From positions 1-43,617 of the forward strand of contig JALWLO010000086.1 in NCBI GenBank assembly GCA_027084135.1: a stretch of 43,617 nt of DNA. The letters run 5' to 3'. Origin of the DNA: Campylobacterales bacterium (GTDB taxonomy: Bacteria > Campylobacterota > Campylobacteria > Campylobacterales > QNZT01). Made by a program: the position numbers and the translations under genes. Below are positions 1 through 43,617 of the stretch, piece after piece. How positions within the stretch are numbered: position 1 is the stretch's first letter; each line of letters begins with the position of its first letter. The notes below the pieces were generated by a model. That model made no database searches. It worked only from the letters and a program-made list of their open reading frames with translations, and had not been told where the DNA came from.

Positions 1-2
1 AT

Positions 3-2624
3 CTCAAAACGATCTTTGAGCTTAACAGGCTTTACGGATTTACCAAGTTTATCATCGTTGTACCCTCCATCGCCATCAAAGAGGGGGTGCTCAAATCGTT
101 GCAGATCACCGAGGAGCACTTTCGTACGATCTATCAAAATACCCCGTTCGACTACTTTACCTACAACTCCGCAAATCTCGAACAGGTAAGAAGCTTCGCT
201 ACCAACGACTACATACAGATCATGGTGATTAACATCGATGCGTTTCGCAGAAGCTTTACAGACCCGACAAAAGAGACGAAAGCCAATATCATCCATCGTA
301 CTAACGATAAGCTTAGCGGCTACAAGCCTATCGAATTTATCCGCTCCACCAACCCCCTCGTCATCATCGATGAACCCCAAAGCGTCGATACCACACCAAA
401 GTCTAAAGAAGCCTTAGACTCCCTCAACCCACTCTGTACCGTCCGATACTCCGCTACACATAGAGAGAAGTTGCATATGGTTTACAAGCTCGATCCCGTC
501 GATGCTTACAACAAACAACTGGTCAAACAGATAGAGGTAGCGGAGTTCAAAGCGGAGGGAGACAGTAATGAAGCCTATATCAAGCTACTCTCAACCGACA
601 ACAAAAAGAGTCCCATCACCGCCAAGATAGAGATAGATGTGATGAAAAACGGCACGGTATCTCGCAAAAAGATAACCGTAAAACAAGGTGATGATCTCTT
701 TGAACGCTCGGGCGGAAGAGATATTTATAGCGGATATATCATCAACGACATTTATTGTGAAGAGGGAGCGGAGTATATAGACTTTACCTCCAAGCCTGAA
801 ATCATAGAGTTGGGAAAAGCTATCGGCGGTGCTGATGAGGATGAGCGAAAGCGATTGCAGATACGAAAAACGATAGAGGAACACCTCGAAAAAGAGCTTA
901 GACTCAGACCAAAAGGCATCAAGGTACTAAGCCTCTTTTTTATCGATAAAGTGGCACACTATCGTCGGTACGATACCAAAGGCAACCCCCAAAAGGGCAA
1001 ATATGCCCTCATCTTTGAAGAGGAGTATGCCAAGATCATCCGTAAACCGAAATATAAAACACTCTTTGAAGATGTAGATATCGACACCCTAACGGAAAAA
1101 GTGCACAACGGCTACTTCTCTATCGACAAAAAAGGCAAACTCAAAGATACAAGCGGCAAAACAAAAGATGACGAAGATACTTACAATCTCATCATGAAAG
1201 AGAAAGAGAGGCTACTGAGCCTTGATAACGAGCTAAGGTTTATCTTCTCTCACTCCGCCTTACGAGAGGGGTGGGATAACCCGAATATTTTCCAGATATG
1301 TACACTCAACGAAAGTAGTTCCGTTATCAAAAAACGCCAAGAGATCGGACGAGGACTTAGACTCTGTGTCGATCAAAAAGGGGAGCGGGTTTTCGGCTTT
1401 GAGGTAAATACCCTTACGGTGATGGCAAACGAATCTTATGAGGAGTTTGCTAAAGCATTGCAAAAGGAGATCGAAGAGGATACCGGTATCAAATTCGGAC
1501 GGATAGAGGAGCATACATTTGCAAATATTACAACCGACGGTGAAGGTGCTTATCTTGGTATAGAGAGATCGGAAGAGCTTTTTGGCTACCTGTATAAAAA
1601 CGGCTATATCGATAGTACGGGAAGGGTGCAAGATGCTTTAAAGTTGGCACTTAAAGAGGGTAGTTTGGAGTTACCGAAAAGATATGAAGCGGTTTATAAT
1701 CAAGTCATCGCACTTCTAAAGAAAGTAGCCGGCAACCTCAATATCAAAAACGCAAACAACAAAAGAGTCGTAGCACTCAACAAAGAGGTCTATCTAAGCG
1801 AGGAGTTTACTAAGCTTTGGGATAAGATCAAATACAAAACAACCTATAGAGTGAAGTTTGACGAAGAGAGACTTATCGATGCGTGTGCGAAAGAGATTGG
1901 CAGCCGCCTTGTAGTGGGTAAGCCGAGATTTCAGTACAGTAAAGCGGGTATCGGAATCTCCCAAGGAGGCGTCGAAGCGGATGTCGTGGAGAAGTCAAGC
2001 TTTGTCTGTAACGCAGGGGGTATCAATCTGCCCGATATCGTCAGCTATCTTCAAAATGAGACAAATCTCACCCGCCGTGCCGTTGTAGAGATACTTATCA
2101 AAAGCGGTAAGTTGGAGCAGTTTAAAAACAATCCGCAAAAGTTTATCGAGCAGACTTTAACGATGATAAAAAGTACCATGAGACACTTTATTGTGGACGG
2201 TATCAAGTACGAAAAGATCGGTGATGAGAGTTACTATGCCCAAGAGATATTTGAAAACCGAGAACTCATAGGCTATCTAAATCAAAATCTCCAAAAAAGT
2301 GAAAAAGGAGTTCATGAGTATGTGGTGTACGATTCTGATACGGAGAAAAATTTCGCTATTTCGTTAGAAAAGAATAGCAGTGTAAAACTCTATGCCAAAC
2401 TGCCGAATTTTTTCAAGATCGACACCCCTCTTGGAACCTATAACCCCGATTGGGCGGTGGTGATAGAGAGAGATGAGGAGCAAAAGCTCTACTTTGTAGT
2501 TGAAACGAAAAGCTCACTTCTTAAAGAGGCTCTGCGTCCTGCGGAAGAGGCAAAGTTTAAGTGCGGAAAGGCACACTTTAACGCACTTGATAGTGATGTG
2601 GAGGATATGGTGTATAATAGATAA
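3..2624 (+). CDS. res: Type III restriction endonuclease Res subunit (5' truncated by window edge)
   Basis: The frame is open from base 3, so the N-terminus, including helicase motif I, lies outside the window; the first GTG at 87 is not a likely true start. The product is the ATP-dependent restriction subunit of a type III restriction-modification enzyme, which acts with a Mod methyltransferase. Superfamily 2 helicase motifs are visible: motif II IIDEPQ near 364-385 (DEPQ in place of DEAD/DEAH is typical of Res), SAT near 451-460, and QEIGRGLRL (motif VI) near 1336-1365. Near the C-terminus PDW (about 2446) followed by VETKSS (about 2500) fits the PD-(D/E)XK nuclease site. About 873 codons are present, compared with roughly 900-1000 aa for the family. 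No mod gene is in the window; it is expected upstream. No frameshift is seen, so the visible part looks intact. Confidence 0.9.
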   Translation, partial: LKTIFELNRLYGFTKFIIVVPSIAIKEGVLKSLQITEEHFRTIYQNTPFDYFTYNSANLEQVRSFATNDYIQIMVINIDAFRRSFTDPTKETKANIIHRTNDKLSGYKPIEFIRSTNPLVIIDEPQSVDTTPKSKEALDSLNPLCTVRYSATHREKLHMVYKLDPVDAYNKQLVKQIEVAEFKAEGDSNEAYIKLLSTDNKKSPITAKIEIDVMKNGTVSRKKITVKQGDDLFERSGGRDIYSGYIINDIYCEEGAEYIDFTSKPEIIELGKAIGGADEDERKRLQIRKTIEEHLEKELRLRPKGIKVLSLFFIDKVAHYRRYDTKGNPQKGKYALIFEEEYAKIIRKPKYKTLFEDVDIDTLTEKVHNGYFSIDKKGKLKDTSGKTKDDEDTYNLIMKEKERLLSLDNELRFIFSHSALREGWDNPNIFQICTLNESSSVIKKRQEIGRGLRLCVDQKGERVFGFEVNTLTVMANESYEEFAKALQKEIEEDTGIKFGRIEEHTFANITTDGEGAYLGIERSEELFGYLYKNGYIDSTGRVQDALKLALKEGSLELPKRYEAVYNQVIALLKKVAGNLNIKNANNKRVVALNKEVYLSEEFTKLWDKIKYKTTYRVKFDEERLIDACAKEIGSRLVVGKPRFQYSKAGIGISQGGVEADVVEKSSFVCNAGGINLPDIVSYLQNETNLTRRAVVEILIKSGKLEQFKNNPQKFIEQTLTMIKSTMRHFIVDGIKYEKIGDESYYAQEIFENRELIGYLNQNLQKSEKGVHEYVVYDSDTEKNFAISLEKNSSVKLYAKLPNFFKIDTPLGTYNPDWAVVIERDEEQKLYFVVETKSSLLKEALRPAEEAKFKCGKAHFNALDSDVEDMVYNR

Positions 2625-2637
2625 AGCTTGATTTTAT

Positions 2638-2666
2638 TTGCAAAAAGCCGCTATTTTGAGTATAAT
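2638..2666 (+). promoter_or_regulatory. Sigma-70-type promoter for the DUF937/AAA+ pair
   Basis: TTGCAA at 2638-2643 and a perfect TATAAT at 2661-2666 are separated by exactly 17 bp, just after the res stop codon. Transcription would begin near 2673 and give a short leader containing the palindrome TTAGTACTAA (2682-2691) and an AAGGAG ribosome binding site (2690-2695) before the GTG start at 2703. Confidence 0.7.
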
Positions 2667-2702
2667 TAATTACAAATATCATTAGTACTAAGGAGTATAA
2701 AA

Positions 2703-3251
2703 GTGGGACTTATAGATATGTTGATAAATAGCGGCGGCGGTGCGCTTTTAAATCAGGTGCAAAACCATACAGGGCTTGATAAAGATAAAACGGAAGACCT
2801 TTTAAAGACTCTCGGTTCAGCGATGCTAGGACAAGTTAAAGGTAGAGTAGAGAGTGATAGACACGACTCGACTGAGCTTGAAGATCTTATCAAAGATAGC
2901 AGATATGCAAATATGTTAGATAATCCTCATGAGCATCTAAATGATGAGAGGATGAGAGATAGAGGAAATGATCTTTTAAGACATATAACGGGAAACAAAG
3001 AGACTTCAAGAGAGATCGCTTCACAAGTCGGCAATCAAATAGGCATAGATCCCTCTATCATCAAGTCTCTTTTGCCGATGCTTGCTCCGCTTATTATCGG
3101 TACACTCGGTAAGGGTATGATGGGCGGCGGATCCGGTGCGGCTCCATCTTCAGAGGATAGCGGCGGTTTGCTTTCAAGTCTGCTTGATTTTGACAATGAC
3201 GGAAGTGTGATGGATGATATCGCCGGTATGGCGATGAAATATTTGATGTAG
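2703..3251 (+). CDS. DUF937 family protein
   Basis: This 182-aa protein begins with GTG, preceded by a strong AAGGAG site. It reads as a DUF937 protein: an N-terminal LLNQVQNHTGL segment, a helical middle, and a C-terminal hydrophobic run LLPMLAPLIIGTLGKGMMGGG. The last part carries DFDNDGSVMDDIAG, a D-x-D-x-D-G calcium-loop-like motif seen at the end of several DUF937 proteins. The biochemical function of the family is unknown to me. No signal peptide is obvious. The next gene starts about 8 bp after the stop codon, so the two are almost certainly co-transcribed and translationally coupled, which suggests the DUF937 protein and the AAA+ ATPase act in one process. Confidence 0.75.
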   Translation: MGLIDMLINSGGGALLNQVQNHTGLDKDKTEDLLKTLGSAMLGQVKGRVESDRHDSTELEDLIKDSRYANMLDNPHEHLNDERMRDRGNDLLRHITGNKETSREIASQVGNQIGIDPSIIKSLLPMLAPLIIGTLGKGMMGGGSGAAPSSEDSGGLLSSLLDFDNDGSVMDDIAGMAMKYLM

Positions 3252-3259
3252 GAGAATTG

Positions 3260-5002
3260 TTGGAGTATTTGATAGACTTTTTAGAGAGCAAAGATATCAC
3301 ATTATCAAAAATCTTCCCGGAGCTTAAATGCTCTAAGGAGGAGGCTCTCCTGCTTAGATTTATCGTTCAAAAACATCTAAAAGGCGAAGCCGAGACCATC
3401 GTTCATAGACTTTTAAACGAGTATGAAAACTCCCAAAATAGTGCATCTTTTGAGTATATCAAGAGACTTCCCCAACTCAAAAATTTGCTTGATCTAGGCT
3501 GGATAGTACAGAGTGACTACGCTATCACAAAGCTTGGTGAGCTTTCCAGTCTAGAGCTTGTAAATACAACCGTTACACTAAGTTCATCTATGATCAAGCT
3601 TTTGGAGGAGGGGAGGTTTGAGTCACCGCTCCCGGAACGCAAACCCTATAATGACAATCTAGAGTATCTCGAAGATCAATTTAAAAGGGTAGAGCTTTAT
3701 CATAAGATTAGTACGATTAGGCACAACTACACAGATAAATCTCTCGGTATAGATAGACTCTCAAAGCGATTGGAGGAGCTTGAAAAGAGGATCGATGAGA
3801 GACTTGAGATATCCTCTATAGAGCTACCTGTAGAGGATCTTTTTGAGGAGTATGAGTTAAATGAAAAGGAGAGGGTGATCTTTCTAGCACTTCTGAAAGA
3901 GGAGTATAGAAGCAACGAGATGGAGAGCTTAAGAGAGATGAATACCCTCATCAATCTCATCAGCCAAAACGACTATGAAAAGATCAAGTATCGTGCTCTC
4001 TTAGAGGATAGCTCTACCTTGATAGAAAATGAGATCATCGACTATGATGAGATACTCACGAGTTTCGGCGGGGTGACGAGAAGCTTCTTTATCACCGAAG
4101 AGTTTTTGCAACCTATCATCTACCCGCACAAAAGTAAAAAACCTACCAAGTTAAAGCTTGAGCATCTGGTAGAGGAGCAGGAGATCTTTGAACTGGTCAA
4201 ACCCAAAACGACACTTGATGATGTTGTACTGCATCCAAAAACAAAAGAGCTACTTAGTACCATACTTAAGCAGATGGATAAAAAGGTAGCCAAACTACTC
4301 TCTCAATGGGGTATCAAGAGCTCCAAAAAAGGAATAGAGGCAAAGCTTATCTTTTACGGATCTCCCGGAACTGGAAAAACGATGACGGCTCTATCGTTTG
4401 CCAAGACACTAAAGAGAGAGGTGCTCAGCTTCGACTGCTCCAAAATCCTCTCGATGTATGTCGGTGAGAGTGAAAAGAATGTACGGAAGATATTTGACTC
4501 CTATAAGGAGCTTGTCAAAAAGAGTAAAACCCAACCGATCCTTTTGCTAAATGAGGCGGATCAGTTTCTAAGTAGTAGAACTTCGGGAGCCGCAAGTGGA
4601 AGCGACAAGATGCATAACCAGATGCAAAATATCTTCTTAGAGCAGATAGAGCAGTTTGAGGGTATCTTGATAGCCACGACCAATCTTCTTGAAAATATCG
4701 ATCCCGCCTTTTCGAGAAGGTTTGACTATAAGATAGAGTTTGCTAAACCGAACTTTGCTCAAAGAGTAGAGCTTTGGAAAAAGATGTTGCCTAAAAATGC
4801 AAAATATAGCGATGACTTTGATGTAGAGCGTTTAGCGAAGCATGAGTTAAGCGGCGGTCAGATCAAAGTGGTGATAAAAAATACGGCTTTAAGCGTAGCG
4901 GTAAAAGTGTTACCAATCTTCACAAATGAAGATTTTCTCAAGGCTATTGCAAGAGAGAAAAGCGGCTCGTTCGGTGATGAGAAGATAGTGGGTTTTGTGT
5001 AG
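3260..5002 (+). CDS. AAA+ ATPase with N-terminal helical region
   Basis: A protein of about 580 aa whose C-terminal half is a single AAA+ module. Walker A is GSPGTGKT (near nt 4360-4385), Walker B is ILLLNEAD (near 4530-4560, with Asn where most AAA+ proteins have Asp), followed by a sensor-1 region ATTN and an arginine-finger region FSRRFD. The N-terminal 300 residues are rich in Leu, Glu and Lys and look helical or partly coiled-coil. The start is uncertain: TTG codons at 3257 and 3260 are both possible, and GGAG at 3251-3254 is better spaced for 3260. The stop codon TAG (5000-5002) lies inside a copy of the palindrome TAGTACTA. Substrates cannot be told from sequence; the class remodels or unfolds protein complexes. 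The gene pairs with the DUF937 gene upstream. Confidence 0.8.
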   Translation: MEYLIDFLESKDITLSKIFPELKCSKEEALLLRFIVQKHLKGEAETIVHRLLNEYENSQNSASFEYIKRLPQLKNLLDLGWIVQSDYAITKLGELSSLELVNTTVTLSSSMIKLLEEGRFESPLPERKPYNDNLEYLEDQFKRVELYHKISTIRHNYTDKSLGIDRLSKRLEELEKRIDERLEISSIELPVEDLFEEYELNEKERVIFLALLKEEYRSNEMESLREMNTLINLISQNDYEKIKYRALLEDSSTLIENEIIDYDEILTSFGGVTRSFFITEEFLQPIIYPHKSKKPTKLKLEHLVEEQEIFELVKPKTTLDDVVLHPKTKELLSTILKQMDKKVAKLLSQWGIKSSKKGIEAKLIFYGSPGTGKTMTALSFAKTLKREVLSFDCSKILSMYVGESEKNVRKIFDSYKELVKKSKTQPILLLNEADQFLSSRTSGAASGSDKMHNQMQNIFLEQIEQFEGILIATTNLLENIDPAFSRRFDYKIEFAKPNFAQRVELWKKMLPKNAKYSDDFDVERLAKHELSGGQIKVVIKNTALSVAVKVLPIFTNEDFLKAIAREKSGSFGDEKIVGFV

Positions 5003-5235
5003 TACTAATGAAAAAATCCCTAAATATCGTTTTTTTGTAAACCTCTTTTATATTTTATAGCTGTATACAAGCTATTTAAAATTTCTCAATTTTTCATGTT
5101 CTCTATTTGTGTTACAAATATACACATAACAATCTTTTTTGCTTTTAATCTAGTATAGATTTTAGTAATTTTATTGTACAATTTCATTTACTAACTATTA
5201 TATTTTGTAATATTAATAAAAAATAAGGATAACAC
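5003..5235 (+). promoter_or_regulatory. Leader/promoter region of the nuo operon
   Basis: This 233-bp AT-rich stretch has no gene. It holds an inverted repeat ATAGCT-GTATACA-AGCTAT at 5057-5075, which could be a weak terminator stem for the AAA+ gene or an operator. Several -10-like hexamers occur (TACAAT at 5177-5182 and TATATT-like sequence near 5196-5205), but no single promoter stands out. AAGGAT at 5225-5230 is the ribosome binding site of nuoA. Confidence 0.45.
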
Positions 5236-5625
5236 ATGAGCCATATGGTTGTTGATCATCCCTACTTAGGGGCTTTTATCTTTTTCGTCTTGACAACTGT
5301 CTCATTCATGGGGACAACGGTTTTAGCTAGGCTTGTGAGTAGAAAACTTGCAAGATTGGATAATGAAAAGCTAAAATTATCGATTTATGAGTGTGGACCT
5401 GAAGTGAGCAAACAGCCAAATAAGATTTCAGCTCAATTCTATCTCTTTGCACTTCTATTTATTCTATTTGATGTAGAGATCATCTTTATGTTCCCTTGGG
5501 CGATTGACTTTAAGCTACTTGGATGGTTCGGTTTTGCCGAGATGATTATATTTATCGTACTGCTTGCGATAGGATTTATATATGCATGGAAGAAAGGAGC
5601 GCTAGAATGGCACAGCATCAAGTAA
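5236..5625 (+). CDS. nuoA: NADH-quinone oxidoreductase subunit A
   Basis: A 129-aa membrane subunit of the proton-pumping arm of complex I. Three hydrophobic helices are visible (about residues 8-30, 66-86 and 95-117), and the family signature YECGPEV lies in the loop after helix 1. Its length is normal for the family. ATG at 5236 has an AAGGAT site six bases upstream. The end overlaps nuoB by 19 bp, and it is the first gene of the operon. Confidence 0.95.
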
Positions 5626-6116
5626 GGTATCTTCAAGACGGAGGTCTGCCGGTAGCATTGACTACGGTAGATAAGTTGGTTCAGTGGGGTAGAAGTAACT
5701 CCATGTGGTTTTTGACATACGGTTTGGCATGTTGTGCGATCGAGATGATGGCGAGCGGTGCTAGTAGATATGACTTTGATAGATTTGGTACTATCTTTAG
5801 AGCAAGTCCGAGACAGGCGGATGTGATGGTGGTTGCCGGTACATTGACAAAAAAGCATGCACAATTTATCAGAAGGCTATATGATCAGATGACTGAACCA
5901 AAGTGGGTGATCAGTATGGGAAGTTGTGCAAATACCGGCGGTATGTTTAACACCTATGCGACTGTTCAAGGGGTTGATAGGGTTATCCCTGTGGATATCT
6001 ATCTGCCGGGGTGCGCACCAAGACCCGAAACGCTTCAGTATGCGGCGATGATACTGCAAAAACAGATCAGAAAAGAGAGTGCATTTCAAAAACTAAAACC
6101 AAAAAGGTTGGTATGA
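5607..6116 (+). CDS. nuoB: NADH-quinone oxidoreductase subunit B
   Basis: This 169-aa peripheral subunit carries cluster N2, the last iron-sulfur cluster before quinone. The ligands are visible: the adjacent pair Cys42-Cys43 (LACCAIE), Cys107 (GSCANTGG) and Cys136 (PGCAPRP). I chose ATG 5607 (MAQHQVRYL) because AGGAG lies eight bases upstream and the product then has the usual NuoB length; the frame stays open further upstream inside nuoA. It overlaps the end of nuoA and shares ATGATGA with nuoC, which points to translational coupling. Confidence 0.95.
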
Positions 6117-6913
6117 TGAGAGAGTATAAAGATAGAAAAAATGTACAGGCAAAGTCGTACTATAACGATAGATTTTTTAAAGCTCCTCCAACAGCGAAAG
6201 AGAGCGTAGATAGTGATGAGGTGTTTCACGAAGATCTCAAAAAGATCAAAAAAGCAACAAGAGTAAAAGATGCCTATATAGAGATCGGTCAACTTGTAGT
6301 CTATATCAACCCCAAAGATATCAGAGAGGTGGCAAAAACACTCAGAGATGAGCTTGAGTACACCTTTTTATCGGAGATGTCGGCTATCGACTTTATAGCT
6401 CAACGAGACGGATTTGAGATTTTTTATCAATTTCTCTCAATGACAAAAAGAAAGAGGCTCAGAATTAAATATTTCATCTCTTCAAATGAAGCGGTGGAGA
6501 GTATTTGTGATATCTTCAAAAGTGCCGATTGGGCGGAGAGAGAGATGTATGATATGTTTGGTATCTATGTTAATAACCATCCATATCTAAAAAGACTTCT
6601 CATGCCTGAAGATTGGCACGGTCATCCGCTGCTTAAAACCTATCCGCTTATCGGTGATGAAGCGGCGCAGTGGTATGAGGTCGATACGATATTCGGTAAA
6701 GAGTATAGAGATATCATAGGACCTGAAAACAGAGATACGAAATTTGTCGATCCAAAAGATACGAAAAACTTTGCGCGGATCAAGCATGAGGTCGGATATG
6801 GTGAGAAACCAAGTTCCAAACCGACCAATTTCCATAAGTTACAAGAGGATGACGGAGTACCGTTTATCACAGATTTCAATAAAAAACCAAAAATATTAAA
6901 AGATAGGACATAG
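6113..6913 (+). CDS. nuoC: NADH-quinone oxidoreductase subunit C
   Basis: This 266-aa subunit lines the hydrophilic arm next to NuoD and NuoB. The NuoC signature is clear: [10 protein letters not shown] (residues about 141-150), followed by [13 protein letters not shown] and HPLLKTYPL. NuoC and NuoD are separate here, unlike the fused NuoCD of E. coli. The N-terminus carries roughly 50-60 residues of charged, probably flexible sequence before the conserved fold. Start codons ATG 6113 and 6116 are both possible; both overlap the nuoB stop. Confidence 0.92.
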
Positions 6914-6915
6914 CG

Positions 6916-8148
6916 ATGCAAACTCCTAATAGATTAAGACCCTTTTATGAGAACTTGGCTTTTGAGAAAGAGGACAATAAGATGATCATCAACTTTGGTC
7001 CTCAGCACCCGTCAGCACACGGTCAGTTAAGACTGATACTTGAGCTTGACGGTGAGCAGGTCACAAAAGCGGTTCCTGATATCGGATATCTTCACCGTGG
7101 TATGGAGAAGATGGCGGAAAATATGATATATAACGAGTTTTTACCTACAACAGATAGGATGGATTATATCGCGGCCACTTCCAACAACTACGGTTTTGCA
7201 CTTGCGGTGGAGAGACTACTTGGCATAGAAGATAAGGTTCCAAGAAGAGCAAAGATCATCAGAACGATACTGCTTGAGTTAAATCGTATCATCTCTCACC
7301 TCTTTTGGCTTGCAACGCACGCCCTTGATGTCGGTGCTATGAGTGTATTTTTATACTGTTTTAGAGAGAGAGAGCATGCGATGGATCTTATGGAGGATTA
7401 TTGCGGTGCGAGACTTACGCATAGTGCAGTGAGGATAGGCGGCGTACCGCTTGATCTTCCTGAGGGTTGGATCACAAATCTTTTTGAGTATATCTCACAG
7501 CTTCCAAAAAATATAGAGGATTACGAAGGACTACTAACTGAAAACAGAATCTGGAGAATGAGGCTAGAACAGGTAGGTATCCTCAGTAAAGAGGATGCGA
7601 TCAGCTGGGGTGCAAGTGGACTGACGCTTAGAGGAAGTGGTGTGGCTTGGGATATCAGAAAAGAGGAGCCGTATGAATTGTATGATGAGCTTGAGTTTCA
7701 AGTTCCGGTGACCGATACATGCGATAGTTACGGAAGATATAAGCTCTATATGGAGGAGATGAGGCAATCTGTTAAAATCATAGAGCAGCTCATACCAATG
7801 TATGAGAAGAGTGAACCAAAACTCATGGCGGAAGTACCGCAATACATCTCCGCTCCTAAAGAGCAACTGATGACGGATAACTTTGCTCTTATGCAGCACT
7901 TTGTACTAGTTACCCAAGGTATGAGACCGCCGGTTGGCGAGGTCTATGTGGTTACGGAGTCTCCAAAGGGCGAGCTTGGATTTTTCATCAACTCTCAAGG
8001 AGATCCATATCCGTACAGACTTAAGATGAGAGCACCGAGTTTTTTCCATACTGCACTGTTACAAGAGATGCTTGTGGGAACATATTTAGCGGATGTAGTT
8101 ACCATTATAGGTAGTTTAAACATCGTCTTTGGTGAGATTGATAGATAG
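6916..8148 (+). CDS. nuoD: NADH-quinone oxidoreductase subunit D
   Basis: A 410-aa subunit that forms the quinone-binding chamber with NuoB. Family motifs are present: [15 protein letters not shown] near the N-terminus (the His pair of the quinone site), then [10 protein letters not shown], and TDRMDY. The hydrogenase-type nickel cysteines are absent, as expected for NuoD. The length is normal. Two bases separate it from nuoC, and the next gene starts 9 bp after its stop. Confidence 0.96.
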
Positions 8149-8157
8149 GGGAGAGAG

Positions 8158-8394
8158 ATGGAGAGATATGATTTGCGAAAACTAAAGGGTGACAAGCTCT
8201 ATGATCGAATGAAAGAGATTATGGATAAAGAGGCAAAGCCATCTGAAGTAATTATCTTCATGTTTGAAGTGGGAGACTTTACTCCCGTGCATAAATCTAT
8301 GGAAGTGATGAAAGCCGAAGGTCATGAACTGATGAACTCTATCAAGTTCAATGAAGTGGATTGGACTTTGGTAGTGAAAAGGAAAGCCTCTTGA
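8158..8394 (+). CDS. Small NuoE-replacement subunit (HP1264/Cj1575c-like)
   Basis: A 78-aa protein in the position of nuoE. It lacks the thioredoxin fold length and the four cysteines that bind cluster N1a in NuoE; in fact it has no cysteine. In Campylobacter and Helicobacter the nuoE and nuoF positions hold small unrelated genes (HP1264/HP1265, Cj1575c/Cj1574c), and this protein matches the first of that pair in size and place. I infer that it is an accessory part of the electron-input module. GGGGAGAG precedes ATG 8158. Its stop TGA overlaps the TTG start of the next gene. Confidence 0.75.
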   Translation: MERYDLRKLKGDKLYDRMKEIMDKEAKPSEVIIFMFEVGDFTPVHKSMEVMKAEGHELMNSIKFNEVDWTLVVKRKAS

Positions 8395-10391
8395 GCAAGG
8401 TACTATTTTCCACATGGCAAGGGGAGTTTATAGATAACCGTGGTCTGCCTAAAGAGGAGTGGAAGGAGTCTAATTTTAAACTTCCAGTCAACTATGACGG
8501 TGATAGAAACTCCAAGATTTTTATCGGATGGAACGGTTTAGTACTGTTTGATGAGGGAGTGGATGTGGTGAAAGCTGCATGCGAATATGCCGCCCAATAT
8601 CAAATCTACTCCGAAGCTTGCGGAAGATGTGCACCGGGAAGATGGGGCGGAAGGATACTCTATGATATGTTTGACAAGATTGCCAGAGGTGAAGGAAGCA
8701 AGGCGGATGTAGCGCATCTCAAAGAGGTCTCTGAAACGATGATGAAAACAAGCAAATGTGAGATAGGAAGAACCGTTCCAAAGCCTCTTTTGGATGTCTT
8801 AGAACATTTCAAAGATGAGGTAGATGATCTCATTGCTAATCAGAAAAAATCTCCAGACTATGACAATGAAGCTATCAACTATATCGCGAAAGTAACGGCA
8901 CCTTGCATAGATGCTTGTCCTGATCATGTGGATATACCGGCATATATAGAGGGTGTAAGAGATCTCAACTTCATAGACTCTCTCAAAGCAACCAAGAAGA
9001 CGATGCCGTTAGCACATACATGCGGACGCGTTTGTCCCCACCCTTGTGAAGATGAGTGTAGAAGGGCAAACCTTGATGAGCCTATCTCTATCATGGAGCT
9101 AAAGAGGATCGGTGCGGATTATGAGACAGATTACGGTATGAACTTCAACTACCCCTATGAGCAAAAGCCGCTAAACGGTAAAAAGGTAGCGATCGTAGGA
9201 GCTGGACCGGCAGGACTTACCGGGGCATACTATCTGGCACTAGAGGGGGTAGCTTGCGATGTATATGATGAGCTACCGGTACTAGGCGGTGAAGTTGCGG
9301 TCGGAGTTCCTGAATATCGTATGCCCTATGAAAAGTACAAAAAAGATATTGATGCAGTAGGAGCCCTTGAGGGTGTAAATTTTATCACAAATACTAGAGT
9401 AACCGCTGATATGCTAAGAAAATTTGAAAAAGAGTATGATGCGATACTTCTTGCAACAGGCACGAGACTGAGTAAAAAAGTAAGAGCAAAAAATGAGGAT
9501 CCTTCTCTGGAGGGGTATTGGCCGGCGATTCCGTTTTTAGATAGGATAAACTTGAGTGTGAAGTGGGGCTTGGCGGAGCCGGTTGATTTAACCGGCAAGA
9601 CGATCGTTTGTGTCGGTGGTGGATTTACCTCTATGGATGTGGTAAGGTGCGCTATCAGAGCCAATGCCAAAAAGGTTATCATGCTTTATAGAAGAAGCGA
9701 AGAGATCATTATAGGAAACACCTCATACGAAGAGTATCATGAAGCGGTTGAAGAGGGTGTAGAGTTCATATTTTACTCAGCTATCGAAGAGATTATCGCA
9801 AAAGATGGAAAGATAGAGAAGTTAAAAGTTAACAAATTTGAGTTAGTACCGGATCCAAACGGCGGAAGGGCACAACTGGTGAAAATAGAGGGAGCAGATT
9901 TTGAACTTGAGTGTGACTATTTGATACCTGCCGTTAGCCAAGATGCGGATCTTAGCTACATCCCTGAAGAGTGGGAGTTGGAACTCACAAGCTGGAATAC
10001 GCTCAAAACAGACGGTACGACATACCAAACAAGTAGAAAAGGCGTATTTGCCGCAGGTGATTGTGAGTATGGACCGATGACCATTGTCAATGCGGTCGGT
10101 CAAGCAAAGAGAGCCGCTTCAGTGATCAGCAGATATGTACAAACAGGAGAGATCTCACTGCTTGATGAAGAGATCATGGAGGATCACTTAAGAAAGCTGA
10201 AAGTTTATGATAAAAAAGAGAAGGTAACCGGTTGGGTACCGGGACTCCCAAGAGAAGTAAGTGAGAAGCTGGGTGTTGATGAGAGAAAATATTCTCAAGA
10301 AGAAGTAAATTTTGGATTTACGAGAGAGCAGGCTGTCAATGAAGCCAGTAGATGTATGAGATGTTATTATATAGCGATGGTGGCGGTGTAG
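8391..10391 (+). CDS. NuoF-remnant / GltD-like flavoprotein fusion, complex I electron-input subunit
   Basis: A 666-aa protein in the position of nuoF. Residues about 1-150 align with the C-terminal cluster-N3 region of NuoF and its Cj1574c-type relatives: EACGRCAPGR at 76-85 and a further Cys at 123. The third N3 cysteine of the usual CGxCxPCR motif is Gly83. The NuoF FMN/NADH-binding domain is missing. Residues about 165-260 are a cysteine-rich helical iron-sulfur domain (CIDACPDHVDIP, CGRVCPHPCEDEC), and about 264-600 are a GltD-like flavoprotein with FAD motif GAGPAG (270-275), NAD(P) motif GGGFTSMD (409-416) and FAAGDC. The C-terminus has RCMRC. TTG 8391 is chosen because it overlaps the upstream stop and has AAGGAAA before it. 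It probably feeds electrons to NuoG; whether the donor is NADPH, NADH, ferredoxin or flavodoxin is open. Confidence 0.85.
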   Translation: MSKVLFSTWQGEFIDNRGLPKEEWKESNFKLPVNYDGDRNSKIFIGWNGLVLFDEGVDVVKAACEYAAQYQIYSEACGRCAPGRWGGRILYDMFDKIARGEGSKADVAHLKEVSETMMKTSKCEIGRTVPKPLLDVLEHFKDEVDDLIANQKKSPDYDNEAINYIAKVTAPCIDACPDHVDIPAYIEGVRDLNFIDSLKATKKTMPLAHTCGRVCPHPCEDECRRANLDEPISIMELKRIGADYETDYGMNFNYPYEQKPLNGKKVAIVGAGPAGLTGAYYLALEGVACDVYDELPVLGGEVAVGVPEYRMPYEKYKKDIDAVGALEGVNFITNTRVTADMLRKFEKEYDAILLATGTRLSKKVRAKNEDPSLEGYWPAIPFLDRINLSVKWGLAEPVDLTGKTIVCVGGGFTSMDVVRCAIRANAKKVIMLYRRSEEIIIGNTSYEEYHEAVEEGVEFIFYSAIEEIIAKDGKIEKLKVNKFELVPDPNGGRAQLVKIEGADFELECDYLIPAVSQDADLSYIPEEWELELTSWNTLKTDGTTYQTSRKGVFAAGDCEYGPMTIVNAVGQAKRAASVISRYVQTGEISLLDEEIMEDHLRKLKVYDKKEKVTGWVPGLPREVSEKLGVDERKYSQEEVNFGFTREQAVNEASRCMRCYYIAMVAV

Positions 10392-10392
10392 T

Positions 10393-12627
10393 ATGAGTAG
10401 CGCAGAGAATATGGTTAGATTTGAGATAGACGGAAAAGAGGTAGTAGGTCAAAGGGATGAGACTATTCTTCAAATCGCTCGAAGAAACGGGATCTACATA
10501 CCTACCATGTGTTACCTTACAAAAGTAAAACCGATTGCATCTTGTAGAATGTGTGTGGTAGAGATAGAGGGGATGAATGATCCTATACTCTCATGTCAAG
10601 AGAGAGCCGTTGACGGGCTTAAAGTGACTACTAACTCACCGGAACTTTTCAAACATAGACAAAATATCATGAAGCTTTATGATGTAAACCACCCGCTTCA
10701 GTGCGGCGTATGTGATAAGAGTGGCGAGTGTGATCTACAAAACAAAACACTTGAGTTTAATGTATCTAACCAAGAGTTTTCAGCTCAAGAGCAGTTCAGA
10801 AAGCTTGAAGATTGGGGATATATCTCATATGATCCCTATCTATGTATATTGTGTGAGAGATGTGTTAGGGTTAGCAACGAAATAGTGGGAGATGAGGCGC
10901 TGAAGATCAGTGTAGGTGGATATAACTCCCATATCATTAATACTAAAAAAGATGACATAAATGTTGATTGGGGTGAGTGTGCGGCGGTGTGTCCGGTTGG
11001 TGCACTAACCGATAAGCACTTTAAATATAGCGCAAATGCTTGGGAGCTTACGAAGATACCGGCGGCGGCTGTACATACACCTCTAGCGAGTATGATCTAT
11101 TATGAGGTAAAGAGAGATAAGATATATAGAGTGAAAAATGAGTTTGAGTTTGACTCGATTGCCGGTGTCAATCGCTACGGATTTGATTTTGAAAATAGAG
11201 CCTCAAATAGTGATGAAGATATGAAAAGTGCCCTCATGGCATTTAATAAAGCTGATACGATTCGATTTAGTTCGCTTATAAGCAACGAAGAGGCTTTCAT
11301 CCTTCAAAAACTCAAAGAGACAAGAGGTTATAGGTTGATCAACGATGAAGCCTATCACTATCAACAGTTTTTAAAAGCCTTTGCTTTGACAAGCGGAAAC
11401 AGTCTCTATAACGGAAGTAGCAGTAAGATAAAAGAGAGTGATTTTATCTTAGTATTAGGGACAAGGATTGCGGATGATTTGCCGGATCTGAAATTTAAAC
11501 TCAATCAAGCCTCTAAAAGACAAAAAGCAGAGATCATCTATATGCATCCGATAGAGGATAGCTCCATTCATAATATCGTGACACAGTTTGTAAAGTATGA
11601 GGTAGGTAGCGAAGAGGGTGTTTTAGCACTTCTGCTTGCTTCATTTATTGAGAGCGATAAGCTTCCTGATGCGATAAAAAACTTAGATAGCGGTTATATC
11701 TCCGCTGAGAGTAATGTCGGTGAAGAGGAGATAGAGCAGATCATAAAAAGATCTAAAAGAAAAAGAAAATTATCGTTGGTAGCGGGTGAAGATCTCTATA
11801 CGCACCCAAGAGCCCAAAATATCGCTAAGATGCTTGGTGTTTTGGAGAGAGAGAGCAATATAAGCGTGACATTGGTTCCACCGTCAGTTAATACGCTTGG
11901 TGTGGCCTTGATATGTGATTTGGATAAAGAGGCTGGAAAGTATACAGTCGGTTATAACGCAAAGGGAGATTTTGTACTTAGTGCTCTAGAGGGCGAGGGA
12001 GATGTGGCGATGCCGGCGCTCAACCAACAGGAGGGAACATTTACAAATATGGATAAAAAAGTGGTTCCAACACATGTGGCTCTTCCTTTTGATGGTTTTT
12101 GTTTAAATGATATTGCAAACAATCTCGGTCTAGATAAAAGATATACGATCGACTATACGAAAGAGTTACCGGTAAAATCGGGCTTTATCTCTAAAGAGTT
12201 TGATGATTTAGAAGCCTACTTTGATGCAGGCGGTAATGAGGTGAGAGGTTATGAGTTGAAGGTTAGAAAAAGAAAGCCAAGCGGAGAGATCGATGAGGTA
12301 GCTGAGCTTGAGAGTTATGACGGTGTTGTTGTTTATAACTGTAACCCAAATAGCCAAAAAAATATCTTTACCAATGTTTGTAAACTTTTAAAAAGCACCC
12401 CTTATCTTCAGGGTTCAAAACAGTTTAGCCAAGCGGCTAAGATAAAAGATGGTAACAAGGTGATAGTGACACTTGGAGATGAGGAGATAGAGAGGGAGTA
12501 TAAAGAGCTTGACTCTCTCAAAGGCTCTATCGCTTTGATGCCGACTTTCGATCTTGGCTTTACTGTAGAGTCGTTGAAAGGTTCTTATAGATTTCATAAA
12601 GTAAATATAAAACAGGTGAGCAAATGA
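10393..12627 (+). CDS. nuoG: NADH-quinone oxidoreductase subunit G, first copy
   Basis: A 744-aa iron-sulfur subunit carrying electrons along the hydrophilic arm. The N-terminal [2Fe-2S] ligands are Cys40, 51, 54 and 68. The His-ligated [4Fe-4S] cluster N5 uses His100, Cys104, 107 and 113 (HPLQCGVCDKSGEC). One further [4Fe-4S], N4, is formed by Cys151, 154, 157 and 200. This is the canonical NuoG set; a second ferredoxin-type cluster is not possible because Ser161, Asn190 and Trp193 sit at the needed places. No N7 motif is seen. The C-terminal part is a degenerate molybdopterin-oxidoreductase-like domain. It is a tandem paralog of the next gene and overlaps it by ATGA. Confidence 0.93.
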   Translation: MSSAENMVRFEIDGKEVVGQRDETILQIARRNGIYIPTMCYLTKVKPIASCRMCVVEIEGMNDPILSCQERAVDGLKVTTNSPELFKHRQNIMKLYDVNHPLQCGVCDKSGECDLQNKTLEFNVSNQEFSAQEQFRKLEDWGYISYDPYLCILCERCVRVSNEIVGDEALKISVGGYNSHIINTKKDDINVDWGECAAVCPVGALTDKHFKYSANAWELTKIPAAAVHTPLASMIYYEVKRDKIYRVKNEFEFDSIAGVNRYGFDFENRASNSDEDMKSALMAFNKADTIRFSSLISNEEAFILQKLKETRGYRLINDEAYHYQQFLKAFALTSGNSLYNGSSSKIKESDFILVLGTRIADDLPDLKFKLNQASKRQKAEIIYMHPIEDSSIHNIVTQFVKYEVGSEEGVLALLLASFIESDKLPDAIKNLDSGYISAESNVGEEEIEQIIKRSKRKRKLSLVAGEDLYTHPRAQNIAKMLGVLERESNISVTLVPPSVNTLGVALICDLDKEAGKYTVGYNAKGDFVLSALEGEGDVAMPALNQQEGTFTNMDKKVVPTHVALPFDGFCLNDIANNLGLDKRYTIDYTKELPVKSGFISKEFDDLEAYFDAGGNEVRGYELKVRKRKPSGEIDEVAELESYDGVVVYNCNPNSQKNIFTNVCKLLKSTPYLQGSKQFSQAAKIKDGNKVIVTLGDEEIEREYKELDSLKGSIALMPTFDLGFTVESLKGSYRFHKVNIKQVSK

Positions 12628-14942
12628 GTGAGATTACAGTAGAGATAAACGGACAGAAGTGTAAAGCTAAAGAGGGTGAGTTTCTCTTAAATATCGCAAG
12701 GCGTGAGGGGATATTTATCCCTGCTATCTGTTATCAAACACAGTGTTCTCCTACGCTTGCTTGTCGTCTTTGTATCGTCGATGCGGATGACAAAAGAGTC
12801 TATGCCTGTAATGCAAAAGCAAAAGATGGGATGGTCGTTAGTACTAACAGCGAAGAGATAGCCAAAGAGCGAAAAGCGATCATGCAAGTATATGATGTAA
12901 ACCATCCACTTCAATGCGGCGTATGTGATCAAAGTGGAGAGTGTGAACTCCAAAACTATACGCTCTATATGGCAGTTGATAAGCAGGAGTATGCGATACC
13001 TGATACCTTTAGACCTATTAGGGATTGGGGTCCTATCAAATATGATGCGGGACTCTGTATCGTATGTGAGAAGTGTATCACTATCTGTAAAGATATGATC
13101 GGCGATGCGGTACTAAAGACTGTTCCAAGAGGAGGAGAGCCACTACCGAAAGATCTCAAAGAGCATATGCCAAAAGATGCGTACGCGATGTGGAATAAAC
13201 TTCAAAAATCGATCATCGGTACCGTCAATGAAGATAACTCGCTTGAGTGTCAAGAGTGCGGTGAGTGTATAGCGGTTTGTCCGGTAGGTGCGCTGGTTAG
13301 CAGTGATTTCCAATATAGCGCAAACGCATGGGAACTGACAAAAATACCGGCATCAAATCCACACTCAAGTGACTGTTCACTTATGTACTATGAGACGAAA
13401 AAGCTTGGTAGAGAAAATAAGATCTATAGAGTGACAAATGATGCTCACTATGTTTCGCTTCCGGGAGCGGCGCGATTTGGATATGATTTTGAAAATAGAG
13501 TTCCGTCTAAAGATAAGGCGATGTTTGAGAAGGCGGTAGAGTTCTTGAAAAATGAAGCCGATACTATCAAATTTTCGAGCTTCATAACAAATGAGGAGGC
13601 TCTCATCCTGCAAAAAATGAAAGAGAAACTTGGGGTAAAACTCGTTAACGAAGATGCTTATAACTATCAACAGTTTCTCAAAGCATACGGCAAGACAAGC
13701 GGAACTTCACTCTATAGCGGCGATCTCACTAGCATAAAAAGATCGAACTTTATCATCTCCGTCGGTGGACATCTAAGATATGACTCCCCTGTTGTCGGTT
13801 TTGCAGTGAATAATGCCCTTACGATGAACAAAGGGGCACTTTTATACTTCCATCCGGTTGGTGATAAGGTGGTTGAGAAATTTGCAAAAAATGTCGTAAC
13901 CATCGAGCATGAGATAGCATCCGAAGAGCATGTGCTTGCATACATACTCAAAACATTTAATGAAATCGCACTAAATGCTGAAGAGCCGAAAGTAGAAAAA
14001 TTACCGAAAGAGATCGCGGATATCGTTTCAAAATATGATACAGAGAGCTTAAATCTACCGGAAGATTTAAATCTCGAGAAACTGTTAGCGAAAAAAGATC
14101 GCTTCTCATTAGTACTAGGAGAAGATCTATACAGCCACCCGAAAGCTACCAATATCGCAAAACTAGCCGGATTGATAGAGAGATATACAGAGTTTAGTGT
14201 GACGATCGTCCCAAGCAAAACGAACACGCTTGGAGTTGCGCTGATATGTGACCTCGATAAAGATGAGGGTAAAAAGGTGTTTGGCTATAACGAAGAGGGT
14301 GATTTTGTGATGAGTTCTCTTGGGGACGGTGATTTGGATGCACCCGCACTCAATCAGCAAGAGGGGACATTTACCTCAATCAACAAAAAGGTAGTCCCAA
14401 CCAATGTGGCGATAGAGTATAGCGGGTATATACTCAATGATCTTGCCAATGCGCTAGGCTTAGATAAAAAACTAACGATTGATTATACCCCTGAACTTCC
14501 TAGAAAGAGCGGCTATCAGATGGCGGAGTTTGATATGCTTCCAAACTTCTACAACAATGCCGGAGATGAGATAAGAGGCTATGACTTGAGAGTAAAAAAA
14601 GTGAAGGTTGATGAGAGTTTAGAGGATATCTCTAAGGTAGAGAGTATCAAAAACCCTCTCTATCTCTCAAACCCTATCAATCAATTTAGCCCTTGGACCA
14701 ATAAAGCACATCAGTTAAAAGATGAGGGTGGTCTATATGTAAGTAGCGAATATTTGGAAAAGAGCGGTTTGAGTGAAGGGAGTGAGGTAGAGGTAAACGG
14801 CTTGAAACTGAAAGTCAAGCTTGACAAGCAGTTAAAGGGTGATATCGCTTATATCCCTACATTTGATAAAAATATCGACTATAAAACAATCTTTGCGAAC
14901 GGTTATAGATTTGCCGAAGCAACTATAAGAGAGGTGAAATGA
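12624..14942 (+). CDS. nuoG: NADH-quinone oxidoreductase subunit G, second copy with an extra cluster
   Basis: A 772-aa paralog of the upstream nuoG; long stretches match (for example LGVALICDLDK and ALNQQEGTFT). It has the [2Fe-2S] ligands (Cys36, 47, 50, 62), the N5 set (His94, Cys98, 101, 107), and two full ferredoxin motifs: CIVCEKCITIC (145-155) and CQECGECIAVC (209-219). It can therefore bind two [4Fe-4S] clusters where the first copy binds one. About 50 residues separate the two motifs. The added cluster resembles the arrangement of [FeFe]-hydrogenase-type and formate-dehydrogenase-associated NuoG-like proteins. It overlaps nuoH by ATGA. A copy of TTAGTACTAA lies at 12838-12847 and another partial copy at 14110. 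Confidence 0.92.
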   Translation: MSEITVEINGQKCKAKEGEFLLNIARREGIFIPAICYQTQCSPTLACRLCIVDADDKRVYACNAKAKDGMVVSTNSEEIAKERKAIMQVYDVNHPLQCGVCDQSGECELQNYTLYMAVDKQEYAIPDTFRPIRDWGPIKYDAGLCIVCEKCITICKDMIGDAVLKTVPRGGEPLPKDLKEHMPKDAYAMWNKLQKSIIGTVNEDNSLECQECGECIAVCPVGALVSSDFQYSANAWELTKIPASNPHSSDCSLMYYETKKLGRENKIYRVTNDAHYVSLPGAARFGYDFENRVPSKDKAMFEKAVEFLKNEADTIKFSSFITNEEALILQKMKEKLGVKLVNEDAYNYQQFLKAYGKTSGTSLYSGDLTSIKRSNFIISVGGHLRYDSPVVGFAVNNALTMNKGALLYFHPVGDKVVEKFAKNVVTIEHEIASEEHVLAYILKTFNEIALNAEEPKVEKLPKEIADIVSKYDTESLNLPEDLNLEKLLAKKDRFSLVLGEDLYSHPKATNIAKLAGLIERYTEFSVTIVPSKTNTLGVALICDLDKDEGKKVFGYNEEGDFVMSSLGDGDLDAPALNQQEGTFTSINKKVVPTNVAIEYSGYILNDLANALGLDKKLTIDYTPELPRKSGYQMAEFDMLPNFYNNAGDEIRGYDLRVKKVKVDESLEDISKVESIKNPLYLSNPINQFSPWTNKAHQLKDEGGLYVSSEYLEKSGLSEGSEVEVNGLKLKVKLDKQLKGDIAYIPTFDKNIDYKTIFANGYRFAEATIREVK

Positions 14943-15934
14943 TGAGTGAAAGTGCATATATCATAGAGACGGTTATTAAGATTATCGTTATCTTGACGGT
15001 TTTTTCTGCTCTTGCGGGTATTACGACATATTTTGAGAGAAAAGTTCTTGCATTTATGCAACGAAGACTGGGACCTATGCATGTGGGACCTTACGGTATC
15101 TTACAGGTGTTGGCTGACGGTATCAAGCTCTTTACAAAAGAGGATATCGTACCGCAGAACGCTGTAAAGCCTATATTTATGATAGCGCCTGTTATCGCTG
15201 CGGCAAGTGCCTTCATAGCGATGTCGGCAATACCGTTTTTGCCTGAATTTAGGTTGCCGTTTACCGATTATGTCGTTCATCCGATCGTTGCGGATGTGAA
15301 TGTAGGGCTTCTCTTTGTCGTGAGTGTCATGGCGGTAGGCATGTATGCGCCGCTCCTTGGTGGTATGGCATCAGCAAACAAGTGGTCACTTTTAGGAGCA
15401 GCGAGGACGGTCATACAGATGTTATCGTTTGAAGTGGTAACAGGCTTGGCGCTTATCTCTCCGCTCATGATGGTCGGCTCACTTTCGCTTATCGATATTA
15501 ACAATTATCAAGCGGAGCATGGATGGATCGTTTGGGCGCAACCGGTTGCATTTATCTTGTATTTGATTTCGGGTTATGCGGAGACGAACAGAACGCCGTT
15601 TGATCTTCTTGAGCATGAAGCTGAGGTTGTAACCGGTTATGCGACAGAGTATAGCGGTATGAGATGGGGACTTTTTGCGATAGGTGAGTATGCAAATATG
15701 TTTACGGTGGCATTTATCGCATCACTTGTCTTTTTAGGCGGATTTAATCCGATGGGATTTATTCCGGGAGGATTGGCGATCATACTTAAAGTCTCTCTTT
15801 TAGTCTTCCTCTTTTTATGGGTAAGGGCAGCTTGGCCACATGTTAGACCGGATCAGTTGATGTGGCTATGTTGGAAAGTATTGATGCCGCTTGCAGTTGT
15901 AAATATTTTGATTACCGGTATAGTACTAATATAG
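14939..15934 (+). CDS. nuoH: NADH-quinone oxidoreductase subunit H
   Basis: A 331-aa polytopic membrane subunit linking the quinone site to the proton-pumping arm. About eight hydrophobic helices are visible. The motifs ERKVLAFMQRRLGP near the N-terminus and AETNRTPFDLLEHEAE followed by EYSGMRWG are diagnostic. ATG codons at 14939 and 14942 are both possible and both overlap or abut the nuoG stop. The last codons ATA-GTA-CTA-ATA-TAG contain a TAGTACTA copy at 15921-15928. Confidence 0.96.
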   Translation: MMSESAYIIETVIKIIVILTVFSALAGITTYFERKVLAFMQRRLGPMHVGPYGILQVLADGIKLFTKEDIVPQNAVKPIFMIAPVIAAASAFIAMSAIPFLPEFRLPFTDYVVHPIVADVNVGLLFVVSVMAVGMYAPLLGGMASANKWSLLGAARTVIQMLSFEVVTGLALISPLMMVGSLSLIDINNYQAEHGWIVWAQPVAFILYLISGYAETNRTPFDLLEHEAEVVTGYATEYSGMRWGLFAIGEYANMFTVAFIASLVFLGGFNPMGFIPGGLAIILKVSLLVFLFLWVRAAWPHVRPDQLMWLCWKVLMPLAVVNILITGIVLI

Positions 15935-15943
15935 GAGTTGAGG

Positions 15944-16561
15944 ATGATGGATTTAAAGGTATATAATAACAGAAATGTAACGGACGACTACCTCTATATA
16001 GATGCGGGGAAACCTCCTAAAACATGGCAAGAGAAGTTTAAAAGAGTGGTACAAAGAACGCTAAAGGGTGAGTTGTTTGTCGGACTTTGGATCGTTTTTA
16101 GAGAGATGATCAAATTTGATATCCATACGGTACTCTATCCGGTTGAAAAGTTACCGGTAAGCCCAAGATATAGAGCGTTGCATCAGATAAAGAGATTACT
16201 TGAGAGCGGTAACCAAGCTTGTATCGGGTGCGGGCTCTGCGAAAAGATATGTATCGCAAACTGTATCGAGATAGAAAGTAAGTATAGTACGAAGGGGAGA
16301 AAGGTTGTTCGAGGGTGGACACTGAACCTTGGTAGATGTATCTATTGCGGATATTGTGCGGAAGTGTGTCCTGAACTTGCAATTACACACGGACAGGATT
16401 ATGAGAATGTGAGTGAACAGAGAGCGCACTTTGCAACGATGCCTGATCTCGTTACTCCTATGGATGTTTTTAGAGCAGGTAAGCAAAAGCCCTATCCTGG
16501 ATTTGGTGCGGTGAGTCCGAATGCGGATGAAAATGTGAAAAAAACGCCGTTGGCGTATTAA
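15944..16561 (+). CDS. nuoI: NADH-quinone oxidoreductase subunit I
   Basis: A 205-aa peripheral subunit holding clusters N6a and N6b. Two ferredoxin motifs are visible: CIGCGLCEKIC (followed by IANC rather than the usual Pro) and CIYCGYCAEVCPELA. The N-terminal amphipathic region contacts NuoH. AGGAG at 15933-15937 fits ATG 15944 (six-base spacer) and is too close for the TTG at 15938, so I use 15944; ATG 15947 is also possible. Confidence 0.95.
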   Translation: MMDLKVYNNRNVTDDYLYIDAGKPPKTWQEKFKRVVQRTLKGELFVGLWIVFREMIKFDIHTVLYPVEKLPVSPRYRALHQIKRLLESGNQACIGCGLCEKICIANCIEIESKYSTKGRKVVRGWTLNLGRCIYCGYCAEVCPELAITHGQDYENVSEQRAHFATMPDLVTPMDVFRAGKQKPYPGFGAVSPNADENVKKTPLAY

Positions 16562-16570
16562 GGAAGAGAA

Positions 16571-17155
16571 ATGGAATCGATAGCTTTTTATCTTTTTTCA
16601 ATTATAACGGTTGGAATGTTTTTGATCGTTGCGTTTAGTAAAAATGCACTCTATGCAATGAGTGCGCTCGCTGCCGGCATGATATTTATATCAGGGTTTT
16701 TCTTCCTTTTGGATGCGGATTTTCTCGGCGTTGTTCAGATAGTCGTCTATACCGGTGCCGTTATGGCGCTTTATGCGTTTGGTATGATGTTTTTTGATAC
16801 GACGCAAGAGGTAAAAGAGAACAATAGAGATAAAAAGATCGTCTATGCGCTTGGAATCGCAAGTGCGATCTTGGTAGTTATCATGTTATCCGGTCCAATC
16901 GTCGCTAAAAATATTATGCCGGATGCTCCGCTGACTACCGCTTCGATTATCGGCGGAACCAATCCTCAACAAGTGGGTATCATACTCTTTACAAAATATC
17001 TCATACCGTTTGAGTTGGCGGCAGTGATGCTTCTTGTTGCGATGATAGCGGGTATCATACTTGTCGGTAAAAAGATGGATGATAGTATCACGCTAAAACT
17101 TGATGAGCAGATAGAAAAAGAGGAGTTTAATATAGAGACAAAGGATAAGAGATGA
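16571..17155 (+). CDS. nuoJ: NADH-quinone oxidoreductase subunit J
   Basis: A 194-aa membrane subunit with five hydrophobic helices. The region VVQIVVYTGAVMALYAFGMMF is the typical NuoJ helix 3 with its pi-bulge residues. GGAAGAGAA precedes ATG 16571. The C-terminal tail is charged and soluble. The stop overlaps nuoK through ATGA. Confidence 0.95.
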   Translation: MESIAFYLFSIITVGMFLIVAFSKNALYAMSALAAGMIFISGFFFLLDADFLGVVQIVVYTGAVMALYAFGMMFFDTTQEVKENNRDKKIVYALGIASAILVVIMLSGPIVAKNIMPDAPLTTASIIGGTNPQQVGIILFTKYLIPFELAAVMLLVAMIAGIILVGKKMDDSITLKLDEQIEKEEFNIETKDKR

Positions 17156-17454
17156 TTACGCTAACGCACTACTTAGTACTATCGGGGATACTGTTTGTAA
17201 TCGGCTTGGTTGGTGTTATAAGAAGAAAAAATCTACTGATGCTCTTCTTTTCAACCGAAATTATGTTAAACGCTGTCAATGTAGGTCTTGCGGCAATATC
17301 AAAATTTCACCAAGATCTTACAGGTCAAATTTTTGCATTTTTTATCATAGCGGTTGCAGCAAGTGAGGTTGCCGTAGGTCTTGGTCTCTTAGTACTATGG
17401 TACAAAAGAAACGGCAGCATTGATCTTGAAACACTACAAAAGATGAAGGGGTAG
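17152..17454 (+). CDS. nuoK: NADH-quinone oxidoreductase subunit K
   Basis: A 100-aa, three-helix subunit homologous to MrpC antiporter subunits. The conserved membrane glutamates are visible in the segments FSTEIMLNAVN and ASEVAVGLGL. Two TAGTACTA copies are inside the gene (17174 and 17390), both read as Leu-Val-Leu. Confidence 0.95.
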   Translation: MITLTHYLVLSGILFVIGLVGVIRRKNLLMLFFSTEIMLNAVNVGLAAISKFHQDLTGQIFAFFIIAVAASEVAVGLGLLVLWYKRNGSIDLETLQKMKG

Positions 17455-17456
17455 AG

Positions 17457-19340
17457 ATGGAGAAGTATCTATATATCGCACTATTTGCACCTATAGTAGG
17501 TTCACTATTTGCGGCACTATTTGGAAACAAGCCTAAAAAACTCTTTGTTGGAATAGTGGCATCCGCTCTGCTTTTTCTCTCATGGCTTGCTTCTATGAAG
17601 CTTTTAGGCTATGTTGAAGGTGACAGGATCGTTCATGTATCACTCTTTTCATGGATAAGTGCCGGTAACTTCAATGTCGATTTCGGTTTTGTTGCGGATC
17701 AAGTGTCGGTCATTATGATGGTTACCGTTACAACAGTTTCAACACTGGTTCACATTCACTCGATAGGTTATATGGATCACGATAAAGGTTTTAACAGATA
17801 CTTCTCCTATCTATCGGCATTCGTTTTCTCCATGATGGTACTTGTTATGAGTGACAACTTCTTGGGTCTCTTTATAGGTTGGGAAGGTGTCGGTGTCTGT
17901 TCATGGTTACTTATCGGACACTGGTATCATAAACCGGATGTATCTCCGGAAGTCAATCCTGCAAGAAGTCCCTCTTGGGCGGCAAATGAAGCGTTTGTGA
18001 TGAATAGAATAGCAGACCTCGGTATGCTGGTGGGAATATTCTTGATATACTGGAATTTTGGAACGCTAAAATATGACGCGGTTTTTGCTCATGTAAATGA
18101 TATATCGACTTCCACAAAGGTTGCTATCGGTATCTTCCTCTTTATCGGTGCAATGGGTAAATCGGCTCAATTTCCTCTACATACTTGGCTTGCAAATGCG
18201 ATGGAGGGTCCAACACCGGTTTCAGCGCTTATCCACGCCGCGACAATGGTTACCGCGGGTGTATATCTTGTGATAAGAGCGCATGATCTCTATATGACGA
18301 TTCCAAATGTCGGTTATTTTATCGCATGTTTGGGTGCATTTGTGGCGGTATTTGCCGCTTCGATGGCACTTGTAAATCTCGATATGAAAAGAATCATCGC
18401 ATACTCTACCCTTTCACAGCTTGGGTATATGTTTGTGGCGGCAGGGCTTGGGGCGTACTGGATAGCCCTCTTTCACCTTATGACTCACGCCTTCTTCAAG
18501 TCGGTACTCTTCTTGGGTGCCGGTAATGTGATGCATGCGATGGATGATGAGTTAAATATCAAAAAGATGGGCGGTTTATCTAAAGTGATGCCTTGGACGA
18601 TGACGATTATGACGATTGCATCATTGGCGCTAGCGGGTATTTGGCCGTTTGCCGGTTTCTTCTCAAAAGACAAGATACTCGAAACCGCCTTTGCTGAGCA
18701 CCATTACATCTTATGGTTTATGTTGTGGGTCGGTGCAGGTATGACTGCATACTACAGCTTTAGACTAGTGATGCTTATCTTCTTTGGTGAGAAGAGATAT
18801 GGTGATGAGCATCATCCACATGAGGCATATCCGTTTGTGATTGCGGCGATGGTTCCACTAGCGATATTGGCTACTATCGCAGGATTTTTTGAAGAGAGTT
18901 TTGTAGAGTATGTAACTCAACTGCTACCTGAGTATGAGCCTCATGTAGGTTGGTTTACTTTCTTAGTACTTCTTATCATCACTTTAGGTATTGCGATAAG
19001 CGGTATAGTACTAGCGGTTACGAAGTTTTCAAAAGGTGATTTTGACGAATTTTTTGAGAAGCTCGGTGTGAGAAAAATACTTCTCAATCAGTACTATATT
19101 CCAAAAATATATGAAGAGTATGTGATGAAGCCATATACGGCACTTTCAGAATTTGCGTGGAAAAAAGTGGATATGAGAGTGGTTGACGCAACGGTTGATT
19201 TAATCGCAGGTGCGATTTACAAAATAGGTGATAAGGCTAGATGGATGCAAAGCGGTAGTTTATCAAACAATCTAAAATGGATGGCTCTGGGAATGGTGTT
19301 GCTCTCTATAGCAGCTCTCATTTTTGGACCAATGAAGTAA
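17457..19340 (+). CDS. nuoL: NADH-quinone oxidoreductase subunit L
   Basis: A 627-aa Mrp-antiporter-type subunit at the distal end of the membrane arm, with the long lateral helix in the C-terminal third. Motifs include FIGWEGVGVCSWLLIG, the HTWLANAMEGPTPVSALIHA region with its conserved channel Lys and His residues, and a mid-protein HAFFKSVLFL segment. The length is normal. The gene starts two bases after nuoK. Confidence 0.96.
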   Translation: MEKYLYIALFAPIVGSLFAALFGNKPKKLFVGIVASALLFLSWLASMKLLGYVEGDRIVHVSLFSWISAGNFNVDFGFVADQVSVIMMVTVTTVSTLVHIHSIGYMDHDKGFNRYFSYLSAFVFSMMVLVMSDNFLGLFIGWEGVGVCSWLLIGHWYHKPDVSPEVNPARSPSWAANEAFVMNRIADLGMLVGIFLIYWNFGTLKYDAVFAHVNDISTSTKVAIGIFLFIGAMGKSAQFPLHTWLANAMEGPTPVSALIHAATMVTAGVYLVIRAHDLYMTIPNVGYFIACLGAFVAVFAASMALVNLDMKRIIAYSTLSQLGYMFVAAGLGAYWIALFHLMTHAFFKSVLFLGAGNVMHAMDDELNIKKMGGLSKVMPWTMTIMTIASLALAGIWPFAGFFSKDKILETAFAEHHYILWFMLWVGAGMTAYYSFRLVMLIFFGEKRYGDEHHPHEAYPFVIAAMVPLAILATIAGFFEESFVEYVTQLLPEYEPHVGWFTFLVLLIITLGIAISGIVLAVTKFSKGDFDEFFEKLGVRKILLNQYYIPKIYEEYVMKPYTALSEFAWKKVDMRVVDATVDLIAGAIYKIGDKARWMQSGSLSNNLKWMALGMVLLSIAALIFGPMK

Positions 19341-19349
19341 GGAGAGGGC

Positions 19350-20876
19350 ATGGAGACTATTTTAACACTACTTATATTTTTTCCGGCAGTAGCGGCGCTT
19401 TTTGGATATGCTATTGATAGAGAAAATATAAGGATATATGGTATAACAATAGCAGCGATAGAGTTTGTTTTCTCGCTTGTACTTTGGATAGGGTATGATA
19501 GCTCAGTAGGTGGATACCAATTTTTAGAGCATATGCCTATTGCACCGCAATTTGGTATCAATTATGATCTAGGTATAGATGGTATAAGCCTATTTCTTAT
19601 CATCCTAAGTACATTTATGACGCTCATCTCTCTTATCGGTTTAACTATAACTGAGAATGTAAAGAACCTTATCGTTTCAATTCTCTTTTTAGAGATGACG
19701 ATGGTAGGTGTTTTTGCCGCACTGGATGTGATACTCTTTTATCTCTTTTGGGAGCTTTCACTAGTTCCTATGCTCTATATTATCGGTGCATGGGGTGGAA
19801 ATCTCCGTATATATGCGGCTATCAAGTTTTTCCTCTATACATTTGCAGGTAGTTTGATCATGCTTGTCGGTATCCTTTATGCCGCTTACCTTTATAAAGA
19901 GGGTATGGGTGAGTGGAGCTTCTCTATACCTAACTGGCAAGAGTTTAGATTTCCGCTCTCAGCTCAAATGTGGCTTTTTGCAGCTTTCTTTATCGGTTTT
20001 GCGATCAAAGTTCCTATGTTTCCATTCCATACATGGTTGCCTTATGCACACGGTCAAGCACCGACTATCGGTTCGGTGATCCTTGCGGCTGTACTCTTAA
20101 AAATGGGTACATACGGTTTTGTGAGATTTTCACTTCCGATGTTTCCTGATGCATCGGTTTACTTTATCACGCCGATAGCAATACTCTCTTTGATCATGAT
20201 CGTATATACGGCGATGGTGGCATATGCTCAAGAAGATATGAAACAAGTTATCGCCTACAGTTCCATCTCTCACATGGGTGTGATTATGCTCGGTGTGTTT
20301 GCGATGAACTCTGAGGGTATTAGCGGTAGTCTCTTTTTGATGATAAGTCACGGTATCGTCTCGGGGGCTCTATTTATGCTGGTCGGTGTTATCTATGATA
20401 GAAGACATACTAAGCTGATGAAAGAGTTTGGAGGTCTAGCGGCGGTCATGCCGAAATACGCAACGATATTCGGTATTATGTTGATGGCTTCAGTTGGATT
20501 ACCGCTCACTATCGGGTTTGTCGGTGAATTTCTTTCTCTCATGGGATTTTATAAAGTTTCTCCGATCATGACGATTATCGGTGGTACATCGATTATACTC
20601 GGTGCGGTTTATATGCTCACTCTGTTTAAAAAATCATTTTTTGGTCCACTTACCAATAAAGCAAACGAGAATTTAAAAGACTTAACAACGCAAGAGATGT
20701 TTGCGCTTGTACCTTTAACCGCGCTTGTGGTGATATTAGGTATATATCCAAATCCATTACTAAAGCCGATAGATAAGAGTGTTAAAGAGATGATTATCAA
20801 GATGGATGAAAAAGCGATTTCACCAAAAACAAAAGAGCTATTTATGAAAGTAAATAGCGTCGGAAAGGATAGATAA
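19350..20876 (+). CDS. nuoM: NADH-quinone oxidoreductase subunit M
   Basis: A 508-aa antiporter-like proton-channel subunit with about fourteen hydrophobic helices. [18 protein letters not shown] contains the key helix-5 glutamate, and [14 protein letters not shown] and [12 protein letters not shown] are typical. GGAGAG lies upstream of ATG 19350. The stop overlaps the nuoN start as TAATG. Confidence 0.96.
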
Positions 20877-22366
20877 TGTTGGATCCAATTTCTATAGATT
20901 ACGGTGCGCTAAATTTAGCAACACTGGCTCCTATGAGTATCATGATAGTAGGTGCTTTGGCGATATTGGTGATAGATCTGATCAATAGTAAAATATCAAA
21001 AAGCTTTTATGTGATGATAAGTGAGCTTTTTATACTTTTGGCTTTGGGTTCAGTCTTTGGATTTAGCGGTGAGGAGAGAGGGTTTTTTGATGTAATGTTG
21101 ATAGACGGTATCGCAAAACTTGCGGAAGCTATCATATTTATCGCATCAGCACTCTTTATCCCGCTTGCAATGACATCAAAAAGGTTTCATGAGTTTAGCT
21201 ATCCAGAGTTTTTCGCACTCTTTTTGTTTATGATAGCGGGATTTGCGTTTATGGTGACGACTGATAATCTCATATTGATTTTCATTGGACTTGAAACTTC
21301 AAGTTTAGCTTTATATACACTTATCGCGATGCACAATCGTGAGAAATCGTTCGAGGCGGCGATCAAATACTTTACGATGGGTGCGCTTGCCGCTGGATTT
21401 TTTGTATTTGGTGTGATGATACTCTATGCACTTACCGGCAGTATGGAGATACAAAAGATACAAGAAGTGCTAGTTCAAAACAATTTCCAACCTATCATGG
21501 GTGTTTTAGTAGGCGTTGTATTTATGTTAGTGGCGATAGGATTTAAACTCTCTATGGTGCCGTTTCAAACATGGGTGCCTGATGTCTACGAGGGTGCGAG
21601 TGCCGCGCTTGCTGGATATATGTCTATCGTCCCTAAGATAGCCGGATTTATTGTAGCGATGAGACTATTTGAGTTTTTGGTGCATGCAGATATCGTGTGG
21701 GTTAAAAATATGTTATGGGTTGTCGTAGTACTAACGATGACAGCTACAAATATTATGGCACTTGCGCAAGAGAGTGTAAAGAGGATGTTGGCATATAGCT
21801 CTATCAGTCACGCCGGTTTTGTGATGGCGGCGATTTTGATAGGCACGACAAAATCAAACTCGGCACTCTTTTTGTACTGGATACTCTTTACCTTTACAAA
21901 CCTTGGTGCTTTTACCATGCTGTGGGTCTCAAGACATAAGACAAAAGGGACATTTGGTACGAGATATGATCATCCCTATAAGAAGTTTTCTGGTATGGTG
22001 AAGATTATGCCTGTCAATGCCGTTATCATGGGAATGTTCATGCTCTCACTTGCCGGTATTCCGCCGTTTTCACTCTTTTGGGGTAAACTCTACTTAATGA
22101 GTTCAGCGATAGATGCTGGTTATATATCATTGGCTGTGATTATGGGTATCAATTCAGCGATATCGGTCTACTATTACCTGAAACTGGTTGTCTATATGTT
22201 CCTCTATGAGCCGGTAACCAATGATGGAACGATCTATATGAAAAATGCCTCTCCAATGCTTAAATCGATCATCGGTTTTGCCGCTATTATGACATTAGCT
22301 GCTATATTCTTAGTAGGACCACTTTTGAGTATGATCACGCACTATGTGAAGATAAGCGGTTTTTAA
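20876..22366 (+). CDS. nuoN: NADH-quinone oxidoreductase subunit N
   Basis: A 496-aa antiporter-like proton-channel subunit and the last gene of the operon. [29 protein letters not shown] and [11 protein letters not shown] are recognisable family segments. A strong terminator follows the stop by four bases. Confidence 0.96.
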
Positions 22367-22369
22367 ATA

Positions 22370-22400
22370 GCGTGTGAGAGTTCTCTCTCACGCCTTTTTA
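22370..22400 (+). terminator. Rho-independent terminator of the nuo operon
   Basis: The stem runs from GCGTGTGAGAG to CTCTCTCACGC with a short TT-centred loop and one internal mismatch; the inner 7 bp (GTGAGAG/CTCTCAC) are perfect. A CTTTTT tract follows. It separates nuoN from the pflA promoter. Confidence 0.85.
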
Positions 22401-22414
22401 AAATAGCTCCCTTA

Positions 22415-22423
22415 TGCTATAAT
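22415..22423 (+). promoter_or_regulatory. Extended -10 promoter of pflA
   Basis: The sequence TGCTATAAT is a perfect TGnTATAAT extended -10. No -35 hexamer is seen at 17 bp, as expected for this promoter class. The predicted start site lies about 22429-22431, on or next to the ATG of pflA at 22431, and no Shine-Dalgarno sequence lies between them. Confidence 0.7.
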
Positions 22424-22430
22424 CTGCTTT

Positions 22431-24782
22431 ATGAGTAGATTAATATTTTTAATTTTATTGGCATTATATTTAAATGCTTCAAATTTATCCATAAATCTTA
22501 TCAAAGATGACAATATTACTTATTCAATACTTCACTTAAGAGATACAAATCTTATCAAATGTTACCAAACAGATGATGATCATTTTAAAGAGATTGTTAT
22601 TTGCCAACTTCAAAACAGAATATCAAAGAGAGAAGCACCCATCGAAGATCGCTATTTCAAAGTAAATTTTGAAGATAATTTAGTTGAAATAAGACCAAAA
22701 TATCACTTTCTGATCTACTCATATGATGAGAATTTTACCTCTTCAAAAATCGTAAAAACAAGCACTAAAGATCTCTCTAAACATTGGGTAGTAGTCGGAT
22801 ATAGAGACGAGAGTAAACTTTTTAAAAAAAGGAGTGAGGAGGGGATAAATTTTCCCATAGAGTTTCACTCTTTTAAGTTACCGATAATCGGTGAATTAGA
22901 TTTTGATAAGAAACCTTTAATCAATCCAAAAAAGGGGCAAAAGATATTGAGGATCAAAAATCTCTACAAAGAGAAAAAGTATGAGAGAGTTATCCAGAGC
23001 GTTGAGACCTTTCTAAGAGATGAGGAGAGTGATAGTCCCTTCATCTCTGAAGCATCCCTCTATAAACTCATGGCGATAGATAAGATCCTTAATGTAGCTA
23101 AAGAGAGTGATAGCGATATAGATCCCTATGAGTTTATAGATATGTGCAATGCGTGGATAGATCAAAACCCATCCAACGCTAAACTCCCGCTTGTCTATGA
23201 GTTTTTGGCAAAGACATATCTAAAACTTGGACGAGGAAAAGATGCTCAAAAGTATCTCGATATTTTAGATCAAGAGTATAAAGATAGCAGATATAACTAC
23301 GAAACAAAGATCTATCAAGCGGATATACTTAGTACTAAGAGTAAGCTTTCCCAAGCAAAATCGTTATACAAATCGGTTTTATTTAGTACTAAAGATTATG
23401 ATTTAGCGTCAGAAGCGGCACTTAAATTGTCAAAGCTCTACTTATCACAAAAGCGTCTTCAAAAAGCAAAACTATTTACTAAAAAGGTCTTGGAAGCAAA
23501 TCCAAAGTTTATCAATAAATCTCAACCTTTAGCATTTGCCTTAGCCAAAGCGTTTGTAAAAAATAGTGAAGCGAACCTATCGTTAGAGATCATTTCTCAT
23601 TTTGGTGAAGAGATAGAGGTAGATAAAGATGAGTTGGATAAAAGCAGAGCCTATTGGCATGAATTAAACGGTGATATAAAAGCGGCGATAGAGGGTTATA
23701 GAAAATATTTAAAAAGGTGGCAAGAAGGAAAATATAGAGAGTTCGTTTCACTTCATCTCAATAAGCTCCTACTTGGCTTGGATGAGAGTAATGAAACAAA
23801 ACGGTTAAACTACATTGAGACACTTCTCAAAGAGTATGGGAACAATAGCGATCTCAAGAAAAAGGCGATCCTAGAGAAAGCAAAGATACTTTTTAAGCAG
23901 GGTAAGTATGAGGAGGTTTTAGACTTAAGAGCTGACCTTTCATCAAAAGAGGGGAAAGAGTTAGTACGAAAGAGTGCACTGAAGCTTTTTGTCAATAGCT
24001 TAAAGAGAAAAGAGTGTCAAAAAGCGCTACGCCTTAAGGACGAGCACAATATTACAACCCCCAAAAACCAAAACGAGGATATATTTGTTTGTTATAAAGA
24101 GACTCACCGCTATAGAAGTGCCTTAAAGATAGCCAAGGAGATGAGTAGAAGCGATGACATTAAAGAGAGACAAAGGTGGTACTATGAAGAGGTCAAACTC
24201 CTCTCAAGACTCACCAAGGATAAAGCGTTGCTTTTAGTGGCAAATGATCTTGAAAAACTCTTGTCTCTATCACCAAACAGGAAGTATCAAGATATCATTT
24301 TTGATAAAATTGAGGCGTTTTATCGTTTGAAAGCGTATGATGACCTGATGCTAAGAGAGATCAGCAAAGCCCAGAAGCTTTTTCCAAATGACCCACGACT
24401 ACTTGACGCACTCAATAGAGCACTAGAGTATGCAAAACGCATACAAGATACCAATATGATAGAGATCTATGCCAAAAAGATGGTGGATCTGCAAAAGAGA
24501 CTCAAGATAGACCCCTATTCACCTAAACTTGAGATAGATTTGGTAGAAGCTTTAAGGCAGAACGGAAAATATAAAGAGGCTTTGAAGGTCGATCTATCTC
24601 TACTTTATAAAAAACTGAGTGATGATCAAAGGGCGCATGTTTTATACCTAGCCGGATATCTGAGTGAAAAGCTAAACAGAAAGAAAGAGGCAAAAGACTT
24701 CTATCTAAAGTGTGGAGAGATCGTTGAAGATAGTGCTTGGGTTGGATTGTGCAGTGAAAATGCTCAGTTATTAGATGAGTGA
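22431..24782 (+). CDS. pflA: PflA flagellar motor periplasmic scaffold protein (TPR protein)
   Basis: A 783-aa protein with an N-terminal signal peptide (about residues 1-17), a beta-rich N-terminal part to about residue 160, and then a long helical array of TPR-like repeats rich in Ala, Leu, Lys and Tyr. Size, architecture and position directly after nuoN match pflA of C. jejuni (Cj1565c) and H. pylori (HP1274). PflA forms the spokes of the large periplasmic disk around the flagellar motor together with PflB and is needed for motility. The match rests on synteny and architecture rather than on an alignment. Two TTAGTACTAA copies lie 54 bp apart (23330 and 23384), both read as Ser-Thr-Lys. 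It appears to have its own promoter and no leader. Confidence 0.85.
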   Translation: MSRLIFLILLALYLNASNLSINLIKDDNITYSILHLRDTNLIKCYQTDDDHFKEIVICQLQNRISKREAPIEDRYFKVNFEDNLVEIRPKYHFLIYSYDENFTSSKIVKTSTKDLSKHWVVVGYRDESKLFKKRSEEGINFPIEFHSFKLPIIGELDFDKKPLINPKKGQKILRIKNLYKEKKYERVIQSVETFLRDEESDSPFISEASLYKLMAIDKILNVAKESDSDIDPYEFIDMCNAWIDQNPSNAKLPLVYEFLAKTYLKLGRGKDAQKYLDILDQEYKDSRYNYETKIYQADILSTKSKLSQAKSLYKSVLFSTKDYDLASEAALKLSKLYLSQKRLQKAKLFTKKVLEANPKFINKSQPLAFALAKAFVKNSEANLSLEIISHFGEEIEVDKDELDKSRAYWHELNGDIKAAIEGYRKYLKRWQEGKYREFVSLHLNKLLLGLDESNETKRLNYIETLLKEYGNNSDLKKKAILEKAKILFKQGKYEEVLDLRADLSSKEGKELVRKSALKLFVNSLKRKECQKALRLKDEHNITTPKNQNEDIFVCYKETHRYRSALKIAKEMSRSDDIKERQRWYYEEVKLLSRLTKDKALLLVANDLEKLLSLSPNRKYQDIIFDKIEAFYRLKAYDDLMLREISKAQKLFPNDPRLLDALNRALEYAKRIQDTNMIEIYAKKMVDLQKRLKIDPYSPKLEIDLVEALRQNGKYKEALKVDLSLLYKKLSDDQRAHVLYLAGYLSEKLNRKKEAKDFYLKCGEIVEDSAWVGLCSENAQLLDE

Positions 24783-24794
24783 TATATTTTGATC

Positions 24795-24815
24795 CTAAGG
24801 GAGTTGATCCCTTAG
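24795..24815 (+). terminator. Possible weak terminator hairpin after pflA
   Basis: An 8-bp perfect stem CTAAGGGA/TCCCTTAG with a 5-base loop lies 13 bases after the pflA stop codon. The following sequence is only moderately T-rich, so termination would be inefficient. Confidence 0.45.
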
Positions 24816-24872
24816 TGTTAACTTTATAAGTATTGAGTGTTCCGAAAAACTGTTGTTTTCACTCAAACGAGA

Positions 24873-24878
24873 TATAAT
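24873..24878 (+). promoter_or_regulatory. Possible -10 hexamer driving the structured element
   Basis: A perfect TATAAT followed by a T-run lies 17 bases before the start of the closing stem of the structured element. Transcription would begin near 24885-24888. A TTGTTT-like -35 is present only with a short 14-bp spacer. The bulged hairpin 24835-24864 overlaps the -35 region. Confidence 0.4.
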
Positions 24879-24895
24879 TTTTTGCTACGCAACCA

Positions 24896-25070
24896 GTTAA
24901 AAACTCTACTAAAAAGTGCAAACGGGAGAACCGTTTGAAAACGACAATTGCTTGTCGTTTTCAGGTTCGCACGGCGATGCTAATATGCAGGCGTGCATAG
25001 CATACGCCTAAAGTGCCCCTTCGGGGTTGAGTGCACTTTTTTAGCCTACGGCTACCGCTGAGTTTTTAAC
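24896..25070 (+). ncRNA. Candidate structured RNA or palindromic mobile element (MITE-like)
   Basis: The 175-bp element is closed by a perfect 11-bp inverted repeat, GTTAAAAACTC (24896-24906) with GAGTTTTTAAC (25060-25070). Inside is a second long-range pairing, TAAAAAGTGCA (24910-24920) with TGCACTTTTTTA (25032-25043, one bulged T). Local stems are: CAAACGG/CCGTTTG (24919-24937), an 11-bp perfect hairpin 24937-24962 with loop TTGC, a three-part stem 24973-25008 (GGCG/CGCC, ATGCT/AGCAT, ATGCA/TGCAT, loop GGCG), CCCC/GGGG (25016-25026) and TAGCC/GGCTA (25042-25054). The whole can fold as a multi-branched RNA. A TATAAT lies just upstream. I do not recognise a known family; it is not tmRNA, RNase P, SRP or an integron attC (the GTT/AAC ends are in the wrong orientation). 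A non-autonomous transposable element is the main alternative. The strand is inferred from the TATAAT. Confidence 0.5.
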
Positions 25071-25173
25071 TTATCCGAGCCTTGCTACAATCCCGCAGGA
25101 ACGGAGTGACGAAGACAAAACTATAAACTTTTCGTTCAATCAACAGTTTGTCAGAAGATTTTATTATTATTTG

Positions 25174-25392
25174 TTACAGTGGTGTAACATTTTTCGCTTC
25201 GGGTCCTTTTTGTCCCTGACCTATCTCAAAACTCACTCTCTGTCCATCATCAAGTGATACTCTACCACCTTGTGGATTATTCACTTGTCTAAAATGTACA
25301 AATATATCATCACCACCGTCTTCTTGTCTGATAAAACCGTAACCCTTTTCGTCATTGAACCATTTAACGGTTCCTATTAGCAATTCTGCCAT
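25174..25392 (-). CDS. Cold-shock domain protein (CspA family)
   Basis: A 72-aa single cold-shock domain that binds single-stranded RNA or DNA. RNP-1-like KGYGFI and RNP-2 DIFVHF are both present. The start is ATG at 25392 ([12 protein letters not shown]), with AAGGTG about eight bases upstream; an ATG 33 bases further out would add an unlikely tail. A promoter at 25486-25514 predicts an 87-base leader, which in this family often controls expression. The hexamer TGTAAC occurs just before the start (25395-25400) and, with its complement, as a 6-bp inverted repeat over the stop codon (25173-25188). Confidence 0.93.
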
Positions 25393-25485
25393 TGTGTAAC
25401 ACCTTTTATAAAAATATCGAGTCAAATCATGAGAGAAACAACAAAGAGAGTCTCTAAGAAGTATCTTTCAAGTTATCGTCAACTC

Positions 25486-25514
25486 ATTATATCTTTATTT
25501 TTCAAAATATCCAA
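25486..25514 (-). promoter_or_regulatory. Promoter of the cold-shock gene
   Basis: On the minus strand TTGGAT (25514-25509) and a perfect TATAAT (25491-25486) are separated by 17 bp. Transcription would begin near 25479. The site lies between the stop of the large outer-membrane gene and the cold-shock gene; no clear terminator separates the two. Confidence 0.7.
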
Positions 25515-25529
25515 ATTTTCAGTATGAAA

Positions 25530-28500
25530 TCAAAAACTTTTGGTCAATTGATCTAAAGATTCGTTATCAAGCTTCATTCTCATTTTGAGATAGGCGCCCT
25601 CGGCGCTATTGAGATAGGTTGAGAGATCTTTATCATAGTAGCCTTTGAAGTTGTATCCTACACCTAAGTAGAGATTTTTAAAGAAGCTATATCCTAGATA
25701 TCCGCCGTAACTCTCCTGCATATCCCCGCTCTCCCATATATGCAGGAGTGAGCCGTTGACTCCTATTTCGATTTTTTTGCTTAAGTCATAGATCGCTTCA
25801 AGACCGATAGCGTCAACCGTAGTACTAAACTCATTATTATCGATTTTTTCTCTATTTATCTTTATGGCATAGTGGCTGGATATTTGACTTTTGTTTGAGG
25901 GATTTATGACTCCCTTTAGAGCAGCAATAACTGTTTTGCTATCACTATATCTATCTTTACGGTGATCTATTTTTAGTTGAGAGAGTAGGGTATATGCACT
26001 ATCGCCTCTATAGGCGATACTAAATTTTGCTTCACCGTCATAAGCTCTAGTACTATTTATCTCATTACTGATATTTTCTCTGATACCCATAGCAAAGCCC
26101 AAGTCTCTATTTAGCTCAGTATATGCACCGAAGTTGATGTTCAACTTATCGCTTTGAAACCCATCTTTATACTCAAGCATCGTATTAAAGATCCATTTTT
26201 TGTGTTTGTAGTTTGCTCCGATGGAGTATGAGGTGTAATCTTTTTGTATATTATTTGAGTCTAAAGATTTTTGATTCTCTAAAGCGGCATTTATCGAGAG
26301 CTTTTTATTGACTCTGTAGTATTGGTTCAGACCTAAAAATCCAAAGAGTCTATTTTCATCGTTTTCAAGCTTTTGTGTGATACCGCTTTGTATCGTAGCG
26401 CCTCTCCATGCCATACCTTTGAGACCGATTTTTGATGCTCTCTCTTTTTCGGTTTTCCCTTCTAACATCTCATGGTTGACAAAAAGTTCCAAAGTGTTGG
26501 TCACTCTATAGGATAACTCTCCAAAAACTCTATCTTTTTGATAATTACTTCGCTCTGCGATACTCTTTTCATAGGCCAATGAGAGACCTACTTTTCCGTG
26601 AAAAAATCTCTTTTGAAGTGCGGATATGATCTGAGAGAGATCGCTCTCTTTTTTGATAGTGTCTTTTGCAAATCTATACCCAGCTATCGCCATCCAGCCA
26701 CCCCTATTAAAGATTAGCTTGCTCTCAAGAGTATCTCGTTTACGATTATCTTTTAGACCTTTTTCACCATGGTAGGATAGGGCAATTAAAAAGTTGTCAA
26801 AGTAGCTTATCGTACTGTCGATACCGTATCTATTTGACCCTGCGAGAGAGTTATTTTGAAAGCCGAGTCCAAAGTCTCTCTCTTGGTGCCTAATATAGGC
26901 TTTCGTATGAACGAATTTATTGAAGTGCTCCATCTCTACTAGATAGGCATTTGCACTGGAAGATGCTTTTTTTGTTGTAGCATATTCCCCGTTTAGTACC
27001 AAGTTTTTGAGAAGATTGATCTTAAAATCTGCGCCATAAAGGGTGTCATACTCGTCATCTGCATTCTCTTGAGCGATAGTACTAACCCCTACCTCTGCTC
27101 TATCTTTTGCAAATTTAATCGTAGCTCTTCCGCCCGCAACGACCCTATCGCGCTTCTCATCACCCAACTCATACTCTACGACTATCGTTTGAGGATTTCC
27201 GTACCTATCCCTTGAAGCTATCGGCTCTTTAAAATAGATCAAACCGTTTTGATAGTCGATCGAGTAGTCATATATTTCTGCATAACCTCTCTTATCTAGT
27301 ACCAATTCACCCCTATATCTATCTCTAATCTCAATATAAACCTTTTCACTTCCCGGATATATCGAGTCTGTTTTGATTTTGTAGGGACCGCTTGTACCGT
27401 CAGGCACTATCTCCACTCTTTTAAATCCGCTTGAAGTGTTTGAGGCAAAGGCAGTATACTCGAAGCTATCTCCGTGATATTCTGACTTGATACCAGTAAC
27501 TCTTCTGCTATATCTGCTTAGTTCAAGTTTATCAAGTCCCGTTTCAAAGTCACCGAACATCGCATAAAACTGCTCCTTTTCTATCTTGAGATAGAGTTTT
27601 TTGCTTGTCGGTGCTTCGTTTTGGTCGATAGCGTTATCACCGTATATGGTAAACTGCCTACTATTTTGCGCATCTTTGTCGATAAACTCTTTCTCTTTTT
27701 TACTATTTCTACCGCTTTTATAGGCGATGGTTAAAAGTGTATCTTTGCCTATTGTACCTTTTGCAAAGAGTGAAACTTTACCGTCAGTGAGTAGCTCTTT
27801 GGAGTTTACTTTTTTAAGATCTTTTTTGATCTCTTGATAACCTATACTCCCTTCTGCAAAGCCCACTAACAACCACTCTCGATTTTTAGGTGTTAACCAT
27901 GTTGTAAGGTATTGATTTGGTTCTTGAAACTCAAAATGAAGTTTAACTTCACCTGTAACGGTTGTCGGCATAAGCTCTATATACGCTATACCGTCATCTA
28001 ATATAATGAACCGATTCCTCTCACCTCTCTCTAATAGCGGATCTTCTTCGTAAAGTTTTGATTTAGCCATAGAAATATAGGGATTTGAAAGCTCAAATGT
28101 TCCGGTTACTCCTCTCCTTAAAGGGTGTCCACTTGCATCATACATCTTTACGGCTATTACCGGTGGATTTTTACCGTCAGCTATGAGATATGATTTTTCA
28201 GGTACGATCACCGCTTTTACTGGTGAGGTTGAAAAGTGCACCTTTCTTTCAAATCTCCCTATCTCTTTGCCGCTTTTATCTTTTACTACCATCTCCAAAA
28301 TATTATCGCCATCTACTATATCGATACCGCGATATTTGGAGATACTCCACTTTTTATCTTTGCTATCGACATATCCGTCAAAATTTAGCATATTTACTTT
28401 TTTGCCGTTTATCAGTAGTTCTACCTTGTCATCCTTTTGATGTAAAAAAGCTACTTTGATTGCCGGCATAGGCGGTATGAAATCCTCTTTCGGCCATAAA

Positions 28501-30104
28501 AAGCCTCTCTTTTTTTTAAATGTATCAAAGGAGTTAGTACTAAAGATTGGCATAGTGATCTTTTTGGGCTTTGGTATTTTGTAACTCATATCACTTCTCA
28601 GAGCAGAGCTGATAGTATTCTCTCTAAGACAGAAGTGTATATCTCCTATATGCGCTGACGAGGTATCGACAAATCTACTAATAGCACTTCCGTTACTTCT
28701 TGCATTTGCTCTACATTCATAGGCGATATATTTACCCTCGATAGAAGTAGGATCTATGGAGACGACATGCAGGGATGGATCGATATCGCTAAAGTGAAAT
28801 CTTCCATATTTGTCACTGATAGCATATCGTCCGCTATCTAGATATATCTTGACACCTTCGACCCCTTTGCTGCTATTGCCGTCAAGCAAAATTTTTCCGG
28901 TTATGGTAGAGCTATCGTCAAACTCTCCTACTCTCTTCACCTTTACCGTAACGCTATTGGAGTACTGTTTATCGTAGAAGAGTAGGCTCTTATTTATGAT
29001 ATACCTTGGCTTTTTTGCCTCATTTCTAATGACAAAGGATATGCTTCTTTTTTGATGTGCTTTTAGTGATAGATTAGTACTAAAGCTGTTATGCGCTTTA
29101 TCTATCGTAAAACCATCAAATCTTTTGTCATCCAGATAAAAGCTGCCCTTTATATATTTTGCACCTCTAGATAGGGTATTTACCAGCTTAGCGGTAGATA
29201 TGTCCATGTTGCTACTATTTTCTAGTACTATCTCGACTTTAAAAAATTCGCCGATACCAACCTCCTCTTTTGAACTATCCATATCTATCCAAACTTTTGG
29301 AGGAGTAGAATTGTTGTTTTGAAGTGTTGTCACCTTTTTAGGTATTTGTGTGATAAAAGCTCTGGCGTGAATCTTTGAAGAAATAGCTCTGCTTTTTTTA
29401 TTAGTACTAGATTTATACAAAAAGGCATCTAACTCATCTCCCTCTTTGACAAAAAGCTTGCCGTCAAATTTGCTTTTGCATCGGGTTGTAGTATTGATAT
29501 ACCCTACATATTTAGTACTATTTCCATCTCTTTTGAGTGTGATGACCTCTTTATCTTCACCACTCTTTATGCAAAACTTTAGACTCTTTTTATCCGCGTA
29601 TGGATCATCATATACTAAAAAGATCGGCTCATCTTTTTTATAAATCAGGCACTTTGCTATCGGAATCTTTTTCCCTATATCGATCTCTTCGCCGGTAGGC
29701 AGTTTGAGAGGGGGTAACTGTTTAAAGCTAGTTTTTGAAGGCTTGTCTAGAGTGAGAAAGTCTATTGCATCGATCTCAACAAAAAAGTTAGAAGATGTAT
29801 CATATCTATAAAAAAGAAGTAAGGGTTCAGGCTTGATAGATGTTTGATTGATATCATTTTGAGTCCTTACTACTATTTTAACATAGTTTGAGATGGCTTG
29901 ATTAACACTATTGCTATTGACTACTTGTGATAAGTTTTGTTGGGTTGAACCTTCTGTAGTATGAGCTTCCCTACTATCTTCATCATCAACAATAAAGGAT
30001 GCTTTAGCGGGAGTAAAAACAATATCTTTAAAATTTACAGAAAAAAGTGAAGTAGGTAGAAAAAATGTATAGAGCAGGAAGAGAAAAATCCATCCTACTC
30101 TCAT
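25530..30104 (-). CDS. Large outer-membrane beta-barrel protein with DUF11 and carboxypeptidase-regulatory-like domains
   Basis: A 1524-aa protein with a signal peptide (about residues 1-22, ending LFSVN). Visible modules in order are: an N-terminal Cys-containing beta region; a DUF11-like domain at about 270-400 (VEIVLENSSNMDISTAKLVN); a Cna-B/carboxypeptidase-regulatory-like domain at about 405-455 (GVEGVKIYLDSGRYAISD then GRFHFSD); Ig-like segments at about 540-740; and, from about 880 to the end, alternating amphipathic strands with Tyr/Arg-rich turns, ending in Phe, as in outer-membrane barrels. This suggests a barrel anchor with a large soluble portion. It is the last gene of a four-gene minus-strand run encoding secreted DUF11-type proteins and may export, anchor or assemble them. 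GAGGA lies five bases before ATG 30104. The gene contains eight exact TAGTACTA copies, five of them between 28535 and 29520. No exact family name is known to me. Confidence 0.75.
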   Translation of the reverse strand: MRVGWIFLFLLYTFFLPTSLFSVNFKDIVFTPAKASFIVDDEDSREAHTTEGSTQQNLSQVVNSNSVNQAISNYVKIVVRTQNDINQTSIKPEPLLLFYRYDTSSNFFVEIDAIDFLTLDKPSKTSFKQLPPLKLPTGEEIDIGKKIPIAKCLIYKKDEPIFLVYDDPYADKKSLKFCIKSGEDKEVITLKRDGNSTKYVGYINTTTRCKSKFDGKLFVKEGDELDAFLYKSSTNKKSRAISSKIHARAFITQIPKKVTTLQNNNSTPPKVWIDMDSSKEEVGIGEFFKVEIVLENSSNMDISTAKLVNTLSRGAKYIKGSFYLDDKRFDGFTIDKAHNSFSTNLSLKAHQKRSISFVIRNEAKKPRYIINKSLLFYDKQYSNSVTVKVKRVGEFDDSSTITGKILLDGNSSKGVEGVKIYLDSGRYAISDKYGRFHFSDIDPSLHVVSIDPTSIEGKYIAYECRANARSNGSAISRFVDTSSAHIGDIHFCLRENTISSALRSDMSYKIPKPKKITMPIFSTNSFDTFKKKRGFLWPKEDFIPPMPAIKVAFLHQKDDKVELLINGKKVNMLNFDGYVDSKDKKWSISKYRGIDIVDGDNILEMVVKDKSGKEIGRFERKVHFSTSPVKAVIVPEKSYLIADGKNPPVIAVKMYDASGHPLRRGVTGTFELSNPYISMAKSKLYEEDPLLERGERNRFIILDDGIAYIELMPTTVTGEVKLHFEFQEPNQYLTTWLTPKNREWLLVGFAEGSIGYQEIKKDLKKVNSKELLTDGKVSLFAKGTIGKDTLLTIAYKSGRNSKKEKEFIDKDAQNSRQFTIYGDNAIDQNEAPTSKKLYLKIEKEQFYAMFGDFETGLDKLELSRYSRRVTGIKSEYHGDSFEYTAFASNTSSGFKRVEIVPDGTSGPYKIKTDSIYPGSEKVYIEIRDRYRGELVLDKRGYAEIYDYSIDYQNGLIYFKEPIASRDRYGNPQTIVVEYELGDEKRDRVVAGGRATIKFAKDRAEVGVSTIAQENADDEYDTLYGADFKINLLKNLVLNGEYATTKKASSSANAYLVEMEHFNKFVHTKAYIRHQERDFGLGFQNNSLAGSNRYGIDSTISYFDNFLIALSYHGEKGLKDNRKRDTLESKLIFNRGGWMAIAGYRFAKDTIKKESDLSQIISALQKRFFHGKVGLSLAYEKSIAERSNYQKDRVFGELSYRVTNTLELFVNHEMLEGKTEKERASKIGLKGMAWRGATIQSGITQKLENDENRLFGFLGLNQYYRVNKKLSINAALENQKSLDSNNIQKDYTSYSIGANYKHKKWIFNTMLEYKDGFQSDKLNINFGAYTELNRDLGFAMGIRENISNEINSTRAYDGEAKFSIAYRGDSAYTLLSQLKIDHRKDRYSDSKTVIAALKGVINPSNKSQISSHYAIKINREKIDNNEFSTTVDAIGLEAIYDLSKKIEIGVNGSLLHIWESGDMQESYGGYLGYSFFKNLYLGVGYNFKGYYDKDLSTYLNSAEGAYLKMRMKLDNESLDQLTKSF

Positions 30105-30119
30105 ATAAATCCTCTAAGA

Positions 30120-31202
30120 CTACTTAATTTTAGCTTTGATATATGCACACTCGGTAGTACCACCCGCAACTGTATCAAAGTCTATTTTTAATGTTCCTTG
30201 TGCATCAGGATCTTGACCGTTGGCTCCGTTAGCACCTGTTATTTCACTCTCATTCGTATTACAATCACAAATTCCAGTTCCGCTATACATTACAACACTC
30301 TGACCGGTTGTATCAAGGATATCTGGATCTAAAGTATCAGTAACAATGGCACCACTTGCTTCAGCTCCTCCCTCAGCATTTGTAACGATGTAGCAATATC
30401 TGATAGTTGCACCAGGAATCCTTTTTGGATTATTAGTACCGTTTACCGGATCGTCAATAACTATTGAGTCTTTAGAAACAGTTACGGTTGCAGTGACAAT
30501 CTTCCAAGCATCAGCACTGCTAAATTTACCATCATGTTCCGCATCTGCACTTCCTGCTCCGTCAGCAAATACGATTTGAACAGTTGCTTTGTCATCTGCT
30601 TGGTTAGCATTATCACTTGTTATCGCATTTCCTTGAGTTGAAGCTGTTCCGCCTTGAGCTACTTGAACTTCGAGGTCATAAACAGCAACATTATTATTAG
30701 CCGCATCAGCTGGCACATCCGCTACGATAAATACAGTCTTCTCTTGATCGGGTTCTAACTCATCGATATATGTTTGGGTATCTTTACTCTCATCATATAC
30801 CCCATCACCATCATCTACAAAAACTCTCACATTTGTTAAGTCATAGTTGTCATTAACTTGATTTTCTCCACTAAATACGGTAGTTGAAGCTGTTAAAGCA
30901 TTTAAATGAAAATCTTGTACAGTATTACCATCATTTCTAACTTTAAATGTTAACAAAACATTGGTTTGTCCCGGATTTGCCGTTACAGCTTGTGCATCAA
31001 CAGTAGTTACCGTCATATCCACTTTGTTATCCACTACATAAGTTTCAGTTGAAGTTGCTTCAGATGTTTGACCATTTACAGTAAATTGAAGAGTTGCTGT
31101 TGTATCAACTGAAGTTCCTGAAAGTGTACCTTGGGCAAAAGCACCAGTAGTACTAAGTCCAAGTAGTGTAGCAACTGCTAATTTTTTACTATGTTTAAAC
31201 AT
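30120..31202 (-). CDS. Secreted acidic DUF11-type surface protein
   Basis: A 360-aa secreted protein with a clear signal peptide (MFKHSKKLAVATLLGL, cleavage after AFA). The mature part is very acidic and rich in Thr, Asp, Asn, Ala and Val, with few Lys, which suits an abundant extracellular structural protein. The first half is paralogous to the 311-aa protein three genes upstream: LLTFKVRNDGNTVQDFHL matches LTFKVLNSGNGTDRFNL, and both continue into an Asp-rich loop (FVDDGDGVYDES here) and EPDQEKTVFIVADV. The C-terminal third is DUF11-like (IPGATIRYCYIVTN, then TDTLDP) with cysteine pairs GICDC and TECAY. It may be a surface-layer or fibre subunit; this is inference. GGGGG lies upstream of ATG 31202. 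Confidence 0.65.
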   Translation of the reverse strand: MFKHSKKLAVATLLGLSTTGAFAQGTLSGTSVDTTATLQFTVNGQTSEATSTETYVVDNKVDMTVTTVDAQAVTANPGQTNVLLTFKVRNDGNTVQDFHLNALTASTTVFSGENQVNDNYDLTNVRVFVDDGDGVYDESKDTQTYIDELEPDQEKTVFIVADVPADAANNNVAVYDLEVQVAQGGTASTQGNAITSDNANQADDKATVQIVFADGAGSADAEHDGKFSSADAWKIVTATVTVSKDSIVIDDPVNGTNNPKRIPGATIRYCYIVTNAEGGAEASGAIVTDTLDPDILDTTGQSVVMYSGTGICDCNTNESEITGANGANGQDPDAQGTLKIDFDTVAGGTTECAYIKAKIK

Positions 31203-31227
31203 TATTAACCCCCTATATATGTTTTTT

Positions 31228-31710
31228 TTATTTTAATTTTGTTTTAAAGCTAACAGAAGTTTCTCTGTTTGCACCAAGTTTTGAGAGTATCCATCTAACA
31301 TTTGTGTAGTCTTTTGCCGTAGCTACTCTCTCAACACCGCCTCTCTTAACCTTCAAGTCTTTAGCTTTTGCAAAATGCTTTCCGCCGTCAACGGAAAAGA
31401 GTATCTCACAATTTCCTTCACATGATGCACTATCAGGCACATAAACCGTATGTTTTGGTATAGTGTTGTTTAGTACCATATTTTTGGCATCACTTTTGGA
31501 GTTATTTTTTATAATATTTTTATATACAACAATATCTCCCGGAATAACCTTTTTTGCATCAACCAAAATCACCTTTCTTTTACCACTCTTATCAACCTTG
31601 ACGACCTCTTTGTATGCTTTGGTAACCAATTTGATAGGAGAGTTATCTTTAGCATGAATGCTTAAGCTTATAAGCATAGATGCAACGATAAGACGAATCG
31701 ATCTTTTCAT
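31228..31710 (-). CDS. Small secreted DUF11-domain protein
   Basis: A 160-aa protein with a signal peptide (MKRSIRLIVASMLISLSIHA) and one DUF11-like domain: IPGDIVVYKNIIKNNSKSD, then NNTIPKHTVYVPDSASC, then NVRWILSKLGANRETSVSF. One cysteine pair (CEGNC) is present. It is basic, in contrast to its acidic downstream neighbour. AGGAG lies seven bases before ATG 31710. It sits between the two paralogous secreted proteins and may be a partner, cap or minor subunit. The assignment to DUF11 is from sequence pattern only. Confidence 0.65.
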   Translation of the reverse strand: MKRSIRLIVASMLISLSIHAKDNSPIKLVTKAYKEVVKVDKSGKRKVILVDAKKVIPGDIVVYKNIIKNNSKSDAKNMVLNNTIPKHTVYVPDSASCEGNCEILFSVDGGKHFAKAKDLKVKRGGVERVATAKDYTNVRWILSKLGANRETSVSFKTKLK

Positions 31711-31722
31711 CCTATAGCTCCT

Positions 31723-32658
31723 TTATCTTACTCTAAGCCTATATTTTGCAATATAGTGGCTAGATATATCCATATCGCCTAAATTCAAAAAAATTTTAGC
31801 TTTTCTGTTTTTATAGCGTCTTTTATATCTTCCCTCATCCCCATCTTTTTTGTCTGTTAGTCCCCTACCATTGAGCGTTAAAGAGTTTTTAATATATATT
31901 GTTTCATTTGGAATTTCATCCTCAATCTTTACATTTTTTACCACTCCATCACCGTCAACGGAGATATCAAGTGTTACGGTGATTATCCCTTTATCATCTT
32001 GCTTAACACTCTTTTGTAAAATCAAAGTCGCTTTTAAAAATTTAAAATTTCCTTCATCTTCACCGATACCTCCATTTAGACCGTCAATGGCATCAACCCT
32101 TTTTTCCCCTTTTTGGGGATGTACTTTTCCTGGTATTCCACTCCCGCCTCTTCTTGATACCGCTTTTAATGAGTAGTAGGCTTTTGCGCCGTTTTTTGCA
32201 TCTTGTTGTTTACCTATATCAGATACGATAAATACCAACTGCTCTTCATCGGGTTTAAGAGTGACGGTTTTTCTAACTCTGTCAGATGAGTCAAGGTAGT
32301 AGTTTCTGTTTCTATCAAGATAAACTTTGCTTTTTTTTGGTTGAAAGTCAGATTTGTAGCTTAAGAACTTTTTTATCAAGTTAAACCTATCTGTACCGTT
32401 TCCGCTATTTAAAACTTTAAATGTTAAAACTCTCTTTTTATCTCCAGATACTACGGTAATATCTTGTGCATCAATCCAGGATACCTTTACATCGATAAGT
32501 TGAGCGACAATGCTTTTTTGTACATTACTTTTGGTATGAAAGTCTCTATTACCCATTTTATAATCAAGTGTAGCCACATTTGTTATAACGGTTCCAGCTT
32601 TAACACCCTTTGCAAAAAGTTGGGGTATAAAAAGTATTAGAAATAGGAATATTCTCAT
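31723..32658 (-). CDS. Secreted DUF11-type protein, first gene of the surface locus
   Basis: A 311-aa secreted protein with a signal peptide (MRIFLFLILFIPQLFA). After cleavage it begins with the GTVITNVATLDYKM segment typical of DUF11-rich surface proteins. The middle resembles the 360-aa protein (LTFKVLNSGNGTDRFNL, YLDRNRNYYLDSSDR, LKPDEEQLVFIVSDIG). The C-terminal part is a DUF11-like domain (NVKIEDEIPNETIYIKNSL). Unlike its acidic paralog it is Lys/Arg-rich. The ATG at 32658 has only a weak ribosome site. An AT-rich inverted repeat lies just upstream. Confidence 0.65.
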   Translation of the reverse strand: MRIFLFLILFIPQLFAKGVKAGTVITNVATLDYKMGNRDFHTKSNVQKSIVAQLIDVKVSWIDAQDITVVSGDKKRVLTFKVLNSGNGTDRFNLIKKFLSYKSDFQPKKSKVYLDRNRNYYLDSSDRVRKTVTLKPDEEQLVFIVSDIGKQQDAKNGAKAYYSLKAVSRRGGSGIPGKVHPQKGEKRVDAIDGLNGGIGEDEGNFKFLKATLILQKSVKQDDKGIITVTLDISVDGDGVVKNVKIEDEIPNETIYIKNSLTLNGRGLTDKKDGDEGRYKRRYKNRKAKIFLNLGDMDISSHYIAKYRLRVR

Positions 32659-32666
32659 TTATAAGC

Positions 32667-32685
32667 CAAATATTTAATATATTTG
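32667..32685 (-). promoter_or_regulatory. Inverted repeat upstream of the DUF11 locus
   Basis: CAAATAT and ATATTTG form a 7-bp inverted repeat with a 5-bp spacer, 9 bp before the ATG at 32658. It could be an operator overlapping the promoter; the whole 79-bp gap is AT-rich and contains -10-like sequence. Confidence 0.35.
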
Positions 32686-32737
32686 TTTTAATATCGGTAA
32701 TTTATGAAATAATTTTAGTTGAATTGGAGTTTTAGTA

Positions 32738-33274
32738 CTAATGACAGTTAAGCGTTAATTTTGCAGATGTGTTATTGAAGTATGGAGGGTATTTCATCTT
32801 GACTCTAAATCTCTTAATCTCTCCCGGTTTTATATTTTTTGCGACTAAAAACTCCTCTTTGACGCTATTTGATTTATACTCTTTTTTATCCCCAAATATC
32901 GAATCCAAACCTCTTGGCTTAAAAAAAGAGTCTTTAGGTCTTCCCATCTTATAGACATTGTTTGTGAGCTTGACCTCTACCTTGCAGTAGCCAAGCTTAT
33001 AATCACCGGTATTTTTCAATTTACCGTTGAAGATGATACTCTCACTCATCAAATCTCTTCTATTGTCATAAGAGAGTAGTTTTGATTTTTTTGTAAACTT
33101 CTCCGCAGCAAAGAGCGCTATGATAGCTCCTAACAATACGACAAAAAATGATGAGATGATCATGATGATTCTATTTTTTGGATTTTTCTCTTTGAAGGAT
33201 AGTATTACTAAAATGATAAAGAGTAGGACAAAAAGTGCAACAACGATCCAGTGGATAGTAGTCATATAAAACAT
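32738..33274 (-). CDS. DUF2393-like membrane protein, second copy
   Basis: A 178-aa protein with two N-terminal hydrophobic helices (about residues 9-30 and 40-60) and a periplasmic or extracytoplasmic domain containing FNGKLKNTGDYKLGYC and a C-terminal TLNCH. It is a tandem paralog of the gene upstream ([21 protein letters not shown]). DUF2393 is a family I associate with Campylobacterota; its function is unknown. ATG 33274 overlaps the upstream stop as TGATG and has GGAG eight bases before it, so I prefer it to the GTG at 33283. The stop codon TAG (complement of 32738-32740) lies inside a TAGTACTA copy. Confidence 0.65.
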   Translation of the reverse strand: MFYMTTIHWIVVALFVLLFIILVILSFKEKNPKNRIIMIISSFFVVLLGAIIALFAAEKFTKKSKLLSYDNRRDLMSESIIFNGKLKNTGDYKLGYCKVEVKLTNNVYKMGRPKDSFFKPRGLDSIFGDKKEYKSNSVKEEFLVAKNIKPGEIKRFRVKMKYPPYFNNTSAKLTLNCH

Positions 33275-33804
33275 CAGTAACACTCCGCATGAAGAGTTGT
33301 ATTAAAATCCCTGCTATAATTGAAATGATCTATGACAATTTTAAACCCTTTTTTATCACCTTTACTTAAATTCTCTTCTAGGAAGATCGTCTTTTTTCTT
33401 AAAGGCTTTAATCTAAAAAGCATATTTTTATATTTGTTGCGAAATGTTTGAAATACGGTTGCGGAGATAAAACATCTTTGCAGCTTCACTTTTCCGCTAT
33501 TTTTGAGTTTTCCTGTGATGATGAGAGATTGTGCATAGTGCAGCTTTGTAATATTTGTATCGAGCAGTTCCACTTTTCTGACACTTTTATCTAAGAAGTA
33601 TTTGATTCCAAACGGTCCTGCGATTATGAGGATGAGCGTCAATAGTGTCATCCATATAGCGAGTTTCGGTTTTTTGCGTGCAAGTAGAACGATAAGTACT
33701 AAGATAATAGTGATCAAAAAAAGTAGCCACCCAAAAGCTACATAGTCATAGATCGTTAGAGAGTGAAGGTAGGTGAATAGCTTTAGCCTAATCTCCTCTA
33801 TCAC
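33274..33804 (-). CDS. DUF2393-like membrane protein, first copy
   Basis: A 176-aa protein with two hydrophobic helices (about 22-42 and 48-68), then a soluble domain with [16 protein letters not shown] and a terminal HAECY. One conserved Cys in the mid-domain and one near the end are shared with the neighbouring paralog and might pair. The start is GTG at 33804, overlapping hisIE by 17 bp. The overlap chain suggests co-expression with hisIE and the SPFH gene. Confidence 0.65.
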
Positions 33805-34477
33805 GGCTCTTTTTCTCCTCTATCCCGCTTAGTCCAAATCTCCTCTCAAGCTCCTGTTTCACCCTATCGGGAGAGATATTTTTATCTCCTAGTGCTACAA
33901 GTGTATGAAAGAGAAGATCAGCCGCTTCATAGATAATTTCATCTTCATCGCTATCTTTCACCGCAAAGCAGAACTCTCCAGCCTCTTCAACGACCTTTTT
34001 TAGATAGCTGTTTTCACCCTTTTTGAGCAGGGAGGCTACATAGCTGCTTTTTGGATCAGCAGATTGTCTCTCTTGGATGATGTGATAGACTCTATCGACT
34101 ATCGAGTAGTTTGTAACAGTTTTTTGATCGATCTCTCCGTCAATTTTGCCACTCTCAAGAGAGGTAAAAAAGCAACTCCTTCTGCCCGTATGGCAGGCAA
34201 CCCCTACCTGCTCAACCTTTAACAAAAGCGTATCGTTGTCACAATCGATATAGATCTCTTTGATTTTTTGGATATTTCCGCTACTTTCGCCCTTTTTCCA
34301 GATGCGCTGTTTGCTTCGTGAAAAGTAGTGAGCGGTTTTTGTTTGAAGGGTTAAAGATAGAGCTTCTTGGTTCATATAGGCGAGCATCAAGACCTCTTTT
34401 GTTTCGCTATCTTGAACGATAGCCGGTATGATTTCACTCTTTTGCCAATCCACCCTATCTAACATCTTCTCTATCAT
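33788..34477 (-). CDS. hisIE: Bifunctional phosphoribosyl-AMP cyclohydrolase / phosphoribosyl-ATP pyrophosphatase
   Basis: This 229-aa enzyme catalyses steps 2 and 3 of histidine biosynthesis in the cytoplasm. Residues about 1-115 are His[21 protein letters not shown] (metal site) and CHTGRRSCF. Residues about 120-215 are HisE: VEEAGEF and [13 protein letters not shown], the metal-binding acidic helices of the MazG-like fold. The length is normal for a HisIE fusion. The ATG overlaps the stop of the SPFH gene by ATGA. Confidence 0.95.
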
Positions 34478-35604
34478 TTGTTATCGCTTGCCGCTCTCTT
34501 CTGTTTGGTTTGCATCTTAGAGTCTATCCAGATATTTGGTGTAGAACCTCCCGGCGTGAGGAAGATCTTGGCATCTCGATTGACGCTTAGTGCTCTGTTA
34601 AACTCACCTTGTACCTCTATCTGTTTGAGTCTGAGTATCTCAGGTGTTAGCGATTTTGCTATTTCGGTATTTGCGTAAGCGCTTGCATCCGCCTCTATCT
34701 TGATAGCGTCGGCTCTACCTTGAGCCTTGATCTTTCTGGCATCCGCTTCACCCTTTGCAAGTGCCGCTTTTTTCTGCGCCTCTTGCCTTGCTCTCTCTAC
34801 CTCAAGTTTTACTCTATCCGCCTCTTGCTTAGCGATCTGAACTCTCTCGATCTGTTCAACTATTTTTGGCGGTAGCACGATCTCTCTGAGGTTTACATTG
34901 ACAAGCTGTACCGGTTGTCCCTTTTTGGCATTGATCCTATCCTCTATACCCTGTTTTATCTTATTGGCTATCTCATTTCTATTGACAGGAAGATCCTCGG
35001 CTTTATATCCGCCTATGACATTTCTTACAACCTCTCTTACGATTGGATTTACGATCTTCTCTTCCCATGATATACCGTAAGTAGCGATGGTTTGCGGTGC
35101 AGTGTCCGGCTTTAATCTATACTGAACGGTAAGGTCGATATAGATGTTTAAACCCCTTGCATCGATGGTTGAGATCGACGGGACATTGATAACCCCGTTT
35201 TCTCCGCCTAGTCTATAACTAGAGAAGCCCCCTTTATTGACGCCCGTGGACATATCGTGGTCTCTATGACCGATGTAGTTGATAGACCTTACTTTTGTAT
35301 CGACTACCAATACCTCTTGGATAAAAGGCAAAAAGAAGTGGAGTCCGGGGCGAAGCGGATCTTTTTCATACTTTCCGGCAGTAGCTTTGATACCTACTTC
35401 ACCGGAGTTTATCACTACATAAGGCTTCGCTATGATAAAGAGTACCAAAAGTCCAAGTAGCGCATAAAAGAGTCCGGTCTTTTTACCAAAGTCATTTAAA
35501 AAGTTTGGTGTTTCACCTCTGTTTCTCGGTGGCTTTTTGGGTGGCTCTTCACCATCTCCTCCGCCTCTCTTTTTGTTAAAATAGTCATTTAAATCAGCCG
35601 GCAT
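34474..35604 (-). CDS. SPFH-domain (HflK/prohibitin-like) membrane protein
   Basis: A 376-aa protein with a charged, Pro/Gly-rich N-terminal cytoplasmic stretch (KKPPRNRG), one transmembrane helix (about residues 43-62), an SPFH/prohibitin domain (about 65-250; [25 protein letters not shown]) and a long Ala/Glu/Lys-rich coiled coil (about 250-330). Such proteins form large membrane rings, often with FtsH or in lipid microdomains. Only one gene is present, not an HflK-HflC pair. In C. jejuni a similar gene lies next to ilvE (Cj0268c/Cj0269c, from memory), which matches this context. Confidence 0.88.
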
Positions 35605-35615
35605 AATTTCCTCCC

Positions 35616-36536
35616 CTAGTTGATATATGTTAAGTGTTTGAGATATTTCTCATTTTTTCCTGCCACAAGATCAAAATATGCTTGTTGTAAGGCACCTGTT
35701 ATCTCCCCTCTACTGCCACTTCCTATAACTCTGGCATCAACCTCTCTAACGGGAGTCACTTCCGCGGCCGTTCCGGTTAAAAAGGCTTCGTCAGCGATAT
35801 AGATCTCCTCTCTGGTCACTCTTCTTCTTACCACCTCTATACCCATATCTTTGGCTAGATCTATCACGGTTTGTTGGGTGATAGACTCTAAAGTGTTATC
35901 AGCAGGCGGCGAGATCAAAATACCGTCTCTTACCATAAAGAAACAGGCTCCGCTCGCTTCGGCGATGTAACCCTGATCATCTCTAAGAAGCGCCTCATCA
36001 TATCCCGCTTCTACCGCTTCATATTTTGCCATTTGGGAGTTGAGGTAGTTTGCTACCGCTTTAGCTTTTCCCATACTAGAGGTGTTCGGTGTTCTGGTAA
36101 ATGAGCTTATTTTTAAACGAATACCTTTTTTTAGCCCCTCTTCACCGAGGTATGCACCCCACTCCCAAGCCGCAATCGCAACATTGACGGGAGCCTCTTT
36201 GTGATAGAGCCCCATCACGCCGTATCCGAGATAGGCTATCGGTCTGATATATGCTCCGTTGAAGAGCTCATTTTTTTGCAGCAGTTCTATCTGAGCACTT
36301 TCCAACTCTTCCAAACTAAATGGGACATCTAGTAGTGTCATCTTTGCAGAGTTTAACAATCTTTGTGTATGTTCTCTTAGTTTAAATATCGCGCATCTTC
36401 CGTCAGCGGTTTTGTACGCTTTTGTACCCTCTATCGCACCGTTGCCGTAGTGCAGGGTATGTGTAAGTATATGGACTTTTGCATCATCCCAAGGAACTAG
36501 CTTGCCGTCCATCCATATATACTTAGCCTTTTCCAT
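35616..36536 (-). CDS. ilvE: Branched-chain amino acid aminotransferase
   Basis: A 306-aa class IV PLP aminotransferase that makes leucine, isoleucine and valine from their keto acids. YGNGAIEGTKAY near the N-terminus, the PLP-lysine region GKAKAVANYLNSQMAKY (about 156-172) and AEASGACFF (where NLF is more usual) identify it. The length is normal. AGGATACGAT precedes ATG 36536. It is the first gene of a minus-strand run with the SPFH and hisIE genes. Confidence 0.95.
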   Translation of the reverse strand: MEKAKYIWMDGKLVPWDDAKVHILTHTLHYGNGAIEGTKAYKTADGRCAIFKLREHTQRLLNSAKMTLLDVPFSLEELESAQIELLQKNELFNGAYIRPIAYLGYGVMGLYHKEAPVNVAIAAWEWGAYLGEEGLKKGIRLKISSFTRTPNTSSMGKAKAVANYLNSQMAKYEAVEAGYDEALLRDDQGYIAEASGACFFMVRDGILISPPADNTLESITQQTVIDLAKDMGIEVVRRRVTREEIYIADEAFLTGTAAEVTPVREVDARVIGSGSRGEITGALQQAYFDLVAGKNEKYLKHLTYIN

Positions 36537-36571
36537 ATCGTATCCTAATCCTTAAATATAATAAAGCACCT

Positions 36572-36580
36572 ATTATATCA
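36572..36580 (-). promoter_or_regulatory. Extended -10 promoter of ilvE
   Basis: The minus strand reads TGATATAAT, a perfect TGnTATAAT extended -10, giving a leader of about 30 bases before ilvE. It lies in the 180-bp divergent spacer shared with the small Sel1-like gene on the plus strand. Confidence 0.65.
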
Positions 36581-36716
36581 AAATATTTACAGCTTTGGAA
36601 AAAAGTAACAAAATCGGAGAAAATTTTATCCGTTTCATTGAATTTTCTAAAATCATTTAAAAATTTTTAAACGATGTCGATCTGATGTTATGCAGTAAAG
36701 TTAATAAAGGAAAATG

Positions 36717-37058
36717 ATGAAAAAGTTAATACTATTATCTATCCTAGCGTCGCTTAGTTTCGCTCAAGAGCTAAAGCAAAATAGTGACAATTCTGCTGAA
36801 CTTTTGGAAGCAAAAAAAACTTTTAGTAGTACAGCTATATCAAAAGATAGATATAGATCTATCCTCACATACAATAAAATGCAAGAGAGTTTTCAAAAAT
36901 ATTGCAACAACGGAAACGGTGAAGCGTGTAACTATATGGGAATTTTATATCTATCGGGTAAAGTCGTAAATCAAAATCGAAAAAAAGCTCAAGAGTACTT
37001 TTCTCTCTCATGCTCTTTAGGGTATGAGATAGGGTGTCTCAATAGAGATATCATGTGA
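36717..37058 (+). CDS. Small secreted Sel1/Hcp-like cysteine-rich protein
   Basis: A 113-aa secreted protein with a signal peptide (MKKLILLSILASLSFA) and a single Sel1-like helix pair in the C-terminal half. Two Cys pairs are spaced C-x7-C (CNNGNGEAC and CSLGYEIGC), the pattern of the disulfide-bridged repeats of Helicobacter cysteine-rich proteins (Hcp). Most Hcp proteins have several repeats, so this is a minimal form. ATG 36717 has better spacing from AAAGG than ATG 36714. It stands alone, with a terminator shared with the convergent lipoprotein gene. Confidence 0.75.
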   Translation: MKKLILLSILASLSFAQELKQNSDNSAELLEAKKTFSSTAISKDRYRSILTYNKMQESFQKYCNNGNGEACNYMGILYLSGKVVNQNRKKAQEYFSLSCSLGYEIGCLNRDIM

Positions 37059-37061
37059 GAC

Positions 37062-37091
37062 ATCCCGTTTGTCATATAGGACAAACGGGAT
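37062..37091. terminator. Bidirectional terminator hairpin
   Basis: A perfect 12-bp stem ATCCCGTTTGTC/GACAAACGGGAT with a 6-base loop lies between two convergent genes (ending at 37058 and 37099). T-tracts are weak on both sides, but position and stem strength favour a shared terminator. Confidence 0.75.
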
Positions 37092-37098
37092 AACTTGA

Positions 37099-39126
37099 CT
37101 ATTTTGCATATATTATCACTTTACCGAGTTCTTTTAATTTTTCCTTTATCGCATCGATAGCGATATCGTTATAGTTGATGTCGATATCTTCAGTTTTCTT
37201 ATCTTTCCATCCCTTGTATATCGTACCGTTGTAGGCGCTTATGATCTCATTTCCATCATGTTGATCTCTGTTTTTATAATAGAGATTTATGATCTTCTCA
37301 TCACCGATATTATCAACGCTCCACTTTCCATAAATGGTATCAGGCGTGAGCTGTTTTGCAGTAGTTGTTGCATCGTTATTGTTAGTAGAAAGTTTGATGT
37401 AGCCCTGTTTAGTGGTAGCATCACACTCTTTACCATCCATACCTACAAGGATACCGATTTGACACATGCGATTGATAAAACCGTTGATATCACTATCTTC
37501 TACAGATTTTTCATAAAAGCTCTTTAACGGTTTATCAAGGCTATAACGCTCTTTTCCCTCGATACCTATCAAATATCTTTTAGCACCATCAGGCATCTTT
37601 ACAAAGGTATGAAGCTCTTTAACAAAAATGTCTTGATTGGATAGATCTTTTTCTGATAGTAGTTTGACTTTTACATTCTCATCGGAGATACTTAGAGTAC
37701 CGTCACTATTGATTGTGTATTTCCAACTTCTTTTATCCTCCTCTTGAGTCCACTTTCCGCCTTTTAGTACGATCTCTTGATATTGATCGTCAGAGTTGTC
37801 ATCGTCGATCTTCATAAAGTCTCCTATTTCCGGATCAAATCCTAGCTCTTTTTCTGATATTTCACCTTTGCCTAAAGTGATCTCGGCTATCTGAAAATTT
37901 GGCTTGGATGGATCAAAGCTCAGTCTATAGTTATAGAATTTCATACCCTCTTTAAATGCGTGTTTCGCGCCATCGATTTCAGACTTTACTTTCTCTCTCT
38001 TTATCTTCTCTTTCTCCTGTTTCTCTGCTACTTTTTCATAGATATCTTTGAGTTTGTCATCATTTTTTAGCTTCTCTTTCATCTTTATGACGGTACCTGG
38101 TTTTATTTTTCCGATTTTTGCTTTTATCGCTTGAAACTTTTCATCGTCTATTTTCTTGTCCAGATCTCTCTCAAGAAACTTTTTCTCCCACTCCTCTTCA
38201 CTTTTCGGTAGTTGCGATAGCTCTATATCTTCAATATCTTTTCCTTCTTTAATCCTTTCGATATCATCATCGATGAGCACAGAGACTTTTTGCATATCTT
38301 CAAGTTTGTCTAACGCTTTTTCTATCTTTTTAGAGAGTTTTTTTGCCTTTTCAATTTTTGCTTTGATGAGTAAATCATCATTGAAACTTTCATCCAAAAG
38401 CGCATCTAAAGGATCATCATCTGAGATATCTTTGATCTTATCAAGTGTTTTGGCTAATTTATCATAGACTTTTTCTACGCTATTATCATTGTTGTCTTCA
38501 GCTAGAGCTTGTGCTACTTTATGGAGTTTGATAGCTTTCTCTAAGAGTTTTTTATCTCTTTTCTCTTTATATAGTTTCACAGGATCTTTGTCGATATCCT
38601 CTCTCTTAAGATCTAGGATTTTTGCAACTAACGCTTTTTTTGCCTCTATCTCTTTTTTGATCTCATCTTTTGAGAGTTTTTTATCTTTGATCTCCTCTTG
38701 CACAGCTTTTGCTACAAGTGTTGTAATAGGGGTTACGACTATCTTATCTGAATCAGCCGGAGCCAAGAGTTTACCGATGAAGTCATCACCACTATCAACA
38801 TCTTTGCCGCCATATACGAGCAACATCGCTTGGTCGAAGTTTGGATCTTTCTGAATATCGGCAGAGATATCTAACTTAAATGAGCCATCTTCTAAAGTTT
38901 GTGTAGTCGGTTCACCTGCTTGGCAATATCCATCTTTGTTGAGGTCTAAACAGACTGTTGCATATTGGAGATAGCCGTCAACTGCTTTTCCCTCTATACT
39001 TTTTGTGACTTTTGAGTTATCAACATCTGTACCGTCGCTGCTTGCAGGGTTTCCTCCGCAGCCTACTAAAAATGTACTGAGTGCTATTGAAACTAATGCT
39101 AAACTTTTTACGGAATTTCTTTTCAT
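37099..39126 (-). CDS. Lipoprotein of unknown function with long charged helical region
   Basis: A 675-aa lipoprotein precursor with a signal peptide and lipobox LVGC (Cys23), followed by GGN. Residues about 45-130 look like a beta domain with two cysteines (VCLDLNKDGYCQAGEP, with a D-x-N-x-D-G calcium-loop-like segment). About 150-390 are highly charged (Lys, Glu, Asp) and probably helical or coiled-coil. About 400-670 are predicted mixed beta, with a Cys pair near 560-570. I do not recognise the family. AAGGAG lies about ten bases before ATG 39126. It is likely anchored to the outer or inner membrane on the periplasmic side. Confidence 0.7.
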   Translation of the reverse strand: MKRNSVKSLALVSIALSTFLVGCGGNPASSDGTDVDNSKVTKSIEGKAVDGYLQYATVCLDLNKDGYCQAGEPTTQTLEDGSFKLDISADIQKDPNFDQAMLLVYGGKDVDSGDDFIGKLLAPADSDKIVVTPITTLVAKAVQEEIKDKKLSKDEIKKEIEAKKALVAKILDLKREDIDKDPVKLYKEKRDKKLLEKAIKLHKVAQALAEDNNDNSVEKVYDKLAKTLDKIKDISDDDPLDALLDESFNDDLLIKAKIEKAKKLSKKIEKALDKLEDMQKVSVLIDDDIERIKEGKDIEDIELSQLPKSEEEWEKKFLERDLDKKIDDEKFQAIKAKIGKIKPGTVIKMKEKLKNDDKLKDIYEKVAEKQEKEKIKREKVKSEIDGAKHAFKEGMKFYNYRLSFDPSKPNFQIAEITLGKGEISEKELGFDPEIGDFMKIDDDNSDDQYQEIVLKGGKWTQEEDKRSWKYTINSDGTLSISDENVKVKLLSEKDLSNQDIFVKELHTFVKMPDGAKRYLIGIEGKERYSLDKPLKSFYEKSVEDSDINGFINRMCQIGILVGMDGKECDATTKQGYIKLSTNNNDATTTAKQLTPDTIYGKWSVDNIGDEKIINLYYKNRDQHDGNEIISAYNGTIYKGWKDKKTEDIDINYNDIAIDAIKEKLKELGKVIIYAK

Positions 39127-39250
39127 TGGGTGCGGTCTCCTTTCACCGGGTATTTTTGAAATACAAAACTAAATCGGCGATGGGAGAGAGTAGGGTAAAA
39201 AAAGATTTACAATTTTAAGTATATTTGGAGCATTTATCAGGAGAGTGTTA

Positions 39251-39529
39251 CTAAACCCTACACCCTCCGCTTCCACAGCTTCCCCCTTTGATGTTAAAGC
39301 TATCATGATAGTCGCAGTTTTGACACTTATACTCTACAAAAGCGGTTCCGCTACATCCGCCGCCCTTTTGGTCGAGTAGCACGATGCTTTTTTGTTTGCA
39401 TTTGGGACAGATCCCTTGGTTGATGAGCTTTAGTCTCTCTCCTTTTTCATTTAGAAAATGGATATATGCCCAGATCACTCCCCCGACGATCACCGTGATA
39501 AAAAGCAGCATCAACAACTCATACATCAT
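39251..39529 (-). CDS. Small membrane-anchored zinc-ribbon protein
   Basis: A 92-aa protein with one N-terminal transmembrane helix (about residues 3-24) and a cytoplasmic zinc ribbon: CPKC (about 41-44) and CQNC (about 69-72). The C-terminal tail is Gly/Cys-rich, CGSGGC, and the loop has GGGCSG, giving extra cysteines beyond the ribbon. It lies 7 bp after sbcC on the same strand. The function is unknown. Confidence 0.65.
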   Translation of the reverse strand: MMYELLMLLFITVIVGGVIWAYIHFLNEKGERLKLINQGICPKCKQKSIVLLDQKGGGCSGTAFVEYKCQNCDYHDSFNIKGGSCGSGGCRV

Positions 39530-39536
39530 AACCCCT

Positions 39537-41900
39537 TTATAACTCTATCACTCTCTCAAACATCTCTTTGATTTCACTTTCATGTGAAATGAGAAATATC
39601 TCTCTATATCTCTCTTTGATCTTATGAAATGCTTCCATGATCTCATATCTTCGCTCCTCGTCTTGTGAGCCAAACACCTCATCAAACGCCAAAAAACCGA
39701 TACTTTTTCCTCCGCCAAGTTCACTCACGCTTCGTGATATGGCGATCCTTAGTACTAGGTTTGCCAAGTCGATCTCCCCGCCGCTAAACCTCTCTATCGG
39801 ATACTTTACCCCCTCGTCATAGATGTAGAAGTTAAACTCGCTATCCACCTCGATATGCTGATACTTTCCTCTTGTGATATCGGCAAACATACTGCTTGCG
39901 TAGGAGCTGATCCGCGGAGCGATATGAGCGTTTATGCGATCTTTAAAGCTTTGTAGATAGGCTTTAAGTTTTTCATAATCCGCCCTCTGGGCTATCTTGC
40001 TCTCCATATCCGCCCTCTGCTTTTTATCCCGCTCTATTGTATCCTCTATACTCTTTATCTCTCCCTTTAGTGCGGTAACTGTAGTACTAAGCTTGAGTAC
40101 TTCGCTATGGCTCTTCTCTATCATCTCTTTGAGTTTCTCATTCTCATCTTTTACGGCAAGATGCTCTTTTTCGTTATATTTGGACTCTTTGAGTTTGGCT
40201 TGGGCGCTCTTTTGTCGGCTCTCTAGCTCTTGGAGTCTTTTGGTAGCTGATTTTATCTCCGCCTCTACCTTGACTAACTCCTCTATCTTCCCCTTTATAC
40301 CCAAAAGCTCTCTATATCTTGGTTCCAACGCATCTCTCTCTTTTAGTACCGATTTATGTTCATTCTCATCATAGGTGATCTTCTCAAGCGCTTCTAACTC
40401 TCTTTTGTTTCTTTGTCCCTCATCCTCTACAGCTCGAAACTCTCTTATTTTAGTATTTAACTCCCTCTCTTTTGACTCTATCGTTTTGAGGATATATTGT
40501 GACTCTTGAAGGCTTTTTTGATTTTTTTCTATCTCTTTGCCACTTTCATCCCTCTTTAGTACTAAAGGTTCAAGCCGCTTTTGCGCGTTTGCTATTTGCG
40601 TCTGGGTGAGGGTGTTTATCTTTTGGTTGAGTGAGTCTATCACGCTGTCATACTCGTCAAGCAGTTTTCTAGTGCAGGTAGGGCACTCCGACTCTCTGCC
40701 TAGCTCTTGGATCTTTTTCATCTGACTTTTTGTATGAGCTATGACTCCTTCATCCTTTTTGATTTGTGACTGTAACTGCTCTATCTCTTGCTCTATCTTT
40801 TTCTGCTCCTGCTTGAGCTTCTCTATCTCTTTCTGTTTGCTTTCTATCTCTTTTGCGACACTACTCTTTTGGCTAATAAACTGTTCAAGCTCTTTGATTT
40901 CACGCTTTAGACTTTTGTATCTGCCTCTTAGAGCCTCCTGCTCCTTTTTGAGTCCCTCTTTTTTTTCGATTTTCAGTTTTTTCTCATTGAGAAGTTGGAG
41001 TTTTTTGTTTAGCGCTTCATATTGTTGCAGCAAGTTTTTTTCATTATCAAACCTTTTTGACAAATCGTGTAACTCTTTTTGTTTCGTACGAAGTTTTTCT
41101 ATGCTCTCTTTTTGGTCTATTACCCTAGTACTAGCGTTTTTTACCAAGTTTTCAAGGTGGAGTTTCTCCTCTTTGAGTTTTTGCCACCTCTCTAGTGTAG
41201 TTGCTATCTCTTTAGCACTTCTTTTTAACTGCTCTTCGTTATGTTTTAACTTTTCAAGTTTGGCTGTTTGAGTGACGAGAAGTTCGCTCTTCTCTTTTGC
41301 CTCCTTTTTGAGTCTATCTAACTCCTCCTCTCTCAAGAGTACGCCGGTTAGTGCCTCTATCTCTCTTCTTAGAGTCAGCATCTTCTCCTTTATCAGAGCT
41401 TCAACCCTATCTATCTTTTCAAGTCCGAGAAGCTCTCTCATCATCTTTTTTCGCTCATCTTGGTTTAGTGAACTAAGCGATGTCAGCTCTTTTTGAGAGG
41501 CAAATACCGTCTGCTTAAATGCCTGCTTATCCAGACCGACGAGAGAGGTGATGCTCTTTGTTACCTCACTTGAGCTGCTTGAGATAAGTTCATCTTTTGC
41601 ATCATATAGAGCCGCTTTTGCTGTGAGAGTTCTACCTCTAAACTCCCTTTTTACCCTATAATCCTTTCCCTCTATCTCAAACTTCAACTCCACTTCAACA
41701 GGGTCTTTCGGTGAGGCGCTTGAGTGTCTTATCAACTCTTTTGCCTTTGTTGTGCCGTAGAGTGCGAAAAATATCGCTTCAAAGATAGTCGATTTTCCGG
41801 AGCCGTTTCTGCCGAGTATGCCGGTTAGTCCTTCAGAAAATTCAAATCTTTTGCTTTTAAACTTTTTGAAGTTTGTTATTTCGAGACTAAGCAGTATCAC
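39537..41900 (-). CDS. sbcC: SbcC/Rad50-type DNA repair ATPase
   Basis: A 787-aa ABC-type SMC-like ATPase that works with SbcD to open and trim DNA hairpins and ends. Walker A is GRNGSGKS near the N-terminus, the two coiled-coil arms flank a zinc hook CPTC (near nt 40680), and the C-terminal lobe has the signature FSGGEIDLANL and Walker B FLAFDEVFGS. GTG 41900 (VILLSLEI) is chosen because GAGGAG lies eight bases upstream; the frame is open to another GTG at 41921. It overlaps sbcD by 14 bp. It is smaller than E. coli SbcC (about 1050 aa), with shorter arms. Confidence 0.92.
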   Translation of the reverse strand: MILLSLEITNFKKFKSKRFEFSEGLTGILGRNGSGKSTIFEAIFFALYGTTKAKELIRHSSASPKDPVEVELKFEIEGKDYRVKREFRGRTLTAKAALYDAKDELISSSSSEVTKSITSLVGLDKQAFKQTVFASQKELTSLSSLNQDERKKMMRELLGLEKIDRVEALIKEKMLTLRREIEALTGVLLREEELDRLKKEAKEKSELLVTQTAKLEKLKHNEEQLKRSAKEIATTLERWQKLKEEKLHLENLVKNASTRVIDQKESIEKLRTKQKELHDLSKRFDNEKNLLQQYEALNKKLQLLNEKKLKIEKKEGLKKEQEALRGRYKSLKREIKELEQFISQKSSVAKEIESKQKEIEKLKQEQKKIEQEIEQLQSQIKKDEGVIAHTKSQMKKIQELGRESECPTCTRKLLDEYDSVIDSLNQKINTLTQTQIANAQKRLEPLVLKRDESGKEIEKNQKSLQESQYILKTIESKERELNTKIREFRAVEDEGQRNKRELEALEKITYDENEHKSVLKERDALEPRYRELLGIKGKIEELVKVEAEIKSATKRLQELESRQKSAQAKLKESKYNEKEHLAVKDENEKLKEMIEKSHSEVLKLSTTVTALKGEIKSIEDTIERDKKQRADMESKIAQRADYEKLKAYLQSFKDRINAHIAPRISSYASSMFADITRGKYQHIEVDSEFNFYIYDEGVKYPIERFSGGEIDLANLVLRIAISRSVSELGGGKSIGFLAFDEVFGSQDEERRYEIMEAFHKIKERYREIFLISHESEIKEMFERVIEL

Positions 41901-43008
41901 CGAAATGCTCCTCGACTTCACTAAACAGCTCTTTGGCTTTGGTACTCAACCTCTCCAACTCCGACTTATCCTCGATACTCTCTTGAAGATGTGAGAGAAA
42001 GTACTCCTCAAGTGAAACAGGTTCAAGCACTTGGCTTATCTCCTGATGCTTCGTATCTTCAAACTCTCTTCTTATCTTCACACTCATCGCACCGTCAAAA
42101 AGTGCTTTGACGGATTGGTTGGTTATATCGATGGAGCTTGAGGGGGTGAGATTGTAGAGCCGTACCTCAACCATCGCATCTTTTATGCCAGATCTATCGA
42201 GTTTCTCTATCTCACTCTCAAAATCTTTCGCATCTATCTCAAACTCCAAACTCTTTCTTAGCTCTATAGTATGGAAAGTTACCTCTACATTACCGTTTAG
42301 TACTAACTCTATAAAGCCTTTATTTTCCCTCTTATCTTTAGAGCTTGTCCTCTCGGTAGAGCCGCTGTAATAGACATTTTCCCTACCGCCCACACTGCCA
42401 AATCCGTGCCAATGCCCAAGCGCTACATAATCCATCTCATCAAAGAGCCCCTCTCTCTCCTTTGGATAGACCCATTCGCCAAACTCTCCCATCAAGTAAC
42501 TAGCCCCTACACAACAGTGCATCATAAGGATATTTTTTTTGGATTTGTCTATGGAGTTTTCTATCTTCTCTAGTTCATCGGGGATAAGCCTCTCATCGTG
42601 GATAAACGGCAGAGCATGAAAGATAATATCATCAAACTCTACCTTTTCATAGTGCTGTTGATAGACGGCATGAACATTATCAAGTGTCTCAAGAGCGCTA
42701 AGTATCGGCAGGGAGCTACCGCTTCTTGGGGTCGAGTGGTTTCCGGCGATGATGATGAAAGGAATATCATTATCTTCAAGTCGTTTTATCTGTTTTAGAG
42801 CGCTTGTGATGGCGCGGTTTGACGGTGAAGCTCTGTGAAAGAGATCGCCCGTGTGTATCACAAAGTCCGGTTTTATCTCAAGTATCTTATCGATAGAGTC
42901 GCTAAAAGCTTTGTAAAAGTCTGCTTCCCTCTGATTTACACCGTTTTCATCGATAACATCAAGGTCGCTAAATCCCAAATGGGTATCTGAAATGTGTATG
43001 ATCTTCAC
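41887..43008 (-). CDS. sbcD: SbcD/Mre11-type exonuclease
   Basis: A 373-aa metallophosphoesterase nuclease. The phosphodiesterase motifs are all visible: SDTHLG (8-12), GDLFH (about 54-58), GNHSTPR, MMHCC and GHWHGFG. These bind two metal ions in the Mre11/SbcD nuclease, which forms a complex with SbcC. It starts with GTG at 43008 behind AGGAA. The C-terminal part is the capping and SbcC-binding region. Confidence 0.93.
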   Translation of the reverse strand: MKIIHISDTHLGFSDLDVIDENGVNQREADFYKAFSDSIDKILEIKPDFVIHTGDLFHRASPSNRAITSALKQIKRLEDNDIPFIIIAGNHSTPRSGSSLPILSALETLDNVHAVYQQHYEKVEFDDIIFHALPFIHDERLIPDELEKIENSIDKSKKNILMMHCCVGASYLMGEFGEWVYPKEREGLFDEMDYVALGHWHGFGSVGGRENVYYSGSTERTSSKDKRENKGFIELVLNGNVEVTFHTIELRKSLEFEIDAKDFESEIEKLDRSGIKDAMVEVRLYNLTPSSSIDITNQSVKALFDGAMSVKIRREFEDTKHQEISQVLEPVSLEEYFLSHLQESIEDKSELERLSTKAKELFSEVEEHFGDTA

Positions 43009-43060
43009 CGTTAATTCCTGTTATTGAGTAGGTTAGTGCTTACAAAAGAGTATCACAATG

Positions 43061-43276
43061 CTAAGCAGATAATTTCTCCTCTCTCATCGGTAGATTTGAG
43101 ATAATCTCCTTAAAATCTACAATCTTACTTGCCTGATCTATATCAATACCGACGATATTGCCATCTATATCAAAATCCACAACCACTCCGTCAGAAATCT
43201 CTTTGCTATCTATGCTTTTATTCGGCGATAGGTCTATATAGAGCGAATCAGTCTCTTTGTCGTAATGTATCTTCAT
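43061..43276 (-). CDS. DUF2283 family protein
   Basis: A 71-aa protein with the DUF2283 pattern KIHYDKETDSLYIDLS, then EISDGVVVDFDIDGNIVGID. These are small proteins usually found as the second gene of a two-gene unit resembling toxin-antitoxin loci. AGGAGG (43290-43285) lies eight bases before the ATG. The ATG overlaps the end of the frameshifted upstream gene as ATGA in the restored frame. It is not linked to sbcD by overlap; a 52-bp gap separates them. Confidence 0.88.
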   Translation of the reverse strand: MKIHYDKETDSLYIDLSPNKSIDSKEISDGVVVDFDIDGNIVGIDIDQASKIVDFKEIISNLPMREEKLSA

Positions 43277-43516
43277 GGCTTAAACCTCCTATCCGGAAAT
43301 GCGTTATGTATAGTAACCCTATCACTCAAAGTAACTACTCTGAAAATCTTGTTATCAAAACTCTTTCACAACACCCCAAAACCTCACTCTACCGTTGTCT
43401 TGAACTTCAACTTTTAGAGGATTTTTGACGATATTGATACACCACTCTTTTTTCAGATAATCTCTCTTTTTTAGTACAATATTTTCAAAATAGGGTGTAA
43501 ATTTGTATTTTACCAC
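43273..43516 (-). pseudogene. Frameshifted small gene upstream of DUF2283 (toxin-like partner)
   Basis: The frame from GTG 43516 reads VVKYKFTPYFENIVLKK and on to NPLKVEVQDNGRVRFWG and GVVKEF, then hits TGA at 43357-43355. If one T is removed from the TTTT run at 43360-43357, the frame continues DNKIFRVVTLSDRVTIHNAF and ends PDRRFKP with a TGA (43275-43273) that overlaps the DUF2283 ATG. The restored protein, about 80 aa, resembles small proteins that accompany DUF2283 genes and end in a His-Asn-Ala-Phe-x-Asp-Arg motif (from memory, unverified). AAAGG lies seven bases before the GTG. The start codon is less certain than the frameshift. Confidence 0.65.
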
Positions 43517-43617
43517 AAATGAACCTTTACCGCAAATTTTGGAGTTTGATTTTTTGCTATATCCTACCAAAATCCACACAAAAAGTAAAATTTTATTTCA
43601 TTTTGAAATATTATTAT

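What the first reader, a model, noticed from the sequence alone, without database searches (positions are those of the whole stretch)
2683..42305. TAGTACTA is a strongly over-represented palindrome in this genome
I count 26 exact copies of this 8-bp palindrome by eye, against about one or two expected from a composition near 40% GC. It occurs on both sides of the window, in genes of every function and both orientations. This resembles the HIP1 palindrome of cyanobacteria in behaviour but with an unrelated sequence. It could be a methyltransferase or DNA-binding site, or a mark for replication, repair or uptake. I know of no description of such a motif in Campylobacterota.
Basis: seen in the sequence. 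Interest (0 to 1): 0.8.

Follow-up and report, generated by a model that had tools for sequence, protein, structure and literature searches.

The report
Lineage-specific genome-wide palindromes in Campylobacterales
This bacterium's genome carries about 1,200 copies of one 8-letter DNA palindrome (some 22 times more than expected), and its relatives carry other palindromes in the same role, which points to a self-recognition or DNA-binding mark of a kind not yet described in this group.

Summary
There are 26 exact TAGTACTA in the window (0.66 expected) and 1,188 in the held 1.98-Mb genome. No other of 399 genomes of the order exceeds 125; a complete congener has 25. It is not a codon effect.

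Other lineages of the order carry different enriched octamers, mostly around a CATG or GTAC core: TGGTACCA (a congener), ATCATGAT (up to 1,901 copies), TTCATGAA, and TACATGTA (nearly all of the Sulfurospirillum family, up to 1,727, and patchily in another family).

In Sulfurospirillum single sites are actively kept (57% exact between species, 8-15% for neighbouring octamers). The motif extends as a tapering palindrome (CTTTACATGTAAAG), most clearly in intergenic DNA, as expected for a symmetric DNA-binding protein. CATG dialects tend to co-occur with an orphan D12 adenine methyltransferase, imperfectly. The window's genome has no candidate GTAC methyltransferase.

Best reading: HIP1/uptake-sequence-like reiterated sites spread by a drive process, probably self-DNA recognition in transformation. 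The reader protein, methylation and competence are all untested. Vsr-type mutation bias is disfavoured.

The parts
2683..2690 (.). TAGTACTA (in TTAGTACTAA), intergenic
5000..5007 (.). TAGTACTA; its TAG is the stop codon of the AAA-ATPase ORF
12839..12846 (.). TAGTACTA in nuoG-like ORF, frame xxT AGT ACT Axx
14110..14117 (.). TAGTACTA in nuoG-like ORF, frame xTA GTA CTA
15921..15928 (.). TAGTACTA in nuoH
17174..17181 (.). TAGTACTA in nuoK
17390..17397 (.). TAGTACTA in nuoK
19006..19013 (.). TAGTACTA in nuoL
21726..21733 (.). TAGTACTA in nuoN
23330..23337 (.). TAGTACTA (in CTTAGTACTAAG) in TPR-protein ORF
23384..23391 (.). TAGTACTA in TPR-protein ORF
25820..25827 (.). TAGTACTA in 1524-aa surface-protein ORF
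26048..26055 (.). TAGTACTA in 1524-aa surface-protein ORF
27077..27084 (.). TAGTACTA in 1524-aa surface-protein ORF
28535..28542 (.). TAGTACTA in 1524-aa surface-protein ORF
29075..29082 (.). TAGTACTA in 1524-aa surface-protein ORF
29223..29230 (.). TAGTACTA in 1524-aa surface-protein ORF
29402..29409 (.). TAGTACTA in 1524-aa surface-protein ORF
29513..29520 (.). TAGTACTA in 1524-aa surface-protein ORF
31148..31155 (.). TAGTACTA in 360-aa ORF
32733..32740 (.). TAGTACTA at the end of the 32738-33283 ORF, between genes
39750..39757 (.). TAGTACTA in SbcC/Rad50-like ORF
40082..40089 (.). TAGTACTA in SbcC/Rad50-like ORF
40557..40564 (.). TAGTACTA in SbcC/Rad50-like ORF
41126..41133 (.). TAGTACTA in SbcC/Rad50-like ORF
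42298..42305 (.). TAGTACTA in SbcD/Mre11-like ORF

Best explanation
TAGTACTA is a genome-wide reiterated recognition site: the dialect of this species in a set of lineage-specific palindromes carried by many Campylobacterales. Shown: strong enrichment, strictness of the octamer, DNA-level rather than codon-level origin, other dialects in relatives, and, for the TACATGTA dialect, maintenance of individual sites and a tapering symmetric consensus. Inferred: a symmetric DNA-binding protein reads the site, and a process acting on DNA carrying it spreads and maintains copies. The most likely such process is self-DNA recognition during natural transformation, so that fragments with the site are taken up or integrated more often. 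In CATG-dialect lineages an orphan adenine methyltransferase may mark the core, comparable to the methylated RAATTY required for uptake in Campylobacter jejuni. Changes of reader or writer specificity would produce the dialects.
For: Enrichment: 1,188 copies, next genome 125. Density 0.6-0.7/kb. Exact copies (214) outnumber all 24 one-mismatch variants together (about 180). AGT ACT for Ser-Thr 94 against 23 expected, GTA CTA for Val-Leu 140 against 22. Flank T at -1 in 63% of own sites and 77% of intergenic ones; in Sulfurospirillum CTTTACATGTAAAG with left and right halves independent, in the main reading frames, strongest in intergenic DNA. Sulfurospirillum sites exact in a partner species 313/553 against 8-15% for octamers 9-27 bp away; partner mismatches bimodal (0:313, 1:37, 2:86). 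Intergenic enrichment 2.4x own. Dialects TGGTACCA 31 vs 1.2, ATCATGAT 1,901/1,288/685, TACATGTA up to 1,727, TTCATGAA. Orphan D12 association: 6/9 vs 4/29 genomes in one family (p = 0.0045), 6/6 vs 5/15 in the window's family (p = 0.012). C. jejuni takes up only DNA methylated at RAATTY by CtsM (PMC10046745).
Against: Competence was not tested in any of these organisms. Classical uptake sequences are not palindromic. D12 is missing in several strongly TACATGTA-rich genomes (G190 1,201 copies; G106 1,124; G138 611) and present in some without the motif. The association tests ignore phylogeny. No GTAC methyltransferase was found in the window's genome. In probable Campylobacteraceae the AAATTT enrichment disappears at Markov order 3-4, so the CtsM parallel is not matched by a clear HIP there. 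A chromosome-organising or repair protein would leave the same marks.
Confidence: 0.4

Rival explanations
1. HIP by methylation: an orphan methyltransferase methylates the core (CATG or GTAC), and methyl-directed repair or selection for methylated sites accumulates the palindrome as a by-product, as Elhai proposed for HIP1.
For: The core is constant within dialect groups while outer bases vary; orphan ~325-337-aa D12 methyltransferases sit among housekeeping genes in CATG-dialect genomes and go statistically with TACATGTA in two families. Alternate HIPs with matching methyltransferases are known in cyanobacteria (PMC4390886).
Against: No GTAC-type methyltransferase in the held genome (about 92% complete): PF01555 hits are a TdeIII-type R-M enzyme and a Mod-type protein, PF02086 and PF00145 none, PF07669 only a type I HsdM and small non-candidates. 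A methyltransferase does not explain a graded 12-14-bp consensus. Several TACATGTA-rich genomes lack D12.
Confidence: 0.22
2. Binding sites of a nucleoid, segregation, replication or recombination protein, kept by selection for chromosome function.
For: A symmetric graded consensus with independent halves and strong conservation of individual sites.
Against: Replacement of more than 1,000 sites by a different palindrome between genera, and absence in a complete congener, is hard without a drive. Spacing is close to random (CV 1.04). A palindrome cannot be polar like Chi or KOPS.
Confidence: 0.23
3. Mutational or repair bias (Vsr-like repair of deaminated 5-methylcytosine) that creates the word without function.
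For: Such bias is known to enrich words, e.g. around CCWGG in E. coli (own knowledge).
Against: The predicted deamination neighbour TAATACTA/TAGTATTA is not depleted (10 vs 5.6); no C5-methyltransferase in the genome; flanks to 14 bp and site-specific conservation.
Confidence: 0.07
4. Codon or dipeptide usage, or a spread repeat family, misread as a palindrome.
For: 84% of copies lie in ORFs.
Against: Two different frames in about equal numbers, 4-6x over synonymous expectation, intergenic enrichment, no sequence similarity beyond a few bases either side.
Confidence: 0.01

Closest known systems
HIP1 and alternate HIPs of cyanobacteria (PMC4390886)
   Same: Strict 8-bp palindrome, hundreds to thousands of copies, dispersed mostly in genes, replaced by other palindromes in some relatives, link to orphan methyltransferases.
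   Different: GTAC or CATG core instead of GATC; A+T-rich; graded 12-14-bp extension in some dialects; intergenic enrichment; the largest single-base deviation in the own motif is at position 2, not 1; no methyltransferase for the core found here.
DNA uptake sequences (DUS/USS) of Neisseriaceae and Pasteurellaceae (PMC1939737)
   Same: Comparable copy numbers, exact copies far above one-mismatch forms, graded flanks, lineage dialects; some close pairs that could form hairpins.
   Different: Palindromic, so no orientation; a sharper drop at one mismatch; no evidence here on competence or biased uptake.
CtsM / methylated RAATTY of Campylobacter jejuni (PMC10046745)
   Same: Same order; palindromic methylated site that decides which DNA is taken up.
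   Different: Degenerate hexamer; three sampled genomes of the probable Campylobacteraceae show only weak AAATTT excess.
NlaIII/HpyI-type (CATG) D12 adenine methyltransferases
   Same: D12 family by Pfam, about 330 aa, in genomes with CATG-core dialects.
   Different: Orphan in all but one case inspected; CATG specificity is from memory and untested; absent from the window's genome.

Membership tests
Highly iterated palindrome (HIP) class | Octamer palindrome strongly over-represented genome-wide | tested here: met
   1,188 copies; 214 vs 8.2 at order 3 in 300.8 kb
Highly iterated palindrome (HIP) class | Dispersed through genes of all kinds | tested here: met
   151 of 180 sites in ORFs, two frames, gap CV 1.04
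Highly iterated palindrome (HIP) class | Sequence GCGATCGC or GATC-core derivative | tested here: not met
   GTAC core
Highly iterated palindrome (HIP) class | Methyltransferase for the core present in the genome | tested here: inconclusive
   None found in PF01555, PF02086, PF00145, PF07669; PF05063 search had no positive control; assembly about 92% complete
Highly iterated palindrome (HIP) class | Single deviations concentrated at first and last base | tested here: not met
   Own motif: position 2 highest (2.96x) vs position 1 (1.96x); position 1 is highest in four of the five other sets, not in ATCATGAT
DNA uptake sequence (DUS/USS) | Hundreds to thousands of copies per genome, exact copies dominant over one-mismatch forms | tested here: met
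   214 exact vs about 180 for all 24 one-mismatch forms
DNA uptake sequence (DUS/USS) | Core with graded flanking preferences | tested here: met
   Flank bits 0.39 at -1 own; 0.94, 0.45, 0.44 in Sulfurospirillum
DNA uptake sequence (DUS/USS) | Non-palindromic, oriented | tested here: not met
   Perfect palindrome
DNA uptake sequence (DUS/USS) | Preferred uptake by naturally competent cells | not testable with these tools
   Needs an uptake experiment
Restriction site of a resident R-M system | Site avoided in the genome | tested here: not met
   Site enriched 22-25x, whereas GGCC and ACGT are depleted
Chi / KOPS polar motif | Strand-polar orientation | tested here: not met
   A palindrome has no polarity

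The most novel reading that the evidence does not exclude
Campylobacterales use palindromic, dialect-forming self-recognition sites, read by a symmetric DNA-binding protein and in some lineages core-methylated by an orphan methyltransferase, as uptake or recombination marks that spread by molecular drive and switch sequence between genera.
Probability: 0.3. Interest if true: 0.85.

Novelty: new variant of a known kind. Interest (0 to 1): 0.68.

Why it matters
The function of HIP1 is an open question. Natural losses, switches and methyltransferase presence/absence pairs give a comparative system in which the roles of methylation, uptake and chromosome binding can be separated. Species-specific marks also bear on barriers to gene flow between vent bacteria.

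Tried and rejected
Chance or codon usage: rejected. TdeIII R-M or type III Mod as the writer: the endonuclease next to the C19 methyltransferase is RE_TdeIII (E 7e-86), a family I associate with GGNCC from memory, and Mod enzymes have asymmetric sites. Vsr-type repair: the expected neighbour is not depleted. RAATTY parallel in probable Campylobacteraceae: weak, vanishes at higher Markov order. The MT-A70 search had no positive control. Other octamers seen in single short loci (CTATATAG in L025, GCAATTGC in L075) do not survive multiple testing.
Full report
OBSERVATION. The 26 copies are exact and at the stated places (0.66 expected from shuffles). The genome in which the window lies (G000, 1.98 Mb, 144 contigs, 92% complete) has 1,188. 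In 300.8 kb of it that I could read there are 214, against 8.2 from an order-3 Markov model. Higher-order models absorb the motif into their own parameters. The octamer is strict: in 261 kb AAGTACTT 6, CAGTACTG 1, GAGTACTC 2 are not enriched, and all 24 one-mismatch forms together are fewer than the exact form.

NOT CODING. In ORFs the motif uses two frames about equally (xTA GTA CTA 71; xxT AGT ACT Axx 80). The two codon pairs are 4-6 times over expectation given the dipeptides and synonymous usage. Intergenic DNA is enriched 2.4-fold (1.7-fold with a stricter ORF rule, from the counts).

DISTRIBUTION. Of 399 genomes in the order only G000 has more than 125 TAGTACTA; its 99%-complete congener G013 has 25. 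The 'control' word of that search, ATCATGAT, proved to be the enriched word of another genus of the same family (1,901 and 1,288 copies) and of one genome of a second family (685). De novo scans of 20-kb samples and of named nuoD loci gave TGGTACCA in the other congener G012 (31 vs 1.2 in 70 kb), TTCATGAA/TCATGA in genera g4 and g5, and TACATGTA in Sulfurospirillum loci. Whole-genome counts of TACATGTA exceed 1,000 in many genomes of family f20 and reach 1,727; in f16 they are patchy even within one genus (221-848 in four species, mostly under 120 in the rest). f20/g25 is Sulfurospirillum: contig lengths of G160 and G150 equal those of S. cavolei UCH003 and S. diekertiae JPD-1. The genome G056, in the same family, has only 28 TACATGTA but 685 ATCATGAT. 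Names for f16, f10 and others are my inference from genome size and GC.

MOTIF ANATOMY. Conditioned on the octamer, own sites prefer T at -1 (63%; 77% in intergenic DNA). In f20 the consensus is CTTTACATGTAAAG, in g3 GCTATCATGATAGC. The preferences taper outward, are symmetric, and left and right are statistically independent. They hold in the main reading frames and are strongest between genes. This is what a symmetric DNA-binding protein would leave; a methyltransferase target would be expected to end sharply.

SITE MAINTENANCE. Between Sulfurospirillum relatives aligned over the nuo region, 313 of 553 site comparisons are exact in the partner, against 8-15% for octamers 9-27 bp away. The mismatch distribution is bimodal: 0:313, 1:37, 2:86, 3:65. 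These are pairwise counts over twelve loci and not independent. The window's own sites are almost never present in relatives (1 of 56), so the TAGTACTA dialect probably arose on this lineage.

METHYLTRANSFERASES. In the window's genome: a TdeIII-type R-M pair, a Mod-type methyltransferase next to a TrlF-like gene, a type I HsdM; no D12, no C5. None is a candidate for a GTAC palindrome. In relatives a D12 subfamily of about 325-337 aa with motif LYLDPPYN sits among housekeeping genes without an endonuclease, except one HNH-like neighbour in G015. It is present in 6 of 6 CATG-dialect genomes of the window's family (in G010 only as pieces) and 5 of 15 others (p = 0.012), in 6 of 9 TACATGTA-bearing f16 genomes and 4 of 29 others (p = 0.0045), and in Sulfurospirillum genomes with it the copy number is higher (p = 0.011). 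Exceptions exist in both directions, and these tests do not correct for shared ancestry. A published 5-methylcytosine survey of Sulfurimonas denitrificans lists CGCG, CCNGG, GATC and CCGG but no CATG motif (PMC8112702). This argues against m5C at the core and leaves m6A open.

INTERPRETATION. The evidence supports a class of reiterated, protein-read palindromes under site-level maintenance with rapid dialect turnover. HIP1 of cyanobacteria is the nearest described kind, including its replacement by alternate palindromes (PMC4390886); uptake sequences are the nearest in copy number and graded flanks (PMC1939737). In the same order, C. jejuni imports only DNA methylated at a palindrome (PMC10046745). 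I therefore favour a self-recognition mark in transformation, at 0.4. Methylation-only HIP, chromosome-organising sites and mutational bias follow. No step from reader to function was shown here.

Noticed in passing
L180 (G034, family f14), whole 18-kb locus: GCGATCGC, the cyanobacterial HIP1 word itself, occurs 13 times against 2.65 expected in a GC-rich Campylobacterales genome.
   Followed up: no
own genome sample (261 kb): ACGT (12 copies, 0.02 of expectation) and GGCC (41 copies, 0.09) are nearly absent, an avoidance signature of restriction; a TdeIII-type R-M pair is at G000:C19:17579-19920.
   Followed up: partly
L124:17463, L126:15298, L140:5901; L125:8870/8883: Overlapping or 12-13-bp-spaced double sites (TTAGTACTAGTACTAA; TTAGTACTAACGGTTAGTACTAA) that could form hairpins.
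   Followed up: no
L122 (G015), 805-2496: The D12 methyltransferase of the orphan subfamily lies next to an HNH-like ORF, possibly a complete R-M pair.
   Followed up: no
G000:C105 (L125) 1-2473: Mod-type methyltransferase beside a TrlF-like PHP/ATPase gene, a possible defence pair.
   Followed up: no
L176, L297, L298 (family f10): AAATTT and TAAATTTA about 2-fold or more in excess in three small AT-rich genomes, perhaps related to RAATTY methylation; the AAATTT excess vanishes at Markov order 3-4.
   Followed up: partly
window 8361-14942: Two nuoG-like subunits in tandem in the complex I operon, preceded by a NADPH-oxidoreductase-like fusion in the nuoF place.
   Followed up: no
window 25530-30104: 1,524-aa secreted repeat/surface-type ORF with 8 of the 26 sites.
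   Followed up: no

Follow-up and report, generated by a model that had tools for sequence, protein, structure and literature searches.

Four minus-strand genes, here called A, B, C and D, which follow one another in the same orientation, separated by 12, 25 and 15 bp, in a 43,617-nucleotide stretch of contig JALWLO010000086.1 from a Campylobacterales bacterium (the window, meaning the whole stretch of DNA analysed), constitute a real unit that is inherited together, and it is tentatively suggested that their products build a single surface fibre, or adhesive stalk, which is rooted in the outer membrane and composed of split DUF11/CLIPPER subunits. This four-gene system cannot be assigned to any named family, every other candidate family failing a defining profile test, and no description of the locus was found in the open-access full-text literature. 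A first-pass annotation of this DNA had proposed that the genes are tightly spaced, run in one direction and all encode signal peptides, and this was borne out: the four open reading frames are found where it had placed them (Table 1), and A, B, C and D each start with a hydrophobic leader which, judged by eye, resembles a Sec signal, while a lipobox Cys is absent from all four leaders. In the surroundings, a tandem pair of DUF2393 membrane proteins is encoded directly upstream of A (window 32738-33804); small membrane genes of this kind also lie upstream in one related locus (L014) and are absent from that place in Sulfurovaceae. Downstream of D, a cold-shock gene and a gene for a TPR protein occupy the opposite strand. 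Elsewhere in the window, a 675-aa protein without any Pfam match (37099-39126) adjoins a RecF/SMC-type ATPase (39537-41921) and a calcineurin-like phosphoesterase (41887-43008) that together make up an SbcCD-like pair.

Table 1. Genes and domains of the four-gene locus in window coordinates; secretion and the labels donor and acceptor are putative.
Feature	Position	Strand	Description
Gene A	31723..32658	-	311-aa secreted protein; N-terminal donor hairpin, middle NEW3/DUF11-like domain, C-terminal DUF11 without last strand
A, donor motif	32506..32598	-	AGTVITNVATLDY...SN, Asn27; resembles last hairpin of a DUF11 domain
A, C-terminal truncated DUF11 (acceptor)	31726..32025	-	Lys216, Asp247; ends YxLxVx-COOH
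Gene B	31228..31710	-	160-aa secreted single-DUF11 protein; acceptor-like C-terminus, no donor hairpin
Gene C	30120..31202	-	360-aa secreted two-domain Ig-like protein; donor and acceptor
C, N-terminal hairpin (donor motif)	31032..31133	-	motif Asn replaced by Thr in the window's genus
C, C-terminal truncated DUF11-like domain	30123..30491	-	Lys244, Asp289; each 73/73 in homologues
Gene D	25530..30104	-	1524-aa predicted outer-membrane barrel protein; N-terminal Ig-like domains
D, mature N-terminus, donor-type motif	29880..30041	-	IVFTPAKASF...ISNYVKIVV; Asn to Thr in the window's genus; profile comparison E 0.003
D, DUF11 plus carboxypeptidase-regulatory-like module, residues 270-500	28605..29297	-	recognised through profile matches in homologues
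D, Ig/invasin-like domains, residues 535-735	27900..28502	-	Invasin_D3 at E 0.085 only; AF2 model
D, C-terminal giant beta-barrel, residues 740-1524	25533..27887	-	predicted; AF2 and Foldseek; end GAYLKMRMKLD...

The coherence of the unit is apparent from its distribution. A scan of one genome per species over 84,980 species revealed 74 loci encoding relatives of D, in Campylobacterota, Sphingomonadales, other Alpha-, Beta- and Gammaproteobacteria and one Troglogloeales bin. Leaving out two paralogous loci, four at contig edges and two duplicate entries, 61 distinct loci had usable upstream sequence (L010 and L013 are one place, as are L011 and L015, and counts refer to distinct loci). Profiles for A, B and C recovered the order A-B-C-barrel in 58/61 of these, including three in which a copy is added or a frame is split; the remaining three comprise two loci with B-C only and one with a C-like protein instead of A. 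Strong matches to D, B and C fall in the identical 8/298 Campylobacterota genomes, beyond which there are weak DUF11-only matches within very long reading frames in two other genomes. A search for the four-gene order in these eight carriers gave A-B-C-D in seven and B-C-D running up to the contig end in the eighth, and the Campylobacterota barrels form one group in a tree (support 94). Because the order recurs in 58/61 loci and one set of 8/298 genomes contains all of D, B and C, the arrangement is not due to chance. Independent occurrence of the genes in relatives, which the first-pass annotation had regarded as fatal to its proposal, is not what is seen. It could also be argued that these are ordinary co-located cell-surface genes without joint function, as DUF11 proteins are common and functionally varied; this view is contradicted by the same-genome co-occurrence and by an order kept across phyla at ~30% identity, and is hardly credible. 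In Sulfurovaceae and some other carriers, D is succeeded by an optional fifth gene, the product of which has a C-terminal domain resembling C; this gene is absent from the window. Cultured hosts of the cassette are Sphingopyxis and Parasphingorhabdus, and more divergent relatives are found on an Acinetobacter plasmid, on a Pacificitalea plasmid and in a cyanobacterium. One locus (L044) lies on a metagenome-assembled contig titled Bordetella parapertussis; its barrel clusters with those of Nitrospirota and Lysobacteraceae, and the title is probably that of a mislabelled bin.

With regard to domain content, B scores above the Pfam DUF11 cut-off (PF01345, E 2.4e-6) and A above that of NCBIfam B_ant_repeat (E 1.1e-5), whereas the window's C and D stay below the DUF11 threshold themselves and have aligned homologues that match (10/16 in the case of C). 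The DUF11-like fold that had been attributed to all three small proteins is therefore matched directly in A and B, and in C by way of its homologues. The predicted structure of C (pLDDT 85.9) returned generic Ig-type Foldseek matches alone, for example to integrin and antigen I/II domains.

An argument for a divided domain comes from the chain ends. The Pfam DUF11 match is clear in three homologues of A, and in each of them the protein ends precisely where the match has reached profile position 83-84 of 114, so that about 30 positions including the last strand are missing; the DUF11 domain inside D of L014 is complete (profile positions 1-113). The missing end has the form NxA...SNxxxxxV, and the mature N-termini of A, C and D take the form IxNxAxxxY...SNxVxxxV. 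The subunits moreover share a C-terminal register, most commonly FxVxIx-COOH. Counted with patterns drawn up after the alignments had been viewed, and hence descriptively and not as a blind test, the C-terminal motif is present in 62/64 A, 66/67 B and 71/73 C (199/204 subunits) against 25/1215 control ORFs, and the N-terminal motif in 58/64 A, 63/73 C and most D, with 1/67 in B and 8/1215 among control ORFs. The likeness of these N-termini to the DUF11 tail was assessed by a sliding-window profile-profile comparison, with the tail of the D-internal DUF11 as query and with sliding-window controls, an approach adopted because an ordinary HMM of the tail scored close to background on the N-termini of A and C. 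The N-terminal windows ranked first in A (E 0.0012), D (0.003) and C (0.013), and no match to the tail was found in B. Scores of 16.5 in A and 14.5 in D compare with at most 12.4 in unrelated windows, and the N-terminal 16.5 of A with at most 9.7 elsewhere in that protein; the score of C, at 12.7, is marginal and barely exceeds the unrelated background. Taken at the level of alignments, the truncation of the domain and the conservation of its residues are evident in the subunits, and A and C have the appearance of DUF11 (CLIPPER) units shifted in register.

The residues needed for an isopeptide follow the same division. Among homologues, the acceptor Lys is kept in 62/63 A and 73/73 C, the acceptor Asp in 63/63 and 73/73, and the donor Asn in 62/63 and 66/69, respectively; the D-internal DUF11 holds the triad in one chain (Lys 25/30, Asp 26/30, Asn 27/30). 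The Lys-Asp-Asn triad of CLIPPER/DUF11 domains is, as far as residue conservation can tell, present at family level, with Lys and Asp in the acceptor and Asn in the donor. In the solved CLIPPER (DUF11) domain these three residues form a bond within one chain (PMC12617251), whereas here they are divided between the domain body and a detached strand, and the Asn strand is at the N-terminus, so that the bond would be between chains (or circular). In the window's genus the donor Asn is kept by A only, with Thr in C and D, and the D-internal triad is degenerate; a covalent joint there could thus involve the donor of A only, and a non-covalent joint is unaffected by this replacement.

According to the split-subunit reading that we tentatively prefer, the four products would act as follows: i) Sec would export A-D to the periplasm, where D would fold as a very large outer-membrane barrel; ii) a tandem DUF11 stalk would be divided into subunits at points one strand short of the end of each domain, the next subunit completing the fold; iii) A and C, with an acceptor C-terminus and a donor N-terminus, could join head to tail into a chain; iv) D, which starts with a donor-type strand and would be donor only, could hold the first subunit and so be the root; v) B, with an acceptor end only, should sit at a terminus as tip or cap; vi) the joint may be covalent, engaging acceptor Lys and Asp and donor Asn as in SpyTag/SpyCatcher, except that the link of B, which lacks the conserved Lys and Asp, would be non-covalent; and vii) the barrel of D would be the likely exit and anchor of the chain. 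SpyTag itself is engineered and derived from the CnaB fold. We infer strand exchange, covalency and polymerisation from the motifs and residues described above, and export through the barrel together with a surface location is suggested by the leader sequences, by the predicted barrel, by the partner rule and by how long the giant proteins beside related barrels are; D would then also be the point of anchoring. Against strand donation, the N-terminal hairpin of A and C may instead pack on its own chain. No dedicated chaperone gene was found at the locus. A stronger version of the split-subunit reading, in which a split-isopeptide polymer links covalently and spontaneously head to tail without sortase or chaperone, is rooted covalently on and exported through a ~38-strand tag-bearing barrel, and has its one-chain version in the giant DUF11 adhesins of sister barrels, is doubtful.

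Related information comes from a sister (type-2) arrangement. In the same genome, on another contig (G000:C96; L009 2330-13083), a 2416-aa protein with DUF11 and SdrD_B-like repeats and a C-terminal OmpA-like domain (OmpA recognised by eye) precedes a related 1168-aa barrel. This pair is a second, paralogous system with relatives on many alphaproteobacterial plasmids, and pairs of giant protein and barrel were found on plasmids of Croceibacterium, Nitratireductor, Phyllobacterium, Eleftheria and Sulfitobacter. In these sister loci one giant DUF11 protein stands in for A-B-C. A profile of D residues 270-500 has its best match near the C-terminus of the upstream giant protein in 7/7 type-2 loci examined, and in the cyanobacterium Kovacikia this module lies in a protein of its own (542 aa) immediately ahead of the barrel, with domain E-values between about 3e-19 and 6e-34 across these loci. 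That one lineage has the module within the barrel protein and another has it in the adjacent protein points to the two being in physical contact. The Kovacikia plasmid (L128 880-12551) encodes proteins of 796 aa and 542 aa, a 1311-aa barrel and an 867-aa DUF11 protein in a row, and the Acinetobacter plasmid encodes B, DUF11 proteins, the barrel, an OmpA-family protein and a 978-aa DUF11 protein. In Sulfitobacter (L127 1-3594; record 68909-88285 of NZ_CP083561.1), a 19377-bp gene (~6458 aa) annotated as hypothetical directly precedes the sister barrel. DUF11 fibrillar adhesins with an OmpA anchor have been described, e.g. Acinetobacter B9T28_05395 (PMC12617251), and these resemble the present systems in having DUF11 stalks and OmpA in Gram-negative bacteria, the related giant proteins adjoining D-type barrels; in contrast, the putative stalk encoded in the window is made up of separate subunits, and the barrel protein itself contains one DUF11 module.

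The type-2 loci, with one giant DUF11/OmpA protein beside a related barrel, together with the tight co-inheritance and the barrel model, are also compatible with D being an export or anchor barrel for cognate surface proteins that do not polymerise but form a complex or an adhesin, the motifs then being ordinary parts of the DUF11-family fold. This is the strongest competing reading and would still amount to an undescribed system, although it is rather unlikely, leaving unexplained both the common point at which DUF11 stops in A, B and C and the invariant Lys and Asp paired with an Asn strand at the opposite chain end. The first-pass annotation had likened the locus to an export/anchor barrel with its cognate surface subunits, and this proposal is partly supported: co-inherited partners and a predicted barrel were indeed found, and export, anchoring and surface exposure are roles that they suggest.

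As for D itself, DUF11 matches were obtained in the N-terminal part of homologues at six loci (L014, L015, L017, L020, L024 and L086) and CarboxypepD_reg in 17/27 homologues, so the DUF11 and regulatory-like domains previously assigned to D hold for its family, but the window's own copy falls below the DUF11 threshold and lacks the CarboxypepD_reg match. An AF2 monomer model built from D residues 390-1524 and 27 homologues predicts that the C-terminal region, whose failure to form a barrel had been named beforehand as a second argument against the proposal, is a barrel. The model, which is of medium confidence and silent on gating (pLDDT 73.7, pTM 0.56), has 40 strands of at least 6 residues beyond model residue 380, a few of which form part of a small domain at D residues 921-958, and 32 consecutive strands from D residue 971 to 1509; a low-confidence stretch (model 354-446) may conceal further strands. 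A simple amphipathy test is passed by 29/40 strands, and strands of the Ig domains pass it too. About 36-40 predicted transmembrane strands is a fair estimate, and no measurement.

The Foldseek neighbours of this barrel are generic large barrels (SlpA, LptD, SprA), the best structural match being the 30-strand SlpA of Deinococcus (7zgx; E 8.7e-8, TM only 0.22-0.24). SprA of the T9SS (6h3i; E 2.3e-5, TM 0.20) is a weak match and of the same size class (36 strands), and FimD is a weak generic fold match at rank 40. SlpA of Deinococcus radiodurans combines an SLH domain and a coiled coil and forms trimers, and three uncharacterised barrels predicted with 38 strands in the same species (PMC9388160) might belong to the same superfamily as D. 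Both SlpA and D are giant single-chain barrels, and D differs in its DUF11/Ig domains, its partner genes and a TM-score of ~0.24 only. If the barrel with its Ig-like domains and the three small proteins together served as an envelope connector, either in a structural or S-layer-like layer or as a tether between outer membrane and peptidoglycan, as SlpA/OmpM do, the fold match and the OmpA-type domains in related loci would be accounted for; this is improbable, however, since profile scans detected neither an SLH nor an OmpA domain in A-D of the window, and the giant proteins beside sister barrels, encoded by genes of up to 19377 bp, look too long for the periplasm. Compared with the homotrimeric 30-strand barrel of such connectors, the model of D, which is that of a monomer, is predicted to have more strands. 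It has likewise to be considered that D is a TonB-receptor-like channel for the uptake of nutrients or macromolecules, with A-C as surface lids or substrate binders, because automatic annotation labels related barrels "TonB-dependent receptor" and an exbBD-tonB operon lies downstream of one type-2 locus. This is very improbable: plug and receptor-barrel profiles of TonB-dependent receptors match neither D nor its 27 relatives, the predicted strand number is far over 22, and no TonB or ABC transport genes adjoin the genes of the window.

Family tests, carried out with Pfam at E up to 1 on the window's D and at 0.01 on 27 relatives, found no barrel family matching the window's D. The usher (PF00577), the POTRA/ShlB profiles of two-partner secretion (TpsB), the 12-stranded autotransporter domain of type Va (PF03797; more strands are predicted in D), the DUF560 barrel of type 11 secretion (Slam) and SprA_N of the T9SS were matched neither by D nor by the 27 relatives, and no recognised T9SS partner genes adjoin D. 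A PapD-type chaperone is absent among the scanned neighbouring genes of the window, and no further gene recurs in related loci. Searches by sequence against solved structures gave nothing useful. The earlier statement that no known secretion, usher or S-layer system fits thus holds at profile level. In its mode of action the system would come closest to a chaperone-usher pilus with a SpyTag-like joint, yet it is no member of that class. What they have in common is an outer-membrane barrel with co-encoded secreted Ig-like subunits, which appear to lack the last strand and to have an N-terminal donor strand, and which end in an alternating C-terminal motif at fixed register. On the other hand, the barrel of D is predicted to be much larger than 24 strands and has a donor-type strand itself, and the subunits have a DUF11 (CnaA-like) fold with a possible isopeptide.

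The split-DUF11 signature, the broader taxonomic spread and the version with a giant protein go beyond the first-pass annotation, and they concern a conserved four-gene system of Pseudomonadota and Campylobacterota that has no name and whose barrel has no Pfam family. If the split-DUF11 reading is true, bacteria build surface fibres with a SpyTag/SpyCatcher-like joint, and one of the largest predicted single-chain barrels would acquire a defined set of partners. Should the strongest, covalent reading also be true, these genes would represent a new class of Gram-negative surface-fibre assembly.
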